Below, one piece after another: positions 1-64,000 of a stretch of 64,000 nucleotides of DNA. Origin of the DNA: Glycomyces algeriensis (lineage in GTDB: Bacteria > Actinomycetota > Actinomycetes > Mycobacteriales > Micromonosporaceae). Location of the stretch: assembly GCF_027622855.1 (NCBI RefSeq), contig NZ_JAPZVR010000003.1, positions 165,092-229,091 on the forward strand, written 5' to 3'. Below the pieces are notes generated by a model. It saw only the letters and a program-made list of their open reading frames with translations. It did not search any database and had not been told where the DNA came from. The position numbers were made by a program, and so were the translations under genes. The number at the start of each line of letters is the position of its first letter. The first letter of the stretch is position 1.

Positions 1-3000
1 GATCGCGAAGGTCGCGCCACCCGTGCCGGTCTCCATCGCGGAGCAGGCGGCCCCGGCGGGCAGATCGTCGATCTCGGCCTCCATCGGCTGCGTGCCGCCG
101 AGGACCACTTCGCCCTGCCAGACGGTGCGGGTGCCGGAGGCGTCGTCGAGGGTGCAGAGCACCTGGACCGTGAACGGCCCCGGGGTCACCGGGCCCGTGC
201 CCCCGCCGAAGACGTGCTTGCGCAGCACCAGCTTCCCGGTGTCGAACGTGTTCGTGACGTCGGCCGTGTTGGCGGTCCCGGGGTCGTCCGGTGCGAGGAC
301 GACTGCGGCGGCGTTCCCGTCGGTCGTGGCCGGGTCGCCGTCGCCGGCGACGGTGGTGACGGTGGTCGTCGCCGCGCCCTTGGCTTCGGTCTCGGTCACG
401 GTGCACTCGGATCCGGACGGGAGCCCGGTGAACTCGGCCGTCTCGCCATCGGCGAGCTCGGCGGTCATCGGGTCGTCGGGGCCGTACCCGTCCGCGTAGA
501 CGGCTTCGCCGAGGAACGTGCAGTCCACTTCGATGCCGAAGGGCCCGTATGTGATCGGGTTGCCGTCCTGGTCGACTGCCGCAGAGTCGACGGTCTTCCC
601 CACGGTCAGGCCGGCCAGCTCGTACGTGTTGACGGCGACGATCGTCTGCGGGTCCTCGTCCTCGCGGACCGCGGTGACCGTGGTGGCCTCGAACGAGGTC
701 GCCCCGTTCGCGTCGTCCTCGGTGACGGTGCACTCGGCGCCGTACGGCAGGTCGGTCACGGTGACGGTCTCCCCGGCCTTCACCGTCTGCACGGCGTCGT
801 CGCCGAGGTCCACATCGTCCTCGACCCGGGTGCCGATCGCCGAGCGGCAGGCCAGATGCAGCGTGAACTCGTCGGGCGCGTAGGCCGCGCCTTCGCCGGC
901 GACCTCCTTCGTGATCCGCAGGTGCCCGGTCGCGAGGGCCACGCCGACGCGCTCGCCCTCGGTCAGCGGCAGCTGCTGCGAGAGCTGCTCGGCCCGTTCG
1001 GTCGTGGCGGTCTCACCGCCGACCGAGGCTGAGTTCCAGGCAATCGAGTCCGGGCCCTCGGCGGGCGAATCCGCCGGCGCGGTCATGATGAACTCGAATC
1101 CGATCTTCTCGAGCGGCTCGAACGGGTCGCCGTCGGGGAAGTCCGCCTCGTAGCGCAGCGCGGTGATGCTGCGGAGGATCTCCTCGGTGAACGCCGGGCC
1201 GCCGGACTGCGGGAACGGCGTCCACGAGCCGGTCGGGCAGACCATGCGCTGGACTTCGGTGCACTGCGCGGCGTCGTCGGTCCAGAAGATCCTGGTCGCG
1301 GTCCCGGCCGGGACCGCCGTGGTCAGCCGCGCGGTGCCCTCGAACAGCGGGCGCCACTCGGAACCGCGCGGGTTGTCGTTGATCGCGCCCGTGTCCCCGA
1401 CCGCCGGGAGCTGGTCGAAGCCGACCACGGTGTCGATGCCCTGGTTGCCGGTGTTCATGGCCTCGAAGCGCCAGAAGTGGTCGCCGCCGGGCTTGAGGAT
1501 CGGGATGCACGGCGAGACGAAGAATCCGTCCGCGTTCGGCGCGCAGTCCTCCGGATCCACACTGGAGTCGACCGAGAGCTCGCCGAGCTCGTCGTCCACG
1601 GCGCGGACCGACTTGGCCGAACGCATCGACGCGGTCGTGGAGACCGTGATCGAGGCGCTGGCCCGGCACTCGCCGGTGGGGGCTTCGAGGGTGCCGGTGC
1701 ACTCGTCCCAGGGCCGGTCGCCGGTGACGCCCGCGGTGTTCGCCACGACCGTGCCGCCGGCGACGCCCGGCCGGACCATCAGCTGGATGGTGATCGTGTA
1801 CGTCTGGCCCACTTCGAGAACCGAGCCTTCGGGGAAGGTGAACACAATCTGCTCGACGTCCACGGTGATGTCGGTGGTGACGTCCGCGGCGTCGGTCGGC
1901 AGGGCCGGACCGCTCGCCGGGTCGGGCGCCGCGCCCGCGAGCGCGTAAGCGAACGCGCCCTCGCCGCCCGGATGGTCCACCGGGTCGAAGGTCAGCTGCG
2001 CGCCGTTCGCATCGGTCGGCATCACATCGGTGATCACCGGGTCCACAATGGCCCGGTCGCCGGTGTTGGTGACCTCGATCGAGTAAGGGAACGAGGTCGC
2101 GGGCGGCTTGATGCCGCCGTCGACCGCGCCGTCCGCGAGTTTGACGATCGCGACGCCGTTCACCGCGTGCTTGTAGAGGACGGTGGCCTGAGCGGTGTCG
2201 GTGGCGCTCACCGGCGAACCGCCGACCAGGACGGCTCCTTCGACGAGGACGTCCACATTGTTCGTGGCGACCCCCGCGGCGGTCTCGCCCGGCGCGGGGT
2301 CGTTCCCCGCGAGGTCGGTGAGGACCGGCCCGCTCGTGCGCAGTGCGTCGCGGCGGGTCAGCTCGATCGGAACGGCCTGCAGCGGGTTGGCCGGGTTCTC
2401 CCAGATCGCGCCGTCGGCGCGGGTGAAGGTGAACCGCAGGCCCTGCACGTCGGCCGCGGCCACGCCGTCGGGCAGGGCGAGGCCCGTCCCCGGTTCACCC
2501 TCGGTCCAGGAGCCACCGGTCACGGCGACCCCGGAGCCAGTGCCGCTGAAAGTGCCGCCGGTGAAGGCGTCGACCTGCACCCGGTCGATCGGCGCGGCGA
2601 ACGCGAAGTCGCCGAAGCCGGCGAAGTCGTACTGGTTCCACAGCAGCGGTTCGTCGTCGGTGAGCGTCATCAGGTTCGTGCGGGTCGGCCCGCCGGGCTG
2701 CCCGGTGATCGTCATGGTGACCGGGCCGTCCGACGGCTCGGTGATGGTGGCCGGGTCGAAGGACTTCCCGGCGGTGACCGAGATGTCCGTGTCGGTCAGC
2801 TCGATCGAGGCGTCGTCGACGGCGGTCGGCGTATCGGTGCCGGTGCCGCCGAGGTCGGCGACCGAGGCCTGGGCGTCGTTCGCGACCGGCGAGTCGGCGG
2901 TGGTCACCGCCGCGCCGCCGTCGCGGTGCACGGCCCGCAGCCGCAGGTCCATGACCAGCTCGGCCTGCGCATCGGACTCGATCCGGCCGGTGTGGACCAC

Positions 3001-6000
3001 GCTGATGCCGACGGCGTCGGCCAGGTCGGACTCGCTGAGCGCCAAGGCCTCCTCGACGGTGTACACAGCGGTGCCGCCGCCCGCGGCCGTGATGGTCACG
3101 GTCGTGCCGGTCGCGCCTTCGGGCACGGTGATCGCGACGATCTCCTTGAGGTCGAAGACGTCGAACGGCGCGTCGTTCAGCGGGTCGGTGATCGTCAGCG
3201 AGTCGACGTCGGCCGCGGTGCGGTTCGTCGCGGTGATCGCGACCCGCCCGGACGGGTAGTCGGCGGGGTCGGTGCCGGTGGGCGGGATGCCGAGCGGTCC
3301 ACCGGTCCAGTCCTTGGCGATGCCGACGTTGAGCGGGACGTCGATAATGATGACGTCGTCGCCGTCCTCGTCGCGCACGACCTGGTTGCCGTTCGTGTAG
3401 CCGGTGGCGCTGGCGGTGTCGTGGACCTGGCCGGGCGATCCGGGCACGTTGTACTCGCGGCTGCCGAGGACCGGGTCCGGGTCGGCCTGCGGGTCGCGCA
3501 CCTCGTCGCGGATCTGGAAGGTGAGCCGGACGGCGCGGTCGTCGCCGCTGGAGCGGGCGACGCCGTCGCCGACCTGCGGGAGGGTCGGGTCGGTGCCGAT
3601 GCGGTCGGCGCGGGTGGGGCTCTCGGTGAAGACGAGCCGCACGCCGGTGGTGGAGGCGCGTTCATCGCTGGTGAGCGTGTAGCCCGGGAAGGTGCCGTCG
3701 CAGGCGTCCGGGCAGGGGTCGTCGGCGGCGCGGACCCAGGCGGTGCCGTTCCACAGTTCGACGCGGTCGACGGCGTCGTAGGTGAGCCACGGGTCGTCGG
3801 CGGCGATGATCGGGTCGATGTCGACCAGGTCGAACGCGTTGAAGAAGGTGTCGCCCACGGGGACCGTCGGGTCGGCCACATCGGACACCACGACCTCGTC
3901 GAGGCCGGAGTAGCCGCCGGTGGACCAGTCGAGTTCGGCGTCGATCCGGTCGCCGGAGCGGGCCGTGATGGTCTTGCCCGCGCCGGGTTCGGGTTCGAGG
4001 AAGGTCTTCTCGATCAGGTCGCCCTCGCCGGGCGTGACCGGGACGAGGTCGACGGTGGCGCAGGCGTCGTCGCTGGTGGCGGTGACGTCGCCGGCGGAGG
4101 CGGCCGAGGAGGCGCAGTCGGTGACGGGCCCGTCGGAGCCCGCCGCGCCACCGGAGCCGTCGCGGTTCTGGTCGCGGAGCGCGGCTTGGAAGTTCGGCTG
4201 CACGCCGGTGCCGGGCGCGAAGCCGTCGGGGTCGTAGTAGTCGAACTTGAGGCCCTGGATGTCGTCCTGGAGGTCGGCCGGGATCGGGATGTTCACGACG
4301 GCCGCGCCCTGCAGGGCTTCGGCGCCGGGCAGGACCACCCACTGCGTGCCGTCCCAGTAGGAGACGGTGAGGGTCGCGCCCGCGGGGATCGCGGTCTGGG
4401 TGATCGCGGTGGCGTTGAAGCTGTTCCAGAACGGGTCGGGATCGGGGTTCGGCGGGACCGCGGTCGGGTCCTGGACGATGAGGTGCGTGGCGTCGGTGGT
4501 GGAGGCCGGGAACGGCTCGATCCGCGCGGGGAGTTCGACGATGATCTTCTCGCCCGGCACGGAGTTGATCTCGCTGGGGCTGATGCGCTTGTCCGCGTCG
4601 ACCGCGAGGCGGGCGGCGAGGGTGGTGAGCGTGTCGGCGGCGGTCGCGGAGCCGGTGTCGTCGCCGTCGGCGACCTCGACGAGGACCTGGTTGCCGTGCA
4701 CGACCTCCTCTTCGGTCTGGTCGGGGTCGGTGTCCACGGTGAACGGGACGGTGGCCTCGGCTCCGGCGATGATGTCGCCGGTGTAGACGACAGTGAAGCC
4801 GATGACCGTCTTGCCGTCCGCGGGTGCGGGGAGCGTGTCCGTCTCAGTGGTGTCGAGCGTTTCGGAGGTCTCGTCGTCGTACTGGTAGGTGACCGAGGCG
4901 GCGGTGGCGCCGGCGGGCCAGGCGACGTCGTCGGTGAAGCCGGTGAAGGTGAGCCCGTTCGCGAACGGGTTCGTTGTGGACGGGTCGGGTTCGGTGATGG
5001 TCATGGTGTCGACCGCGGTGCCGGCGTTGGTGCCGGTGAGCGTCACCGTGCTCGGATCGCCCGCGGCGACCGGGTCGGGGTCGAAGGATTTCGCGGCGCC
5101 GGCGGCGATCTGGAGCGGGATGAGGGTGTAGTCGGCGTCGGCCTCGTCGGTGGCGGTCTCGCCTTCGGCGGTGACCTCGGCGGTGACCGTGTTGTTCACG
5201 GCGGTCCGCGCGGTGATGTCCGCGACGGCGTCGGTGTGGACGAGGTCCACTTCGACCTCGGCGGAGGCGTCGGCGGGAAGCGGGTCCCCTGCGGAGTCCG
5301 TGAAGGTGAACCGCAGGCCCTTGACCTGGTCGTCGGTGACGCCCGCGGGGAGGGCCGGCGCGGCTCCCGGCGTGCCGTCGACCCAGGCGGTGCCGTTCCA
5401 GACGTCGACCTGGACCTGGTCGGCGCCTTCGGGGAAGGTCACGGTGCCGAAGCCGGCGAAGGCGAGGGAGTCGAACGGGTTGGGGTCGGCGGCGGGGTCG
5501 GTCGGGTCGGTGAGGACGAGGGAGTCCACTTCGCCGTTCGAGCCGCTGGTGCCGCCGATGGTCATGGTCGTCGCGGTGCCCGGGCGGGCCACGGCCTGGT
5601 CCGGGTCGAAGGACTTCGAGGCCTCGACGGCCAGTTGGAGCGGCACTTCCGGGGTGACGTCGACGTAGTCGGGGACCTCATCGGCGTTGGAGGCGTCGAA
5701 GGTCGCGGTGTTCCTGACCGGGATGCCGTCGGCCGAGTGGGGCAGGTCCGGGTCGGCGCGGACCTGGATCTGGACCTGGGCGGTGGTGGCCGCGGGCAGG
5801 CCCTGGGCTCCGGCGGGGCTCGCCAGCGCGTCGGTGAAGGTGACCGTGACGGTCTGGCCGTCCGCGGCGGCGTCGGCGGAGGCGCCGCTGACCTGCGGGG
5901 TGCCCTGGACGATGAACTCGGAGGGGACGACGTCGGTGATCTCGGCGTCGATGCAGCCGGAGCCGAAGGTCGTGCACCCCACAGTGAGGGTGTAGGTGAA

Positions 6001-6159
6001 GGTCTCTCCGGGTTGGACCGTGGTGGCGGAGGCGGTCTTGGAGAGGCTCAGCGTCGCCGGTTCCTGCGCCGCCGCCGGAGTGGCCGGCATGAGCGTGGAG
6101 CACAAGGCCACCGTGAGGGCGACCATGGCGGTCGCCGCCTTTCGTCCGATCGACCGCAT
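1..6159 (-). CDS. giant secreted surface protein with DUF11-like and DUF5979-like repeats (3' end outside window)
   Basis: This open frame runs uninterrupted for 2053 codons from an ATG at 6159 and leaves the window without a stop. A GGAAGG ribosome site lies about 5-7 nt upstream. Residues 1-32 form a signal peptide (MRSIGRKAATAMVALTVALC, cleavage near AAA-QE). The rest is Thr/Asp/Ala-rich, almost lysine-poor beta-sandwich repeat. Units carry the phrase KSFDPD, for example near residues 180, 356 and 1125, with DUF11-like stretches such as FTYTLTVG. Three Cys-containing DUF5979-like modules (GHLRITKEVAGEG, LTVGKTVDS, GKLVLRKHVFGG) start near residues 1743, 1850 and 1974. The family is known from large cell-surface proteins of Gram-positive bacteria. 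Adhesion or a surface-layer role is inference. The anchor, probably LPXTG plus a transmembrane tail, would lie to the left of the window. Confidence 0.85.
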   Translation of the reverse strand, partial: MRSIGRKAATAMVALTVALCSTLMPATPAAAQEPATLSLSKTASATTVQPGETFTYTLTVGCTTFGSGCIDAEITDVVPSEFIVQGTPQVSGASADAAADGQTVTVTFTDALASPAGAQGLPAATTAQVQIQVRADPDLPHSADGIPVRNTATFDASNADEVPDYVDVTPEVPLQLAVEASKSFDPDQAVARPGTATTMTIGGTSGSNGEVDSLVLTDPTDPAADPNPFDSLAFAGFGTVTFPEGADQVQVDVWNGTAWVDGTPGAAPALPAGVTDDQVKGLRFTFTDSAGDPLPADASAEVEVDLVHTDAVADITARTAVNNTVTAEVTAEGETATDEADADYTLIPLQIAAGAAKSFDPDPVAAGDPSTVTLTGTNAGTAVDTMTITEPDPSTTNPFANGLTFTGFTDDVAWPAGATAASVTYQYDDETSETLDTTETDTLPAPADGKTVIGFTVVYTGDIIAGAEATVPFTVDTDPDQTEEEVVHGNQVLVEVADGDDTGSATAADTLTTLAARLAVDADKRISPSEINSVPGEKIIVELPARIEPFPASTTDATHLIVQDPTAVPPNPDPDPFWNSFNATAITQTAIPAGATLTVSYWDGTQWVVLPGAEALQGAAVVNIPIPADLQDDIQGLKFDYYDPDGFAPGTGVQPNFQAALRDQNRDGSGGAAGSDGPVTDCASSAASAGDVTATSDDACATVDLVPVTPGEGDLIEKTFLEPEPGAGKTITARSGDRIDAELDWSTGGYSGLDEVVVSDVADPTVPVGDTFFNAFDLVDIDPIIAADDPWLTYDAVDRVELWNGTAWVRAADDPCPDACDGTFPGYTLTSDERASTTGVRLVFTESPTRADRIGTDPTLPQVGDGVARSSGDDRAVRLTFQIRDEVRDPQADPDPVLGSREYNVPGSPGQVHDTASATGYTNGNQVVRDEDGDDVIIIDVPLNVGIAKDWTGGPLGIPPTGTDPADYPSGRVAITATNRTAADVDSLTITDPLNDAPFDVFDLKEIVAITVPEGATGTTVTITAAGGGTAVYTVEEALALSESDLADAVGISVVHTGRIESDAQAELVMDLRLRAVHRDGGAAVTTADSPVANDAQASVADLGGTGTDTPTAVDDASIELTDTDISVTAGKSFDPATITEPSDGPVTMTITGQPGGPTRTNLMTLTDDEPLLWNQYDFAGFGDFAFAAPIDRVQVDAFTGGTFSGTGSGVAVTGGSWTEGEPGTGLALPDGVAAADVQGLRFTFTRADGAIWENPANPLQAVPIELTRRDALRTSGPVLTDLAGNDPAPGETAAGVATNNVDVLVEGAVLVGGSPVSATDTAQATVLYKHAVNGVAIVKLADGAVDGGIKPPATSFPYSIEVTNTGDRAIVDPVITDVMPTDANGAQLTFDPVDHPGGEGAFAYALAGAAPDPASGPALPTDAADVTTDITVDVEQIVFTFPEGSVLEVGQTYTITIQLMVRPGVAGGTVVANTAGVTGDRPWDECTGTLEAPTGECRASASITVSTTASMRSAKSVRAVDDELGELSVDSSVDPEDCAPNADGFFVSPCIPILKPGGDHFWRFEAMNTGNQGIDTVVGFDQLPAVGDTGAINDNPRGSEWRPLFEGTARLTTAVPAGTATRIFWTDDAAQCTEVQRMVCPTGSWTPFPQSGGPAFTEEILRSITALRYEADFPDGDPFEPLEKIGFEFIMTAPADSPAEGPDSIAWNSASVGGETATTERAEQLSQQLPLTEGERVGVALATGHLRITKEVAGEGAAYAPDEFTLHLACRSAIGTRVEDDVDLGDDAVQTVKAGETVTVTDLPYGAECTVTEDDANGATSFEATTVTAVREDEDPQTIVAVNTYELAGLTVGKTVDSAAVDQDGNPITYGPFGIEVDCTFLGEAVYADGYGPDDPMTAELADGETAEFTGLPSGSECTVTETEAKGAATTTVTTVAGDGDPATTDGNAAAVVLAPDDPGTANTADVTNTFDTGKLVLRKHVFGGGTGPVTPGPFTVQVLCTLDDASGTRTVWQGEVVLGGTQPMEAEIDDLPAGAACSAMETGTGGATFAI

Positions 6160-6344
6160 GGGGACACCTTCCGCGTCGGTACCGACCACTGTGGCCGCCG
6201 GGTCGCGGGCACAGCTCCCGGCACGCTATCACTCACAGTGAGGAACGTGTGCTATTTCAGTGACCGGTGGCGAGTCCCGGCGGCACGGCTCCCGAAACCG
6301 GTCCCGGCCGTGCGATGGCGCCCATAATGGACGCGGAGGCGATT

Positions 6345-7325
6345 ATGGGCATTCTGATTCCCTCGAGTCAGCGGCGGACGCTGTCGGAGTTGTACGACCG
6401 GATCGATCTCAGCGACGGCGACCGGTCCGCCAAGCGCTCCGCGTACTGGACGATGCTGCTGCTGTCCGGGGTGATCGCGACCGCCGGCGTCATCGGGGAC
6501 TCGACGGCGACCGTGATCGGCGCGATGATCGTGGCGCCGCTGTCGACGCCGATCCTGGCGATCGGGCTCGGGATCGTGACCGGGCGCCTCTCGCTGGTCG
6601 GGCGTTCACTGCTCTATGTGCTGGTGAGCGTGGCGGCCGTGGTCGCGATCGGCTTCCTCATCGCCCTGGTCCTGCCGAACCCCACGAACGTCCTCACCAA
6701 TTCCCAGGTGGTCGGCCGCGTCTCCCCCACGCTCACCGACCTGGCCGCGGCCATCGCCACGGGCTTCGCCGGATCGATCGCGATCGCGCGGCGGGACGTC
6801 GGCGACGTGCTGCCCGGCGTGGCCATCGCGATCTCCCTGGTGCCGCCGCTCGCCGTCGTCGGCGTGTGCCTGGGGTCGGGCGAGCCGGAGCTGGCGCTCG
6901 GGGCGCTGGTGCTGTTCGCGTCCAACATGGTGGTCCTCATCATCGCCGCGGTGGTGGTGCTCATGGCCGCGGGGTACGCGCGCGAGTCCGCCGAGTCGCC
7001 GAACGCGAAGTGGCGCGGTCGCGCCTATGCGGCGCTCGCCGTCATGCTGCTCGCCGTCGGCATCCCCATGACGCTCAACTCGATCACCGCCGTCTGGGCG
7101 AAGGAGGTGCGGACGCTCGCCGAGGACTGGCTCAGCGACACCGCCGAGGCCGAGGTCAGCGACGTCTCGTGGCACGCACACGGCCTGGTCGTCGAGGTGC
7201 GGAGTCCGGAGGAGCTGCCCGACATCGCCGAACTGCAGGACGCGGTCGACGCGATCCTGCCGACGGACCCCACGGTCACCGTGGTGCACACCGTGGGCGA
7301 GCGGATCAGCAAGGAGACCGGCTGA
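6345..7325 (+). CDS. DUF389 (TIGR00341-like) multispan membrane protein
   Basis: This is a 326-residue integral membrane protein with about six to seven hydrophobic helices between residues 35 and 240. The signature GVIGDSTATVIGAMIVAPLS follows an N-terminal LSELYDRIDL segment, and a soluble C-terminal tail of about 80 residues ends the protein. This layout is typical of the DUF389 family, whose function is unknown. Earlier in-frame ATGs exist at 6267, 6315 and 6327. The ATG at 6345 has a CGGAGG site 5 nt upstream (6334-6339) and gives the usual family N-terminus, so I prefer it. The gene is divergent from the giant surface protein and ends head-on against the HAD hydrolase gene. Confidence 0.85.
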   Translation: MGILIPSSQRRTLSELYDRIDLSDGDRSAKRSAYWTMLLLSGVIATAGVIGDSTATVIGAMIVAPLSTPILAIGLGIVTGRLSLVGRSLLYVLVSVAAVVAIGFLIALVLPNPTNVLTNSQVVGRVSPTLTDLAAAIATGFAGSIAIARRDVGDVLPGVAIAISLVPPLAVVGVCLGSGEPELALGALVLFASNMVVLIIAAVVVLMAAGYARESAESPNAKWRGRAYAALAVMLLAVGIPMTLNSITAVWAKEVRTLAEDWLSDTAEAEVSDVSWHAHGLVVEVRSPEELPDIAELQDAVDAILPTDPTVTVVHTVGERISKETG

Positions 7326-7339
7326 CAGCCGTCAGTCGG
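7318..7339. terminator. bidirectional hairpin between convergent genes
   Basis: The arms CCGGCTGAC and GTCAGTCGG pair over 9 bp with one G-U wobble and a 4-nt loop (AGCC). The stem overlaps the stop codons of both the DUF389 gene and the HAD gene, so one short hairpin may serve both. Confidence 0.45.
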
Positions 7340-7973
7340 CGAGCACGAGGTCCCGCAGCTCGGCCAGTGTGGCGATCCGGTGGCGGGCCTGCGCGAAGTC
7401 CTGGTCCTTCGTGAAGTCGTTGTGGACCACCGCGCAGTCGATGCCGGCCGCCACGGCCGACTGCAGGCCCCGGGCCGAGTCCTCCACGACCAGGGCCGCC
7501 TCCTTGGTCGCGCCGAAGCGTCGCAGGCCGGTCAGGTACGGCTCCGGGTGCGGCTTGGAGCGCTCGTAGTCGTCCCGGACGAGGACGAACTCCATGAACG
7601 ACCGGATGCTGCGGTGCTCGTGGATGAGGTCGAAGTCCGCGCGCTTCGCGGTCGTCACGATCGCCATGCGCACGTGCTTCGAGAGGTCGGCGAGCACTTC
7701 GGTGACGCCTTCGATCTCGATGGCCTCGGTCCGCAGGTACCCCTGGTAGTACGCGTCGCGGGCCGCCCGCAGCCGGTCGATGGTCGGCTCGTCGACGCCC
7801 GCCGCCCGGGCCTGGGTCCAGGTGCCCAGGCCCTGTGCCATGTCGCGGAGGTACCGGTCCTTGTCAAGGGCCACACCGACGTCAGCCAGCGCACGCTCGC
7901 CGGCCCGGTAGTACCAGGCCTCGGTGTCCACCAGGACGCCGTCGTGGTCGAAGAGCACGAACGCCTTCACCAT
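7332..7973 (-). CDS. HAD-superfamily hydrolase, subfamily IA (phosphoglucomutase/phosphatase-like)
   Basis: The 213-residue protein has the HAD motif I FDHDGVLVDTE at residues 8-18, with nucleophile Asp9 and acid/base Asp11. Motif II is IVTTAK near residue 105. A Lys in RSKPHPEPY and the acidic motif VVEDSARG supply motifs III and IV. A helical cap lies between motifs I and II, which is the subfamily IA arrangement. Such enzymes dephosphorylate small sugar or nucleotide phosphates in the cytosol, and the substrate cannot be read from sequence. The gene stands alone and is convergent with the DUF389 gene. Confidence 0.85.
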   Translation of the reverse strand: MVKAFVLFDHDGVLVDTEAWYYRAGERALADVGVALDKDRYLRDMAQGLGTWTQARAAGVDEPTIDRLRAARDAYYQGYLRTEAIEIEGVTEVLADLSKHVRMAIVTTAKRADFDLIHEHRSIRSFMEFVLVRDDYERSKPHPEPYLTGLRRFGATKEAALVVEDSARGLQSAVAAGIDCAVVHNDFTKDQDFAQARHRIATLAELRDLVLAD

Positions 7974-8009
7974 CGTGAACCTCTCAGTCGCGGACGCCGG
8001 TGCACCAGC

Positions 8010-8717
8010 CTATCCGAGCGTCCCGGCGAGGGCCATCGCCGCGATCAGTGCGAGCATCCCGGCGGTCCTGCCGATGAGGGTCCGCGGACGCGGGACGGGG
8101 CCTTCCCGCAGCACGGCGATCCCCAAGGGCACCAGCGCGATGGCGAGTCCGAGTGCCGCGACGACCGAGAGTGGCGTGGTGCCCTTGAGGACGCCGAGAG
8201 GCAGCAAAGCGGCCGAGGCGAGGAGTGCGGCGCGGATCCAGCCGAAGGTCTTCGCGCGGAAGGCGCCGATGGCGAGGACGATCCAGCCGGCCATGATCGC
8301 GACCGAGAAGGCGGACATGAGGTGCCAGGCGCCGTAGGCGTCGGCGACCGCGCGCGTCGCCTCGTCGGGGCCACGGTCGGCGGCGAGCTGGAAGGCGAGG
8401 TGGTCGGCTCCGGCGTGGAACGCCCGGGCGAACAGGCCGAAGACCGCCATGGCCCCGCCCCACAGCGCCCACTTCGGACGGTGCTGCCCGATGCGTTGGG
8501 CGAGTACGAGGACCGCGGGCCAGAGCAGGACGATGCCGGCGAGGAAGCAGCTGTAAGCGGCGGTCATGAGCATCGGATGCTCAGCGTAGGCGCGGAGCTG
8601 GTCGGGGAAGAAGAACGGCGTCCCCGCTCGGAGGAGGACGCCGGTGAGCAGGAGGAGTGGGCCGAGGACGAGGGCGGTGCCGCCGAGCCAGCGGCCGGGG
8701 AAGCGTGTTTCGGTCAT
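8010..8717 (-). CDS. hypothetical six-helix membrane protein
   Basis: This 235-residue protein has about six hydrophobic segments, including GGTALVLGPLLLLTGVLLR, LMTAAYSCFLAGIVLLWPAV and LMSAFSVAIMAGWIVLAIG. His and Asp residues (AFHAGADHLAFQ) sit between helices 3 and 4. I do not recognise a family. It is read leftward and is divergent from the histidine kinase gene, so the 110-nt gap and its dyad (8774-8797) could influence both. A link to the two-component system is possible but only inferred from position. Confidence 0.7.
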   Translation of the reverse strand: MTETRFPGRWLGGTALVLGPLLLLTGVLLRAGTPFFFPDQLRAYAEHPMLMTAAYSCFLAGIVLLWPAVLVLAQRIGQHRPKWALWGGAMAVFGLFARAFHAGADHLAFQLAADRGPDEATRAVADAYGAWHLMSAFSVAIMAGWIVLAIGAFRAKTFGWIRAALLASAALLPLGVLKGTTPLSVVAALGLAIALVPLGIAVLREGPVPRPRTLIGRTAGMLALIAAMALAGTLG

Positions 8718-8773
8718 GCCCCAAGGATGGGTCCGGGGAGGGGTCCGCCGCGTCAGCCCGGAGCCTGGGATCG

Positions 8774-8797
8774 GTCGTCAGACCCAGGTATGACGAC
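8774..8797. promoter_or_regulatory. candidate response-regulator operator (inverted repeat)
   Basis: A perfect inverted repeat, GTCGTCA and TGACGAC, has a 10-nt spacer and ends 30 nt before the kinase start codon. NarL/LuxR-type regulators bind such dyads and often autoregulate. Binding here is inference. Confidence 0.4.
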
Positions 8798-8827
8798 TGT
8801 TCGGGAACGCGGGGTTATCGTTTGCCG

Positions 8828-9976
8828 GTGTCCTCTCGCCGCAGCCTCGTCCTGGTCGACGCCGTCGTCGCGCTCGCGGTCGTCGCCGTCTACCTGTCGT
8901 TCGCCGCGTACGGCGGCGGTGACGGCACGCCGGTCTTCACGGGCCCGGCCTGGTTGGGGTGGCTGGTCTCCGCGGCCATCGGCCTGCCGATCGCGACGCG
9001 GCGCCGGTGGCCGGTGCCGTCCGCGGCGGTCACGCTCGCGGGTTGCGCCGCGGCCGCGCTCCTCGACTTCGCCCGCGAGCCGTTCGTCCCGGCGGGCCTG
9101 GTGCTGTACGCGGTCGGCACTGCGGTCGCGCCCCGGCTGTCACGTGTCGTCCTCGCGGCCGCGCTCGCGATCCTGACTGCGAGCCTGTTCATCGGCGTCT
9201 ACGCGCACACGCCATCCGAGTCGCTGCTGGGAGCACTGGGGTTGACCGGGGCGGTCTGGCTGAGCGCCGGCGGCGGCTGGGCGGCGGGCGTCGCCATGCG
9301 GCGCCGCCGTGAGACGCAATTGGCGGAGCAGGCCAGGGACCGGTCGCGGGTGATCGCCGAGGAGCGGTTGCGCATCGCCCGCGAGCTGCACGACATCGTC
9401 TCCCACAACCTCAGCCTCATCGCGGTGCAGGCCGGGGTCGCCAACCACCTCGCCGACGAGCAGCCCGAGCGCGCGCGGGAAGCGCTGCGCTCCATCGAAT
9501 CCACGAGCAAAGGCGCACTGGCCGAGATGCGCAGCGTCCTCACCGTGCTGCGCTCCGGCCCCGTGGAGGACACCGTGCCCGAACCGGCGCCCGGACTCGC
9601 CGAGCTCGAGGCCCTGGCCGAGCAGACCCGCGCCGCCGGCGTCGCTGTCGGCCTCCGCGTCGACGTGCGGCGGCCGCTGCCGCCGGGCATCGCCCTCGCG
9701 GTGTACCGCATCGTCCAGGAGTCACTGACCAATGTGGTCAAACACGCGGGGCGGGGCCGCTGCGAGGTCGAAGTGCGCGCCGAGGACGGGCGCGTGCACG
9801 TCACGGTCACCGACGACGGCGGCCGCGAACCCCGGCAGCGCCACGGCGGACACGGCCTCATCGGCATCCGCGAACGCGTCCTGATGTACGGCGGCACGTT
9901 CACCGCCGGGCCCGGCGACGGCGGCGGGTTCACCGTCCGGGCGGTCATGCCGGTCGAGAGCGCGGCCGTCCGATGA
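8828..9976 (+). CDS. sensor histidine kinase, DesK/NarX (HisKA_3) type
   Basis: The 382-residue protein begins with about four to five membrane helices (residues 5-150) and then a short cytoplasmic coiled region. The phosphoacceptor motif ARELHDIVSHNLSLI places His188 as the autophosphorylated residue. A GHKL ATPase domain follows, with an N-box (IVQESLTNVVKHA) and G-boxes DDGG and GHGLIGIRERV. The GTG at 8828 starts just before the first helix. Longer in-frame starts would add an Arg/Ser-rich stretch without family character. It overlaps the response regulator gene by 4 bp (ATGA), so the two proteins form one system. The signal is unknown. Confidence 0.88.
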   Translation: MSSRRSLVLVDAVVALAVVAVYLSFAAYGGGDGTPVFTGPAWLGWLVSAAIGLPIATRRRWPVPSAAVTLAGCAAAALLDFAREPFVPAGLVLYAVGTAVAPRLSRVVLAAALAILTASLFIGVYAHTPSESLLGALGLTGAVWLSAGGGWAAGVAMRRRRETQLAEQARDRSRVIAEERLRIARELHDIVSHNLSLIAVQAGVANHLADEQPERAREALRSIESTSKGALAEMRSVLTVLRSGPVEDTVPEPAPGLAELEALAEQTRAAGVAVGLRVDVRRPLPPGIALAVYRIVQESLTNVVKHAGRGRCEVEVRAEDGRVHVTVTDDGGREPRQRHGGHGLIGIRERVLMYGGTFTAGPGDGGGFTVRAVMPVESAAVR

Positions 9977-10662
9977 CCATCCGCGTGCTCATCGCCGACG
10001 ACCAGGAACTCGTGCGCGCCAGCTTCCGTCTGCTCATCGAATCCGCCGACGACCTCACCGTGGTCGGCGAGGCCGGCTCGGGCGGCGAGGCGCTGGCCCT
10101 CGCCTCCACCGCGCGGCCGGACGTGATCGTCATGGACGTGCGGATGCCGGGCATGGACGGTATCGAGGCCACCCGCCGCATCGGCGCCGACCCCGCGCTT
10201 TCGCAAGTGCGCGTGCTGATGCTGACCACGTTCGACCTCGACGAGTACGTCTACGCGGCCCTGCGCGCGGGCGCGAGCGGCTTCCTGCTCAAGGACACCT
10301 CGCCGGCGGCGCTGCTCACCGGCATCCGCACGGTCGCCTCCGGCGAGGGCATGCTCGCGCCCACGATCACCCGCCGGCTCATCGCATCCTTCAGCCTCCG
10401 CCCCGAGCCCGGGCCCGCCCCGGGCCGCCGCCTCGACGCCCTCACCGAGCGCGAACGCGAAGTGCTCGTCCTCATCGCCCGCGGGCTCAGCAACACCGAG
10501 CTCGCCGCCGAGCTCTACGTCAGCATGGCGACGGTCAAGACCCACATCAGCCGCCTCCTCGCCAAGCTCCACGCCCGCGACCGCGCCCAACTCGTCATCA
10601 CCGCCTACGAAACCGGACTGGTCGGCACCGGCCGCTCCCCCGAAGGCGACACGGAGGCCTGA
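9973..10662 (+). CDS. NarL/LuxR-family response regulator
   Basis: The 229-residue protein has a receiver domain with an acidic pocket at IADDQE (Asp9, Asp10). The phosphoacceptor is Asp55 in VIVMDVRMPG, the conserved Thr is in LMLTTF and the Lys in FLLKD. The C-terminal LuxR helix-turn-helix reads LTEREREVLVLIARGLSN then TVKTHISRLLAKL. It is translationally coupled to the upstream kinase. The inverted repeat upstream of the kinase gene is a candidate autoregulatory site. Its last 58 bp overlap, in antisense, the end of aztA. Confidence 0.9.
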   Translation: MTIRVLIADDQELVRASFRLLIESADDLTVVGEAGSGGEALALASTARPDVIVMDVRMPGMDGIEATRRIGADPALSQVRVLMLTTFDLDEYVYAALRAGASGFLLKDTSPAALLTGIRTVASGEGMLAPTITRRLIASFSLRPEPGPAPGRRLDALTEREREVLVLIARGLSNTELAAELYVSMATVKTHISRLLAKLHARDRAQLVITAYETGLVGTGRSPEGDTEA

Positions 10663-11324
10663 CCGCCGCGCCCTTCCCCATGTGGCCCTTGTTCGGTCAC
10701 GAGCCGGCCGTTCGCCAAGACGATGCGGTGATCGGCGTTCGCGGCGTCTTCGAGGTCGTGGGTGGCGTGTACGACCGTGACGCCTCGGGCGCTCTCCTCA
10801 GTGAGCAGGGCGGCGATCTGCTCCTTGGCCTCGGCGTCCAGACCGGTGGCGGGCTCGTCGAGCAGCAGGAGGTCGGACTGCTGCGCGAGCCCTTGGGCCA
10901 GCAGGACTCGCTGGCGCTGTCCGCCTGAGAGGGTGCTCAGTCGCCGAGCGGCGAGGGCGGCGACGCCGAGGCGTTCCATGCACCGGTCGGCGACGGCGCG
11001 GTCCTCGCGGGTGAGGCGCCGCCATGCGCCCCGGTGGGCCCAGCGGCCCATGGTCACGACCTGCCGGACGGTGATGGGCAGTGCGTCCGGGACCTCGCTG
11101 CGCTGGACCACGAGGGCGGCGTTGTGCTGGTGCGCCCGCAGGAGCGACCCCGCCGCCGCCGGATGGGCGCCGGCGAGGAGGCCGAGCAGCGTCGACTTCC
11201 CTGAGCCGTTGTGCCCGGTCACCGCGGTGACCTGTTGCGCCGGAATGGAAACGGTGAGGTCGTACAGCACGGTAGTGGCGCCGTGGCGGGCGCTCACCTC
11301 GGTCAGCTCGATGGCGTTCGACAT
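10605..11324 (-). CDS. aztA: zinc ABC transporter ATP-binding protein (AztA-type)
   Basis: The 239-residue ATPase has Walker A GHNGSGKST (residues 37-45), ABC signature LSGGQRQR, Walker B LLLLDEPATGL and switch HATHDLED. The best start is the ATG at 11324, which begins MSNAIELTEV. It is transcribed away from aztB across a 60-nt gap holding a Zur-like box. It supplies energy for zinc uptake with the AztB permease and AztC binding protein. The assignment to zinc rather than manganese rests on the two AztD-like proteins in the locus and on the Zur box. The tail after the last helix is Gly/Ser/Pro-rich and overlaps the response regulator gene. Confidence 0.85.
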   Translation of the reverse strand: MSNAIELTEVSARHGATTVLYDLTVSIPAQQVTAVTGHNGSGKSTLLGLLAGAHPAAAGSLLRAHQHNAALVVQRSEVPDALPITVRQVVTMGRWAHRGAWRRLTREDRAVADRCMERLGVAALAARRLSTLSGGQRQRVLLAQGLAQQSDLLLLDEPATGLDAEAKEQIAALLTEESARGVTVVHATHDLEDAANADHRIVLANGRLVTEQGPHGEGRGGQASVSPSGERPVPTSPVS

Positions 11325-11355
11325 GTCGGGGATCACTCTCAAGACGGTTGATAAA

Positions 11356-11370
11356 CGAAAACGATTATCA
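11356..11370. promoter_or_regulatory. Zur-like zinc-responsive operator
   Basis: The sequence CGAAAACGATTATCA matches 12 of 15 positions of the actinobacterial Zur consensus TGAAAATGATTTTCA. It lies in the 60-nt gap between divergent aztA and aztB, 14 nt before the aztB ATG, in an AT-rich island that stands out from the GC-rich surroundings. Zinc-bound Zur would repress both directions. The box is seen and the protein binding is inferred. Confidence 0.7.
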
Positions 11371-11384
11371 TTATAGTTCCCGCC

Positions 11385-12233
11385 ATGGAATGGTTGACCG
11401 ATCCCTTCGAGGTCGGCTTCGTAGCGCGGGCGCTGTGGGGCGGGCTGCTCGTCTCCGTGATCTGCGGACTGGCGGGCACCTGGGTCGTGCTGCGCGGCAT
11501 GGCCTTCATGAGCGACGCGATGGCGCACGGCATGCTCCCCGGCGTCGCGATCGCCTCCCTACTCGGCGGCAGCCTCCTGCTGGGCGCCGCCCTCAGCACG
11601 GTCGCGATGACCCTCGGCGTGACGGCGCTTTCGCGCACCTCCCGGCTCTCCCAGGACACCGGCATCGGACTGCTGTTCGTCGGCATGCTCTCGACGGGCG
11701 TCATCATCGTGTCCCACTCCCAGTCCTTCGCCGTGGACCTCACCGGGTTCCTGTTCGGCGACGTGCTGGCGGTCCGCGAGACCGACCTCCTGATGCTGGC
11801 CGGGGCGCTGGCGTTGGCGCTGCTGCTCACCGTCGCCTTCCACCGCTCCTTCGTGGCGCTGGCGTTCGACCGGCGCAAGGCCGCGACCCTCGGGCTGCGG
11901 CCCGGACTGGCCCACGGGCTCATGGTGTCGCTGCTGACCCTGGCGATCGTGGCGTCCTTCCACGTCGTGGGCACGCTGCTCGTCTTCGGCCTGCTGATCG
12001 CGCCGCCCGCGGCAATGGCCCTGTGGGCCAACCGGATCCCGGCGATCATGATCGGCGCCGCGCTGATCGGCGGCGCCGCCACCGTCGGCGGGCTGCTCAT
12101 CTCCTGGCATCTCGGGACGGCCGCCGGGGCGACCATCGCCGCGTTCGCCGTCGCCTGCTTCTTCGTCTCCGTACTGGCCACCCTGGTGCGCGATCGACTC
12201 CGGTTCACCGCAACACCGCTGAAAGGACACTGA
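11385..12233 (+). CDS. aztB: zinc ABC transporter permease (AztB/ZnuB family)
   Basis: The 282-residue ABC-3 family permease has about eight membrane helices. They include MEWLTDPFEVGFVARALWGG at the start and the conserved GTWVVLRGMAFMSDAMAHG segment near residues 30-50. It forms the membrane channel for zinc with AztA and AztC. No good ribosome site precedes the ATG, and the Zur-like box is only 14 nt away, so the mRNA may be leaderless or nearly so. The stop codon abuts the ATG of the next gene, which has its own GAAAGGA site. Confidence 0.88.
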   Translation: MEWLTDPFEVGFVARALWGGLLVSVICGLAGTWVVLRGMAFMSDAMAHGMLPGVAIASLLGGSLLLGAALSTVAMTLGVTALSRTSRLSQDTGIGLLFVGMLSTGVIIVSHSQSFAVDLTGFLFGDVLAVRETDLLMLAGALALALLLTVAFHRSFVALAFDRRKAATLGLRPGLAHGLMVSLLTLAIVASFHVVGTLLVFGLLIAPPAAMALWANRIPAIMIGAALIGGAATVGGLLISWHLGTAAGATIAAFAVACFFVSVLATLVRDRLRFTATPLKGH

Positions 12234-13403
12234 ATGCCGATCGGAACGAGGGCCCGGATGGTCGCCGCCGCCGCCGGATGCGCCTTGCTGGCGAGCTGCT
12301 CCAGCGGCTCCGGCACTCCGCCCGCCGAAGCCGAGGCCACCCCGCACGGGTACGTCGAGGGCGCCGAGGAGACCGCCGAAGCGCAATGGCGCCTGGTCAT
12401 CGCCGAGGCCGGCACGGGCGCGGTCCACCTCCTGGACCCGGTGACCGAGGAGTCCACCGAGATCGCCTCGGTCGACGGCGCGCAGGCCGCGAGCACGGAC
12501 GGGCGCTTCGCCTACATCACCGGCGCATCGGGCACCCAGGTCGTCGACAGCGGGGTCTGGACCGTCGACCACGGCGACCACGTGCACTACTACAAGACCG
12601 AGCCCGGAATGGTCGGAGCGGTCGACGGCACCGGGTTCACGCCGGTCGGCGACCCGGCCGTCACGGTCCTGAACGCCGCCGAGCAGGTGCTGCCGCTCGA
12701 CCGCGAGGCGCTCGAGGCCGGCGAGATCGCACCGGCCTTCGACCTGCAGGCGCAGGCCGCCCTCACCTACGACCAGCGGCTGCTCGCGGTCGTCGACGGC
12801 ACGGTCCAGGTGCTGGGCCGCGACGGCGCGCTCGAGGCCGAACTGGCCGAGCCCTGCCCGGAACCGCAGGCGCCCACGGTCACCCGGCGCGGCGCCGTCT
12901 TCGCCTGCGAGGACGGGGCCCTGCTGGTCAGCGGCGAGGCGGAGCTGACCGCGGAGAAGATCCCGTTCCCCGACAGCACTCTCAACAGCGGCGGCATCGA
13001 CGGCGGCTTCCACCAGCGCCCCGGCACCGCCCTGCTGGCCGCCCGCAGCCGGACCGGCGCGGTGCTGGTGCTGGATCTCAAAGAGCGGCAGTGGCGGGAG
13101 CTCGACGTCCCCGATGCGGTCGCCGTGAGCGCGACCGGCGAGGACTCCCCCGTCCTGGTGCTCACCGAGGACGGCGTGCTGCACTCCTTCGACCCCGCCA
13201 CCGGCGGTGAACTCGCCCGGGTCGCGTTGACGCAGGCCGTTGACGGCACTGTGCCGACGATCCAGGTCGACACCGCCCGCGCCTACGTCAACGATCCGGG
13301 CGGTACGGCCGTCCACGAGATCGACTACCGGGACGACCTGCGCCTGGCACGCACCTTCGACCTGGACTTCCAGCCCGATTTCATGGTGGAGACGGGATGG
13401 TAG
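12234..13403 (+). CDS. AztD-like beta-propeller lipoprotein (first copy)
   Basis: The 389-residue protein has a lipobox ending LLASC with lipidated Cys22. Repeated blades follow that read like a WD40/YVTN propeller, for example VHLLDPVTEEST, VQVLGRDG and AVLVLDLKERQW. A His-rich motif DHGDHVHYY at residues 112-120 is a plausible zinc site. It lies between aztB and aztC and overlaps aztC by 7 bp. AztD proteins are extracytoplasmic zinc chaperones that hand metal to AztC. This protein resembles but is clearly diverged from the second copy at 14365. Function as a second chaperone or zinc store is inference. Confidence 0.75.
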   Translation: MPIGTRARMVAAAAGCALLASCSSGSGTPPAEAEATPHGYVEGAEETAEAQWRLVIAEAGTGAVHLLDPVTEESTEIASVDGAQAASTDGRFAYITGASGTQVVDSGVWTVDHGDHVHYYKTEPGMVGAVDGTGFTPVGDPAVTVLNAAEQVLPLDREALEAGEIAPAFDLQAQAALTYDQRLLAVVDGTVQVLGRDGALEAELAEPCPEPQAPTVTRRGAVFACEDGALLVSGEAELTAEKIPFPDSTLNSGGIDGGFHQRPGTALLAARSRTGAVLVLDLKERQWRELDVPDAVAVSATGEDSPVLVLTEDGVLHSFDPATGGELARVALTQAVDGTVPTIQVDTARAYVNDPGGTAVHEIDYRDDLRLARTFDLDFQPDFMVETGW

Positions 13404-14320
13404 GCCCCACCGGGCGCGCCCTCGCGGCCTTGACCCTGGTCGCCGCCGCCGCACTGTCAGGTTGCGCCGCATTCGAATCCGAGCGGTCCGGCATCGTCGT
13501 CACCACCAACCTCCTGGGCGACATCACCCGCAGCATCGTGGGCGACGAGGCCGAGGTGACGGTGCTGATGGGGGCGAACGCCGACCCGCACTCCTTCGGC
13601 GTCTCCGCGCAGCAGGCCGCCTCGCTCGAGCAGGCCGAACTGCTGGTACACAATGGACTGGGATTGGAAGAGGGCGTCCTCGGCCATGTCGAGGCGGCCG
13701 TGGCGAGCGGCGTGCCCGACCTGGCCGTGGGCGAGCACGTCGACCCGATCGACTACACCGCCGACGAGAGCGCCGGAGAGCCCGATCCGCACTTCTGGAC
13801 CGACCCCGTGCGCGTCAGCGACGCCGTGGACGTCATCGCGGACAAGGTGATCGAGCAGGTCCCCGGGGTCGACGCCGAGCAGGTCCGCGCCAACGCCGAC
13901 GCGTACCGGGCGCAGGTCGACGACCTGCACGCGGACGCCACCGAGCTGTTCGCCCGGATCCCGCCGGAGCACCGCAAGCTCGTCACCAACCACCACGTCT
14001 TCGGATACCTGGCGCAGCGCTACGACTTCGCGATCATCGGCGCGGTCATCCCCAGCGGCACCACGCTCGCCTCGCCCAGCGGCTCCGACCTGAAGGACCT
14101 CGCCGACGCCGTCGCCGAATCGGGCGTCCCCGTGGTGTTCGCAGACTCCTCGCAGCCCGACCGGCTCGTCCAGGCCATGGCCGAGGAGGCCGGTGTGGAC
14201 ATCGAGGTCGTGCCGCTGTTCACCGAATCGCTCACCGAACCCGGCGAAGGCGCCGGGACCTACCTGGAGATGACCCGGAGCAACGCCGAGGCCATCGCCG
14301 CAGGACTCGGCGCGGAGTAG
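13397..14320 (+). CDS. aztC: zinc ABC transporter substrate-binding lipoprotein (AztC-type)
   Basis: The 307-residue cluster A-I binding protein has a lipobox LSGC (Cys23). Four expected metal ligands are visible: His65 in ADPHSFGV, His132 in PDPHFWTD, His199 or His200 in TNHHVFGY, and Asp250 in VVFADSSQP. It lacks the long His-rich loop of ZnuA, which fits the AztC branch that relies on AztD. The ATG at 13397 overlaps the stop of the propeller gene. The protein captures zinc outside the membrane and delivers it to AztB. Confidence 0.9.
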   Translation: MVGPTGRALAALTLVAAAALSGCAAFESERSGIVVTTNLLGDITRSIVGDEAEVTVLMGANADPHSFGVSAQQAASLEQAELLVHNGLGLEEGVLGHVEAAVASGVPDLAVGEHVDPIDYTADESAGEPDPHFWTDPVRVSDAVDVIADKVIEQVPGVDAEQVRANADAYRAQVDDLHADATELFARIPPEHRKLVTNHHVFGYLAQRYDFAIIGAVIPSGTTLASPSGSDLKDLADAVAESGVPVVFADSSQPDRLVQAMAEEAGVDIEVVPLFTESLTEPGEGAGTYLEMTRSNAEAIAAGLGAE

Positions 14321-14364
14321 CGACTCCGCGCCGCGCAAGACCCCGTTCCCGTCAACAGAAAGCA

Positions 14365-15516
14365 ATGCGCATGAGAATCCGTACCCTGGCGGTACCGTCC
14401 TTCCTGGCCACCGGGCTGCTGCTCGCCGGCTGCTCCGCCCCCGCCGAAGAGGCCTCCGAAGAGGCGCCCGTCGAAGTCGCCGACCCGGTCGTCGTCACCT
14501 ACGACGGCGGCATCTACGTCCTCGACGGCACGACCCTCGAAGTGAAGGCGGACCTCCCCCTGGAGGGCTTCAACCGCCTCAACCCCGCCGGCGACGACCG
14601 CCACGTCCTCGTCTCGACCGCTGACGGGTTCCGCATCATGGACGCGGTGGCGGCCGAACTGACCGACGACGAGTTCGCCGCCCCCGAACCCGGCCACGCG
14701 GTCAACCACGCCGGCGTCACCGCGCTGTTCTCGGACGGCGCCGGTGAAGTCACCGTCTTCGATCCTGACGACCTGGGCGACGGCCTGCCGGAGGCCGAGA
14801 CCTACACGGCCGAGCAGCCGCACCACGGCGTCGCCGTGCAGCTCGAGAACGGCGAACTCCTCGTGACCCTCGGCGACGCGGAGACCCGCTCCGGCATCAA
14901 GGTCCTCGACGCCGACCGCAACGAGATCACCCGCAGCGAGGACTGCCCCGGCGTGCACGGCGAGTCCGCCGGGCTGAACGAGGCGGTCGTCGTCGGCTGC
15001 GAGAACGGCGTCCTCATCTACCGCGACGGGGTCATCACCAAGGTCTCCAGCCCTGACGCCTACGGCCGCATCGGCAATTCGCGCGGGCACGAGGAGTCCC
15101 CGTTCATCCTCGGCGACTACAAGGTCGACCCCGAGGCCGAACTCGAACGCCCCGAACGGGTCTCGATCATCGACACCGAGACCGGCGAGCTCAGGCTGCT
15201 CGACGTGGGGACCAGCTACAGCTTCCGCTCGCTGGCCCGCGGGCCGGAGGGCGAGGGCCTGCTGCTGGGCACCGACGGGGCGCTCCACGTCATCGACATG
15301 GCGAACGCCGCGGTCGTCGAGTCCTTCCCGGTGGTCGACGCCTGGGAGGAGCCGCTCGAATGGCAGGAGGCCCGCCCGTCCGTGTTCGTCCGCGGCGGCA
15401 CCGCTTACGTGAACGACCCGACCGCCTCGAAGATCTACTCGGTGGACATCGCGACCGGCGAGGTCACCGCCGAAGCGGACCTGCCGAAGCCGGCCAACGA
15501 GATGACCGGGGTCTGA
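14365..15516 (+). CDS. aztD: zinc metallochaperone AztD (beta-propeller lipoprotein)
   Basis: The 383-residue protein has a lipobox LLLAGC (Cys23). A propeller follows, with His-containing loops typical of AztD: PGHAVNHAGV, AEQPHHGVAV, CPGVHGES and SRGHEESPF. AztD binds zinc in the exoplasm and transfers it to AztC. ATGs at 14365 and 14371 are both possible, and an AGAAAG stretch is better spaced for 14371. The gene ends the azt operon and is followed by a strong hairpin. A propeller homologue two genes upstream makes this locus unusual. Confidence 0.85.
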   Translation: MRMRIRTLAVPSFLATGLLLAGCSAPAEEASEEAPVEVADPVVVTYDGGIYVLDGTTLEVKADLPLEGFNRLNPAGDDRHVLVSTADGFRIMDAVAAELTDDEFAAPEPGHAVNHAGVTALFSDGAGEVTVFDPDDLGDGLPEAETYTAEQPHHGVAVQLENGELLVTLGDAETRSGIKVLDADRNEITRSEDCPGVHGESAGLNEAVVVGCENGVLIYRDGVITKVSSPDAYGRIGNSRGHEESPFILGDYKVDPEAELERPERVSIIDTETGELRLLDVGTSYSFRSLARGPEGEGLLLGTDGALHVIDMANAAVVESFPVVDAWEEPLEWQEARPSVFVRGGTAYVNDPTASKIYSVDIATGEVTAEADLPKPANEMTGV

Positions 15517-15558
15517 CAGCGCGCCTGAAAGCACGCGTGATGACGCGATGAGCGACCC

Positions 15559-15595
15559 GGCCGCCGCCCGCTTCCTAGGGAAGCAGGCGGCGGCC
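15559..15595 (+). terminator. azt operon terminator hairpin
   Basis: Arms of 17 bp (15559-15575 and 15579-15595) pair with a single mismatch around a 3-nt loop. There is no U tract. It lies 42 nt after the aztD stop. Confidence 0.6.
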
Positions 15596-15692
15596 GTTCG
15601 CCGTGTCCATGCAGGTCCGAGGCTCATTGATCGGATGATTCCCTCCCGCACCGCCTTCACATCCGACCCCATACGGCTCTATATGTACATAC

Positions 15693-15720
15693 TTGACTAC
15701 AAAGATCCAACCTATATAGA
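15693..15720 (+). promoter_or_regulatory. sigma-70-like promoter for the glycosidase pair
   Basis: TTGACT at 15693-15698 and TATAGA at 15715-15720 are separated by 16 nt inside an unusually AT-rich stretch, about 57 nt before the GH95 start. No clear operator is seen next to it. Confidence 0.55.
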
Positions 15721-15776
15721 CTGTCTTCGATATTCAGCCTTTGGCCGCGCTCGCGACCACCCCTCGGAGGATCGAC

Positions 15777-18620
15777 ATGGCAGCGCTGCGGCGACGACAG
15801 GTGATGAAGTACGGAGCGGCAAGCGCTCTAGCGGCCCCGCTGCAGTGGGCCGCCCCCGGCACCGCCTCGGCGGCCGCGCGACCCGCTGGCGACCTGTCCC
15901 TGTGGTACGACGAGCAGGCGGGCACCGACTGGCTGCGCGCCCTCCCCGTGGGCAACGGCCGCCTCGGCGCGATGGTGTTCGGCAACAGCGGTACGGAACG
16001 CCTGCAGCTCAACGAGGACACCGTCTGGGCGGGCGGCCCGCACGACTACAGCAACACCGCGGGGGCGAACTCCCTCCAGCAGATCCGGCAGCTGGTCTTC
16101 GCCGACCAGTGGGGCCAGGCGCAGGACCTCATCAACCAGACCATGCTCGGCAAACCCGCCGGGCAGCTCGCCTACCAGCCCGTAGGCGACCTCAATCTCG
16201 CCTTCCCCGGCATCGGCGGGACCTCCGAGTACGAGCGGTGGCTCGACCTCACCACCGCCGCCACCGGCGTCAGCTACCTCGCGAACGGCGTGCGCTACCA
16301 GCGCGAGGTCATCGCCACGGCCCCCGACCAGGTCATCGCCGTCCGCCTCACTGCGGGCACCGCGGGCCGGATCTCGTTCACCGCCTCGTTCAACACCCCG
16401 CAGCGCGCGACCAAGTCCAGCCCCGACTCCCGGACCATCGCCCTCGACGGGAGATCGGGCGACCAGCGGGGCATCCCGGGCGCGGTCAGATTCCTCGCGC
16501 TGGCGCGGGCCGTCGCCGAAGGGGGCAGTACCTCTTCCTCCGGCGGCAGCCTCCAGGTGACGAACGCGAACGCCGTGACACTGCTGGTCTCGATCGGCAC
16601 GAGCTATGTGGACTACCAGAACGCGAACGGCGACTACCAGGGAGCCGCCTGGAACCGCCTCAACGCCGCCGGGAACCGCTCGTACGCCGACCTCCGGGCC
16701 CGGCACGCGGCCGACTACCGGGAGCTGTTCGACCGCACCGTGATCGACCTCGGCCGCACCGCGGCCGCCGACCAGACGACCGACACCCGCATCTCCCAGC
16801 ACGGTTCGGGCACCGATCCCCAGTTCTCGGCCCTGCTGTTCCAGTACGGCCGCTACCTGCTCATCTCCTCCTCGCGGCCCGGCACCCAGCCGGCGAACCT
16901 GCAGGGCATCTGGAACGACTCGCTGACCCCGTCATGGGAGTCGAAGTACACGCTCAACGCCAACCTGCCGATGAACTACTGGCCGGCCGACTCCACCAAC
17001 CTGGCCGAGTGCTTCGAGCCGGTCTTCGACATGATCGAGGACCTCACGGAGACCGGCGCCCGCACCGCCGACGTCCAGTACGGCGCGGGCGGCTGGGTCG
17101 CGCACCACAACACCGACGGCTGGCGCGGGTCCTCAGTGGTCGACGACGCCCGCTGGGGCATGTGGCCCACCGGCGGCGCCTGGCTGGCGACCATGATCTG
17201 GGACCACTACCGGTTCACCGGCGACCGCGGTTTCCTCGAGGCGAACTACCCGGCCATGAAGGGCGCGGCGCAGTTCTTCCTGGAGACCCTGGTCGAGCAC
17301 CCGAGCCTGGGCTGGCTGGTGACCAACCCGTCGAACTCGCCGGAGATGCTGCACCACAACGACGCCACGGTCTGCGCCGGGCCCACCATGGACAATCAGA
17401 TCTTGCGGGACCTCTTCAACGGGTGCGCGAGCGCCAGTGAGGTCCTCGGCATCGACGCGGACTTCCGGACCCAGGTCCGGGCGGCGCGCGACCGGCTGGC
17501 CCCCATGCGGGTCGGCTCGCGCGGCAACATCATGGAGTACCTGCACGACTGGATCGAGACCGACCCGCAGCACCGGCACGTCTCGCACCTCTACGGCCTG
17601 CACCCGAGCAACCAGATCACCAAGCGCGGCACCCCGCAGCTGTTCACGGCCGCCCGCCGGACCCTGGAGCTGCGCGGCGACGCGGGCACCGGCTGGTCCC
17701 TCGCCTGGAAGATCAACTACTGGGCGCGCCTGGAGGAGGGAACGCGGGCGCACGACCTGATCCGCCAGCTCGTGACGCCGGAACGGCTCGCGCCCAACAT
17801 GTTCGACCTCCATCCGCCGTTCCAGATCGACGGGAACTTCGGCGCGACCTCGGGGATCGCCGAGATGCTGCTCCAGAGCCACAACGGCGAACTGCACCTG
17901 CTGCCCGCGCTGCCGGCCGCCTGGCCCGCCGGGTCCGTGTCCGGCCTGCGCGGGCGCGGCGGGCACACCATCGGCGCCACCTGGAGCGGCGGCACGATCG
18001 ACGACCTGACCGTCAGGCCCGACCGCACCGGCGCCGTCAAGGTCCGCAGCCGCATGTTCACCGGCGACTACGAGCTTGTCGACGAGTCGAACGGCGCGGT
18101 GATCGTGCCGCGCGAGCCCGAGGGCGACGTGATCGAGTTCGACGCCCAGGCCGGCCGCACCTACCGGGCGACCGCGCTCGGCGGCGGATCAGCGGTCGAG
18201 CCCGGCGTGAACTACCGCCTGGTGGCGCAGCACAGCGGGAAGGCCGCCGATGTCAACGGCGCGTCCACCGCGGCCGGTGCGACGGCGATCCAGTGGGCGA
18301 TCCACAGCGGCGCCAACCAGCAGTTCGACTTCGTTGACGCCGGAGGCGGGTACTGGCGCATCAGGGCCCGGCACTCCGGGCTGGTGCTCCAGGTGTCCGG
18401 CATCGGGACCGGCGCCGACATCACCCAGCAGGCGTCTTCGGGTGCGACGACCCAGCAGTGGCAGGTCACCGACCACGGCGGCGGCATCGTCAGCCTCGTC
18501 AACCGCGCCAGCGGCCTGGCACTCGACGTCTGGAGCGCCTCCACTGCGGACGGCGCCCGCCTCTCCCAATGGAACTACACCGGCAGCAGCAACCAGCGCT
18601 TCGAACTCCGGCGCGCTTAA
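15777..18620 (+). CDS. secreted GH95 alpha-L-fucosidase with C-terminal ricin-type lectin domain
   Basis: The 947-residue enzyme starts with a Tat signal (RRRQVMKYG, cleavage near residue 34). The GH95 catalytic domain spans about residues 40-790. The residues expected for this inverting family are present: Asn394 and Asn396 in NANLPMNYW, Glu523 in SNSPE (acid) and Asp685 in FQIDGNFG. A ricin B-type lectin domain starts near residue 809 with repeated QQW/QWN motifs. The ATG at 15777 has CGGAGG 6 nt upstream, and an earlier ATG at 15741 does not. It would cleave alpha-1,2-fucosyl or related alpha-galactosyl ends of glycans outside the cell. It is followed after 19 nt by the GH2 gene, so the pair probably acts together. 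Confidence 0.9.
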   Translation: MAALRRRQVMKYGAASALAAPLQWAAPGTASAAARPAGDLSLWYDEQAGTDWLRALPVGNGRLGAMVFGNSGTERLQLNEDTVWAGGPHDYSNTAGANSLQQIRQLVFADQWGQAQDLINQTMLGKPAGQLAYQPVGDLNLAFPGIGGTSEYERWLDLTTAATGVSYLANGVRYQREVIATAPDQVIAVRLTAGTAGRISFTASFNTPQRATKSSPDSRTIALDGRSGDQRGIPGAVRFLALARAVAEGGSTSSSGGSLQVTNANAVTLLVSIGTSYVDYQNANGDYQGAAWNRLNAAGNRSYADLRARHAADYRELFDRTVIDLGRTAAADQTTDTRISQHGSGTDPQFSALLFQYGRYLLISSSRPGTQPANLQGIWNDSLTPSWESKYTLNANLPMNYWPADSTNLAECFEPVFDMIEDLTETGARTADVQYGAGGWVAHHNTDGWRGSSVVDDARWGMWPTGGAWLATMIWDHYRFTGDRGFLEANYPAMKGAAQFFLETLVEHPSLGWLVTNPSNSPEMLHHNDATVCAGPTMDNQILRDLFNGCASASEVLGIDADFRTQVRAARDRLAPMRVGSRGNIMEYLHDWIETDPQHRHVSHLYGLHPSNQITKRGTPQLFTAARRTLELRGDAGTGWSLAWKINYWARLEEGTRAHDLIRQLVTPERLAPNMFDLHPPFQIDGNFGATSGIAEMLLQSHNGELHLLPALPAAWPAGSVSGLRGRGGHTIGATWSGGTIDDLTVRPDRTGAVKVRSRMFTGDYELVDESNGAVIVPREPEGDVIEFDAQAGRTYRATALGGGSAVEPGVNYRLVAQHSGKAADVNGASTAAGATAIQWAIHSGANQQFDFVDAGGGYWRIRARHSGLVLQVSGIGTGADITQQASSGATTQQWQVTDHGGGIVSLVNRASGLALDVWSASTADGARLSQWNYTGSSNQRFELRRA
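18201..18617 (+). repeat. lectin-domain duplication, copy 1 (end of GH95 gene)
   Basis: This 417-bp segment encodes the ricin-type domain of the GH95 enzyme. It is highly similar at DNA level to 21967-22383 in the next gene. The longest identical run I find is 57 nt (18411-18467 against 22177-22233). Confidence 0.85.
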
Positions 18621-18639
18621 GCCCCCAAGGAGACCGACC

Positions 18640-21600
18640 ATGTCCGAAGAACCCGTCAAGCGCGCCCAAGCGCGGCGCCGCACCCTCCTCGGGGGCGGCC
18701 TCGCCGCGCTTGGGAGCGCTTCTATTCCTCTGGGGGCCAACCCCGTCGCCGCCCAGGACGACGTTCCCGACGTGACCGCGGCGGCGTGGACCGACCCGCC
18801 CAACGGCTACCCCGAGTGGAACAACAACATCGGGATCTTCCAGGTCGGCTCCGAGCCCGCCCACGCCACGTACATGCCGTACGCCGACCTCCAGCAGGCG
18901 TTGCGGGCCGACCGCACCGACTCCCCCTACCGGCTCGGCCTCGACGGCGACTGGCGGTTCCAGCACGCCGGCCGGCCCGCCGACCGCGACACCGAGTTCT
19001 GGCGCACCGACCGCGACGACAGCGAGTGGGACACCATGCCGGTGCCCGCCAACTGGCAGCTCGCCGGATACGACTTCCCGATCTACCTCAACTTCACCTA
19101 CCCGTGGTGGGGCGCCAACGGCCAGAACGAGAACGCCCAACCGCCCTACGCGCCCACCAGGTTCAACCCGGTCGGCCAGTACCGCCGCACCTTCGACCTG
19201 CCGACCGCCTGGCAGGGCCGGCGCGTCCACCTCCACTTCGAAGGCGTCAAATCCGGCTTCTACCTGTGGGTCAACGGCACCAAGGTCGGCTACCGCGAAG
19301 GCTCCTACACGCCCGCTGAGTTCGACATCACCGACCACGTCCGCACCGGCACCAACCTCATCGCGGTCGAGGTCTACCGCTTCCCCGACGGCGACTGGCT
19401 CGAAGACCAGGACATGATCCGCCTCTCCGGGATCTTCCGCCCGGTCTTCCTCTACTCCCTCCCCGCGGTCCACCTGCGCGACTTCAAGATCGACACGCCG
19501 CTGCGCGACAACTACACCAACGCCGACCTGGCCGTCGCGGTCGCCGTCCGCAACCGCGGCGCCCAGCAGTCCGGGACCTACACGGTCGAGACCCAGCTCT
19601 ACGACGACAACGACCAGCCGCTCTGGCCCGCCCCGCTGGCGACGCAGGTCGCCATCGGCTCGGTCCCGGTGGGACAGGACGCGACCGCGCGCGGCACCAA
19701 GGCCGTCGCGGCCCCGAAGCTCTGGTCGGCCGAGCACCCGCACCTCTACACGGCGGTGCTGCGCCTGCGCGACCCCTCCGGAGCGGTCACCCAGACCGTC
19801 TCGGCGCGGATCGGGTTCCGCGAGTTCGCGATCCGCAGCGGACTCATGCGGATCAACGGCAAGCCGGTCTCGCTGCGCGGCGTCAACCGGCACGAGATGG
19901 ACCCCGACCACGGCGCGGCCCTCACCCGCGAGGACATGGTCCGCGACATCGAGGTCATGAAGCGGCTCAACATCAACGCGATGCGCACCTCGCACTACCC
20001 CAACAACCCCGTCTGGTACGACCTCGCCGACGAGTACGGCATGTACGTCATGGACGAGGCCAACCTGGAGACCCACGGCGTCCGCGACACCTACCCGGCC
20101 TCCAACTCGGCGTGGACCGCGGCCGTCATCGACCGCGCCGCCCAGATGGTCCACCGCGACAAGAACCACCCGTCGGTCGTCATGTGGTCCCTCGGCAACG
20201 AGGCCGGCGGCGGCTCCAACTTCGTCGCCATGCGCGACTGGATCAAGGCCGCCGACCCGACCCGGATCGTCCAGTACGAGGGCGACAACCGGTCCTCCGT
20301 CAGCGACATCCGCTCCCAGATGTACAACACCGCCGCCGGCATCCGCGACCGCGCCAACGACACCGGCGACACCAGGCCCTACATCCTCGTCGAGTACTCC
20401 CACGCGATGGGCAACTCCAACGGCGGCTTCAAGGAGTACTGGGACGTCATCCGCCAGTACCCGGTCCTGCAGGGCGGCTACATCTGGGACTTCGCCGACG
20501 AGGGGCTGCGCTGGCCGATCCCGCTCGGCGGCGGGGCGACCTACCTCGCCTACGGCGGCGACTGGGGCGACAACCCCAACGACGGCAACTTCTGCGCCAA
20601 CGGCATCGTGTCCGCCGAGCGGAAGGCGGCGGGCAAGGCCGCCGAAGTCAAACGGGTCTACCAGGCGATCAATGTGTCCGCTGGGAGCAACCTCGCCGCC
20701 GGGGAGGTGCGCATCACCAACGAGTTCGCCTTCGCGAACGTGAACGAGTTCGCCGGCTCCTGGACGCTGGTCGCCGACGGCGCGGTGGTCCAGAGCGGCG
20801 ACCTGACGGCCGCGCAGCTCGACGTCGCTCCGCTGACCGGCAAATCGATCCAAGTGCCGGTCCAGCGTCCGACCGCCGTCGCGCCGGGGACCGAGCACTT
20901 CCTGGAGTTCTCGTTCAAGCTCAAGGCCGCGAACCTCTGGGCCGACGCGGGGCACGAGGTGGCCGCGCAGCAGCTCCCGGTCGACTTCGGCAGCCCGCCG
21001 GTCGTCCCGGTGCCGCTGGGCGAGGTCCCGACGCTGACCGACGCCGAGACCAGCGACCGGATCACGATCACCGGCAGCGGCTTCTCGCTCACCGTCTCGA
21101 AGGCGACCGGCGAGATCACCGCGTACGACGCCATGGGCATGCGGCTGGTCAACTCCGGCCCGGTCCCCAACTTCTGGCGCGCACCCACCGACAACGACCG
21201 CGGCAACGGCCACCCGAACCGCAACGGCACCTGGCGGGCGGCCGGACGCAACCGCACGGTGACCGGGACGGCGATCACGCGGCCCTCCGACCGGTCCCGG
21301 AGGATCGTCGTGACCGGGACCCTGCCGACGAGCACACCGTCGTCGTTCACCCTGGCGTACACCGTGTACGGCAACGGTGAGATCAAAGTGGACAGCACGC
21401 TGCGCCCCGGCTCGTCGAGCCTGCCCTACATCCCGGAGGTCGGCACGATCCTGATGCTGCCCGGGGCGCTGGAGCAGTTGCACTACTACGGGCGCGGCCC
21501 GGAGGAGAACCACTGGGACCGCCGCACCGGCACCGACATCGGCCGCTACTCGTCCACTGTGTCTGGACAGTGGACCGGCTACATCCGGCCGCAGGAGAAC

Positions 21601-22386
21601 GGCAACAAGACCGACGTCCGCTGGGCCGCCCTGGTCGACGGCTCAGGGCGCGGCCTGCTCGCGACCGGCGACGCGCCGCTGGAGGTGAACGCCTCCCACT
21701 ACACGCCCGAGGACCTCTCGGGCGGCGTCCGCCATGACTACCAGCTGACCCCGCGCCAGGAGGTCGTGCTGCGACTGAACCACCGGCAGACCGGCGTCGG
21801 CGGCGACAACAGCTGGGGCGCGCAGCCGCTCGACCAGTACAAGCTGTTCCCCACCCGCGAGTACTCGTTCACCTACCGGCTCAAGCCGCTGCCCGCCGTG
21901 GGCCAGGCGTTCGCCTTGTCCCGCAAGCCCACCGAGACCGGCGGCGGCAGCGGCGGACCCGTGCAGCCGGGCGTGCACTACCGCCTGGTGGCGCAGCACA
22001 GCGGGAAGGCCGCCGACATCACCGGTGCCTCCACCGCCGCCGGTGCCGCGCTCGTGCAGTGGACCGCGAACAGCGGCGCCAACCAGCAGTTCGACTTCGT
22101 GGACGCCGGGGGCGGGTACTGGCGGATCAGGGCGCGCCACTCCGGGCTGGTGCTCCAGGTGTCCGGCACCGGCACGGGCGCCGACATCACCCAGCAGGCG
22201 TCTTCGGGTGCGACGACCCAGCAGTGGCAGGTCGTCGACCACGGCGGCGGCACGGTCGGGTTCGTCAACCGCGCCAGCGGCCTCGCGATGGACGTCTGGA
22301 GCGCGTCCACTGCGGACGGTTCCCGCATTTCGCAGTGGAACACCGGCGGCGGCGCGAACCAGCGGTTCAACCTCCAGCGCATGTGA
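18640..22386 (+). CDS. secreted GH2 beta-galactosidase (LacZ-type) with C-terminal ricin-type lectin domain
   Basis: The 1248-residue enzyme has a Tat-like signal (QARRRTLLGGG). The LacZ domain order follows: sugar-binding domain (FYLWVNGTKVGYREGSYTP), immunoglobulin-like domain, TIM barrel, further sandwich and beta-gal small chain. The acid/base is Glu521 in SLGNEAGGG and the nucleophile is Glu585 in VEYSHAMGNS. A ricin-type lectin module begins at residue 1110. The ATG at 18640 has AAGGAGA 6 nt upstream. It should hydrolyse terminal beta-galactosides outside the cell, and its operon partner removes fucose caps. The lectin is shared almost unchanged with GH95, so both enzymes may be held on the same glycan. 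Confidence 0.9.
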   Translation: MSEEPVKRAQARRRTLLGGGLAALGSASIPLGANPVAAQDDVPDVTAAAWTDPPNGYPEWNNNIGIFQVGSEPAHATYMPYADLQQALRADRTDSPYRLGLDGDWRFQHAGRPADRDTEFWRTDRDDSEWDTMPVPANWQLAGYDFPIYLNFTYPWWGANGQNENAQPPYAPTRFNPVGQYRRTFDLPTAWQGRRVHLHFEGVKSGFYLWVNGTKVGYREGSYTPAEFDITDHVRTGTNLIAVEVYRFPDGDWLEDQDMIRLSGIFRPVFLYSLPAVHLRDFKIDTPLRDNYTNADLAVAVAVRNRGAQQSGTYTVETQLYDDNDQPLWPAPLATQVAIGSVPVGQDATARGTKAVAAPKLWSAEHPHLYTAVLRLRDPSGAVTQTVSARIGFREFAIRSGLMRINGKPVSLRGVNRHEMDPDHGAALTREDMVRDIEVMKRLNINAMRTSHYPNNPVWYDLADEYGMYVMDEANLETHGVRDTYPASNSAWTAAVIDRAAQMVHRDKNHPSVVMWSLGNEAGGGSNFVAMRDWIKAADPTRIVQYEGDNRSSVSDIRSQMYNTAAGIRDRANDTGDTRPYILVEYSHAMGNSNGGFKEYWDVIRQYPVLQGGYIWDFADEGLRWPIPLGGGATYLAYGGDWGDNPNDGNFCANGIVSAERKAAGKAAEVKRVYQAINVSAGSNLAAGEVRITNEFAFANVNEFAGSWTLVADGAVVQSGDLTAAQLDVAPLTGKSIQVPVQRPTAVAPGTEHFLEFSFKLKAANLWADAGHEVAAQQLPVDFGSPPVVPVPLGEVPTLTDAETSDRITITGSGFSLTVSKATGEITAYDAMGMRLVNSGPVPNFWRAPTDNDRGNGHPNRNGTWRAAGRNRTVTGTAITRPSDRSRRIVVTGTLPTSTPSSFTLAYTVYGNGEIKVDSTLRPGSSSLPYIPEVGTILMLPGALEQLHYYGRGPEENHWDRRTGTDIGRYSSTVSGQWTGYIRPQENGNKTDVRWAALVDGSGRGLLATGDAPLEVNASHYTPEDLSGGVRHDYQLTPRQEVVLRLNHRQTGVGGDNSWGAQPLDQYKLFPTREYSFTYRLKPLPAVGQAFALSRKPTETGGGSGGPVQPGVHYRLVAQHSGKAADITGASTAAGAALVQWTANSGANQQFDFVDAGGGYWRIRARHSGLVLQVSGTGTGADITQQASSGATTQQWQVVDHGGGTVGFVNRASGLAMDVWSASTADGSRISQWNTGGGANQRFNLQRM
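21967..22383 (+). repeat. lectin-domain duplication, copy 2 (end of GH2 gene)
   Basis: This is the partner of 18201-18617. Differences cluster in the first third and around the last motif, while the middle (22177-22233) is identical over 57 nt. The pattern suggests recent duplication or gene conversion. Confidence 0.85.
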
Positions 22387-22389
22387 CGC

Positions 22390-22424
22390 TGAGGGCCGGC
22401 GCGCCATCGGCGCGCCGGCCCTCA
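22390..22424. terminator. perfect 16-bp bidirectional terminator hairpin
   Basis: Arms at 22390-22405 and 22409-22424 are perfectly complementary with a 3-nt loop. The right arm includes the stop codon of the leftward sugar-ABC ATPase gene, so the hairpin ends both convergent units. Confidence 0.75.
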
Positions 22425-23216
22425 ACGCAGGTCCGCGTCCTCCGGCTCGGTGACGAGCGCCCCGGTCATGGCCGCGACCAGGTCGTCGGTGGTGGCGTCC
22501 GCCGCTCTGAAGCGGGCCGTGCGCCGCCCCAGCCGCATGACCTCGACCCGGTCGGCGATCTCCAGGACCTGCGGCATGTTGTGGCTGACCAGGACCACCG
22601 ACATACCAGCGTCGCGGGCCCGGTCCACGACCTCCAGGACGCGCTGGGTCTGGACCACGCCGAGCGCCGCGGTCGGCTCGTCGAGGATCACCACGCTCGT
22701 CGCCCAGATGACCGCGCGGGCGACGGCGACGCTCTGGCGCTGGCCGCCCGAGAGCATGGCGATCGGCGTCGTGACGCGCGGAATCCGGACCCCGAGCTGC
22801 TCGAGGGCTTCGGCCGCGCCGCGCCGCATCGCGCGCTTGTCGAGCAGGCCGAGCAGTCCCCCGAGCCCGCCGAGCATGATCTCGCGGCCGAGGTAGAGGT
22901 TGGCCGCGACACTGAGGTCGTCGGCGACGGCGAGGTCCTGGTACACCGTTTCCACGCCCGCCCTTCGGGCGTCCACTGGGGAGCTGAAGCGCTCGGGGCG
23001 CCCACCGATGAGGATCTCCCCCTCGTCGTGCGGCTGCGCCCCGGAGAGCACCTTGATCAAGGTGCTCTTGCCGGCGCCGTTGTCGCCGATCAGCGCGACC
23101 ACCTCGCCGCGGTGGACGGCGAAGTCGGCGCCGCGGAGCGCTTCGACGTGGCCGAAGCGCTTGACGATCCCACGCGCCTCCAGCACCGGCGGGTCGGCGC
23201 CCTCGACCGTGCTCAC
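22422..23216 (-). CDS. CUT2 sugar ABC transporter ATP-binding protein
   Basis: The 264-residue single-NBD ATPase has Walker A GDNGAGKST, signature LSGGQRQSVAVAR, Walker B VVILDEPTAALG and switch VSHNMPQV. Ribose-type importers often have a double-length RbsA. This one has a single NBD and would act as a dimer, as in FrcA/XylG-like systems. The start is a GTG at 23216 that overlaps the stop of the binding-protein gene (GTGA). It powers uptake of a pentose, hexose or similar sugar. The substrate is not evident. Confidence 0.85.
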   Translation of the reverse strand: MSTVEGADPPVLEARGIVKRFGHVEALRGADFAVHRGEVVALIGDNGAGKSTLIKVLSGAQPHDEGEILIGGRPERFSSPVDARRAGVETVYQDLAVADDLSVAANLYLGREIMLGGLGGLLGLLDKRAMRRGAAEALEQLGVRIPRVTTPIAMLSGGQRQSVAVARAVIWATSVVILDEPTAALGVVQTQRVLEVVDRARDAGMSVVLVSHNMPQVLEIADRVEVMRLGRRTARFRAADATTDDLVAAMTGALVTEPEDADLR

Positions 23217-24247
23217 TGGTCCACCGGCGGGTTGTCGCAGCTGGGCTCGAGCACGGCCTTGACCTCCTCGGTGTCGATGTTCTCCGGGGTCACGAAGGTG
23301 ACGCCCGTGTCGGCGGACGCCATCGGCGTGCCTTCGCGCAGGTGCTCGACCATGTTCTGGACCCCGAAGAAGCCCATCCGGAACGGGTTCTGCACCACCA
23401 GCGCCGAGATCTGGCCCGCGCGCAGGCCCGCGATCTCGTCCGGGGCGGCGTCCCAGCCGATGATGACGACCTCGCCGGTCCGGCCGGCGGCCTCGACGGC
23501 CTGGACGGCGCCGAGGACGCTGGGCTCGTTGGCGGCGAAGATCCCGGCGAGGTCCGGGTTGGCGATGAGGAGGTCCTCGGTGACGCGACGGGCCTCGTTC
23601 ACATCGCTGTGGCTGGGCTGCTGGCCCACCAGGGTCAGGTTGGCGTGCTGGGCGAGCCCGTCGGTGAAGCCCTCGACCCGCTCGGTGTTCGTCTGCGAGC
23701 CGGGCTGGAACTCGATGAGGGCCACCTGGTGGTCGCCTTCGCCGAGCGCCTCGGCGAGGAGGTTCGCGGCCTCGGCGGCCCCGGCGCGGTTGTCGGTGGC
23801 GTAGAGCGGGACCTCGTCGGGCTGCGGGTCGGTGCCGGAGTCGATCATGGCGACGGGGACGCCCGCGTCGAGGGCCTGCTGGGTCGCGGGGGCCAGGGCC
23901 GCGGAATCCGTTGCGGCGTAGATGATGCCGTCGACGTCCTGGGTGACGAAGTTCTGGATGAGGTTGACCTGGCCCTCCACATCGGTCTCCGCGCTGACGC
24001 CGTCCCAGTTGACGGTGACGTCGCCGTCGAGTTCGGCGGCGCATTCGGCGCCGGCCTGGACGGTGCTCCAGAACTCGTGGCCGACCGCTTTGGGGACGAC
24101 GGCGAGCTCGAGGGGGCCGTCGGTGGTCGCGGCGCCGCCGTCGCCGGAGTCGTCGCGGACCTCGACGCCGCCGCACGCGCCGGCGGTCATGGCCGCCAGG
24201 GCCGCGAGTGCGGCGAGTCCTCTGCGGGTTCTCGTGTTGCTGGACAT
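23213..24247 (-). CDS. CUT2 sugar ABC transporter substrate-binding lipoprotein
   Basis: The 344-residue protein has a lipobox TAGAC (Cys25) and a type I periplasmic-binding fold. Features include LAVVPKAVGHEFWSTVQAGA, DGIIYAATDS, MIDSGTD and FAANEPSVLGAVQAV. These match the ribose/xylose/autoinducer-2 binding family. The ATG at 24247 has a GGAAGGACC site. It lies between the ATPase and permease genes in one leftward operon. The ligand could be a sugar or polyol. Confidence 0.85.
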   Translation of the reverse strand: MSSNTRTRRGLAALAALAAMTAGACGGVEVRDDSGDGGAATTDGPLELAVVPKAVGHEFWSTVQAGAECAAELDGDVTVNWDGVSAETDVEGQVNLIQNFVTQDVDGIIYAATDSAALAPATQQALDAGVPVAMIDSGTDPQPDEVPLYATDNRAGAAEAANLLAEALGEGDHQVALIEFQPGSQTNTERVEGFTDGLAQHANLTLVGQQPSHSDVNEARRVTEDLLIANPDLAGIFAANEPSVLGAVQAVEAAGRTGEVVIIGWDAAPDEIAGLRAGQISALVVQNPFRMGFFGVQNMVEHLREGTPMASADTGVTFVTPENIDTEEVKAVLEPSCDNPPVDQ

Positions 24248-24279
24248 GGCTGGTCCTTCCGTCGTGAGCGGTGGGCGCG

Positions 24280-25329
24280 TCACCCGCGGGCTTCGAGGCG
24301 GCGCCGCCGGTACTGGTCGAAGTAGACGGCGGCCCAGATGATGAGGCCGACGATGACCTGCTGGTAGTGGATGTTGATGCCGAGGAGCACGGAGCCGTTG
24401 CGCACCACGGCGATGAGGAACGCGCCGATGAGGGTGCCGGCGATGCGGCCCTGGCCGCCGAAGAGGCTGGCGCCGCCGATGACGGCCGCGGCGATGACGT
24501 CGAGTTCGAGGCCGATGCCGTAGTTCGGCTGGCCCGAGTTCACGCGGGAGGCCGCGACCATGCCGCCGAGGCCGACGAGGGCGCCGGCGAGCACGTAGAC
24601 GGCGGTGAGGTTGCGGCGCACGGCGATCCCCGAGCGGCGAGCGGCCTCCATGTTGGAGCCCATGGCGTAGACGTACTGGCCGAAGCGGGACTGCGAGAGC
24701 ATGAACGCCGCGGATACGGCGACGATCGCCGTGATGACGATCGCGAAGGGGATGCCGGCGATCTGGCCGTTGCCGAGGAGCTGGAACGACTCCGGAAGGC
24801 TGTAGACGCCCACGGCCCCGGTGATGATGAAGACCAGGCCGCGCCCGGCGGACATCATGCCGAGGGTGGCGATGAAGGGCGGGAGCCGCGCGCCCGCGAC
24901 GAGCAGGCCGTTGGCGAGGCCCGCCGCCGCGCCCACGGCGATCGCGACGACGGTGGCCTCCCATACGGAGAAGCCGAGGTCGCGCACGACGATGGCGCCG
25001 ACGACGCCCGCCAGCGCGGCGACTGAGCCGACTGACAGGTCGATCCCCTTGGTGATGATGACCATCGTCTGGGCCACGGCGATGATCGCGATGACGGCCG
25101 TCTGGGATCCGATGTTGAACAGGTTGTCGGCGGTGAGGAAGTTGGGGCTGGCGAAGCTGAGGGCGATGACGAGCACGACGAGTGCGGTTGCGGCCGTGAA
25201 CTCGGAGACGGCGGAGGCGAGGTGCTCCTGCAGCCGGGCGTGCAGCCGGTCGCGTGTTCCGAGGGCGGGCTCGATGCCGGTCGCGGCCGTGTCCGGCCGG
25301 TCGGATCGGGGTGGACGACGCATGGGCAA
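24280..25329 (-). CDS. CUT2 sugar ABC transporter permease (RbsC family)
   Basis: The 349-residue permease has eight to ten helices and the family motif GIDLSVGSVAAL near residue 100. NGLLVAGARLPPFIATLGMM and GGASLFGGQGRIAGTLIGAFL are further hallmarks. AGGAGG lies 5 nt before a TTG at 25329 and 11 nt before an ATG at 25323, so a TTG start is likely and the ATG is the alternative. It is the first gene of the leftward operon with the binding protein and ATPase. Confidence 0.85.
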   Translation of the reverse strand: MPMRRPPRSDRPDTAATGIEPALGTRDRLHARLQEHLASAVSEFTAATALVVLVIALSFASPNFLTADNLFNIGSQTAVIAIIAVAQTMVIITKGIDLSVGSVAALAGVVGAIVVRDLGFSVWEATVVAIAVGAAAGLANGLLVAGARLPPFIATLGMMSAGRGLVFIITGAVGVYSLPESFQLLGNGQIAGIPFAIVITAIVAVSAAFMLSQSRFGQYVYAMGSNMEAARRSGIAVRRNLTAVYVLAGALVGLGGMVAASRVNSGQPNYGIGLELDVIAAAVIGGASLFGGQGRIAGTLIGAFLIAVVRNGSVLLGINIHYQQVIVGLIIWAAVYFDQYRRRRLEARG

Positions 25330-25371
25330 CGCTGCCTCCTCCTGACCGCGGGCCGCCGCTCGGCGACCAAA

Positions 25372-25394
25372 GGTCAGACGTATACACGAGCAGA
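25372..25394. promoter_or_regulatory. candidate operator upstream of the CUT2 operon
   Basis: CAGACGT occurs twice, 16 bp apart (25372 and 25388), on either side of a TATAC motif that reads as part of a leftward -10 (TATACG). It could be the binding site of the nearby TetR protein. The evidence is weak. The rest of the 200-nt gap up to 25529 shows nothing clear. Confidence 0.3.
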
Positions 25395-25529
25395 CGTCAT
25401 CATTTCATGGCGGTATCTCCCATGGCAAGGGCGAGATTCGCGCCTTTGGAGGGTGGACAGCGGACATACATCAGATGAGCACTGTGGCCTCGTGAGGCTC
25501 AGGGGCCCTTCGTGTTCCAGCCCGGGGGT

Positions 25530-26132
25530 TCAGCGCGGCAGGAGGGCCTGCACCTGGTGTCGGATCTCGCCGAGGAGTTCGTCGACGGAGTGGTCGATGT
25601 TGACGGTGGCGGCCATGCTGACGAACATGATGGCGGAGACGATGTGCGCCAGGGTGGCCGCGGTGCCGGCGTCGATGCGCGGGTCCCGCTGCAGCACCTC
25701 GGCGACCGCGCCCTCGGTCTGCGCGGTGAGGGAGAGGGCTTCGCGGTGGTGGGGCTCGGCGGGGTCGCCGAAGACCATCTCGCGCAGGTAGGTGCGGCCG
25801 TTGTCGATCTGCTTGCGGTTGCACGCCACGACCGGCGCGATGACGGCCATGACCGCGTCGAGGACGTCGGCGAGGTGCTCGGCGGCGGCCCGGCCTTCGA
25901 CGAGCGCTTCGGCGTAGGTGGAGTTCTGCACGAGCAGGAGCAGCTCGCCCTTGTTCTTGGCGTAGAGGAACAGGGTGCCGGTGCCGATGTCGGCCTTCTC
26001 GGCGACCTGCTGGGTGGTCACCTCGTCGACGCCGTGCTCGGCGAAGAGCTCGCTGGCGGCGGCGGTGATGCGGTCGAGCTTTTCCTGCTTGTTCCGCTCA
26101 CGCCGCCCGACCCGCTGCGGGGCGGCTGGCAT
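25530..26132 (-). CDS. TetR/AcrR-family transcriptional regulator
   Basis: The 200-residue protein has an N-terminal TetR helix-turn-helix (DRITAAASELFAEHGVDEVT then TQQVAEKADIGTGTLFLYAK). A helical ligand domain follows. It is the last gene of a leftward run after the oxidoreductase, hydrolase and EthD-like genes, and it lies upstream of the sugar importer. It could control either. The dyads at 28971-29008 are candidate sites. The ligand is unknown. Confidence 0.85.
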   Translation of the reverse strand: MPAAPQRVGRRERNKQEKLDRITAAASELFAEHGVDEVTTQQVAEKADIGTGTLFLYAKNKGELLLLVQNSTYAEALVEGRAAAEHLADVLDAVMAVIAPVVACNRKQIDNGRTYLREMVFGDPAEPHHREALSLTAQTEGAVAEVLQRDPRIDAGTAATLAHIVSAIMFVSMAATVNIDHSVDELLGEIRHQVQALLPR

Positions 26133-26250
26133 GGGTGCATCCTTCGGGACTGGGATCTGGCCGGTCGTTGCTGGTGTCGCTGCCGGGCGGGCCCGGGAGT
26201 GCCGTGCAGCATTCTCCCACGCCGGCCCGAGGTCGGGCGGTCGTGACCGC

Positions 26251-27042
26251 TCAGCTGTGAGCGCTCGTCAGTGCCCGCCCGTGCTCCACGAAGGTCAGTG
26301 TCTCCTCGACTTCATAGGCGTGTACCGCCGAGGCGAACGCGGGGAGCCGGGACGACACCTCGGCGACCGCGCTGCCGGCGAAGAACGCCCGGAGTGCGTC
26401 CGCGTCGGTGAACCCCAGGATCAGCGAGGCGTGGAACCGGCTCTCGACCGGGTTGTCGTGGGCGACGTTCGGCGAGTCCCAGAGGCCCCTGCGCCATTGC
26501 ATGAACATCTGGGTCCGCAGCTCTTTGAGCGCGGCGGCGCGGGCGAGCGCGGGGACGAGCCGGTCCGTGACGACCTTCCGGAAGGCGCCGGTGCCGACGC
26601 TCGCCCTTCTCCTGAGGTAGACCAGCGCCCGGGCCCCGGGCCGCTCGCCGGTCCCGACGTCGTACCAGCGGGCCGAGTACGGCGGTCCCGCGTAGAGCAC
26701 GGTGCGCCGGAACAGGTTCACCTCGTCGAGGTGGGCGAGCTTGGTCTGCTCGCGGCCCAGCAGCGGCGAGAGCAGCGACTTCATGGTGACCTCGGCGACC
26801 CCGTCGATCCTGCGGTCGGTGGGAGCGGCCGTCTCGACGCCGTCGATCGCGGGCCACAGACCCGGGTTGGACTCGGCCAGGTGGATCTGGCGGTACTCCT
26901 CGAGTCCCGGTGTGGCGCTGATGATCTGGGAGTGCGGGCCCTTCCAGCGGTCCATGCCCTGCCGGCGGGGCCGGTCGTCGCGCATCCACAGCGGGATGGA
27001 CGAGACCAGCGGTTTCCTGGTGTAACGCGGCATGTGTGTCAT
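26251..27042 (-). CDS. EthD-like dimeric alpha/beta-barrel protein (tentative)
   Basis: The 263-residue protein has two weakly repeated halves. One is around HSQIISATPGLEEYRQIHLAE and the other around FHASLILGFTDADALRAFFAG, separated by VYLRRRASVGTGAFRK. This pattern resembles EthD/antibiotic-monooxygenase-type dimeric alpha/beta barrels. I do not recognise a specific function. The ATG at 27042 follows a GAGG site. It is 9 nt from the stop of the alpha/beta hydrolase gene, so the two are co-transcribed. Confidence 0.6.
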   Translation of the reverse strand: MTHMPRYTRKPLVSSIPLWMRDDRPRRQGMDRWKGPHSQIISATPGLEEYRQIHLAESNPGLWPAIDGVETAAPTDRRIDGVAEVTMKSLLSPLLGREQTKLAHLDEVNLFRRTVLYAGPPYSARWYDVGTGERPGARALVYLRRRASVGTGAFRKVVTDRLVPALARAAALKELRTQMFMQWRRGLWDSPNVAHDNPVESRFHASLILGFTDADALRAFFAGSAVAEVSSRLPAFASAVHAYEVEETLTFVEHGRALTSAHS

Positions 27043-27051
27043 GGTCCGACC

Positions 27052-27909
27052 TCAGCGGTTCAGGAACTCGGCGGCGACCGGCGCGAACTCCCGGTGGTGC
27101 TGGAAGACGCCGCCGTGCCCGGAGTCCGGGTAGATGACCAGTTCAGAGCCTTTGATGCGGCGGTGCAGGTCCTCGGAGAGGACCGAGGGCACCATCCGGT
27201 CGTGGTCCCCGTTGGCGATCAGCGTCGGCTGGGTGAGCTTCGACAGGTCGTGCGGCTTCCCGCGCCCGTACCGCTTGATGGCCTTCAGCTGGGTCTGGAA
27301 CCCCTTCAGCTTCATCGGCGCGTCGAGTGCTTCGGTGCGCGCTCCGGTGGTCCGCTCGACGTACGCCTTCGCGGCGCGCTTGCCCTCGTCGTCGCGGGCG
27401 AAGAACAGGAACTCCCGGGCGTCCGAGCGCGTCAGCGTCGAACGCAGGATGTCGCGGTAGGTCACGCCGGCGACCTTGTCGATGTCCTTGCCGCCCTTGG
27501 GGCCGGTCCCGGTGAGGACCAGTCTGCGGACCAGCTCGGGGTGTTCGGCGATGAGCGCCTGGGCGATGAAGCCGCCCAGTGAGAAGGAGAAGACGTCGAC
27601 CAGGTCGAAGCCGAGCGCCTTGATGAAGGCGTAGGCGTCGTCGGCCATCAGTTCGATGCTGTCCGGCACGTCGCCGGTGGTGGCGCCGACGCCGCGCTGG
27701 TCGAAGGTGATGACGTGGCGGTCCTTCGCGATCGCGTCGACGATCCGCGGGTCCCAGTAGTCGAGGGTCGCGGCGAGATGGACGAAGAAGACGACCGGGA
27801 TGCCGCCCTGCGGCCCCAGCTCGCGGTAGACGAAGGTGGCGCCGTTCGCAGTGACGGTGCTCGTGGGCGCATCGACGTACGACGTGACCGGTTTATCCTG
27901 CATGTTCAT
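27052..27909 (-). CDS. alpha/beta-fold hydrolase
   Basis: The 285-residue protein shows the nucleophile elbow FSFSLGGF (Ser110), an acid in ANGDHDRMVP and a C-terminal SGHGGVFQHH that supplies the catalytic His. The oxyanion segment is VVFFVHLAATLDYW rather than the usual HG motif. Its relatives include esterases and haloperoxidase-like enzymes. It sits between a quinone oxidoreductase-like gene and the EthD-like gene in a leftward operon. The substrate is unknown. Confidence 0.82.
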   Translation of the reverse strand: MNMQDKPVTSYVDAPTSTVTANGATFVYRELGPQGGIPVVFFVHLAATLDYWDPRIVDAIAKDRHVITFDQRGVGATTGDVPDSIELMADDAYAFIKALGFDLVDVFSFSLGGFIAQALIAEHPELVRRLVLTGTGPKGGKDIDKVAGVTYRDILRSTLTRSDAREFLFFARDDEGKRAAKAYVERTTGARTEALDAPMKLKGFQTQLKAIKRYGRGKPHDLSKLTQPTLIANGDHDRMVPSVLSEDLHRRIKGSELVIYPDSGHGGVFQHHREFAPVAAEFLNR

Positions 27910-27956
27910 GGTTGCTCCCCGTAGATGATCGAGCCTACTGGCGGCCGAGCGCCAGG

Positions 27957-28940
27957 TCAGGCGGTTGCGACGGCCTTGCCTCGGATGCCTCCCCGGCCGA
28001 GCGCCTCGAGCGCCTCGGGAAGCTGATCGAAGGACACCGTCCTGCCCACGATCGGGCGCAGCGCGCCGCCGTCGACCAGAGCGGTGATCTCGCGGAGCTG
28101 GTCGCCGCTCGCGCGCATGAAGAGGAACTCGTAGGTGACGCCGAGCCCGCGGGCCTTGCGGCGGATGCCGGCGCTGAGTCCGGTCATCGCCAGCCGGATC
28201 GCCGCGCTCGCGCCGATCTCGCGCGCGAAGGCCGGGTCCGGGGGCCCGGCGATGCCGATGGCCTTGCCGCCGGGCTTGAGCACCCGCAGGGACTTCTCGA
28301 GGTTCTCCCCGCCGAGGCTGTCCAGCACCAGGTCGTAGCCGTCGAGCAGCTGCTCGAAGTCCTGCGTGCGGTAGTCGATGACGGTGTCGGCGCCGAGCTC
28401 GCGCACGAAGTCGGCGCTCGCCGTGGTGGCGACCGATGCACCGAGGTGCTTGGCGAGCTGGACCGCGATCGATCCCACGCCGCCCGATCCGCCGTGGATG
28501 AGGACGCGCCGGCCGGGGCGGACGCGCCCCTTCTCGACGAGGGCCTGCCATGCGGTCAGTGCGACGAGCGGCAGCGAGGCCGCCTCCTCCATGCTGATCG
28601 AAGCGGGCTTGAGGGCCAGGTCGGCCTCGGCGACGGCGATGCGCTCGGCGAAGGTGCCGATGCGGTGGTCGCCGGGGCGGGCGTACACCTCGTCGCCGGG
28701 TTTGAACCCGCGCACGTTCGCGCCGGTCTCGATGACGGTGCCGGCGACATCGTGGCCCAGGACGAACGGCGTCCGGTACGGCAGGAGCTGCTTGAACTCC
28801 CCGAGCCGGATCTTCTCGTCGAGGAGGTTGAGGCCGGCGGCCTGCACTTCGACGAGCACGTCGCTGTCGCCGACTCGCGGTTCCGCGACCTCCTCGAGCT
28901 GCAGCGGGGCCTTGTACTTGCTGACGACGAACGCTTTCAC
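27957..28940 (-). CDS. NADP-dependent MDR oxidoreductase (quinone reductase-like)
   Basis: The 327-residue medium-chain dehydrogenase/reductase has a GroES-like N-terminal half (GHDVAGTVIETGANV). Its Rossmann half has the nucleotide motif GGSGGVGSIAVQLAKHLGA. It lacks the Cys-rich structural zinc loop, as is normal for quinone oxidoreductases. It is the first gene of the leftward operon with the alpha/beta hydrolase, EthD-like protein and perhaps TetR. A cluster of dyads lies directly upstream. Confidence 0.85.
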   Translation of the reverse strand: MKAFVVSKYKAPLQLEEVAEPRVGDSDVLVEVQAAGLNLLDEKIRLGEFKQLLPYRTPFVLGHDVAGTVIETGANVRGFKPGDEVYARPGDHRIGTFAERIAVAEADLALKPASISMEEAASLPLVALTAWQALVEKGRVRPGRRVLIHGGSGGVGSIAVQLAKHLGASVATTASADFVRELGADTVIDYRTQDFEQLLDGYDLVLDSLGGENLEKSLRVLKPGGKAIGIAGPPDPAFAREIGASAAIRLAMTGLSAGIRRKARGLGVTYEFLFMRASGDQLREITALVDGGALRPIVGRTVSFDQLPEALEALGRGGIRGKAVATA

Positions 28941-28970
28941 GTGCTTGCTCCGTTCTCGTTTGTCCTACCG

Positions 28971-29008
28971 CTCATTTTTATGAGTGAACTCAAATATGAC
29001 TCGACTCA
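28971..29008. promoter_or_regulatory. clustered operator dyads upstream of the MDR operon
   Basis: The AT-rich stretch carries three related dyads. CTCAT-TTTT-ATGAG is at 28971-28984, TGAGT-GA-ACTCA at 28981-28992, and TGACTCGACTCA (one mismatch) 16 bp further at 28997-29008. They lie 30-70 nt before the leftward MDR gene and upstream of the rightward acetyltransferase gene. A repressor site is likely, and the TetR at 25530 is the nearest candidate. Confidence 0.5.
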
Positions 29009-29101
29009 GAAATATTGTCAAGGAAACCGCGGTGTGAGCCGCTCGAGCGGCCCCGGCCGGGCATGAAACTCGCTGGATCGGAGCGCCGGGGCGGCGGCAG
29101 A

Positions 29102-29590
29102 ATGTTCGACGTGATCGAAATTCGGGAGCTCGGCGCCGACGACTGGCAGATCTGGCGGCGCCTGCGATTGGCCGCGCTCGAAGAGGCCCCGTATGCGTTC
29201 ATGTCCCGGCTCGCCGACTGGCAGGGGCCGTCGGACACCGAGGAGCGGTGGCGCGCACGCCTGGCCGGCACGAACACGCACGACCTCGTCGCCGAGGACG
29301 GGGACAGCCCGGTCGGCATGGCGAGCGGCATCGAGACCGAGGACCCGGGCACGGTCGATCTCATCTCCATGTGGGTCGCGCCCGAGGCCCGCGGGCGCGG
29401 CGTCGGCGACGCCCTGATCACCGCGGTCGAGCAGTGGGCGCGGCGATCAGGCGCCGGAACACTGCGGCTCTCCGTCGCCGCGGAAAACGCCGCCGCGGCG
29501 GCGATGTACCGGCGCAACGGGTTCTACGACGTTCCGGGATCACAGGACGCGCACGGAACCTGGCAGATGGCGAAACCGCTCGAGGCCTGA
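29102..29590 (+). CDS. GNAT-family N-acetyltransferase
   Basis: The roughly 162-residue protein has the GNAT acetyl-CoA motif WVAPEARGRGVGDALI and the C-terminal LSVAAENAAAAAMYRRNGF. Upstream in-frame ATGs (29015, 29063) exist, but the family-like sequence begins at MFDVIEIRELG (29102). It transfers an acetyl group to an unknown amine. It is divergent from the MDR gene and may share its control region. Confidence 0.8.
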   Translation: MFDVIEIRELGADDWQIWRRLRLAALEEAPYAFMSRLADWQGPSDTEERWRARLAGTNTHDLVAEDGDSPVGMASGIETEDPGTVDLISMWVAPEARGRGVGDALITAVEQWARRSGAGTLRLSVAAENAAAAAMYRRNGFYDVPGSQDAHGTWQMAKPLEA

Positions 29591-29719
29591 CGCCTCGCCC
29601 GCGACCCCGATCGAACCTCCCCGAAACGGCTCACGCGAGCGGGCCGTGCGGCCGCGTGCGTGCGCGAACCGTGCCGCCGCTTCGTGACCGAACTGGAATC
29701 CTTCCCGCTCGGGATCTGC

Positions 29720-29752
29720 TTGACAACCGCCTTCACGCCGAAGCACTATGGT
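29720..29752 (+). promoter_or_regulatory. promoter of the galactoside importer operon
   Basis: A perfect -35 TTGACA lies at 29720-29725. The possible -10 elements are imperfect: CACTAT at 29744 with an 18-nt spacer or TATGGT at 29747 with 21 nt. The LacI-type palindrome at 29763-29776 covers the start-site region. Confidence 0.5.
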
Positions 29753-29762
29753 TCGTGTTGAT

Positions 29763-29776
29763 TGTTTACGTAAACA
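29763..29776. promoter_or_regulatory. LacI-family operator
   Basis: TGTTTACGTAAACA is a perfect 14-bp palindrome with the central CG that LacI-family repressors favour. It lies 28 nt before the first importer gene and just after the promoter. The LacI protein encoded at 35007 is the expected binder. Confidence 0.75.
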
Positions 29777-29804
29777 TTTTGGTATCGGCCGAAGGAGTGC
29801 TCCC

Positions 29805-30731
29805 GTGACCGCAATCGCCGAGACGCCCGCGCCACCGGAGGCGAGCGCCCTCCCGCGCCGGCGCCGCCGGGGACGGCGCTGGACCGGATGGCTGTTCGTC
29901 GGTCCGTTCATCGCCGTGTTCGCGCTGGTCTTCCTCGCGCCGATCGCCTACTCGGTCTACCTCTCCGTGTTCCGCACCCAGATGGTGGGCGGCACGAAGT
30001 TCGTCGGCCTCGAGAACTACTCCCGGGCGCTCCAGGACGCCCAGTTCTGGGACGGCCTCGGCCGGGTCAGCCTCTTCCTCGTCGTGCAGGTGCCGATCAT
30101 GCTCGGCATCGCCCTGCTCGTGGCGCTCGCGATCGACAGCGGACGCCTGTGGGGCCGCAGCTTCTTCAGAGTCGCCGTGTTCATGCCCTACGCGGTCCCG
30201 GCCGTCGTCGCGACCCTCATGTGGGGCTTCATGTACGGCACCCGGTTCGGCCTCGTGGCCAACCTCAACGACGCCTTCGGCATCGACCTGCCCGACCCCC
30301 TCTCCCCCGGACTCGTGCTCGCCTCCATCGGCAACATCGTGACCTGGGAGTTCGTGGGCTACAACATGCTCATCTTCTACGCCGCCCTGCGCGTCGTCCC
30401 GCACTCGCTCTACGAGGCGGCGGCGATCGACGGCGCCGGGGAGTGGCGGGTCATCACCGCGATCAAGCTGCCCGCGATCCGCGGCGCACTGGTCGTCGCC
30501 CTCATCTTCTCCATCATCGGCAGCTACCAGCTGTTCAACGAGCCGACCATCCTGCAGTCGCTGGCGCCCAACGCCATCACGACCGCGTTCACGCCCAACC
30601 TGTACGCCTACTCGCTCTCGTTCTCCGGGCAGCAGTACAACTACTCCGCGACGGTCGCCATCATCATGGGCCTGGTCACCATGGTGGTCGCCTACGCGGT
30701 CCAGCTGCGCGGCATGCGCAAGGAGCAGTGA
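29805..30731 (+). CDS. CUT1 sugar ABC transporter permease 1 (MalF-type)
   Basis: The 308-residue permease has six helices and the inner-membrane-component motif YEAAAIDGAGEWRVITAIKLP near residue 200. The Arg-rich N-terminus (RRRRRGRRW) precedes helix 1. The GTG at 29805 has AAGGAG 7 nt upstream, and upstream in-frame codons lie within the operator. It pairs with the next permease and the lipoprotein at 31713. No ATPase gene is in the operon, so an MsiK-like shared ATPase encoded elsewhere is likely. Confidence 0.88.
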   Translation: MTAIAETPAPPEASALPRRRRRGRRWTGWLFVGPFIAVFALVFLAPIAYSVYLSVFRTQMVGGTKFVGLENYSRALQDAQFWDGLGRVSLFLVVQVPIMLGIALLVALAIDSGRLWGRSFFRVAVFMPYAVPAVVATLMWGFMYGTRFGLVANLNDAFGIDLPDPLSPGLVLASIGNIVTWEFVGYNMLIFYAALRVVPHSLYEAAAIDGAGEWRVITAIKLPAIRGALVVALIFSIIGSYQLFNEPTILQSLAPNAITTAFTPNLYAYSLSFSGQQYNYSATVAIIMGLVTMVVAYAVQLRGMRKEQ

Positions 30732-30733
30732 CC

Positions 30734-31636
30734 ATGACGACCTCCACGAAGCAGCGCCTGCCGCGCCTGCGCGCCCAGCACCGCTCCCTCACCCGGCCCC
30801 GGCGCAGCCCGCTGCTGACGGCCCTCACCTTGATCGTGCTCGTGTACTCGCTCGCCCCGCTGGTCTGGCTGTTCATCAACGCCACCAAGACCCAGGCGGA
30901 CCTGTTCGACTCGTTCGGACTGTGGTTCGGCGGTGACTTCGCGCTGTGGGACAACATCCAGCAGACCCTCGCGTACGACGACGGCGTCTTCGGGCGCTGG
31001 TTCGCCAACACCGTGCTGTACGTGGTGGCCGGCGCGGGCGGCGCCACGTTCCTGGCCGTCCTCGGCGGCTACGCCCTGGCGAAGTTCGACTTCCCGGGCA
31101 GGCGCGGCGTGTTCGCCCTCGTCATCGGGGCCGTGGCCGTGCCGGGCACGGCGCTGGCCGTGCCGACGTTCCTCATGTTCAGCCAGATGGGCCTGACGAA
31201 CACGCCGTGGGCCGTGATCATCCCGTCCCTGATCTCGCCGTTCGGGCTCTACCTCATGTGGGTCTTCGCCGCCGAGTCGATCCCCGCCGAACTGCTCGAG
31301 GCCGCCCGCATGGACGGCGCCGGGGAGTTCCGCACGTTCTTCCAGATCAGCCTGCCGCTCCTGGCGCCCGGGACCGTGACCGTGCTGCTGTTCACCACGG
31401 TCGCGACCTGGAACAACTACTTCCTGCCGCTGATCATGCTGCGCGACGCGGACTGGTACCCGCTCACGCTGGGGCTCAACGCCTGGAACGCGCAGGCCTC
31501 GACCGCCGGCGGCGAGGCGATCTTCAACCTCGTGATCACCGGCTCGCTGCTGACGATCCTGCCGCTCCTCGCGGCCTTCCTCCTGCTCCAGCGCTACTGG
31601 CAGTCGGGCCTGACGCTCGGGAGCGTGAAGGAGTGA
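30734..31636 (+). CDS. CUT1 sugar ABC transporter permease 2 (MalG-type)
   Basis: The 300-residue permease has six helices and the motif LLEAARMDGAGEFRTFFQISL, preceded by VFAAESIP. The ATG follows the stop of permease 1 by 2 nt, and AAGGAG lies 8 nt upstream within that gene. It forms the second half of the membrane channel for the galactoside importer. Confidence 0.88.
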   Translation: MTTSTKQRLPRLRAQHRSLTRPRRSPLLTALTLIVLVYSLAPLVWLFINATKTQADLFDSFGLWFGGDFALWDNIQQTLAYDDGVFGRWFANTVLYVVAGAGGATFLAVLGGYALAKFDFPGRRGVFALVIGAVAVPGTALAVPTFLMFSQMGLTNTPWAVIIPSLISPFGLYLMWVFAAESIPAELLEAARMDGAGEFRTFFQISLPLLAPGTVTVLLFTTVATWNNYFLPLIMLRDADWYPLTLGLNAWNAQASTAGGEAIFNLVITGSLLTILPLLAAFLLLQRYWQSGLTLGSVKE

Positions 31637-31712
31637 GCCACCGCCACCCACTGTCCACAGGCGAGGCCGCCGGCACCGCCCGAAACCGTTCACACGATGA
31701 AGTGAGAGACCA

Positions 31713-33029
31713 ATGAGCACACGACCGCGCCGCGCCCTGGCCGGCACCGCCGTCGCCGGGCTGCTGGCCCTGGGCCTGACCGCCTGCGGCGGAGCCGAGG
31801 ACCAAGGGCCCGTCGACACCGCCTCGGCCCTCGAGGAGGGCGGGGAGATCACCGTCTGGGCCTGGGAGCCCACCCTCGAGGCCGTCGTCGCCGACTTCGA
31901 GGCGAAGTACCCGAACGTCACGGTGAACCTCGAGAACGTCGGCACCGGTAACGACCAGTACACGGCGCTGCAGAACGCGATCTCCGCCGGCGACGGCGTG
32001 CCCGACGTCGCGCAGATCGAGTACTACGCCGTGCCGCAGTTCGCCATCTCCGAGTCGCTCGCCGACCTCGGCCCGCTCGGCGCGTCCGACCTGGAAGGCA
32101 CCTTCAGCACCGGCCCGTGGGACTCCGTCCACAGCGGCGAGGGCCTGTACGGCCTGCCGATGGACTCCGGACCGATGGCGCTGTTCTACAACCAGGAGGT
32201 CTTCGACCGCCTCGGCGTCGCCGTGCCGACCACCTGGGACGAGTACCTCGCGGCCGCGCGGGCGATCCACGCCGCCGACCCGAACGCCTACATCGCCAAC
32301 GACATCGGCGACGCGGGCTTCGCCACCAGCATGATCTGGCAGGCCGGCGGCCGGCCGTACCAGGTGGACGGCACCGATGTGGGCGTCGACTTCACCGACG
32401 AGGGCACGAAGGCCTTCACCGCGATGTGGCAGCAGCTGATCGACGAAGAGCTCCTCGCCCCCGTCGGCTCCTGGAGCGACGAGTGGTACCAGGGCCTGGG
32501 CAGCGGCACGATCGCCTCGCTCACCATCGGCGCCTGGATGCCCGCGAACCTCGAATCCGGTGTGCCGCAGGGCTCCGGCGCCTGGCGTGTGGCCGAGATG
32601 CCGCAGTGGGAGGCCGGTGCGCACGCCACCTCCGAGAACGGCGGCTCCTCGCTCGCGGTCCCGGCCGCCAGCGCGAACAGCGCCCTGGCCTACGCGTTCA
32701 CCGAGTACGCCACCACCGGCGAGGGCGCGCAGACCCGCGTCGACGGCGGCGCCTTCCCGGCGACCACCGAGCAGCTGGAGTCGGCCGACTTCCGCGGCAA
32801 GGAGTTCGAGTACTTCGGCGGGCAGAAGGTCAACGAGATCCTCGCCGACTCGGCCGCTAACGTCGTCGAGGGCTGGCAGTACCTGCCGTTCCAGGTATAC
32901 GCCAACTCGGTCTTCAACGACACGGTCGGGCAGGCGTACGTCAGCGGCACGACCCTCGACGAAGGCCTGGCCGCCTGGCAGGAGCAGTGCATCACGTACG
33001 GCTCCGACCAGGGCTTCACCATGGGCTAG
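31713..33029 (+). CDS. CUT1 sugar ABC transporter substrate-binding lipoprotein
   Basis: The 438-residue protein has a lipobox LTAC (Cys25) and an extracellular solute-binding family 1 fold. Recognisable pieces are ITVWAWEPTLEAVVADFEAKYP, DVAQIEYYAVPQF and GLPMDSGPMALFYNQEVFD. The following gene is a GH35 beta-galactosidase, so a beta-galactoside such as a galacto-oligosaccharide is the likely ligand. A strong hairpin follows the stop and may raise expression of this gene relative to the enzyme downstream. Confidence 0.88.
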   Translation: MSTRPRRALAGTAVAGLLALGLTACGGAEDQGPVDTASALEEGGEITVWAWEPTLEAVVADFEAKYPNVTVNLENVGTGNDQYTALQNAISAGDGVPDVAQIEYYAVPQFAISESLADLGPLGASDLEGTFSTGPWDSVHSGEGLYGLPMDSGPMALFYNQEVFDRLGVAVPTTWDEYLAAARAIHAADPNAYIANDIGDAGFATSMIWQAGGRPYQVDGTDVGVDFTDEGTKAFTAMWQQLIDEELLAPVGSWSDEWYQGLGSGTIASLTIGAWMPANLESGVPQGSGAWRVAEMPQWEAGAHATSENGGSSLAVPAASANSALAYAFTEYATTGEGAQTRVDGGAFPATTEQLESADFRGKEFEYFGGQKVNEILADSAANVVEGWQYLPFQVYANSVFNDTVGQAYVSGTTLDEGLAAWQEQCITYGSDQGFTMG

Positions 33030-33048
33030 CCCCCGCCAGACGAACCCA

Positions 33049-33094
33049 GGCTCCGCCCGACCCCCTCGCGAGACCGGGGAGGCCGGGCGGAGCC
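33049..33094 (+). terminator. intercistronic hairpin (attenuator or mRNA stabiliser)
   Basis: Perfect 11-bp arms (GGCTCCGCCCG and CGGGCGGAGCC) enclose 24 nt with further CCCC/GGGG pairing. There is no U tract. It lies between the binding-protein and GH35 genes and probably protects the upstream message or lets part of the transcripts end. Confidence 0.55.
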
Positions 33095-33138
33095 GTGCCG
33101 ACCGAGTCCGACCCTCCCACCACCGTTTGGAGACCTCC

Positions 33139-34914
33139 ATGCCGACCTTCGAGATCGGCGAGCGGGACTTCCTGCTCGACGACCGCCCGCACCAGGTGAT
33201 CAGCGGCGCCCTGCACTACTTCCGGGTCCACCCCGACCTCTGGGCCGACCGCCTCCGCAAGGCGAAGCTGATGGGCCTCAACACGATCGAGACCTACGTC
33301 CCGTGGAACTTCCACTCCCCCGAGCCCGAGGTGTTCGACCTGTCCGGCCGGCGCGACCTCGGCCGGTTCCTCGACCTCGTCGCGGACGCGGGCATGCACG
33401 CGATCGTGCGGCCGGGCCCGTACATCTGCGCGGAGTGGGACGGCGGCGGACTGCCGGCGTGGCTCTCGGCCGTCGAGGGCGTGGGCATGCGGCGGTACGA
33501 GCCGCGGTTCATGGCGGCGGTCGGGTACTACTTCGAGCGGCTGCTGCCCGTGGTCGCCGAACGCCAGGTCACCCGCGGCGGGCCGGTCCTGATGGTGCAG
33601 ATCGAGAACGAGTACGGCGCGTACGGCGACGACCCGGCGCCCGACCGGGAGCGCTACCTCCGCGCCCTGGTCGACCTCACCCGCGCCCAGGGCATCGAGG
33701 TCCCGCTGTTCACCTGCGACCAGGCCGACGACGCGATGCTCTCCCGCGGCGGCCTCCCCGAGCTGCACAAGACCGCGACCTTCGGCTCCCGGAGCACCGA
33801 GCGCTTGGCGACGCTGCGCCGGCACCAGCCCACCGGGCCGCTGATGTGCATGGAGTTCTGGAACGGCTGGTTCGACTCCTGGGGCATGGAGCACCACCTC
33901 GCGCCCTCCGAGGCGAACGCGCGCGACCTCGACGAGCTGCTCGCCGCGGGCGGGTCGGTGAACCTGTACATGTTCCACGGCGGCACGAACTTCGGATTGA
34001 CCAACGGCGCCAACGACAAGGGCCTCTACCGTCCGATCGCGACGTCGTACGACTACGACGCGCCGCTGGCCGAGCACGGGGCCGTCACCGAGAAGTACCA
34101 CGCGATGCGGGCAGTGATCGACAAGCACGCCCCGGTGCCCGACGAGCTCCCCGAGCCTCCCGCGCCGGCCCCGGCGTTCGACGTGGCGCTCACCGAGTAC
34201 CTGCCGCTCGGCGAGGCGGCCGAGCTGCCGGCGCCAATGCGCTCCTACGACCGGGCCCCGACCATGGACGCGATGCGGCAGTGGTCCGGGTTCGCGCTGT
34301 ACCGGACCCGTGTGCGCGCCGACGACGCGGTGCTCGTGGTCGATGAGATCCGGGACCGCGCCGTCGTGATGCTCGACGGCGAGCCCGTCGGGGTCCTGGA
34401 CCGCGGCACGCACACCCGCGCGATCGCACTGCCGCAGCGCGACGGCCTGCTGGAACTGCTCGTGGAGGACCAGGGCCGGGTCAACTACGGTCCGCGCATC
34501 GGGGAACCGAAGGGCCTCATCGGCACTGCGCGCACGGCTACGCGCGAGCTCACCGAGTGGGAGGCGGCGCCGGTCGCGCTCGACCGGGCCCCTGAGTTCC
34601 TGGCCTCGCGTCCCTGGCGGGACGGGTCCGGCCTGGGACCGCTGGCGGGGCCGGTGCTCGCGCGCGGGGTCTTCGACACCGTCGCCGGAGCGGACCACCA
34701 CCTGCGGCTCGCGGGCTGGACGAAGGGGCTCGCTTGGATCAACGGCGAACTCCTCGGCCGCTACTGGAGCGCGGGGCCGACCGGCACGCTGTACGTGCCC
34801 GGCCCGCTCCTGCGCGAACGCGGCAATGAGCTGGTGCTCCTCGAGCTGCACGGCGCGGCGTCCCGGAAGGCAAGCTTCGTCGAAGCCCCCGACCTCGGGG
34901 TCACGGCGGTCTGA
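33139..34914 (+). CDS. GH35 beta-galactosidase
   Basis: The 591-residue enzyme lacks a signal peptide, so it acts in the cytosol on imported sugar. The TIM barrel spans about residues 10-330. It has the family signature RPGPYICAEWDGGGLPAWL, acid/base Glu158 in QIENEYG and nucleophile Glu239 in CMEFWNGWF. Two beta-sandwich domains follow (about 370-590). The ATG at 33139 follows TTGGAGA. Its place between the CUT1 importer and a LacI regulator marks it as the intracellular hydrolase of the locus. The GH2 enzyme at 18640 is secreted and complements it. Confidence 0.92.
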   Translation: MPTFEIGERDFLLDDRPHQVISGALHYFRVHPDLWADRLRKAKLMGLNTIETYVPWNFHSPEPEVFDLSGRRDLGRFLDLVADAGMHAIVRPGPYICAEWDGGGLPAWLSAVEGVGMRRYEPRFMAAVGYYFERLLPVVAERQVTRGGPVLMVQIENEYGAYGDDPAPDRERYLRALVDLTRAQGIEVPLFTCDQADDAMLSRGGLPELHKTATFGSRSTERLATLRRHQPTGPLMCMEFWNGWFDSWGMEHHLAPSEANARDLDELLAAGGSVNLYMFHGGTNFGLTNGANDKGLYRPIATSYDYDAPLAEHGAVTEKYHAMRAVIDKHAPVPDELPEPPAPAPAFDVALTEYLPLGEAAELPAPMRSYDRAPTMDAMRQWSGFALYRTRVRADDAVLVVDEIRDRAVVMLDGEPVGVLDRGTHTRAIALPQRDGLLELLVEDQGRVNYGPRIGEPKGLIGTARTATRELTEWEAAPVALDRAPEFLASRPWRDGSGLGPLAGPVLARGVFDTVAGADHHLRLAGWTKGLAWINGELLGRYWSAGPTGTLYVPGPLLRERGNELVLLELHGAASRKASFVEAPDLGVTAV

Positions 34915-34952
34915 CCGGGTCCCTGCAGGTGTGAGCGCCTAGCAGGGCCCGG
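34915..34952 (+). terminator. hairpin after GH35 gene
   Basis: CCGGGTCCCTGC (34915-34926) pairs with GCAGGGCCCGG (34942-34952) apart from one bulged T. It begins right after the stop codon. Confidence 0.45.
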
Positions 34953-35006
34953 GCGGTTGTATCCTCAAGGATCCGATGGACGGCGACAGCGAACGAGAGC
35001 GTTTTC

Positions 35007-36062
35007 ATGGACGACGGTGAGGCTTCGGGCGGTGAGGCTTCGGGGAAGCGCACGCGATCCAAGTCGAAGCCTTCGATGTTCGACGTGGCGGTCCGCGCGG
35101 GCGTCTCCGCCCAGACCGTCTCGCGGGTGTCGATGGGCGCGACCAATGTGCGCCCCGCGACGCGCGACAAGGTCCTCGCCGCCATGTCCGAGCTCGGGTA
35201 CTCCCCGAACTCGGCCGCCCGGGCGCTGCGCTACGGCACGTTCCAGACCATCGGGGTCATCACCCACAAGTTCAGCCGCACCGGCGAGTCCCGGACCGTC
35301 GAGGCGATCGTCGAGGCGGCACGGAGCGCGCAGTACACCGTGACCCTGGTCGACGTCGAGAGTCCGGTGTCGACGGAGGTCTCCGACGCCGTCACCCGGC
35401 TCTCCAACCAGTCGATCGACGGGCTGGTGATCATCCGGGCCGAGTCGGTGACGCCGGCGATGCTCTCCATCCCGGCCGGGCTCCCGGTCGTCGTCTCCGA
35501 CTCCCGCTTCGTCGGCCACCACCCGGCCGTGGGCGCCGACCAGCTCGAGGGCTCGCGGCGGGCCGTCGAGCACCTGCTCGGGCTCGGGCACCGCACGGTC
35601 CACCATGTCGCGGGCCCCGACAGCTCCGGCCCGTCGCAGCTGCGCATCGACGGGTGGCGCGCCGCGCTCGACCAGGCTGAGCGCCCGGCGCCGCCGATCT
35701 TCCGGGGCGACTGGACGGGCCGGTCCGGCTACGAGGCCGGGAAGCATATCGCCCGCGACACGGATGCGACGGCGGTGTTCTGCGCCAACGACGAGACGGC
35801 GATCGGCGTCATGCACGCCCTCCACGAGGCCGGCCGCCGGATCCCCGCCGACGTCTCGGTGGCGGGCTTCGACGACATCGCCCTCGCGGCCGACGTCTGG
35901 CCCCCGCTCACCACGGTGCGCCAGGACTTCGCCCAGATCGGCGAGCGCCTCCTCGAACTGCTGCTGCGGCAGATCCGCAACGGCGAACGGCTCGAGGACG
36001 TGCATGAGACCGTCCCGGTCGAGCTCGTCGTGCGCGAGAGCACCGCGCCTCCCGCCTCCTGA
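35007..36062 (+). CDS. LacI-family transcriptional repressor of the galactoside locus
   Basis: The 351-residue protein has a LacI helix-turn-helix (FDVAVRAGVSAQTVSRVSMG, residues 24-43) with a hinge at NSAARALR. A periplasmic-binding-like sensor domain follows (IGVITHKF, DGLVIIRAE, VFCANDETAIGVMHAL, VSVAGFDDI). The N-terminal 20 residues contain a 15-bp direct duplication that encodes GEASG twice. It follows GH35 in the same direction. The palindrome at 29763 is the expected operator, and a galactoside the likely inducer. Confidence 0.88.
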   Translation: MDDGEASGGEASGKRTRSKSKPSMFDVAVRAGVSAQTVSRVSMGATNVRPATRDKVLAAMSELGYSPNSAARALRYGTFQTIGVITHKFSRTGESRTVEAIVEAARSAQYTVTLVDVESPVSTEVSDAVTRLSNQSIDGLVIIRAESVTPAMLSIPAGLPVVVSDSRFVGHHPAVGADQLEGSRRAVEHLLGLGHRTVHHVAGPDSSGPSQLRIDGWRAALDQAERPAPPIFRGDWTGRSGYEAGKHIARDTDATAVFCANDETAIGVMHALHEAGRRIPADVSVAGFDDIALAADVWPPLTTVRQDFAQIGERLLELLLRQIRNGERLEDVHETVPVELVVRESTAPPAS

Positions 36063-36097
36063 AGCGCTGCCGGCGAGGGTCCCGGCCTAGTGGAGCG

Positions 36098-36125
36098 TTC
36101 CGGACCTCCTTGCGGGAGTTCGGAA
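36098..36125 (+). terminator. imperfect hairpin after lacI-family gene
   Basis: Arms 36098-36109 and 36114-36125 pair with mismatches around a 4-nt loop. It lies 36 nt after the stop and just before the NACHT gene, so it could also be a regulatory dyad. Confidence 0.35.
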
Positions 36126-36151
36126 TCGGGCGCGGCGATTAGAATCGACCG

Positions 36152-38425
36152 ATGCCCACCCCCTTCGGCAAGAAGCTCCGAGACCTCCGGTCACGCGCAG
36201 GGCTCTCGCAGGACCGGCTGACGGAGCGGTCCGGCGTGTCGGTCCGCATGATCAGCAGATACGAGAACATCGAGCTCCTCCCCAAGCGCGAAACCGCGGA
36301 ACGGCTCGCCAAGGCGCTGGACCTGGCACCGGACGAGCAGGCCGATCTCCTGGCCGCCGCCGGGTACCGCCCGGACCCGCCCCCCGGAACGGCCCGCGAA
36401 CACGCCCCGCCGCGGGCCGAACCGCTGTTCCAGAGCCGGCTGGTCGAGGCCGCCGACAAGCTCGCGGCCGCGGTCCGCGTCCACTGGAAGCGCGAAGTGG
36501 AGCACCGCCAGGTCCTCGACCCGGATCCGCTGGCCGTCCGGTGGCAGGCCGAAACCGGGCTCAGCGACCACTGGGAGGTCGTACTCGGGTCGAAATCCCT
36601 TGGCGCGCAGGATGTTCCAGACCTGTCTGGGAAGCTCGAGCAGATCGCGGACGTCTACCGGCGCGTCCCCTCCGGGCGGCTGGTGCTGCTCGGCAAGGCC
36701 GGGTCGGGCAAGACCGTGCTCGCCCTCCGGCTGGTGACGGACCTGCTGGAGACCCGCCGGTCCGGCGAGCCCGTGCCGGTGATCTTCAGCTTGGGCTCGT
36801 GGGACCCCGCGGTCGACCTGCGCGCCTGGCTCGCCGCGCAGCTCCTGCGCGACCACCCCGGCTTGGGGCAGGTGCTGCCCGACGGGTCGACGCTCGCCGC
36901 CGCGCTCGTCGAGAACGACTGCATCCTGCCGGTCATGGACGGCTTCGACGAGATCGCCGGCGGCCTCGTCCGCGACCCGCTCGAGAAGCTGAACCGCACC
37001 GCCCGCATGCCGCTGGTCCTGACCAGCCGGGCCGCGGAGTACCGCGAGGCCGTGGCCGAATCGGACGTGCTGACGGCGGCGGCCTGCATCGAACTGACCG
37101 ACCTCACCGTCGACGACCTGGCCGACTACCTGCCGCTCACCACGGTCCGCACGTCCGGCGACGGCGCCCCGCTCTGGCAGCCGGTCCTCGACGAGCTCCG
37201 CAGGGAGGAGCGCACTGCGGCCGGCGAGACGCTCGCCGCGGTCTTCACCACCCCGCTCATGGTCGCCCTGGCCCGCACCATCTACAGCGACGCGCCGACC
37301 CACAACCCGGCCGAACTCCTGGACGAGGAACGGTTCCCCGCTCCCGCAGCCGTCGAGGCGCACCTCCTGGGGAACCTCGTCCCCACCGTCTACCGGTTCC
37401 GGACCGAGCAGCGGCGCTTCGAGCCCGAGCGGGCGGAGCGCTGGCTCGGCTACCTCGCCCACCACCTGAACCGGCTCGGCGAGCACGACCTCGCCTGGTG
37501 GCGGTTGGGCACCTCGATGCGCCGGCCCGCGCGCGTCCTCGCCATGTCGCTGGCGCTCAGCCTGGCCTTCGCCCTTGTCGACTCGGTCCTGCTCGGCCTG
37601 CTGCTGGGCTTCGACCCGATCCAGTTCACCGCGGGCGTCGTCGTCGACCTCGCCGCCGGAGCTGCGATCGGGATCGCGCACGGCCTCCTGGCCAAGTACC
37701 GGGGCGCCGCCTTCGAACCGTCGGGGATCCAGATCCGGCTGCGCGGCAAGCGGTCCGCCCCGCGGAGGAGCCTCGCCCGCCGGTTCGGGATCGGATTCGC
37801 GGCCGGAGTCCTGCTCGGCCTCGCCTACGGCGTCACGCGCGAGGTCGCGCGCGGCCTCATCCTCGGCCTCGACCCGCGCACCGTCCTCAGCCTCGTCCTG
37901 GTGAACTCGGTGCTGCTCGCCCTCGTCTTCGGGTTCGGCGCGGGGACCACCTACGCGCTCATGTCGATCTGGGAGCGCCCGCTCGACCTGGCGTCCGTGC
38001 AGAGCCCGGCCGGGCTCATCCGCTCCAGCCGCAGAACGGTCGTCGTGCAGGCGCTGCTGTTCGCCCCCGCGCTCGCGCTCGTCGTCCCCGGCACCGTCTG
38101 GGCGCTGGTCGAACTCCTCCAGCTGCTCCCGCCCCGGTTCGGCGAATGGCACTGGAGCCCTGCCGAAGGCATGGTCCTGGGCCTGTATGCCGCCGGATTC
38201 GGCTCCCTCGGCTACGTGCTCGGCCTGTCGGCGTGGGGTCAGTGGGCCGTCTTCGGCCGGTTCTGGCTGCCGCTGACGGGCCGGCTGCCGTGGGCGGTGC
38301 CCGAGTTCCTGGACGACGCGTACCGCCTCGGCGTCCTGCGCCGGTCCGGTGTGGTCTACCAGTTCCGGCACGCGCGGCTCCAGGACCACCTCGCCGCATC
38401 GTACCGATCAGCAGGTCAGCGCTGA
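36152..38425 (+). CDS. HTH-NACHT NTPase with multispan membrane C-terminus
   Basis: The 757-residue protein has three parts. Residues 5-62 are an XRE-type helix-turn-helix (LRDLRSRAGLSQDRLTERSG). Residues about 175-380 are a NACHT/STAND NTPase with Walker A GKAGSGKT (181-188), Walker B ILPVMDGFDE (258-267) and sensor VLTSR. Residues about 460-710 hold around six to seven helices, and a conserved-looking tail follows (FLDDAYRLGVLRRSGVVYQF). NACHT proteins act as signal-sensing switches, and some bacterial ones give phage defence. HTH plus membrane segments suggests a membrane-tethered regulator or an effector that disrupts the membrane. No partner gene is adjacent. Function is not established. 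Confidence 0.8.
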   Translation: MPTPFGKKLRDLRSRAGLSQDRLTERSGVSVRMISRYENIELLPKRETAERLAKALDLAPDEQADLLAAAGYRPDPPPGTAREHAPPRAEPLFQSRLVEAADKLAAAVRVHWKREVEHRQVLDPDPLAVRWQAETGLSDHWEVVLGSKSLGAQDVPDLSGKLEQIADVYRRVPSGRLVLLGKAGSGKTVLALRLVTDLLETRRSGEPVPVIFSLGSWDPAVDLRAWLAAQLLRDHPGLGQVLPDGSTLAAALVENDCILPVMDGFDEIAGGLVRDPLEKLNRTARMPLVLTSRAAEYREAVAESDVLTAAACIELTDLTVDDLADYLPLTTVRTSGDGAPLWQPVLDELRREERTAAGETLAAVFTTPLMVALARTIYSDAPTHNPAELLDEERFPAPAAVEAHLLGNLVPTVYRFRTEQRRFEPERAERWLGYLAHHLNRLGEHDLAWWRLGTSMRRPARVLAMSLALSLAFALVDSVLLGLLLGFDPIQFTAGVVVDLAAGAAIGIAHGLLAKYRGAAFEPSGIQIRLRGKRSAPRRSLARRFGIGFAAGVLLGLAYGVTREVARGLILGLDPRTVLSLVLVNSVLLALVFGFGAGTTYALMSIWERPLDLASVQSPAGLIRSSRRTVVVQALLFAPALALVVPGTVWALVELLQLLPPRFGEWHWSPAEGMVLGLYAAGFGSLGYVLGLSAWGQWAVFGRFWLPLTGRLPWAVPEFLDDAYRLGVLRRSGVVYQFRHARLQDHLAASYRSAGQR

Positions 38426-38494
38426 TGTCCTGATTTTGTCCGGGTCGATGTCCTTCCGATCCGCCGCCGCTCCTTGAATCATCGAAAGAGTCGA

Positions 38495-38519
38495 TGCCGC
38501 CGACTTCCGGTCGGCGGCA
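38495..38519 (+). terminator. hairpin between NACHT and serine hydrolase genes
   Basis: Perfect 10-bp arms TGCCGCCGAC and GTCGGCGGCA have a 5-nt loop. They lie 70 nt after the NACHT stop and 68 nt before the next start. Confidence 0.6.
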
Positions 38520-38587
38520 AGGAGACAGCGGCACCCCGGGAGGCACGACCACCCCGGCGCCCCGCTGTCATGAGCGAGGGGCAGACC

Positions 38588-39709
38588 ATGACGAGAACGA
38601 TCAGGCAGTGGCTCCCGGTGATCGCGTTCGCGATCGCCGCGGTGCTGCCCGCCGCGCCGGTGCAGGCGCAGGCGGCCGACCACGCCGCGGCGCAGACGCT
38701 GCTGAACCAGTACCAGTCGCAGGCGGGCCCGGGCGCGGGCCTGCATGCCGGCGACGGCACCGAATCGTGGACGCTCACCAGCGGTACCGCGACCATCTTC
38801 GCGAACCGGCCGATCACGGCCGAGGACCACTTCCGCATCGCCAGCCAGACCAAGACGTTCACCGCCTCGGTGGTGCTGCAGCTGGTCGACGAGGGCCTGG
38901 TGGACCTGGACGCGCCGATCGAGCAGTACCTGCCGGGCCTGCTGACCGGCGACTACGACGGGAACGCGATCTCGGTCCGGCAGATGCTCCAGCACACCAG
39001 CGGGATCGCCCGCGACGCGCTCGACGCCGCGCCCGGGGCCGACGGCACCTACACCCTCACCGAGCTCGTGCGGGCGGGCCTGGCCCAGCCGCCGCAGTTC
39101 GCGCCCGGGACCGGCTGGGGCTACTCCAACGTCAACTACTTCATCGCGGGGATGCTCATCGAGGAGCTCACCGGCACGACCGTCGCCGAGGCGATCACCG
39201 CGCGCATCATCGAGCCGCTGGGCCTGACCGGCACCTCGTTCCCGGTGCCCGACAACGGGACGCTGCCGAGCCCGTACCTCCCCGGGTACTCGGGCGGGCG
39301 GCTCGGCCCGTTCTTCTACTGGTTCGACACCACGTTCAACCAGGACATGTCCGTGAACACCACCGCCGGCGCCATGACCTCCACGATGGAGGACCTGGTC
39401 GCGTTCTACCGGGCGCTCGCGGCCGGATCCGTGGTCTCCGCGGACGCTCTCGCCGAGATGCGCACGGCCGTGCCCTCCACCGCGTACGGCGCGGACTACG
39501 GGCTCGGCCTCATGAGCTGGGACCTCTCGTGCGGCGGCCAGGCATGGGGCCATGCCGGGAACATCCTCACCGGCACCTCGTCGATCACGATGGTCACCGA
39601 CGACGGCCGCTTCGCCTCGCTCGTCACGAACACGTTCATCAAGGACCCGCCCGCCCCGACCCGCGTCGCGGTCCTCGACGCCGCACTGTGCGAAGGGGAG
39701 TCCGCATGA
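38588..39709 (+). CDS. secreted serine hydrolase, beta-lactamase class C-like
   Basis: The 373-residue protein has a signal peptide (WLPVIAFAIAAVLPAAPVQA, cleavage at AQA-AD). The penicillin-binding fold carries Ser86-x-x-Lys89 in ASQTK, Tyr179 in GYSNVN and His322 in WGHAGN in place of KTG. This set is typical of D-alanyl-D-alanine carboxypeptidase/esterase EstB-like enzymes. The ATG at 38588 has GAGGGG 7 nt upstream. It is coupled by ATGA to the next gene, another secreted hydrolase. The substrate could be a peptide, ester or lactam. Confidence 0.87.
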   Translation: MTRTIRQWLPVIAFAIAAVLPAAPVQAQAADHAAAQTLLNQYQSQAGPGAGLHAGDGTESWTLTSGTATIFANRPITAEDHFRIASQTKTFTASVVLQLVDEGLVDLDAPIEQYLPGLLTGDYDGNAISVRQMLQHTSGIARDALDAAPGADGTYTLTELVRAGLAQPPQFAPGTGWGYSNVNYFIAGMLIEELTGTTVAEAITARIIEPLGLTGTSFPVPDNGTLPSPYLPGYSGGRLGPFFYWFDTTFNQDMSVNTTAGAMTSTMEDLVAFYRALAAGSVVSADALAEMRTAVPSTAYGADYGLGLMSWDLSCGGQAWGHAGNILTGTSSITMVTDDGRFASLVTNTFIKDPPAPTRVAVLDAALCEGESA

Positions 39710-40776
39710 AGCGCCTGACGCGAGCACTCGGCCTCGTCACCGCAGTAGCGGCCGCTGCGGCGGGCGGGCTCGCCGCCCCTGCGGCGCACGCGGCGACCGC
39801 GCTGCCGCAGTTCAGCGACGAGCACGGGCTCACCGTCCTCGAGCAGCCCGAATGGGCCGGGGGCAGCGACCGCACCTTCACCTTCACGGTGGCGACGGCG
39901 GAGGTCCCGGCGTACTCGGTGATGCCCGGCCAGGTCTCCGGCGAGCACGTCGTGATGGTGACGCTGCCGGAGGGCTACGACGAGAGCATCGAGTACCCGG
40001 TGCACTACACGCTCCACGGCGGCGGCGACTACCCGAACAGCGCGCGGCTCCGGACGATCGTCGAGTCGTCCACTGCGGACGAACCCGTGATCACCGTGTC
40101 GCCCAACGGCAGCGGGCGCGGCTGGTACACGAACTGGCAATACCCGGGCGGGCTCGGCCTGCAGGACTGGGAGGACTTCCACCTCGAGCAGCTCATCCCG
40201 TTCATCGACGCGAACCTCTCGACCATCGCCGGGAAGGAGGGGCGGGCCGTCTCCGGCCACTCCATGGGCGGCTTCGGCGCCCTCGGATACGCCGAGCGGC
40301 GCCCCGACCTGTTCAGTTACGTCGGGTCGTTCTCCGGCGGGCTCGACCTGCTGAACCAGGAGATGCGCGCCGCCGTGCTCGGCTCGACCCAGCTGGCGGC
40401 CTTCGGGACACCGACCGTGGCACCGGACGCGATCTTCGGCCCGCCGTTCTGGCCGCTCGACGGCGGCTGGAACCGGCTGAGCCCGGCGCAGCACGTCGAA
40501 CCCCTGCGCGGCATGGGGATCGCACTGTACGCGGGGAACGGCGGCGATCTCACCGTCGACCCGGTCCAGGCGATCGTGGAGCACCGCGCCCGCCAGACGG
40601 CCGTCGTGACCTCGGACTACCTCGACGCCGCGGGCATCGCGCACGACTTCCTCGACTACGGCGACGGCAGCTCGTGGGCGCCCGGCTGCACCGGCAAGCA
40701 CTCGCAGCAGGCGTGCCTCCAGGCCGACATGGACCACTTCGTCTCGCTGATCATGACCGGTCTCGAGCACCCCTGA
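39706..40776 (+). CDS. secreted esterase, alpha/beta fold (esterase D/antigen 85-like)
   Basis: The 356-residue protein has a signal peptide (LGLVTAVAAAAAGGLAAPAA, cleavage near AHA-AT). The hydrolase has an HGGGDYPNSAR oxyanion loop and the nucleophile Ser186 in SGHSMGGFG. FLDYGDGSSW precedes a Cys-containing segment (PGCTGKHSQQACL) and a late DMDHF His. It overlaps the serine hydrolase gene by 4 bp. The two probably work on related extracellular esters. It is followed by a strong terminator. Confidence 0.82.
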   Translation: MKRLTRALGLVTAVAAAAAGGLAAPAAHAATALPQFSDEHGLTVLEQPEWAGGSDRTFTFTVATAEVPAYSVMPGQVSGEHVVMVTLPEGYDESIEYPVHYTLHGGGDYPNSARLRTIVESSTADEPVITVSPNGSGRGWYTNWQYPGGLGLQDWEDFHLEQLIPFIDANLSTIAGKEGRAVSGHSMGGFGALGYAERRPDLFSYVGSFSGGLDLLNQEMRAAVLGSTQLAAFGTPTVAPDAIFGPPFWPLDGGWNRLSPAQHVEPLRGMGIALYAGNGGDLTVDPVQAIVEHRARQTAVVTSDYLDAAGIAHDFLDYGDGSSWAPGCTGKHSQQACLQADMDHFVSLIMTGLEHP

Positions 40777-40788
40777 CCCACCACCGAG

Positions 40789-40818
40789 GCGGCGCGGCGA
40801 CCCACATCGCCGCGCCGC
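40789..40818 (+). terminator. perfect 12-bp hairpin after esterase gene
   Basis: Arms 40789-40800 and 40807-40818 are fully complementary with a 6-nt loop (CCCACA), 12 nt after the stop codon. Confidence 0.7.
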
Positions 40819-40850
40819 GTTAGCTCCCCCGCCGCGGAGAGGAGGAGAGC

Positions 40851-41774
40851 GTGACGAATGCGCCCGACGGCCCGGACCAGGCCGACGATTCACCCGGTTC
40901 CCGCCTGTTCGGCAAGGTGGGCATGGCGATCGTGATCGAGGTGCTGGCCGGGCTCGTGATCGGATTCCTGGCCCTCGGCGGCGATGACAAGCCGATCTAC
41001 GAACCGCCCGCCCCATCGGAGTCGGCATACGACCAAGCGCTGCCCGATGAGGAGCCGTCGCAGTCCCCGTTCCCCATCGAACCGGAGGCCGAGGAGACGA
41101 CGACCGACGCCGTCGCCGTCCCTGAAGTGGGCGAATGCTTCACGAACGAGGGCTCGACCGACGTCTTCGAGCTGGAGTCCACCGGCTGCGACCCGGGCGC
41201 GTTCGAAGTGGTCGACGTCTACGACGGCGGCGACACGGACGACTGCGAGGGCGTCCCCCGCTCGCTGTTCAGCCACGACCCCGGCGACGGCGGCGCGATC
41301 CTCTGCCTCAGCTACCTCCACCCGTGGGGCGACGCCTACTACGCCGAGCCCGGCGAGTGCGTCACCCTCCTCGACGACGGCACCTATGCGATCACCGACT
41401 GCGAACCGGGCGACTACCAGGTGCTGGAGCGGTTCTGGGGCGAGGAGGGCACGTACGAGTGCTCCGAATGGGAGTACTACAACGGCTCGGTCGACTTCCC
41501 CGGTTATATCGACGAGCAGGACCTGCTGCTTTGCATGCGGATCGTGTACCCCGACGACATCGGCTTCGCCGGGGTCGACACCTGCCTGTACGCAAGCGGA
41601 TCCGACGACGACATGCATTTCGCGTTCGCCGACTGCTCGCAGTCGAACGTCTACGTCACCGGCCGCACCTCGGACTACGAGGCCTACGACTTCTGCGACG
41701 GCTACGGCTGGGCGACCTGGCGGAGCACCGCCTTCCCCGACCACGCCTACACGGTCTGCTGGGCCTGGCTCTGA
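40851..41774 (+). CDS. membrane-anchored Cys-rich protein with three LppU-like repeats
   Basis: The 307-residue protein has a GTG start with an AGGAGGAGAG site. It has one N-terminal membrane helix (AIVIEVLAGLVIGFLALGG) and an acidic Pro/Glu linker. Three repeats follow, each about 65-75 residues with paired Cys: GECFTNEGSTD...GCDPG, GECVTLLDDG...DCEPGDYQVL and DTCLYASGSDD...DCSQSNVYV. The pattern resembles the LppU/SCO3897-type module of actinomycetes, whose function is unknown. Three disulfide-linked extracellular units are likely. It stands alone. Confidence 0.65.
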   Translation: MTNAPDGPDQADDSPGSRLFGKVGMAIVIEVLAGLVIGFLALGGDDKPIYEPPAPSESAYDQALPDEEPSQSPFPIEPEAEETTTDAVAVPEVGECFTNEGSTDVFELESTGCDPGAFEVVDVYDGGDTDDCEGVPRSLFSHDPGDGGAILCLSYLHPWGDAYYAEPGECVTLLDDGTYAITDCEPGDYQVLERFWGEEGTYECSEWEYYNGSVDFPGYIDEQDLLLCMRIVYPDDIGFAGVDTCLYASGSDDDMHFAFADCSQSNVYVTGRTSDYEAYDFCDGYGWATWRSTAFPDHAYTVCWAWL

Positions 41775-41914
41775 GGCCCTTCGGATCCCGGGCAAGCCGC
41801 CACCTCGACTTGGCCCGGCTCGGCCCAGCGGTCGCTGCCGGGGTGCATCGTGGTCCCGCCATCCGATCCGGTGCGCCGCCCGCGCCCGAAGTCCGGGCGA
41901 GGGGGTAGCGCTAC

Positions 41915-41932
41915 AAACCGTCCAGTCGGTAT
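41915..41932. promoter_or_regulatory. TetR regulon operator, site A
   Basis: AAACCGTCCAGTCGGTAT is one of four copies of the dyad AWACCGWCYRGWCGGTAT in the window. It lies 41 nt before the alcohol dehydrogenase gene that opens the rightward three-gene unit. Confidence 0.75.
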
Positions 41933-41973
41933 GCTGACTTGGTCTCAGCGGACGTGACGACGAGGAGGTCGCC

Positions 41974-43062
41974 GTGCGGATCACCGGAGCCGTGCTGGAG
42001 CGGTGCGGCGCGCCCGCGCCCTACGCCGAGTCGAGGCCGATCACTGTGGGGCCCTTGGAGCTCGACGAGCCCGGGCCCGGCGAGCTGCTGGTGCGGGTGG
42101 AGGCGGCCGGGCTGTGCCACTCCGACCTGTCCGTCGTGGACGGCAGCCGGGTGCGGCCGGTGCCGATGCTCCTGGGCCATGAGGCCGCCGGGATCGTCGA
42201 GGCGGCCGGGCCCGGCACCGCGACCGCGGTCGGACGAAGAGTCGTGCTCACCTTCCTGCCGCGCTGCGGAAGCTGCGCGGCGTGCGGCACCGGCGGGCGG
42301 CTCCCCTGCTCGGTGGGCAGCGCCGCGAACGCCGCCGGGACCCTGGTCGGCGGCGCCGTCAGAATCAGCCGCGACGGCGAGCGCGTGAGCCACCACCTCG
42401 GCGTGAGCGCCTTCGCCACGCACGCCGTGGTCAGCGAGAGCTCGGTGGTGGCGGTCGACGACGAGGTGCCGCCGGACATCGCCGCCCTCCTGGGCTGCGC
42501 GGTGCTCACCGGCGGCGGCGCGGTCGTCAACGCGGGCAGGCCGAACGCGGGCGAGACGGTGGTCGTGGTCGGCCTCGGCGGCGTCGGCATGGCGGCGCTC
42601 CTCGTGGCACAGGCGTTGGGCCACACAGTGGTCGGCGTGGACACCGTGCCGGCCAAGCTCGACCTGGCCCGCTCGCTCGGCGCCGAGGCCCGCGCCCCAG
42701 GCGAGGTCGGGGGCCTGCGGGCGCCCGTGGTCGTCGAGGCCGCCGGCTCGGCGCGGGCGTTCGAGACCGCGTTCGCGCTCACCGCGCCCGGCGGCACCAC
42801 GGTCACCGTGGGCCTGCCGCATCCCGACGCGCGCGCCGCGATCTCCCCGCTGCTCCTGACCGCCGAGGCCCGCACCGTCGTCGGCTCCTACCTCGGCTCG
42901 GCCGTGCCCGGCGACGACGTCCCCCGCTACGCCGAGCTGTGGCGCGCCGGGCGCCTCCCGCTCGACCGGCTCGTCTCCGACAGGATCGGCCTTGACGGCC
43001 TCCCGGCCGCACTGGACCGCCTCGCCTCGGGAGAGGCGCTGCGCCAGCTCATCGTGTTCTGA
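41974..43062 (+). CDS. zinc-dependent alcohol dehydrogenase (MDR family)
   Basis: The 362-residue enzyme has catalytic zinc ligands in GLCHSDLSVVDG and GHEAAG and a structural zinc loop RCGSCAACGTGGRLPC. The NAD-binding motif is VVVGLGGVGMAALL. The GTG at 41974 has GAGGAGG 5 nt upstream. It opens the unit with an SDR and a MaoC dehydratase downstream of operator A. It would oxidise an alcohol, perhaps a hydroxyl of the imported acid or a primary alcohol precursor. Confidence 0.87.
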   Translation: MRITGAVLERCGAPAPYAESRPITVGPLELDEPGPGELLVRVEAAGLCHSDLSVVDGSRVRPVPMLLGHEAAGIVEAAGPGTATAVGRRVVLTFLPRCGSCAACGTGGRLPCSVGSAANAAGTLVGGAVRISRDGERVSHHLGVSAFATHAVVSESSVVAVDDEVPPDIAALLGCAVLTGGGAVVNAGRPNAGETVVVVGLGGVGMAALLVAQALGHTVVGVDTVPAKLDLARSLGAEARAPGEVGGLRAPVVVEAAGSARAFETAFALTAPGGTTVTVGLPHPDARAAISPLLLTAEARTVVGSYLGSAVPGDDVPRYAELWRAGRLPLDRLVSDRIGLDGLPAALDRLASGEALRQLIVF

Positions 43063-43093
43063 CCTACTGACCCTCTTATGGAAAAGGTGCTCA

Positions 43094-43846
43094 ATGACCT
43101 CTAGGACCGCCATCGTCACCGGTGCCGCGCGCGGCATCGGGGCCGCCACCGCCCGGCGGCTCGCCGCCGACGGGCACGCCGTCGCCGTGCTCGACCTCGC
43201 CGAGGAGCAGGCGGTAGCGACCGCCGAAGCGATCAACGCCAAGGGCGGCAAGGCCATCGGCGTCGGCGCGGACGTCGCCGACGAGGCCGCCGCCGCGGCT
43301 GCGGTCGAGCGCGTCGCCGCCGAACTGGGCCCGCCGCAGATCCTCGTCAACAACGCCGGGATCCTCCGCGACAACCTGCTGTTCAAGATGAGCGCTTCGG
43401 ACTGGGACGCCGTCCTCAGCGTCCACCTGCGGGGCGCGTTCCTCATGAGCCGCGCCGTCCAGTCGTCCATGGTGGACGCCGGATGGGGCCGGATCGTCAA
43501 CCTCTCCAGCACTTCCGCGCTGGGCAACCGCGGCCAGGCGAACTACGCCGCCGCGAAGGCCGGCATGCAGGGCCTCACGAAGACCCTCGCGATCGAGCTG
43601 GGCCGCTTCGGGGTCACCGCGAACGCCGTCGCGCCCGGGTTCATCGAGACCGAGATGACGAAGGCCACCGCCGAGCGCATCGGCGTGCCGTTCGCCGACT
43701 TCCTCGCCCACGCCGCCAAGGAGGCGCCGGTCGGCCGTGTCGGGCAGCCCGAGGACGTCGCCGCCGCGGTCGCCTACTTCTGCTCCGAAGACGCCGGGTT
43801 CGTCTCCGGCCAGGTCCTGTACGTGGCGGGAGGGCCGAAGGCATGA
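43094..43846 (+). CDS. SDR oxidoreductase, FabG-like (3-hydroxyacyl-CoA dehydrogenase candidate)
   Basis: The 250-residue short-chain dehydrogenase has the cofactor motif TGAARGIG, NNAG and the catalytic Ser in NLSSTSALG. YAAAKAG supplies the Tyr and Lys. It ends coupled to the MaoC gene by ATGA. In this context it most likely oxidises or reduces a 3-hydroxyacyl-CoA or a 4-oxo/4-hydroxyacyl-CoA. Sequence alone does not tell which. Confidence 0.85.
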   Translation: MTSRTAIVTGAARGIGAATARRLAADGHAVAVLDLAEEQAVATAEAINAKGGKAIGVGADVADEAAAAAAVERVAAELGPPQILVNNAGILRDNLLFKMSASDWDAVLSVHLRGAFLMSRAVQSSMVDAGWGRIVNLSSTSALGNRGQANYAAAKAGMQGLTKTLAIELGRFGVTANAVAPGFIETEMTKATAERIGVPFADFLAHAAKEAPVGRVGQPEDVAAAVAYFCSEDAGFVSGQVLYVAGGPKA

Positions 43847-44304
43847 GCGGCCCGATCACCGCGGCCTCACCCGCGGATCTTGCGAATATCCTGGGCGCCA
43901 AGGCGACCGGCGAGTGGCTCGCGGTCGAGCAGGACCGCATCGACGCGTTCGCCGACGCCACCGGCGACCACCAGTGGATCCACATCGACCCCGAGCGCGC
44001 CGCCGCCGGGCCCTTCGGCGGCCCGATCGCCCACGGGTACCTCACGCTGTCGCTCCTCCCCCGGCTCCTCCAGGGTCTCATCGCGATCGACGGGCTCGCC
44101 ATGTCCGTCAACTACGGGCTCGACCGGCTCCGGTTCCTCCAGCCGGTCCCGGCCGGGGCTCGGGTGCGGGCGGTCGTGGTGCTCGCGTCCGCCGAGGCCA
44201 CCGGGCGCGGCGTGCGCGCCGGGTACGACGTGACCGTGGAGATCGAGGGCGCCGAGAAGCCCGCGCTCGTCGCCAGGACCATCACGCTGTACGTCCCCGA
44301 ATAG
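43843..44304 (+). CDS. MaoC-like enoyl-CoA hydratase
   Basis: The 153-residue single hot-dog protein has the R-hydratase motif FADATGDHQWIHIDPERA (catalytic Asp and His) and GPIAHGYLTLSL. It hydrates a 2-enoyl-CoA to 3-hydroxyacyl-CoA. It is the last gene of the unit from operator A and is followed by a strong terminator. It appears to be the only enoyl-CoA hydratase in the regulon. Confidence 0.88.
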   Translation: MSGPITAASPADLANILGAKATGEWLAVEQDRIDAFADATGDHQWIHIDPERAAAGPFGGPIAHGYLTLSLLPRLLQGLIAIDGLAMSVNYGLDRLRFLQPVPAGARVRAVVVLASAEATGRGVRAGYDVTVEIEGAEKPALVARTITLYVPE

Positions 44305-44312
44305 CGACGCCG

Positions 44313-44345
44313 AAGCGGCGCAGGCCTTGTGGGCCTGCGCCGCTT
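44313..44345 (+). terminator. perfect 14-bp hairpin after MaoC gene
   Basis: Arms 44313-44326 and 44332-44345 are fully complementary with loop TTGTG. The arm ends in CTT followed by TCGTG, a short T-rich tail. Confidence 0.8.
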
Positions 44346-44360
44346 TCGTGTGGAATCAAG

Positions 44361-44382
44361 ATCCTATAGGATATATCCTATA
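44361..44382. promoter_or_regulatory. overlapping AT-rich palindromes between convergent genes
   Basis: TATAGGATATATCCTATA (44365-44382) is a perfect 18-bp palindrome. ATCCTATAGGAT (44361-44372) is an overlapping perfect 12-bp one. They resemble GntR-type operators but lie between two gene ends, so they may instead mark a pause or a regulatory site for an unseen transcript. Confidence 0.5.
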
Positions 44383-44402
44383 TGGTTTTGGGGGCGTCGG
44401 CC

Positions 44403-45641
44403 TCAGAGGCGTTCGAGCACCATCGCCATGCCCTGCCCGCCGCCGACGCACATGGCCTCCAGGCCGTAGCGTCCGCCGGTGTCCTCCAGGGCGTTCAGGA
44501 GCGTCGAGGTGATCCGCGCGCCGGTCATCCCGAACGGGTGGCCGACGGCGATCGCGCCGCCCTTGACGTTGAGGCGGTCCTCGTCGATGCCGAGGTCGCG
44601 CGCCGAGGGGATCACCTGCGCGGCGAACGCCTCGTTGATCTCGACCAGGTCGATGTCCTCGATCCCCATGCCCGCCAGCGCGAGTGCGCGCCGCGAGGCC
44701 TCGACGGGTCCGAGCCCCATGACCTCCGGGGAGATGCCGCTGACGCCGGTGGCGACGATCCGGGCGAGCGGCTGGAGGCCGAGTTCGGCGACGACGCGGT
44801 CGGAGACGATGACAAGCGCGGCGGCGCCGTCGTTGAGCGGGCAGGCGTTCCCGGCGGTGACCGTCCCGTTCGGACGGAACACCGGGTCTAGGCCGGCGAG
44901 TTTGGCGATGGTGGTGCCGGGGCGGGGGCCGTCGTCGGCGCTGACGACGGTGCCGTCGGCGAGGGTCACGGGGGTGATGTCCTTGGCCCAGAAGCCTTCG
45001 GCGATGGCGCGGGCGGCGCGCTGCTGGCTGCGGGCGGCGAAGGCGTCCTGCTCGTCGCGGGTGATGCCGCGAATGGCGGCGACGTTCTCGGCGGTCTGGC
45101 CCATGGCGATGTAGGGGTCCGGGAGGAGGCCCTCGTCGCGCGGGTCGGTCCAGGCGGGGTCGCCGCCTCCGGCGCACGTCGTTGAAGAGCGCAGCGCCGT
45201 GCGCTGCAGGGCGTCGGCGAAGCGGGGGTTCTCGAGGTCGGCGCCGGGGATGGCGTCGGCGGAGCCGATGTCCATGCCGGAGACGGATTCGACGCCGGCG
45301 GAGACGAAGACGTCGCCTTCGCCGGCCTTGATGGCGTGGAAGGCCATGCGGGTGGTCTGGAGGCTGGAGGAGCAGTAGCGGGTGACGGTGGCGCCGGGGA
45401 CGGTGTCCCAGCCGAGCATGACGGCGACGATGCGCGCCATGTTCATGCCCTGGCGGCCGCCGGGCAGGCCGCAGCCGAGGAGGAGGTCGTCGATGCGGGC
45501 CGGGTCGAGCCCGGGGACCTTGTCGACGGCGGCGCGGACCATCTGCGCGGCGAGGTCGTCGGCGCGGGTGTCCTTGAGTGAGCCTTTGTGGGCGCGCCCG
45601 ATGGGCGAGCGGGCGGTGGCGACGATGTAGGCCTCGGTCAT
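44403..45641 (-). CDS. acetyl-CoA C-acyltransferase (thiolase)
   Basis: The 412-residue thiolase has nucleophile Cys90 in RYCSSSLQTT, NEAFA, His368 in GHPFGMTGAR and a second Cys398 in MCVGGGQG. It cleaves 3-ketoacyl-CoA to acetyl-CoA and a shortened acyl-CoA. The ATG at 45641 has AAAGGAA upstream. It follows the acyl-CoA dehydrogenase by 11 nt in the leftward unit from operator B. It completes the beta-oxidation set of the regulon. Confidence 0.92.
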   Translation of the reverse strand: MTEAYIVATARSPIGRAHKGSLKDTRADDLAAQMVRAAVDKVPGLDPARIDDLLLGCGLPGGRQGMNMARIVAVMLGWDTVPGATVTRYCSSSLQTTRMAFHAIKAGEGDVFVSAGVESVSGMDIGSADAIPGADLENPRFADALQRTALRSSTTCAGGGDPAWTDPRDEGLLPDPYIAMGQTAENVAAIRGITRDEQDAFAARSQQRAARAIAEGFWAKDITPVTLADGTVVSADDGPRPGTTIAKLAGLDPVFRPNGTVTAGNACPLNDGAAALVIVSDRVVAELGLQPLARIVATGVSGISPEVMGLGPVEASRRALALAGMGIEDIDLVEINEAFAAQVIPSARDLGIDEDRLNVKGGAIAVGHPFGMTGARITSTLLNALEDTGGRYGLEAMCVGGGQGMAMVLERL

Positions 45642-45652
45642 GTCGGTTCCTT

Positions 45653-46837
45653 TCAGACGAATGCCTGGTGTCCGGTGATCGCCCGGCCGACGATCAGGGT
45701 GTTCATGTCGTAGGTGCCTTCGTAGGAGTAGACGGCCTCGGCGTCGGCGAAGAAGCGGGCGACGCCGTGGTCGAGTTGGATGCCGTTGCCGCCGAGGACT
45801 TCGCGGCAGCGGGCGACGGTCTCGCGCATGCGGGCGGTGCAGAAGGCCTTGGCCATGGCGGCGTGCTCGTCGCGGCGGGTGCCGGCGTCGTCCATCTGGG
45901 AGACGCGGACGCAGACGGCGAGGCCGGCGGTGACGTCGGCGAGGGATTCGGCGAGTTTCTGCTGGACGAGCTGGTAGCTGGCGATGGGGCGGCCGAACTG
46001 CTCGCGTTCCTTGGCGTAGCGGACGGCGGCCTCGTAGGCGCCGACGGCGATGCCCATGGCCTCCCAGGCGACGCCGATGCGGGTGGGGCCGAGGACGCCG
46101 GCGAGGTCTTTGAAGGAGTCGATGCGCTGGAGGCGGTCGGTCTCGGGGACTTCGACGCCTTCGAGGGTGATGTCGGCGTTCTGGACGCCGCGCAGGGACT
46201 GCTTGCGTTCGATCTTCGCAGGCGTGAAGCCGGGGGTGTCTTTGCGGACGACGAAGCCTTTGACCTGGCCGTCGTCGATGTCCTTGGCCCAGATGAGGGT
46301 GATGTCGGCGAAGGTGGCGTTGCCGATCCAGCGTTTGGCGCCGTCGAGGATCCAGGTGTCGCCGCGGCGGGTGGCGGTGGTGCGCAGGCCGCGGGCGGTG
46401 TCGGAGCCGGCGAGGGGTTCGGTGAGGCCGAAGGCGCCGATGACCTCGCCGCGGCCCATGGCAGGGAGCCATTGGGCGCGTTGGGCGTCGGAGCCGCCGA
46501 CGCCGATGGCGCCCATGGCGAGTCCGGAGGTGACGCCGACGAAGGTGGCGAAGGAGGCGTCGACGCGGGCGATCTCGACGGCGGCCCAGCCGCGGAAGAG
46601 GGCGCTGTTCTCGAAGGTGCGGGATTCGGGCCACATGGTGCCGATGACGCCGGTGGCGGCGATGCCGGGGATGAGGTGGTGGGGGAACTCGGCGCGTTCC
46701 CAGTAGTCGTCGGCGATGGGGCGGACCTCGCGTTCCATGAAGTCGCGGATGCGGAGGGCGGCTTCCTGTTCGACGGGGGTGAGGAGGTCTTGGAAGTGGT
46801 AGAAGTCGGCGTCGAGGCCGGTGGGCGCGGTGGTCAT
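45653..46837 (-). CDS. acyl-CoA dehydrogenase (glutaryl-CoA dehydrogenase-like)
   Basis: The 394-residue flavoprotein begins FYHFQDLLTPVEQEAALRIR, as glutaryl-CoA dehydrogenases do. It has the FAD motif FGLTEPLAGSD and the catalytic Glu373 in YEGTYDMNTL. It oxidises an acyl-CoA to the enoyl-CoA, and a glutaryl-like substrate would also be decarboxylated. Conserved glutaryl-binding residues cannot be checked by eye. The ATG at 46837 has an AGGAG site. It is the first gene left of operator B. Confidence 0.85.
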   Translation of the reverse strand: MTTAPTGLDADFYHFQDLLTPVEQEAALRIRDFMEREVRPIADDYWERAEFPHHLIPGIAATGVIGTMWPESRTFENSALFRGWAAVEIARVDASFATFVGVTSGLAMGAIGVGGSDAQRAQWLPAMGRGEVIGAFGLTEPLAGSDTARGLRTTATRRGDTWILDGAKRWIGNATFADITLIWAKDIDDGQVKGFVVRKDTPGFTPAKIERKQSLRGVQNADITLEGVEVPETDRLQRIDSFKDLAGVLGPTRIGVAWEAMGIAVGAYEAAVRYAKEREQFGRPIASYQLVQQKLAESLADVTAGLAVCVRVSQMDDAGTRRDEHAAMAKAFCTARMRETVARCREVLGGNGIQLDHGVARFFADAEAVYSYEGTYDMNTLIVGRAITGHQAFV

Positions 46838-46870
46838 GGCATCTCCTGTCGGGTTCGGACCGAGCCGCTT

Positions 46871-46888
46871 AAACCGACCGGTCGGTAT
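46871..46888. promoter_or_regulatory. TetR regulon operator, site B (divergent)
   Basis: AAACCGACCGGTCGGTAT is the most symmetric copy (ACCGACCGGTCGGT is a perfect 14-mer). It lies between the leftward dehydrogenase-thiolase unit and the rightward thioesterase. A -10-like TAGTAT at 46894-46899 follows by 5 nt on the plus strand. Confidence 0.85.
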
Positions 46889-46928
46889 GTAACTAGTATA
46901 GGTGTCCAGTCCACTCCGAGGAGCGACC

Positions 46929-47360
46929 ATGCACAACAATCGCCACCGATTCCCGCTGCGCTGGAACGACAACGACCAGTACGGCCATATGAACAACACC
47001 GTGTACTACGAGGCGATGGATTCGGCGGTGAACACCTGGATGGTGCACCGCGCCGCCCTGGACCCCGCCGGGGACGTGATCGGGCTGGCCCGGGCGTCGT
47101 CGTGCGAGTTCCTGGCGCCCGCCTCGTTCCCGGAGGTCCTGGAGGTCGACATCGCGGTGGCCCGCCTCGGGTCCACCTCGATCACCTGGGACCTGGCGAT
47201 CCTGCGCGAGGGCGCCCCCGATCGGGGCGCCCCGATCGCGCTGGGGCGGTTCACGCACGTGTTCGTGGACCGCGCCGGGCGGCGCCCGGTGCCGGTGCCC
47301 CCGCCGATCCGCACCGCCGTCGAAGCGGAACTGCGGATCGGCGAGGTAGCGGCTCCTTAG
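46929..47360 (+). CDS. acyl-CoA thioesterase (4-hydroxybenzoyl-CoA thioesterase/YbgC family)
   Basis: The 143-residue hot-dog enzyme has the family motif RWNDNDQYGHMNNTVYYEAM, with the catalytic Asp in NDND and GHMNN. The ATG at 46929 has GAGGAG 6 nt upstream. It releases CoA from an acyl-CoA, perhaps as a relief valve for stalled intermediates. Its stop overlaps the stop of the acyl-CoA ligase gene by 4 bp in convergent orientation. Confidence 0.88.
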   Translation: MHNNRHRFPLRWNDNDQYGHMNNTVYYEAMDSAVNTWMVHRAALDPAGDVIGLARASSCEFLAPASFPEVLEVDIAVARLGSTSITWDLAILREGAPDRGAPIALGRFTHVFVDRAGRRPVPVPPPIRTAVEAELRIGEVAAP

Positions 47361-48940
47361 GATCCGTACTCCTCGACGAGCGCGCGCTTGAGGACCTTCC
47401 CGCTCGCCCCGAGCGGGAGCTCCTCGACCACGTGCACGACCCGGGGGTACTTGTACGCCGCGACCTTCTCCTTCATGTAGGCCACGACCTCCGCCGCGTC
47501 GACGGCGGCGCCGTGGGCGGGGACGACCGCGGCGTGCACCTCCTGCCCGTGCGTCTCGTGCGGGACGCCGAAGACGGCCGCGATCGAGACGTGCGGGTGA
47601 CGGGCGAGGACCGCCTCGACCTCCGTGGGGTACACGTTGTAGCCGTTGCGGATGATCATGTCCTTTTTTCGGTCCACAATGGTGACCACATGCTCCGCGT
47701 CGACGGTGCCGAGGTCGCCGGTGCGGAACCAGCCGTCCACGATGGTCTGCGCGGTCGCGTCGGGCCGCCCGAGGTAGCCCTTCATGAGGTTGTGGCCGCG
47801 CACGACGATCTCGCCGAGCTCCCCGGGGCCGAGGAGGTCGATCCGGTCCTCGGTGTCGGGGTCGGCGACCGCGACGTCCACGCCCCAGATCGGGGTGCCC
47901 ACCGTGCCGGGCCGGATCGGCTCGTCCACTTTGTTGAACGTGCACGACGGCGCGGTCTCGGTGAGCCCGTAGCCCTCGTGGACCTGCGCGCCGAAGGCCC
48001 GCTCGAACGCCTCCAGGAGCGCCACCGGCAGGGCCGCGCCGCCGGAGACGGCGTACCGCAGCGGCGGCCGGTACGCGGTGCGCCCGGCGGCCTCGACCAT
48101 CCCGGCGAAGTTCGTCGGCACCGCCGTGAACACCGTCGCCCCGTACTGGTTGAGCAGCGCCAGCGCCTCGTCCGGGTCGAACTTCGGGAGCAGGATGATC
48201 GCCGCCCCGCGCCGGAACGCGATGTTGAGCACGGCCATCTGCCCGAAGGAGTGGAAGAACGGCAGGCCGCCGTAGACCACGTCGTCGCTGCGCAGCGGGA
48301 ACGAGTCGATGAGCGAGACGTGGACCTGCTCGACCATGGCCAGGTGCGAGCCGACCGCGCCCTTCGGGGTCCCGGTCGTGCCGGAGGTGTACAGGATCGT
48401 GGCGGCGTCAAGCGGGTTGACGGAGGTGTACCGCTGGATCGGTTCGGCTTGCGCCGCTTCGGCTTCCAAGCGCGGCAGCGGATGGCCGCCGATCTCGAGG
48501 CCCTCCGGGGCGAGCACCGAGACGAGGGGGACGCCGGCGCGGGCGGCGGCCGGGGCGGCTTCGACCAGGAGCGGTGCGGCGGCGACCAGGAGGTCGGCCT
48601 CGGCGTCCTCGAGGACGAACGCGATCTCGTCGGCCTTGAACAGGAGGTGGATGGGGACGATCACGGCCCCGAGCGCGAGCGCGGCGTAGTAGACGCGCGG
48701 GAAGTCGGGGACGTTGGGCACGAGCATGGCGACCCGGGAGCCGCGCCCGATGCCGCGGGCGGCGAGCGCCCCGGCGTAGGCGCGGGTCTGGTCCCACAGC
48801 TCGCCGTACTTGACGGTGCGGCCCATGAAGTGCAGGGCGGGGGCGTCGGGCCGGCGGCGGGCGCTCTCGGCGAGGATGGCCGCGATCGAGAGGGTCCCGT
48901 GTCCGGGGCCGTCGACGGCGGGGTCGTTGCGGTGCGTCAT
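47357..48940 (-). CDS. acyl-CoA synthetase (AMP-forming, FadD/LvaE-like)
   Basis: The 527-residue ANL-family ligase has the P-loop-like YTSGTTGTPKGAVG, GYGLTETAPS and GWFRTGDLG. RNGYNVYPTEVEAVLARHP and the C-terminal catalytic Lys in GASGKVLKRAL complete it. It activates the imported carboxylic acid with ATP and CoA. The ATG at 48940 overlaps the stop of the acyl-CoA dehydrogenase gene (ATGA). It is the last gene of the long leftward unit from operator C. Confidence 0.9.
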   Translation of the reverse strand: MTHRNDPAVDGPGHGTLSIAAILAESARRRPDAPALHFMGRTVKYGELWDQTRAYAGALAARGIGRGSRVAMLVPNVPDFPRVYYAALALGAVIVPIHLLFKADEIAFVLEDAEADLLVAAAPLLVEAAPAAARAGVPLVSVLAPEGLEIGGHPLPRLEAEAAQAEPIQRYTSVNPLDAATILYTSGTTGTPKGAVGSHLAMVEQVHVSLIDSFPLRSDDVVYGGLPFFHSFGQMAVLNIAFRRGAAIILLPKFDPDEALALLNQYGATVFTAVPTNFAGMVEAAGRTAYRPPLRYAVSGGAALPVALLEAFERAFGAQVHEGYGLTETAPSCTFNKVDEPIRPGTVGTPIWGVDVAVADPDTEDRIDLLGPGELGEIVVRGHNLMKGYLGRPDATAQTIVDGWFRTGDLGTVDAEHVVTIVDRKKDMIIRNGYNVYPTEVEAVLARHPHVSIAAVFGVPHETHGQEVHAAVVPAHGAAVDAAEVVAYMKEKVAAYKYPRVVHVVEELPLGASGKVLKRALVEEYGS

Positions 48941-50172
48941 CGCGCCACTCCTTCCAATGGTTCGAGCGCCAGTTCGGTCTTCCCGAGCGCGGCCGCGTGG
49001 ACCTCGTCGGGGCCGTCGGCGAGGCGCAGGGACCGCGCGGCGGCGAACATCTCGGCGAGCGGGTGGTCGCCGGTGAGCCCGGCGGCCCCGAACAGCTGGA
49101 TCGCATGATCGAGGATCCGCTGCACCGCACGGGGGACGGCGACCTTGATCGCCTGGATCTCCTTCATGGCGGCGCGGTTCCCGGCGGTGTCCATGAGCCA
49201 GGCGGTCTTGAGGACCAGGAGCCGCAGGGCCTCGATCTCGACGCGGGCGTCGGCCGCCCATTCGCGCACGACCCCCTGCCGGACGAGCGGGCCGCCGAAG
49301 GCGACGCGGTCGTTCGCCCTGCCGCGCATCAGGTCGAGGGCGCGTTCGGCCATGCCGAGCGCCCGCATGCAGTGGTGGATGCGGCCGGGGCCGAGGCGGG
49401 CCTGAGCGATGGCGAAGCCGTCGCCCTCGCCGCCGAGGAGGTTCGCGGCGGGCACGCGCACGTCCTCGAAGAGGATCTCGGCGTGGCCGCCGTGGTCGCG
49501 GTCGTCGTAGCCGAACACGGTGAGCGGCCGGATGATGTGGACGCCGGGGGTGTCGCGCGGGACGAGGAGCATGGACTGCTGGCGGTGCCGCGGCCCGTTC
49601 GGGTCCGTCTTGCCCATGACGATCAGCAGCTTGCAGTCGGGGTTCATCGCGCCGGTGGCGAACCACTTGCGGCCGTTGACCACCCATTCCCCGCCGTCCC
49701 GGTGGATGCGGGTGCCGATCTGGGAGGCGTCGGAGGAGGCGGTGCCGGGCTCGGTCATGCAGAACGCCGAGCGCAGGCGCGCCTCCAGGAGCGGTTCGAG
49801 CCAGGCCTCCCGCTGCTCGGCGGTGCCGAAGTGCGCGAGGAGCTCCATGTTGCCGGTGTCGGGCGCGGCGCAGTTCATGGCGGCCGGAGCGAGCCGGGGG
49901 CTGCGGCCGGTGAGCTCGGCGACCGGCGCGTAGCGCAGGTTCGAGAGGCCGCCGCCGTAGCCGTGCGGGCCGGGCGGCAGGAACAGGTTCCACAGGCCGC
50001 GCTCCTGCGCGGTCTCCTGGAGGGCGCGCACGACGGGGCGCACGGTCCAGTCGCCGGGCCCGTCCTCGATCTGCTTCGCGAGCACGGGTTCGGCGGGCAG
50101 CACGTGCTCGTCCAGGAACGCGCGCGCCTCGTCCGCGAAGGCGACGGTCATCTCGTCCGGTCGGAAATCCAC
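48937..50172 (-). CDS. acyl-CoA dehydrogenase, ACAD10/11 and LvaC-like
   Basis: The 411-residue flavoprotein begins with a GTG at 50172 (AGGAGG 4 nt upstream) that overlaps the kinase gene by 25 bp. The N-terminus DFRPDEMTVAFADEARAFL and AFCMTEPGTASSDASQIGT match the ACAD10/11 branch. FAGGPL-type and QLFGAAGLTGDHPLAEMF segments follow. In P. putida LvaC and in mammalian ACAD10/11, such proteins work with an APH-type kinase to eliminate phosphate from 4-phosphoacyl-CoA. The tight coupling here supports the same job. Ordinary acyl-CoA dehydrogenation remains possible. Confidence 0.85.
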   Translation of the reverse strand: MDFRPDEMTVAFADEARAFLDEHVLPAEPVLAKQIEDGPGDWTVRPVVRALQETAQERGLWNLFLPPGPHGYGGGLSNLRYAPVAELTGRSPRLAPAAMNCAAPDTGNMELLAHFGTAEQREAWLEPLLEARLRSAFCMTEPGTASSDASQIGTRIHRDGGEWVVNGRKWFATGAMNPDCKLLIVMGKTDPNGPRHRQQSMLLVPRDTPGVHIIRPLTVFGYDDRDHGGHAEILFEDVRVPAANLLGGEGDGFAIAQARLGPGRIHHCMRALGMAERALDLMRGRANDRVAFGGPLVRQGVVREWAADARVEIEALRLLVLKTAWLMDTAGNRAAMKEIQAIKVAVPRAVQRILDHAIQLFGAAGLTGDHPLAEMFAAARSLRLADGPDEVHAAALGKTELALEPLEGVAR

Positions 50173-51197
50173 AGGCCCTCCTCGGCCAGCGGCGCGACGA
50201 GCGCGCCGATCGCATCGAATCCCTCGCCGACGGTCTGCCCCTTGGTGAACCGGTAGTGGACGCCTTCGAGGATGACGGCGAGCTTGTAGCAGGCGAAGGC
50301 CCGGTACCAGCGCAGGTCCGGGACGGGCGTCCCGGCGCGGGCGGCGTACGCGTCCGCGACTTCGTCGAACGTGGGGTAGCCGGCGCCGGCGACGATCGGG
50401 CCGGCGGCCCGCTCCCCGCCGGGCAGCTCCCTGATGTGCCAGTACATGCCGAGCATTCCGAGGTCCACGAGCGGATCGCCCAGTGTGGCCATCTCCCAGT
50501 CGAGGACCGCCGCGACGCGCGGCGCGTCCGGCGCCCCGGCCACGAGCATGTTGTCGAGCCGGTAGTCGCCGTGCACGATCCCCGACCGGCCCGAGTCCGG
50601 CACGGCGGCCGCGAGGCGCTCGCCGAGCGAGTCCAGCGCCGGCACCTCGCGGGAGCGGGACGCGTCGAGCTGCCGCCGCCAGGTGCGCATCTGCCGGCCG
50701 AGGTACCCGTCCGGCCGGCCGAAGCCGCCGAGCCCGAGCGGCTCGGGCTCGGCGGCGTGCAGGTCGGCGAGGATCTCGGCGACCTCGATGCCGAGGCGGT
50801 GCAGCCCTTCGGGAGTCCAGTCCGCGTTGCGCCGCGGATGGTTCAGGACGGCGCCGTCGACGAACTCCATGACGAAGAAGACCGTGCCGGTGACCTCGCC
50901 GGCCCCGGTGTCGTCCACTACGTCCACTGTGGCCGGCACGGGGACCGTGCCGCGCAGCGCCGAGATCACCCGGTGCTCGCGCCGCATGTCGTGCGCGGTC
51001 GGCAGCGCGTGGCCCAGCGGGGGCCGGCGCACCACCAGCGGCGTCTTCGCGCCCTCGACCCGGTACGTCAGGTTCGAGCGGCCGCCGTCGATGAGCGCGG
51101 CCCGCAGCGGGCCCTCCCCGGCCAGCCCGGGGTGCTCCCGGGCCAGCCAGCGGGCCAGCCCCGCGGTGTCGAGCCCCGGCACGTCCACGTCGGTCAT
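50148..51197 (-). CDS. APH-fold phosphotransferase, LvaA/ACAD10-kinase-like
   Basis: The 349-residue kinase has LIDGGRSNLTYRVEG as a glycine-rich loop and the catalytic VHGDYRLDNM with Asp211. The Mg-binding Asp233 is in VLDWEMATLGDP. This subgroup is fused to the acyl-CoA dehydrogenase in human ACAD10/11 and separate in LvaA, where it phosphorylates 4-hydroxyacyl-CoA. Here it overlaps the dehydrogenase gene by 25 bp. An aminoglycoside-resistance role is unlikely given the context. Confidence 0.87.
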   Translation of the reverse strand: MTDVDVPGLDTAGLARWLAREHPGLAGEGPLRAALIDGGRSNLTYRVEGAKTPLVVRRPPLGHALPTAHDMRREHRVISALRGTVPVPATVDVVDDTGAGEVTGTVFFVMEFVDGAVLNHPRRNADWTPEGLHRLGIEVAEILADLHAAEPEPLGLGGFGRPDGYLGRQMRTWRRQLDASRSREVPALDSLGERLAAAVPDSGRSGIVHGDYRLDNMLVAGAPDAPRVAAVLDWEMATLGDPLVDLGMLGMYWHIRELPGGERAAGPIVAGAGYPTFDEVADAYAARAGTPVPDLRWYRAFACYKLAVILEGVHYRFTKGQTVGEGFDAIGALVAPLAEEGLWISDRTR

Positions 51198-51222
51198 CGG
51201 TCTCCTTCGCCTCGTAATCGGG

Positions 51223-52488
51223 CTAACTGCCCGGGATGCCCTCGTTCGCCAGCGGAACGGGGTTCGGTTCGACCGCGGACACGCTGCCCGCGCCGACCTC
51301 GTACGTGGTGCCCACGTAGTCCTGGACGCCCTCGTTCACCACGGTGATCCCCACGGACCGGTAGGCCGCGTGGTCGCCCTCCGCGAAGGAGAGCGGCACG
51401 ATCCCGTTGCCGACCAGGTCGCCGGATTCGATCGCCGCCACCAGGGACTCGCGGGTCGGGTCGTCCCCGGCCGCGGCCAGCGCCTCGGCGAACAGGTAGC
51501 CGACGCTCATGCCGAACACCGTGTTCCCGGTGAACGGCGCGCCGTCGTTGTACTCGGCGTTGATCTCCTCGAACAGCGCCACCCACTCGCCGTCAGGGCT
51601 GAACGGCAGGTAGTTGACGCTCACCATGCCCTGCAGGAGCTGGGGGGCGAGGTCCGCGCCGAGGTAGCCCGCGAGGGTCGGGTAGTCGGCGCCCGAGGAC
51701 GAGACGTACCACTTCGGGAACCACTCCATCTGCGCGGCGGTGCCCACGGCCATCGCCGTGAAGCCGTTGATGGTGCCGAGGACGTTCACCTCGCAGCCGG
51801 CGGCCATCATCGCGCCCATCTGCGCGGTCAGGTCCTCGGCCGAGGTCGAGTAGACCTGGACGTCGGTGACCGCGTTGGAGCCCAGGACGGTCTCGACGCC
51901 CTCGATGATGCCGTCGCCGTAGTCGTCGTCCTGGCCGAGCACGCAGATCTTCGCGTCGGGCTGCTGATCGACGGCGTACTGCGCGAGGGCCGCGCCCTCG
52001 GTCACGTAGTCGGCGTTGAACGCGAAGGTGTTCTCGTAGACGTCCGGCTGGTTCCAGGTGAGCGATCCGGAGGAGACGAACAGGTCGGGGACGCTCTGCT
52101 GGTCGAGATAGTCCAGGACCGCCGAGTGGGTCGGCGTGCCGAGCCCGTTGACGATCGCGAAGACCTTCTCCTCGGTCACCAGTTCGCGCACCGCGGACTG
52201 GGTCGCGGACGGGTCGTAGCCGTCGTCCTTGACGAGGTACTCGATCTCGCGGCCGTTGATGCCGCCGTTGGCGTTCACGTACTCGAAGTAGGCGGCCGTG
52301 GCGGCCGAGATGGTCGCGTAGCCGGCCGCGGCCGGGCCCGTCAGCGGTTGGTGGGTGCCGATCGTGACCGTGTCGTCGGTGACGCCCGGTACGGATTCGT
52401 CGCTGTCGGGCGTGCTGCACGCGGCGAGGCCGAGTGCCGCCGCTGCGGCCAGTGCGGCCGCGCTCTTGAAGGGTTTCTGGGTTCGCAT
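51223..52488 (-). CDS. branched-chain-type (HAAT) ABC substrate-binding lipoprotein
   Basis: The 421-residue protein has a lipobox LAAC (Cys24) and a Leu/Ile/Val-binding fold. It reads VTIGTHQPLTGPAAAGYATI, NANGGINGREIEYLVKDDGY and WNQPDVYENTFAFN. Family members bind amino acids, amides, urea, aromatic acids or short carboxylates. Here it sits in a beta-oxidation regulon, so a carboxylic acid is the likely ligand. The ATG at 52488 has an AGAGGTG site. The kinase gene follows 25 nt downstream. Confidence 0.88.
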   Translation of the reverse strand: MRTQKPFKSAAALAAAAALGLAACSTPDSDESVPGVTDDTVTIGTHQPLTGPAAAGYATISAATAAYFEYVNANGGINGREIEYLVKDDGYDPSATQSAVRELVTEEKVFAIVNGLGTPTHSAVLDYLDQQSVPDLFVSSGSLTWNQPDVYENTFAFNADYVTEGAALAQYAVDQQPDAKICVLGQDDDYGDGIIEGVETVLGSNAVTDVQVYSTSAEDLTAQMGAMMAAGCEVNVLGTINGFTAMAVGTAAQMEWFPKWYVSSSGADYPTLAGYLGADLAPQLLQGMVSVNYLPFSPDGEWVALFEEINAEYNDGAPFTGNTVFGMSVGYLFAEALAAAGDDPTRESLVAAIESGDLVGNGIVPLSFAEGDHAAYRSVGITVVNEGVQDYVGTTYEVGAGSVSAVEPNPVPLANEGIPGS

Positions 52489-52493
52489 GACGA

Positions 52494-53507
52494 TCACCTC
52501 TCTGTGGTCGTGGAAGGGGTTGCGAAGCGGAGGGGCCGGGCGGCGCGGAGCCGGTCGAGCAGGCGGGCGGCGCCGCCCGGCCAGGCGGTGGTCAAGGCGA
52601 TGAGACCCGCGCCGAAGAGGAGCAGGGCGAGGTTGCCGTCCAGGCGCCGGCCGAGGTCGTCGGGGGCGAGGGCCGCGAGTTCGTCGATGAGCCAGGGAAG
52701 GACGGTCACGAGGACGGATCCGATGGCCGCGCCTCCGATGCTGCCGAGGCCGCCGATGACGGCGGCGACGACGAGCAGGAGCGAGAACGCCAGGCCGTAG
52801 CCGCCGGGCGTGACCTGCTGCGTGGCGATCGCCAGGACCGCGCCGCCGAGCCCGGCGGGGACGGCGCTGGCGACGAACGCGCCGGTCTTCACCGCGCCCG
52901 GGTCCACTGCGGACAGGCGGGAGGCGGTCTCGTCGTCGAGGACCGCCCGCATTCGCAGTCCGGCGCTCCCCGAGCGCAGGACCACCAGGGGCGTCACGGC
53001 GATCGCGGCGACGACGATGGCGAGCCAGGCGTGCCACTGCTCGACCGCGATGAGGGCCGCGAGTGCTTCGGGCACAGGGAAGAACGGGGCGGGGGCGCCT
53101 TGGTCGCCGCCGAGCGGCAGCGTGTTCGCGGCCGCGGGGAGGGCGATGACGAGTGCGAGCGTGAGCCCGGCGAGGTAGGGGCCGCGCAGCCGGGCCGCGG
53201 CCGCGCCGAGGAGCAGCCCGAGGAGTCCCGAGACGACGGCTGCGGCGGCGAGGCCTGCGAGCAGGGCCAGCGGCCACGGGCCGTCGACGGCCGAGGCTGC
53301 GAAGGCGAAGCCGTAGCCGCCCGCGGCCATGAGCACGGCGTGGCCGAGCGAGAGCTGCCCGGTGAGTCCGACCAGGACGGTGAGTCCGGCGACGGCGGCG
53401 AAGCACGCCGCCGCGAGCGCGAGCTGGTAGTTGCGGAACGGGTCGAGGGCGAACGTCCCGCCGATGGCGAGGAGCGTGATGAGCAAGGCGCGCAGGAGGG
53501 TCTTCAT
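52494..53507 (-). CDS. HAAT ABC transporter permease 2 (LivM-type)
   Basis: The 337-residue permease has about nine to ten helices. It has LTVLVGLTGQLSLGHAVLMA near residue 45 and the cytoplasmic loop SAGLRMRAVLDDETASRLSA near residue 195. It overlaps the LivH-type gene by 4 bp (ATGA). It forms one half of the channel for the putative carboxylate importer. Confidence 0.87.
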   Translation of the reverse strand: MKTLLRALLITLLAIGGTFALDPFRNYQLALAAACFAAVAGLTVLVGLTGQLSLGHAVLMAAGGYGFAFAASAVDGPWPLALLAGLAAAAVVSGLLGLLLGAAAARLRGPYLAGLTLALVIALPAAANTLPLGGDQGAPAPFFPVPEALAALIAVEQWHAWLAIVVAAIAVTPLVVLRSGSAGLRMRAVLDDETASRLSAVDPGAVKTGAFVASAVPAGLGGAVLAIATQQVTPGGYGLAFSLLLVVAAVIGGLGSIGGAAIGSVLVTVLPWLIDELAALAPDDLGRRLDGNLALLLFGAGLIALTTAWPGGAARLLDRLRAARPLRFATPSTTTER

Positions 53508-54382
53508 GCGGTCCTGGCCTCCTTCGGGGCGAACAGGCCGCCGGGTCGGACGAGCAGGACGAGGGTCATGAGCGCGAGTACCGCGAGCGGCGCGGCCGAG
53601 GCCGAGGCGTACCCGGTGACGAGGCTGACGAGCAGGCCGACGCCGATCCCGGCGACGAGCGCCCCGGCGGGCGAGTCGAGGCCGCCGATGACCGCGACGG
53701 CGAAGGCGTTCACGAAGAGGAGGTCGACGGCGTGCGGGTTGAGCCCGAGTTCGGTGGGCACCAGCAGGAGCGCGGCGAGTGAGGCGGCGGCGCACGAGAG
53801 CGCCCAGCCGAGGGTGATCATGCGCGGCACCCGGACCCCGAGGAGCCGGGCGGTCTCGGGGGCGAACGCGGCGGCCCGCAGCCGGAGGCCGAGGGAGGAG
53901 CGGTTGAACAGGAGCGCGAGGGCGGCCATGACCGCGGCGGCGGCCCCGAGGGTGAACAGGTCGTAAGGCGAGAGCACGGGGATGCCGCCGATGATGAAGG
54001 GCCGCTGCGAGAACGGCGGCTGCATCGGGCGGTGCTCGGGGCCGAACGCGATCGCGAGCCCGGCCTGAAGGACCATGACGAGCCCGATCGCGACGATGAT
54101 GCCCGGCAGGGGCGCGTGCGCGGGGAGGCGGCGCATGAGGCCGCGTTCCACGATCGCGCCGAGGAGGGCGCCCGCGGCGAGTCCGGTGAGCAGGCCGGCC
54201 CAGTAGGAGCCGGTCGCGGCGGTGACGGCGAAGGCCGCGTAGACGGCCGCGACGGCCATGGCGGCCTGCGCGAAGTTCACGACCCGCGCGGTGCGCCACA
54301 CGATGACCAGCGACAGCGCGAAGAGCGCGAGCACGGCCCCGCGGGCGAGCCCGGCGGAGAGGAGGAAGACGAACCGGTCCAT
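53504..54382 (-). CDS. HAAT ABC transporter permease 1 (LivH-type)
   Basis: The 292-residue permease starts MDRFVFLLSAGLARGAVLAL. It has the helices and loop SSLGLRLRAAAFAPETARLL near residue 165, and GGLDSPAGALVAGIGVGLL. Its ATG at 54382 overlaps the stop of the repetitive frame inserted between it and livF (TGATG). Without the insert the same TGATG would couple it to livF. Confidence 0.87.
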   Translation of the reverse strand: MDRFVFLLSAGLARGAVLALFALSLVIVWRTARVVNFAQAAMAVAAVYAAFAVTAATGSYWAGLLTGLAAGALLGAIVERGLMRRLPAHAPLPGIIVAIGLVMVLQAGLAIAFGPEHRPMQPPFSQRPFIIGGIPVLSPYDLFTLGAAAAVMAALALLFNRSSLGLRLRAAAFAPETARLLGVRVPRMITLGWALSCAAASLAALLLVPTELGLNPHAVDLLFVNAFAVAVIGGLDSPAGALVAGIGVGLLVSLVTGYASASAAPLAVLALMTLVLLVRPGGLFAPKEARTA

Positions 54383-54915
54383 CAGTACGACCCCGATCCG
54401 CTTGCGGCTCGGCCTGCACGCATCGGCGTCGGACCCTGGTCGGGGCGGCCGGGTGCGGAGAGGACCGCCGCTCCGAGCCGGCACGACACGTCCGCGGATC
54501 GGTCGTGCGGTGAAGCCCCGGCGCAAGAGATGGACGGGCGCGGCGGCGACGCGGGGCCGCGGCCCAGCGAGGCGTGCGAGAGGAAGCGCGCCACCGCTTC
54601 GAGCTCCGGCGACACGGACGCGCCGCGCGACAGGTCCGCGAATCGGCCATCCGGCGACACCGCGGCGCAGGCGGAGGAGAGGCGCGGCGGAGAGGCGTGC
54701 GACAGGAAGCGCACCACCGCTCCGATCCGCAGCGTCGCGGACGCGCCGCACCAGCACGACACGTTCGCGGATCGGCTATGCGGGACCGCGCCGGAGCTCA
54801 GGAGGGCGTGCGACGGGAAGTCCGCCGTCGCACGAGGCGCCGTTGCGGTGCCGGAGGCCCGCCGGCGTCGTGCCCCGGTTCGGCGGGGAGCGGGCAAGGC
54901 GAGGAGTCGGTCCAT
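54382..54915 (-). repeat. 533-bp repetitive insert between livF and livH, bounded by an 11-bp direct repeat
   Basis: The leftward strand reads CTGATGGACCG at both junctions (near 54915 and near 54382), each time as stop plus ATG (TGATG). Inside are imperfect tandem units of roughly 110-125 bp. The motif GGCGTGCGA recurs at 54571, 54694 and 54805, and a CACGACACGT(T/C)CGCGGATCGG block recurs near 54480-54500 and 54755-54775. A 177-residue frame with no known domain spans it exactly (RFLSHAS twice). It could be a mobile non-coding repeat with a target duplication or a fast-evolving coupled peptide. I favour the first. Confidence 0.65.
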
Positions 54916-55631
54916 CAGAACCCCAGGTAGGCGTGGCGGAGGGCGGGGTCGGCGGCGAGCTCGGCCGCCGGGCGGTCGGCGACGACCGTGCCGAGGGAGA
55001 GCACGACGCCGCGTTGGGCCACCGACAATGCGCCGGTGACGTTCTGCTCGGCGAGGAGCACCGTGAGGCCGGTGCGCGCCGCGGTCTCGCGGAGCACCCC
55101 GAGGAGCTGCGCGGTCGCCTTGGGCGCCAGGCCGAGCGAGGGCTCGTCCAGCAGCAGCACCTCGGGCCGGGCGAGGAGTGCGCGGGCGAGGGCCAGCATC
55201 TGCCGCTCCCCGCCCGAGAGGGTGTGCCCGGCCGCGCGGCGGCGCCGGTCCAGCGGCGGGAACAGGGCGTACATCTCCTCGACGGCGGCCTTGCGGGCCT
55301 TCGGCTTGTGGCGCCAGAGGCCGCCGAGGTGGAGGTTCTCGTCCACCGTGAGCTCGACGACGACGCTGCGCCCTTCGGGGACGAGCGCGAGCCCCGACCG
55401 GACCCGGTCCTCAGTCGACAGTGCGGTGAGCTCGCGGCCGCCGAGCCTGATCCGTCCGGTGCGGACGGGTTCGAGTCCGGCGAGCGCCCGCAGCAGCGTG
55501 GTCTTGCCGGCGCCGTTCGCTCCGAGGAGGGCGACGACCGCGCCTTCGGCGATGCCGAGGTCGAGGCCGTCGATGACGGGCGCGCCGTCGCCGTACCCGA
55601 CCGTGAGGCCTTCGCAGGCGAGCGCGCTCAT
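54915..55631 (-). CDS. HAAT ABC transporter ATP-binding protein 2 (LivF-type)
   Basis: The 238-residue ATPase has Walker A GANGAGKTT, SGLALVPEGRSVVVELTVDE, signature TLSGGERQMLALAR, Walker B VLLLDEPSLGLAP and switch LLAEQNV. The PEGR segment is typical of LivF. It overlaps LivG by 4 bp. Its stop overlaps the start of the repetitive frame in TGATG. Confidence 0.9.
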   Translation of the reverse strand: MSALACEGLTVGYGDGAPVIDGLDLGIAEGAVVALLGANGAGKTTLLRALAGLEPVRTGRIRLGGRELTALSTEDRVRSGLALVPEGRSVVVELTVDENLHLGGLWRHKPKARKAAVEEMYALFPPLDRRRRAAGHTLSGGERQMLALARALLARPEVLLLDEPSLGLAPKATAQLLGVLRETAARTGLTVLLAEQNVTGALSVAQRGVVLSLGTVVADRPAAELAADPALRHAYLGF

Positions 55632-56356
55632 GCGGCGGCCTCCAGTCCGAGGTAGGCGGCCTCGACCGCCGGGTCGCCCTGCACCGCTTCGGGAGTGCCG
55701 GAGGCGATGACCTGACCGAAGTCGAGCACGACGATCCGGTCGGCGACCCGCATGACGAAGTCGACGTGGTGCTCGACGAGGAGCACGGCGCGGCCGGAGC
55801 CGGCCACGCGGCCGACGGTCTCGGCGAGGGCGTCGATGTCGGCGGTGCCCAGGCCGCCCGCGGGCTCGTCGAGGAGGAGCAGCTTCGGGTCGGCGGCGAG
55901 GGCTCGGGCGAGCGCGACGCGCTTGCGCTCGGGGTACGGGAGGGTCCCGGCGGGCCGGGCGGCGAGGTCCGCGAGCCCGAGCTCCGCGAGGGTGCTGTGC
56001 GCCTTGGCGACCGCGTCGGGGACGCGCAAGGCCGTGAGCGGGACGAGCACGTTTTCGAGGACGGTCATGCGCTCGAACAGGCCGAGGCCCTGGAGGGTCC
56101 GGGCGACGCCGGCCTTGAGGAGGCCGGTGGGCCTGGAAGGGGCGGGCCGCCCGCCGATGCGCACGGTCCCCTTGCGGGGCTTGACGAGTCCGCAGACGGC
56201 GTTGAAGACCGTCGTCTTGCCGGCGCCGTTGGGGCCGATGAGCGCGACGGTCTCGCCGTCGCGCACCTCGAAGGAGACGCCGTCGAGGGCGGTGAGGCCG
56301 CCGAAGGCGACCTCGAGGCCGCTCACTGAGAGCCGGGGAGGGGGAGGGGTGTTCAT
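55628..56356 (-). CDS. HAAT ABC transporter ATP-binding protein 1 (LivG-type)
   Basis: The 242-residue ATPase has Walker A GPNGAGKTT, Walker B LLLLDEPAGGLG and switch VEHHVDFVMRVAD. The signature region is TLPYPERKRVALARAL, which lacks the LSGGQ form, as in many LivG proteins but with PER in place of GQQ. It is the first gene of the long leftward unit, 49 nt from operator C. Confidence 0.88.
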   Translation of the reverse strand: MNTPPPPRLSVSGLEVAFGGLTALDGVSFEVRDGETVALIGPNGAGKTTVFNAVCGLVKPRKGTVRIGGRPAPSRPTGLLKAGVARTLQGLGLFERMTVLENVLVPLTALRVPDAVAKAHSTLAELGLADLAARPAGTLPYPERKRVALARALAADPKLLLLDEPAGGLGTADIDALAETVGRVAGSGRAVLLVEHHVDFVMRVADRIVVLDFGQVIASGTPEAVQGDPAVEAAYLGLEAAA

Positions 56357-56404
56357 CGTCGTACTCGCACCTCTTCGTGTCGGAGTGCGTTCACCATACC
56401 GCAG

Positions 56405-56422
56405 ATACCGACCGGACGGTAT
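56405..56422. promoter_or_regulatory. TetR regulon operator, site C
   Basis: ATACCGACCGGACGGTAT lies before livG and governs the importer, kinase, dehydrogenase and ligase unit. On the minus strand a -10-like TATGGT (plus positions 56393-56398) follows by 6 nt, the same geometry as at site B. Confidence 0.8.
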
Positions 56423-56472
56423 GTGCTGTGGACAGTGAATCCATTTCGATATGTTGCGGGTCTTGCGGCCGG

Positions 56473-57228
56473 TCAGGTGTGGGGGATGCCGGTGGTCATA
56501 CCGCCGTCGACCACGATCTCGGCGCCGGTGACGTACGCGGAGGCGTCCCCCGCGAGGAACACGAGGGCCCCCGCGAGATCCGCTGGGGCGCCGGGGCGCC
56601 CGAGCGGGATGAGGAGCCGCGCGGGGTCGATGCGGGTGGTCATCTCGGTCTCGATGAAGCCGGGGTGGATCGAGTTGACGCGGATGCCGTCGCGGCCGAG
56701 CTCGACGGCGAGCGACTTCGTGAGGCCCCGGACGCCGAACTTGGTCGCGGTGTAGCCGTGGAGGCGCTCGCTCCCCCGCAGTCCCTCAACTGAGGACACG
56801 TTGACGATCGAACCGCGCCCGGCGGCCTTCATGGCCGGCACGACCGCGCGGCAGCCGAGGAAGGTCCCGGTGAGGTTCACGGCCAGGACCGTGTTCCACT
56901 TCGCGAGGGTGAAGTGCTCGATCGGGGCCGCGTTCGCCATCCCGGCGTTGTTGACGAGCACGTCGACCGCGCCGAAGCGCTCGAGCGTCTCGGCCACCGC
57001 ACGGTCCCAGGCCTCCTCGTCGGTGACGTCGAGTTCGCAGAAGGAGGCCCGCCCGGCACCGGGCGCGGCGTCCGCGCCGAGTTCCTCCGCGAGCGCTTCC
57101 CCTTGGTCCGCAAGGATGTCGGTGATCACGACGTGCGCGCCCTCGGCGTGGAGCGCGCGCACGTAGGTCGCGCCGATGCCGCGCGCGCCGCCCGTGACGA
57201 TCGCGACGCGCCCCTCGAGCCCGCTCAC
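56473..57228 (-). CDS. SDR-family oxidoreductase
   Basis: The 251-residue short-chain dehydrogenase has TGGARGIG, NNAG, NVSSVEG, and YTATKFG with the catalytic Tyr and Lys. The C-terminal GAEIVVDGGMTTG is typical of FabG-like enzymes. The GTG at 57228 overlaps the MDR stop (GTGA). It is the last gene of the unit from operator D. It may act as a 3-hydroxyacyl-CoA or a 4-oxoacyl-CoA dehydrogenase (an LvaD-like role). Confidence 0.85.
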   Translation of the reverse strand: MSGLEGRVAIVTGGARGIGATYVRALHAEGAHVVITDILADQGEALAEELGADAAPGAGRASFCELDVTDEEAWDRAVAETLERFGAVDVLVNNAGMANAAPIEHFTLAKWNTVLAVNLTGTFLGCRAVVPAMKAAGRGSIVNVSSVEGLRGSERLHGYTATKFGVRGLTKSLAVELGRDGIRVNSIHPGFIETEMTTRIDPARLLIPLGRPGAPADLAGALVFLAGDASAYVTGAEIVVDGGMTTGIPHT

Positions 57229-58205
57229 TCCCCCACCGCCACGACCAGCCGCCCGGTGGTGGTGCCGTCGGCGAGCCGCTGGACCGCCGCGGCCGCGTCC
57301 TCGAAGGGAACGGTCTCGGACACGACCGGGCGCACCGCGCCCTCGTCGGCGAGCCTGGTCAGCGCGGCGTGCGCCCCGGCCACGAGGTCCGGCCGCTTGC
57401 GCTGGTACAGGGCCCAGTGGAGGCCGAGCACGCTGTAGTTCTTGACCAGGGCGTGGTCCGCGCGCACGGGCGGGACCTCGCCCGAGGCGAAACCGACCAC
57501 GACGATGCGGCCCTCGAAGCCGACCACCTTCGTCGAGCCCGCGAACGCCTTGCCGCCCACGGGGTCGAAGACGACGTCGACGCCGCCCTCGGCCTTGACC
57601 GCGCCGATCCAGTCGTCGCCGCGCAGCAGGACCCGCGCGGCTCCGGAGTCCTCGGCGACCGGAATCTTGGCCTTGTCGCCGACGATGCCGACCACGTTCG
57701 CCCCGGCGGCCGCACCGAGCTGGCACGCGGCCGTGCCTACGCCGCCCGCGGCGGCGTGGACGAGCAGCGTCTCTCCACTCTGGAGCCGAGCGCGCTGGTG
57801 GAGCCCGAACCAGGCGGTCTGGTACGCGATGAGGAAGGCCGCAGCGGCCGCGTCGTCGAGCGACTCGGGAGCCGGATGCACCGAGAAGGCGGGGACGACC
57901 GCGTACTCGGCCATCACGCCGATCGCGGTCGCGACCACCCGCTGCCCCACGGTGACCGCATCGACGCCGGGCCCGAGCGCGGCGACCTCGCCGCACAGCT
58001 CGATGCCGGGCGTGAACGGCAGCGGCGGCCGCTCCTGGTACATGCCGCGGGCCAGCAGCACGTCGGGGAAGTTCACGGCCACGGCCCGGTTGCGCACCAG
58101 GACCTCGCCGGGGCCCGGTTCGGGGACCGGCACCTCCTCGACCGACATGACGTCGGCGGGCTCGCCGTGGGCGGCGACCCGCCACGCGATCATGGGTTCA
58201 GCCAT
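57225..58205 (-). CDS. NADPH:quinone oxidoreductase-like MDR enzyme
   Basis: The 326-residue MDR protein without structural zinc has NFPDVLLARGMYQERPPLPF and PGIELCGEVAALG. VHAAAGGVGTAACQLGAAAG is its NADPH-binding motif. Relatives reduce quinones or 2-enoyl compounds. The ATG at 58205 overlaps the end of the TetR gene by 8 bp. The role in the regulon may be reduction of an unsaturated acyl-CoA. Confidence 0.85.
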   Translation of the reverse strand: MAEPMIAWRVAAHGEPADVMSVEEVPVPEPGPGEVLVRNRAVAVNFPDVLLARGMYQERPPLPFTPGIELCGEVAALGPGVDAVTVGQRVVATAIGVMAEYAVVPAFSVHPAPESLDDAAAAAFLIAYQTAWFGLHQRARLQSGETLLVHAAAGGVGTAACQLGAAAGANVVGIVGDKAKIPVAEDSGAARVLLRGDDWIGAVKAEGGVDVVFDPVGGKAFAGSTKVVGFEGRIVVVGFASGEVPPVRADHALVKNYSVLGLHWALYQRKRPDLVAGAHAALTRLADEGAVRPVVSETVPFEDAAAAVQRLADGTTTGRLVVAVGE

Positions 58206-58782
58206 CGGTCCTCCGCAGGCTTCGCAGGAACAGCTCGGTGATCTGGGCGGCCAGTTCGGCCTCGTTCTCGGGGCCCTCGTGGGAGTACCAGTGGGGCAGG
58301 TAGTGGATGTCGGAGAAGAAGTGCGCGATGAGCACCGAGACCGGCACGTCGTCGCGGAACCGCCCCTCCTCCTGGCCGCGCACGATGAGCTCGGCGAACT
58401 TGTCGTGGTACTCGCGCCTGCGGCGCTTCACCTCCGCCTGCCGCTCGGGGGTGAGCATGTGCTGGCTGCGGAAGAACACCGTGCCCTCGGGCAGGAAGTC
58501 GATCGAGGTCACCACCACGTCTTCGCACACCGCCCGCAGGACCGCCTCGGTCTCGCCGCCCTTGGCGGTGATCTCGTCGAGGCGTCGCTTCTGGAGCGAG
58601 AGCATCCGCTCGTAGATCGCGAAGAGCAGGTCGTCCTTCGACGTGAAGTAGTGGTACATCGCGCCCTTGGTGACGCCTGCGGCCTGCACGATCTGCTGGA
58701 CGCTGGTGTTGGCGTACCCCTGCTCGGCGAACAGTTCCAATGCGGCTCTGAGGACCTCGTCGGCCACGTTCTTGGTCTTCAT
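58198..58782 (-). CDS. TetR-family regulator, probable repressor of the 41.9-59.6 kb regulon
   Basis: The roughly 194-residue protein has the TetR helix-turn-helix ELFAEQGYANTSVQQIVQAA then GVTKGAMYHYFTSKDDLL. A helical ligand domain follows (SQHMLTPERQAEVKRRRREY). ATGs occur at 58791 and 58782. The GAAGG site touches the first and is 9 nt from the second, so 58782 is preferred. It is encoded in the unit behind operator D, which suggests autoregulation. Acyl-CoA intermediates are likely inducers, as for FadR, KstR2 or PaaR-type TetR proteins. Confidence 0.85.
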   Translation of the reverse strand: MKTKNVADEVLRAALELFAEQGYANTSVQQIVQAAGVTKGAMYHYFTSKDDLLFAIYERMLSLQKRRLDEITAKGGETEAVLRAVCEDVVVTSIDFLPEGTVFFRSQHMLTPERQAEVKRRRREYHDKFAELIVRGQEEGRFRDDVPVSVLIAHFFSDIHYLPHWYSHEGPENEAELAAQITELFLRSLRRTDG

Positions 58783-58794
58783 GGATCCCATCCT

Positions 58795-59535
58795 TCACCA
58801 GGAGCGGCGCGCGCTCGCGCCGCCGTCCACGAGGATCGTCTGCCCGGTGACCCAGGCGGCGTCCTCGGAGAGCAGGAACGCGGCCGGCCCGGCCACGTCG
58901 TCGGGGGCGCCGAGGCGGGCGAGCGGGTACGCGCCCGCGGCCTCCGCCTCGCGGCCCTCGTACAGCGCCTTCGAGAAGCGGGACTTGATCACCGCGGGCG
59001 CCAGCGCGTTCACGCGGACGGCCGGGGCGAGCTCCTCCGCGAGCTGCTCGGTCAGGTTGATCAAGGCGGCCTTGGAGACCCCGTAGAAGCCGATGCCGGG
59101 GCTGGAGGCCGTGCCGGCGATGGAGGCCATGTTGACGACCGCCTTGAGGCGGCCCGCGGCGGCGGCCCGGCGGGTCCAGCCCAGTGCGGCGATCACGTTG
59201 ACTTCGAGGATCTTGCGGGCCGCGTCGAGGTCGATGCCGGTGAGGGGCCCGTAGGCGGGGTTGACGCCGGCGTTGTTGACGAGGTGGTCGAGGCCGCCGA
59301 AGCGCTCGGCGGCGTGCGCGACCGCTGCGGCCTGGTGGTCGGGGTCGTCGGCCTTGCCGGCGACGCCCGAGGCGCGTTCCTCGCCGAGTTCGGCGACCGC
59401 GGCTTTCAGCGCGTCCTCGTCCCGGCCGGTGATGACCACCGATGCGCCTTCGCTGACGAGCCGGTGGGCGATGGCGAGGCCGATGCCCCTGCTCGCCCCG
59501 GTGATCAGGGCGACGCTGCCCTCGAACCTCTGCAT
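58795..59535 (-). CDS. SDR-family oxidoreductase
   Basis: The 246-residue SDR has TGASRGIG, NNAG, NMASIAGTAS, YGVSKAA with the catalytic pair, and VDGGASARRSW at the end. The ATG at 59535 gives the normal 8-10 residue lead before the cofactor motif. It is the first gene downstream of operator D, whose edge is only 10 nt away, so the leader is short or absent. It is followed by the TetR gene after a few nt. Confidence 0.85.
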   Translation of the reverse strand: MQRFEGSVALITGASRGIGLAIAHRLVSEGASVVITGRDEDALKAAVAELGEERASGVAGKADDPDHQAAAVAHAAERFGGLDHLVNNAGVNPAYGPLTGIDLDAARKILEVNVIAALGWTRRAAAAGRLKAVVNMASIAGTASSPGIGFYGVSKAALINLTEQLAEELAPAVRVNALAPAVIKSRFSKALYEGREAEAAGAYPLARLGAPDDVAGPAAFLLSEDAAWVTGQTILVDGGASARRSW

Positions 59536-59545
59536 GCACGACTCC

Positions 59546-59563
59546 AAACCGTCTGGTCGGTAT
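59546..59563. promoter_or_regulatory. TetR regulon operator, site D
   Basis: AAACCGTCTGGTCGGTAT precedes the SDR-TetR-MDR-SDR unit. Control of its own unit by the TetR protein is the simplest reading. Confidence 0.75.
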
Positions 59564-59663
59564 GTGGAGACCCTACCATCGCGGACGCCCCGCGCAAAGA
59601 CTCCGCCGGGAGCGGATCAACGCGCACGGTCAGCGGCCCCGAAATCCGGCCGGATTCGCGGGG

Positions 59664-60200
59664 TCAGCGTGGGCCGGCGCTGAAGCCTTGGGAGACATCG
59701 GGAATGAACGATCGGAGAATCCGGGGTCCGGCGTCGACCGTCACCCGGTAGACGACCCCGCCCGAGACCACGGCCATGTCGGCCATCCCGCCGAGGTCGA
59801 AGGTGCCCGAGACCGGCACGTAGACGCGGGTGTCCGCCGCCGGGAAGTGCGACCAGACGCCGGGCGCGAGCGACCGTGACGCCAGCGGCTCGCGGTGCGC
59901 GGCGATGCCCTCGTGCGGCACGGCCAGTCGCGTCCGCGTGCCGTCCGCCGCGGTGTAGACCGCGCGTTCGCCTTTGAGGCGAAGATGGCGGGCGACGTCG
60001 CGGTACGGGTTGACCCTGGCCCTGCCGTCGGGAGCGCGGCCGATCGCCCAGAGCTCGGTGAGCGTCCGGTCGTCGGGCACGTAGAGGCCGGTCAGCCGCC
60101 CGCCGGTCTCATCGGCGAGGGCGCGCTCAACGGCGGACTCGAAATCGGGGTGGAGGAAGGCACCGGTCACCCTCCCACTATCGCCGACCGCTCCTCGCAT
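59664..60200 (-). CDS. hypothetical protein
   Basis: The 178-residue protein has no domain I recognise and no signal or membrane segment. Phrases such as HPDFESAVERALADETGGRL, VPDDRTLTELWAIG and SGTFDLGGMADMAVVSGGVV suggest a mixed alpha/beta soluble fold. The start is uncertain. The ATG at 60200 has no clear ribosome site, and a GTG at 60170 has GGGAGG touching it. It is not obviously part of the regulon. Confidence 0.55.
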   Translation of the reverse strand: MRGAVGDSGRVTGAFLHPDFESAVERALADETGGRLTGLYVPDDRTLTELWAIGRAPDGRARVNPYRDVARHLRLKGERAVYTAADGTRTRLAVPHEGIAAHREPLASRSLAPGVWSHFPAADTRVYVPVSGTFDLGGMADMAVVSGGVVYRVTVDAGPRILRSFIPDVSQGFSAGPR

Positions 60201-60266
60201 GCTCGTGCCGGCATCGCGCTCCCCCACTGGAGCGGTTCACGAACGATGCTCGCCTACGCTTGCGGG

Positions 60267-60461
60267 ATGCGTTCTCTCGTGGTGCTGCTCTCGGCGTTGC
60301 TGCTGCTCCTCGTCGGTGCCGCGCTCGTGGCCTGGATCGTCGTCGGGGGCGTCAAAGGACTGGGCGCGGAGATCGAACGGAGCTGCGAACCCAACCGCCA
60401 CAACAAAGACGACACCTTCTGCTACGACTACGACATCCCCTCGCCACCGCCCCGGCAGTGA
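60267..60461 (+). CDS. small single-span membrane protein
   Basis: The 64-residue protein starts MRSLVVLLSALLLLLVGAAL and has one long hydrophobic helix. A polar tail contains two Cys and a DDTFCYDYDIPSPPP end. An earlier ATG at 60246 would add seven residues. It is convergent with the SARP gene (20 nt gap). I do not recognise it. Codon use and the clear helix support it as real. Confidence 0.55.
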   Translation: MRSLVVLLSALLLLLVGAALVAWIVVGGVKGLGAEIERSCEPNRHNKDDTFCYDYDIPSPPPRQ

Positions 60462-60480
60462 AACCCGGTCGCGGAGGATC

Positions 60481-63400
60481 TCATTGCGGTCCGAAGTCGA
60501 ACCGGGTCGGCACGGGCACCCCGGCCTTCGCGAAGGCGTCCTCCACTCTGACCTGGAACCGGCGCGCGCCGGCATCGTCGCCCTCGGCGCGGGCGATCGC
60601 CCCCCGCAGCCACAGCGACCAGGTCTCCCCGGCGAAGTGGCCGATCGCACCCAGGAGGTCTCCGGCACGCTCGGCGCGTTCGCGGGCGGGGCCGGCCTCC
60701 CCCAGGCTCAGCGCCGCCTCCGCCAGGACGTTGAGGGCCAGTCCCTCCCGGATGCGGTCCCCCACTTCAAGGGCCATGCCCAGCGCCGCCGCCGCGTCCT
60801 GCCGCGCGGCCTCGGTCTGCCGCAGTCCGAGGCGGCCGATGGCGCGTTCGATCAGCGCGAGCATCTCGGTGCCCTTGAGGTCGGTCTTCACCGAGCGCAG
60901 GGCCCGGTCCGCGGCGTCGACCGCCTCCGCATGGCGTTCGAGCCGGTTGAGCGAGAAGGCGACCGCCACCAGCCCGTCGGACTCGTGCCGCCGGTCGCAG
61001 ACCATCATCCCGGCCCGCGCCACCGCCTCGGCGTACGGCAGCGCGTCCTCGTGCTTGCCCAGTCCTGAGTAGAGCTCCGCGAGGCTGCCCGTCGCCAGCG
61101 GCGTGAGCTCGCCGCTCCCCGACGCCGTCTCGATCTTCATGACCTCGTCCATGTGGCGCTCGGCAGTCGCCATGTCGCCCAACTCGACCGATGCGGACAC
61201 GAGCCCGCACAGGTGCGACTCGCGCAGCCGCACGTCGCCGATCTCCTCGGCGATGCGCAGCCCCTCGGTGCGCAGCCGCACCTTCCGTCGCAGGTCTCCG
61301 AGCATGCCGTAGACCGCGCTGAGGGCGCCGAGGTTGACGCTCTGGCCGCGCAGCCGCCCGTGCGCCCGGTTGATCGCGAGCGCCGCCTGCCCGTGCTCGA
61401 GCGCGACCCGGGGCCGCCCGATCAGCCAGCACGCGAGCGTCATGTTGTGGTGCGCCGAAGCCTGGCCCGCGACCCAGCCGATGCGGGTCGAGAGCTCGGC
61501 GGCGTTCCCGGCGTGCTCGACCACCTTCCCGAACTCGCGGGCCTTGGCGTACGCGGTCGAGAGGCACAGCTCGGCCACCGCCTCGCCCGGAACGCTCCGC
61601 TCCTGGCGGGCGCCGTCGAGGGCCGCGTCCGCGAGCGCCAGGAAGTCGACGCGGTCCATCGACGCCCAGGCGTGGGCCCTGAGGGCGTCCGCGAGCCGCC
61701 AGGCCACCGAGCCGTGGCCGTGCTCGGCGGCGAAGCGGGCGATGGCGATGAGCTGCTCGCGCTCCTCCTCGAGCCAGCGCGTGGCCGCCTCCGGGGTCTC
61801 GAACCGCGGCCGGCCTTGGGGCGGAACGGGATCCAGCAGCCGGGCGTTGGCCGGGTAGCGGCTGGCGCTGGCCGCGTCCGCGGTCTCGAGGTACCACGCG
61901 AAGAGCCGTTCCAGGGCTTCGGCGCGCAGGGGGTCGTCGGCGCCGACAAGGCCGTTCGCGAAGTCGCGCACCAGGTCGTGCAGGGAGAGTCGGCCGCGCT
62001 CGTCCCGGTTGGCCATGTTGGCGTTCACGAGTTGCGCGGCGGCGCGGTCGGCCGCCGCCCAGTCGGTGCCCGCGACCGCGGCGAGCGCATCGACGGAGAG
62101 GGAGCCGACCGGCGCGAGGCCGAACATGCGGAACACGAGGCGGGCCTCCTCGGGCTGCGCGGCGTACGAGCGCTCGAACGTGGCCTTGACCGCGGTCTCG
62201 GGGCCGTCGCCGATCTGCAGGGCCGCAAGGAAGTCGCCGGTCGAGTGCCGGTCGGTGTACTCGCCGACGCCGTGCGGGCGGTCCGCGAGGTTCGCGGCCG
62301 CGATCCGCAGCGCGAGCGGCAGGTAGCCGCACCGCCGGGCGAGCTGGTCGATGTCGCGGTCGAGTGCCGAACGCGGCAGCCGCAGCAGGGACTTGAGCAG
62401 TGAGACCGCCTCTTCCGACGCGAGCGGCGCGAGGGCGAGGTTGACGCCGCCGTGGCGCGCGAGCAGGTCGCCGAGGCGGTTGCGGCTCGTCACGATCACG
62501 AGGGAGCCGGGGCCGCCGGGCAGCAGCGGCGCGACCTGCTCGGCGGACCGCGCGTTGTCGAGGAGCACGAGCATGCGGCGGTCCGCGGTCTCGGTGCGCA
62601 GCCGCGCGGCCGCCTGGTCCACGTCCACCGGGACCTGGTCGTCGGCGAGTCCGAGCGAGCGCAGCATCGCCGCGAGCGCCTCGATCGGGCGGAGCGCCGG
62701 CACCGCGGAGTAGCCGCGGAGGTCCAGGAACAGCTGGCCGTCGGGGTAGTCGGGCGCGACCTGGCGCGACCAGTGCACCGCGGAGGCGGTCTTGCCGACG
62801 CCTGCCATGCCGGAGAGCACGACGATCGGCGAGGGCGGGATGCCCTCGGCCTCGTCGCCGAGGCGCGCGGCCTCGAGTTCGCGCAGCTCGCTCGCCCGGC
62901 CCGTGAACGCGGCGACGTCGGCGGGCAGTTCCCTGGGTGTCACCGCGGCCGCCGGCCGGACCTCGATCCGCGCTTCGGCGGGCGGGGCCCATTCGCCCTC
63001 GATGCTGTCGGTCGAGACGGTGTCGAGCCGCTCGTCGCCGTGCAGGATCGCGTCGTGCACGCGCTGGAGCAGCAGCCCGGGGTCGATGCCCATCTCCTCG
63101 CGCAGCGCCTTGCGGCTCTCGCGGAACACCTGCAGCGCTTCGGCCTGGCGTCCGGCCCGGTACAGCGCCACGGCCCGCAGGGCGGTGAGCCGCTCACGGA
63201 ACGGGTGGTCGCGCGCGAGGGCCTCGAACTCGCCGATCACGGTGGCGTGCAACCCGAGGTCGAGCCGCAGTTCGAGCGATTCCTGGTGCACGAGCGAACG
63301 CCGCTCGCTCAACCGGAGGGCTTCGGCGGCGACCATGCCGGGCGACGGCACGTCCGCGTACGGTTCGCCGTGCCAGAGCGCCAGGGCGCGCGAGTACTCC

Positions 63401-63774
63401 TCGGCGGCATGTTCGAGGCGGCCGTCCTTCCATGCGGTCCTCGCGGCGGCCGACCATTGCTCGAATGCCTTGGCGTCGAAGTCGTCCGCGGTCACGAGCA
63501 TGCGGTAGCCGGTCGATTCGCGGATGATGCGGCGGTCCGATCCGAGGGCCCGTCGCAACCGGTGCAGGTAGACCATGAGGGCGTTGCGGGCGTTGTCGGG
63601 TACGGCCTCGTCCCAGACCTCTTCGGCCAGTGCCTCGAGCGTCACCACCCGGCCCGAGCTGGCCAGCAGCGCCGCGAGGAGCCGGCGCTGCAGCGGGGCG
63701 CGGACGAGTAACGGATCGCCGTCGCGGGCGATCGACATGGGACCGAGGACTTTGAATTGGAGCGCATCCGACAT
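60481..63774 (-). CDS. AfsR/SARP-family regulator (winged-helix, BTAD, NB-ARC, TPR)
   Basis: The roughly 1097-residue protein has four parts. The N-terminal OmpR-like winged helix (FKVLGPMSIARDG to TGYRMLV, about residues 5-95) is followed by a BTAD domain (about 100-245). The STAND/NB-ARC ATPase has Walker A GMAGVGKT (about 322-329) and Walker B MLVLLDN near 405. A long TPR region covers about 640-1080. This is the AfsR architecture, which activates secondary metabolism or morphology genes after NTP-driven oligomerisation. An ATG at 63774 and a GTG at 63783 are possible starts. The three-heptamer box at 63876-63904 is the likely binding site. Confidence 0.9.
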   Translation of the reverse strand: MSDALQFKVLGPMSIARDGDPLLVRAPLQRRLLAALLASSGRVVTLEALAEEVWDEAVPDNARNALMVYLHRLRRALGSDRRIIRESTGYRMLVTADDFDAKAFEQWSAAARTAWKDGRLEHAAEEYSRALALWHGEPYADVPSPGMVAAEALRLSERRSLVHQESLELRLDLGLHATVIGEFEALARDHPFRERLTALRAVALYRAGRQAEALQVFRESRKALREEMGIDPGLLLQRVHDAILHGDERLDTVSTDSIEGEWAPPAEARIEVRPAAAVTPRELPADVAAFTGRASELRELEAARLGDEAEGIPPSPIVVLSGMAGVGKTASAVHWSRQVAPDYPDGQLFLDLRGYSAVPALRPIEALAAMLRSLGLADDQVPVDVDQAAARLRTETADRRMLVLLDNARSAEQVAPLLPGGPGSLVIVTSRNRLGDLLARHGGVNLALAPLASEEAVSLLKSLLRLPRSALDRDIDQLARRCGYLPLALRIAAANLADRPHGVGEYTDRHSTGDFLAALQIGDGPETAVKATFERSYAAQPEEARLVFRMFGLAPVGSLSVDALAAVAGTDWAAADRAAAQLVNANMANRDERGRLSLHDLVRDFANGLVGADDPLRAEALERLFAWYLETADAASASRYPANARLLDPVPPQGRPRFETPEAATRWLEEEREQLIAIARFAAEHGHGSVAWRLADALRAHAWASMDRVDFLALADAALDGARQERSVPGEAVAELCLSTAYAKAREFGKVVEHAGNAAELSTRIGWVAGQASAHHNMTLACWLIGRPRVALEHGQAALAINRAHGRLRGQSVNLGALSAVYGMLGDLRRKVRLRTEGLRIAEEIGDVRLRESHLCGLVSASVELGDMATAERHMDEVMKIETASGSGELTPLATGSLAELYSGLGKHEDALPYAEAVARAGMMVCDRRHESDGLVAVAFSLNRLERHAEAVDAADRALRSVKTDLKGTEMLALIERAIGRLGLRQTEAARQDAAAALGMALEVGDRIREGLALNVLAEAALSLGEAGPARERAERAGDLLGAIGHFAGETWSLWLRGAIARAEGDDAGARRFQVRVEDAFAKAGVPVPTRFDFGPQ

Positions 63775-63875
63775 TGCCTGCACGATTCACCAGCCTCGCA
63801 AGGAGTGCGTGTCTCGGACAGGATAGTACGGAGCCGCACTGGCGCTACCGCGACAAAAATGCTGATATTTCCGGG

Positions 63876-63904
63876 TGTAGGCCGCATGTAAGGCAGCTGT
63901 AAGC
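63876..63904 (+). promoter_or_regulatory. SARP box: three heptamers at 11-bp spacing
   Basis: TGTAGGC (63876), TGTAAGG (63887) and TGTAAGC (63898) are separated by 4 nt each, the exact 11-bp period that SARP proteins bind on one face of the helix. A -10-like CATCAT at 63914-63919 follows the last heptamer by 9 nt. This fits a rightward promoter whose gene starts near or beyond the right edge. I see no certain gene in 63905-64000. Confidence 0.7.
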
Positions 63905-64000
63905 GGGTTTCGGCATCATGAGTGGGTCAAAGCTCCGGCCCGCCGGCGCGCCGTCCACGGTCCCGGACGGCACGCCAGGCTCCCCGCCGCCGCGGCGTCC

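Follow-up and report, generated by a model that had tools for sequence, protein, structure and literature searches.

The window (the entire 64,000-nt stretch of DNA analyzed) contains 18 genes at positions 41974 to 59535, all of which fall into predicted transcription units A to D, and four 18-bp palindromes, sites A to D (Table 1). Limits of several genes were read from stop-to-stop frames together with frame-wise GC content, and the units were predicted from gene orientation and spacing. Unit A would comprise three plus-strand genes behind site A, and site B would serve divergent units of two minus-strand genes and one plus-strand gene. Eight minus-strand genes behind site C are assigned to unit C, and four, including tetR, behind site D to unit D. 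The original prediction described these units as encoding import, activation, beta-oxidation, and a TetR regulator, which agrees with the gene content; the beta-oxidation set is present and is amended here to include a kinase and a dehydrogenase that form a pair familiar from the breakdown of 4-hydroxy acids.

Table 1. Genes, palindromic sites, and -10-like elements of the cluster (window positions)
Feature	Position	Strand	Remarks
Site A	41915..41932	.	AAACCGTCCAGTCGGTAT; precedes ADH-SDR-MaoC unit
Zinc-dependent alcohol dehydrogenase (ADH)	41974..43062	+	
SDR, FabG-like	43094..43846	+	
MaoC-like hydratase	43843..44304	+	PF01575
Acetyl-CoA acyltransferase (thiolase)	44403..45641	-	Exceeds NCBIfam cut-off of NF005890
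Acyl-CoA dehydrogenase	45653..46837	-	Closest solved relative, peroxisomal acyl-CoA oxidase 4
Site B	46871..46888	.	AAACCGACCGGTCGGTAT; between divergent ACAD (-) and thioesterase (+)
-10-like TAGTAT	46894..46899	+	5 nt after site B
4HBT thioesterase	46929..47360	+	PF13279
AMP-forming acyl-CoA ligase	47357..48940	-	
ACAD10/11-LvaC-type acyl-CoA dehydrogenase	48937..50172	-	P96, R259, D386 conserved
APH-fold kinase, LvaA/ACAD11 kinase-domain type	50148..51197	-	D211, N216, R73, R168
Liv-type substrate-binding protein	51223..52488	-	PF13458
LivM-type permease	52494..53507	-	
LivH-type permease	53504..54382	-	
LivF-type ATPase	54915..55631	-	
LivG-type ATPase	55628..56356	-	
-10-like TATGGT	56393..56398	-	Follows site C by 6 nt (minus strand)
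Site C	56405..56422	.	ATACCGACCGGACGGTAT; precedes livG
SDR	56473..57228	-	
Quinone oxidoreductase-like MDR enzyme	57225..58205	-	
TetR regulator, PfmR/KstR2-like	58198..58791	-	PF00440 and PF17932
SDR, first gene of tetR unit	58795..59535	-	
Site D	59546..59563	.	AAACCGTCTGGTCGGTAT; precedes SDR-tetR
-10-like TAGGGT	59570..59575	-	Lies upstream of site D by 6 nt (minus strand)

All four palindromes reported originally are exact matches to AWACCGWCYRGWCGGTAT, and each precedes, as had been proposed, one of the predicted units A to D; the position of site D before SDR-tetR suggests autoregulation of the TetR. The window had also been said to hold no fifth copy, and none was found elsewhere in it, even when 3 mismatches were allowed. 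In 100 shuffles, the mean number of matches at 3 mismatches was 0.21 and the maximum was 2. The symmetric form of the palindrome is AWACCGWCYRGWCGGTWT, for which about 0.001 exact matches are expected from composition in 5.59 Mb. The whole genome contains five exact matches to this form, namely, sites A to D and a fifth, site E (C12:176209), which has 1 mismatch to AWACCGWCYRGWCGGTAT and lies on a contig other than that of the cluster. Site E precedes a LuxR-type gene whose neighbors are a cutinase/PETase-like gene and a malate synthase gene. The next best match (C1:65196; 2 mismatches) is flanked by an MFS gene and a further TetR gene, and the rest have 3 mismatches. The genome-wide consensus search, which had been set beforehand as a refuting check, thus found the consensus not to be scattered over unrelated promoters. 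As for the predicted extent of about 18 kb, the four units are there, but site E at the LuxR locus adds a predicted member outside, which extends the regulon beyond this region.

The -10-like elements said to lie 5 to 6 nt past sites B and C were both identified (Table 1). In aligned relatives, 19 of 21 rows show TAnnnT at a distance of 5 to 6 nt past site C, and TAGTAT or TAGGAT is present at site B in 6 of 7; a clear -10 element was not seen in L032 and L034 at site C or in L144 at site B. A generic sigma-70 scan of positions 41500 to 60300 gave no promoter-like match, and the promoter geometry therefore rests on the aligned relatives.

Both PF00440 (TetR_N) and PF17932 (TetR_C_24) score above their gathering thresholds in the window TetR; the latter domain is presumably common to PfmR and KstR2. 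PfmR, KstR2, AibR, FadR, and DarR are among the solved TetRs closest to it in sequence or fold. The sequence scores are 71 bits for PfmR (3vpr) and 53 bits for KstR2, and the AlphaFold model (pLDDT, 92.8) matches the folds of PfmR (TM score, 0.86), KstR2 (0.86), AibR (0.83 to 0.84), and DarR (0.79 to 0.82). The protein is thus predicted from its model to be a PfmR/KstR2-like TetR with the fold of the acyl-CoA-responsive TetRs. KstR2, AibR, and FadR are such acyl-CoA-responsive regulators, KstR2 resembling the window TetR in sequence and fold and AibR in fold, but their operators and pathways differ from those of the window regulon. The fold of DarR, for which c-di-AMP is reported as the ligand (PMC10636190), is as close to the window TetR as are the folds of the acyl-CoA binders, which counts against fixing the ligand class. 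PfmR (TTHB023) of Thermus thermophilus is likewise a TetR, described as regulating fatty acid and phenylacetate genes through a palindromic operator with a related core, whose consensus as given there is only partly like that of the window (PMC7022988). However, PfmR has 28% identity to the window TetR in a structural alignment and comes from a different phylum with a different gene set. The proposed window regulon would add to the PfmR/KstR2-like TetR regulons already known; in a literature search of titles and abstract openings, with most subscription journals outside its scope, no description of it was recognized, and the matches listed for cutinase or levulinic acid combined with TetR (20 of 120 and 20 of 50, respectively) included no relevant regulon.

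Conservation was assessed in 80 loci, the best 80 of 477 TetR relatives, picked by TetR sequence similarity only. The palindrome was found within 2 mismatches in 78 of these loci (all but L059 and L079), and the 80 loci held 158 sites, whereas shuffles gave 0.4 and the reversed pattern gave 0. The DNA-binding stretch TSVQQIVxAAGVTKGAMYHYF is nearly invariant in 27 aligned proteins (the window TetR and 26 of the 80 relatives). The palindrome stays upstream of the same genes across rearranged loci: in two Kineosporia loci it lies (with 1 to 2 mismatches) immediately ahead of the window-type tetR, and in two Leucobacter loci the liv operons are flipped and it is still ahead of livG. Among six more distant TetR neighborhoods, two (L184 and L186) had no site within 2 mismatches.

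Within the genus, 2 of 22 genomes were set aside (G002, which keeps the sites but reads N in the stretch where the TetR gene seemed absent, and G017, in which the contig breaks off at site C). Sites were present in 13 of 13 TetR-bearing genomes, whereas the seven genomes without the TetR and kinase genes had none, bar a GTAC-type site of another TetR in three. At 1 mismatch or fewer, sites C and D occur in all 13; nine have site A ahead of the ADH gene, and six have site B. In the class (345 genomes), a site at 1 mismatch or fewer was found in 64 of 72 genomes with a TetR relative and in 45 of 273 others; the Fisher test applied here ignores kinship, 30 of the 72 genomes being from one genus, and common ancestry and the clustering of genes both confound the co-occurrence of TetR, site, and catabolic genes. 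Since such palindromes accompany this regulator gene in the relatives too, control of the set by a single repressor is very likely, and the comparison (78/80 loci; 13/13 genus genomes) supports the TetR encoded at 58198 as the candidate binder of all four sites, as first suggested.

The dehydrogenase at 48937 to 50172 scores 432 bits to human ACAD11, 401 bits to the related chain 4hr3, and 146 bits to the next chain. Diagnostic kinase and dehydrogenase residues are described in the published accounts of ACAD10/11 (PMC12440821, PMC11342911). The four kinase residues in Table 1 align, in the order given, with mouse ACAD11 D220, N225, R86, and R176, so that the catalytic Asp, the partner Asn, and the CoA-contact Arg pair are kept. 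In the dehydrogenase, D386 (catalytic Asp), P96 (helix-breaking Pro), and R259 (phosphate Arg) align with ACAD11 residues, the last two having been assigned to the published human positions after the chain numbering was shifted slightly. The region from 48937 to 51197 is therefore predicted from sequence to encode an LvaA-type kinase and an ACAD10/11-LvaC-type dehydrogenase, pointing to 4-hydroxyacyl-CoA catabolism, with 4-hydroxy (or 4-oxo) fatty acids as likely substrates. In Pseudomonas putida, the lva genes are under a sigma-54-type activator. The window cluster differs from Lva in having a Liv-type transporter, many redox enzymes, and a TetR. A kinase together with an ACAD10/11-type dehydrogenase is reported for the Lva pathway of Pseudomonas putida and for mammalian ACAD10/ACAD11 (PMC12440821, PMC11342911); the window pair adjoins an acyl-CoA ligase, and its likeness to Lva rests on the ACAD10/11 residues.

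We infer that the window TetR probably represses the four window promoters of an acid breakdown pathway, as well as the promoter at site E, and is released by an acyl-CoA. A TetR dimer would bind AWACCGWCYRGWCGGTWT at the four promoters and at the one elsewhere, and repression would last until a substrate-derived acyl-CoA releases it. Sites B and C end 5 to 6 nt before the -10-like element, so bound TetR may keep the polymerase off, whereas site D begins 6 nt after it, where TetR may act as a roadblock and regulate its own gene. The Liv-type ABC transporter would import the acid and the AMP-forming ligase activate it; the LvaA-type kinase and the ACAD10/11-LvaC-type dehydrogenase would together phosphorylate the 4-hydroxyl and eliminate it, and the MaoC protein, SDRs, and thiolase would hydrate, oxidize, and cleave the product. 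Site E would put the LuxR-type gene, beside the cutinase-like and malate synthase genes, under the same TetR.

The regulon could instead be real but serve the breakdown of ordinary short- or branched-chain acyl-CoAs, in which case the presence of the kinase with the ACAD11-type dehydrogenase would be incidental. The Liv-type transporter, the acyl-CoA oxidase 4-like dehydrogenase, and the thiolase suit many acids, and related TetRs, such as KstR2 and AibR, regulate other acyl-CoA pathways. However, the catalytic and phosphate-site residues of the pair are retained, and 62 of the 72 class genomes with a TetR relative have an ACAD11-type gene no farther than 15 kb from it (none among the matches listed for the other 10), which makes this explanation rather doubtful.

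The locus of site E has a site in 12 of 12 genus genomes having that LuxR gene, before the LuxR gene in 11 (at 3 mismatches or fewer) and before the cutinase gene in 5 (at 1 mismatch). TAnnAT follows the LuxR-side site by 2 nt in 11 of 11 aligned rows. In the window genome, the LuxR gene alone has a site, and none was found within 3 mismatches at the cutinase gene. The neighbor matches PF12740 and PET hydrolase and cutinase chains (the query began 72 codons too far upstream, in frame); it has a predicted PETase-like alpha/beta hydrolase domain and is a putative cutinase/PET hydrolase. That site E lies outside the regulon, with control limited to the 18 kb, would fit its location on another contig, its neighbors, which are not beta-oxidation enzymes, and the absence of the LuxR gene from 3 of the 13 TetR-bearing genomes (G004, G012, and G020), but is unlikely given the conserved site and the TAnnAT element.

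With site E counted among the targets of the window TetR, a broader proposal can be made tentatively, as one possibility: one actinobacterial TetR subfamily may sense 4-hydroxy- or 4-phosphoacyl-CoA and repress the LvaA-LvaC/ACAD10-11-type pathway generally across Actinomycetes and, in the Glycomyces group, may also control a secreted cutinase (directly or via LuxR) and possibly the glyoxylate shunt. Three rounds of beta-oxidation turn a 10-hydroxy acid into a 4-hydroxyacyl-CoA, and extracellular polyester breakdown (e.g., of plant cutin) would, if the proposal is true, be tied to the use of its mid-chain hydroxy acids. If confirmed, the cutinase/PETase-like link would reveal the way in which a bacterium detects the products of polyester breakdown. 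The mammalian ACAD10/11 enzymes were reported in 2024-2025 (PMC11342911, PMC12440821), and the window offers a candidate for the regulator of the corresponding bacterial pathway, together with an exact operator. Since the operator is common to loci of many actinobacterial genera (among the best 80 of 477 TetR relatives), the prediction extends to dozens of species.

Another genomic TetR might bind sites A to D, for example, the MFS neighbor at C1:65196; its own site, GTACCGTCCGGACGGTAC, is 2 letters off the consensus, and cross-recognition among TetRs is possible. However, G005, G006, and G018 keep the MFS-TetR locus with its GTAC-type site but have neither the window TetR nor the other sites, the ACCGTC half is present on both sides of the MFS site and never in the window sites, and the Kineosporia palindromes abut the window-type tetR. 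Because the GTAC-type site persists in three genomes without sites A to D, the MFS-linked TetR was rejected as the binder, and this alternative is very unlikely. PaaR (BCAL0210) of Burkholderia cenocepacia is described as controlling phenylacetate genes through an operator core, ACCGACCGGTCGGT, between -35 and -10 (PMC2770484). A PaaR-type phenylacetate regulon, suggested by the identity of this 14-bp core in the Burkholderia paaA promoter with the core of site B and by the genetic demonstration of the TetR repressor there (PMC2770484), was rejected as most improbable because no Paa family except PaaZ, via the MaoC domain, appears among the listed NCBIfam matches of the 18 genes (from a scan of 20 proteins, the best 25 matches being listed for 7).

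GTAC-type sites also appear in ten further genus genomes (matches at 1 mismatch or fewer). One site at 1 mismatch or fewer, G001:C4:71182, lies outside both the cluster and the LuxR locus and is unexplained, and G013:C16 carries a duplicate of site A at the contig end.

The gene cluster behind sites A to D, four 18-bp palindromes, is on comparative evidence a conserved, putative TetR regulon. The palindromes are exact, and a scan of the window at up to three mismatches identified no copy besides these four, as originally noted. Beyond these four, the whole genome (5.59 Mb, 34 contigs) has a single additional site that matches the symmetric form AWACCGWCYRGWCGGTWT exactly, here designated the fifth site; the chance expectation for exact matches, based on base composition, is ~0.001. 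The next-best match in the genome, the GTAC-type site, has two mismatches, and the remaining matches found have three. One of these, AATCAGACCGGTCGTTAT, occurs identically at C1:701437 and C12:170869 (neighborhoods L011 and L014) and is perhaps part of a repeat.

Gene frames were derived from codon-position GC and stop-to-stop reading, protein families were assigned by NCBIfam, Pfam, and PDB sequence searches, and units were grouped on orientation and spacing. With this grouping, every palindrome precedes a predicted transcription unit, as had been proposed, and the units together place each of the 18 genes in the 41974-59535 stretch behind a site.

Palindromic sites, predicted units, and other features (window positions unless a contig or locus is given)
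Feature	Position	Strand	Content
Site A and unit	41915	+	alcohol dehydrogenase, SDR, MaoC
Site B and divergent unit	46871	-/+	(-) ACAD, thiolase; (+) thioesterase
ACAD11-type dehydrogenase gene	48937-50172		ACAD
APH kinase gene	50148-51197		LvaA/ACAD11 kinase-domain type
livF-livH gap	54383-54914		imperfect repeats
Site C and unit	56405	-	livG, livF, livH, livM, substrate-binding protein, APH kinase, ACAD, AMP ligase
tetR gene	58198-58791	-	PfmR/KstR2-like TetR
Site D and unit	59546	-	SDR, tetR, quinone oxidoreductase-like gene, SDR
Fifth site	C12:176209 (LuxR-type gene at L118:4210-5945)		LuxR/cutinase locus
GTAC-type site	C1:65196 (L006:1501)		MFS gene, different TetR gene

The livF-livH gap (~530 bases) is made up of three to four imperfect ~125-base repeats and measures ~230 and 16 bases in two relatives. 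In two Leucobacter loci (L095 and L097), two to three matches to the Liv-type substrate-binding protein were seen inside one cluster.

Aligned relatives also bore out the -10-like element predicted 5 to 6 nt after sites B and C: among the rows listed, TAnnnT follows site C by 5 to 6 nt in 19 of 21, and TAGTAT or TAGGAT follows site B by 5 nt in 6 of 7. At site D, TAnnnT is located 6 to 7 nt before the palindrome in the window and in most Glycomyces rows. The spacing at sites B and C is compatible with steric exclusion of the polymerase and the arrangement at site D with a roadblock.

Scanning genome contigs with the window TetR protein yielded 477 relatives, the best 80 of which (62% to 97% identity in the best segment) come from Glycomyces, Promicromonospora, Isoptericola, Microbacterium, Agromyces, Cellulomonas, Kineosporia, and other genera, according to record titles. 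The palindrome is present at up to one mismatch in 76 of these 80 loci and at up to two in 78, L059 and L079 being the exceptions. The loci (1.52 Mb) contain 158 sites, versus a mean of 0.4 in shuffles preserving adjacent base pairs and none for the reversed pattern. Relative to tetR, the 250-base bins at -750 and -1000, which correspond to the position of site D, account for 75 of these sites. When the 18 cluster proteins were mapped, sites were found upstream of SDR-tetR, livG, an inverted APH-ACAD11 operon, or thioesterase/ACAD, in many gene arrangements that differ between loci. The two Kineosporia loci yielded no match to the SDR, and there a site is directly 5' of tetR.

Among 22 genus genomes, including that of the window, TetR was found in 13 and the kinase in 15. 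The two genomes that add to the kinase count are uninformative for TetR: the stretch reads N in G002, and the G017 contig stops at site C. By manual count, all 13 TetR-bearing genomes have sites at up to one mismatch (site C, 13/13; D, 13/13; A, 9/13; B, 6/13). The remaining seven had no sites, save the GTAC-type site in G005, G006, and G018. This near-identical palindrome, GTACCGTCCGGACGGTAC, is flanked by an MFS gene and the gene for a different TetR, both in those three genomes and in the window's own, and is a possible source of regulatory cross-talk; the MFS-linked TetR shares 22% identity over 68 residues with the window TetR.

In a class sample of 345 genomes (127 genera), TetR relatives (E ≤ 1e-45) were found in 72 genomes of 22 genera, with one genus supplying 30 of the 72. 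A site at up to one mismatch is present in 64 of these 72 versus 45 of the 273 others (manual count; Fisher test, 7e-31, kinship ignored). Among the matches listed, an ACAD11-type gene lies within 15 kb of the TetR relative in 62 of the 72 (median distance, 1.8 kb), such genes being common in general (at least 216 of 345 genomes at E of 1e-120). Six class neighborhoods (L182 to L187) were read: (i) L185 has a 1-mismatch site 5' of APH-ACAD11, adjoining tetR; (ii) L187 has a site upstream of an SDR-APH-ACAD11 run; (iii) L183 has two sites, one before tetR and the other before ACAD11; (iv) L182 has an exact site adjoining tetR and no ACAD11-type gene close by; and (v) L184 and L186 have neither a site at up to two mismatches nor other genes of the cluster set.

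The dehydrogenase scored 427 to 432 bits against human and mouse ACAD11 and 401 against the putative ACAD 4hr3, with the next chain at 146. PMC12440821 and PMC11342911 single out three residues in the ACAD10/11 dehydrogenase (catalytic Asp, Pro, and Arg) and four in the kinase (Asp, Asn, and two Arg); the counterparts by alignment are D386, P96, and R259 and D211, N216, R73, and R168, respectively. From these aligned catalytic and contact residues of both enzymes, the module is predicted to act on 4-hydroxyacyl-CoA, which should be phosphorylated and then lose the phosphate to give enoyl-CoA, and 4-hydroxy acids are proposed as the substrate class. The best Foldseek matches in the PDB to the AlphaFold model of the window TetR (pLDDT, 92.8) include DarR, PfmR, KstR2, and AibR. 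By analogy to PfmR-, KstR2-, and AibR-like relatives, the TetR ligand may be an acyl-CoA; that of DarR is c-di-AMP, not acyl-CoA, according to PMC10636190.

The fifth site is located 2 nt before TACGAT and just 5' of the start of a LuxR-type gene (567-aa product with a GerE domain), which adjoins genes for malate synthase and a PETase-like hydrolase whose N terminus appears signal-like by eye. The LuxR gene is present at >55% identity in 12 of the 22 genus genomes, the other 10 having only relatives at ≤39%; it occurs in 10 of the 13 TetR genomes and in none of the 7 without TetR and kinase. The LuxR/cutinase locus carries a site in all 12 genomes, before LuxR in 11 (7 exact, 2 at one mismatch, 1 at two, and 1 at three) and before the cutinase gene in 5, each at one mismatch (L136:2552, L137:5367, L179:3658, L180:2933, and L181:2993). 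Malate synthase was detected in 6 of the 12 LuxR stretches covered. At the cutinase gene of the window's own genome, the flank GTGATTTC-CCGATGC is kept and the palindrome replaced. A lone 1-mismatch site, G001:C4:71182, lies outside both the cluster and the LuxR locus.
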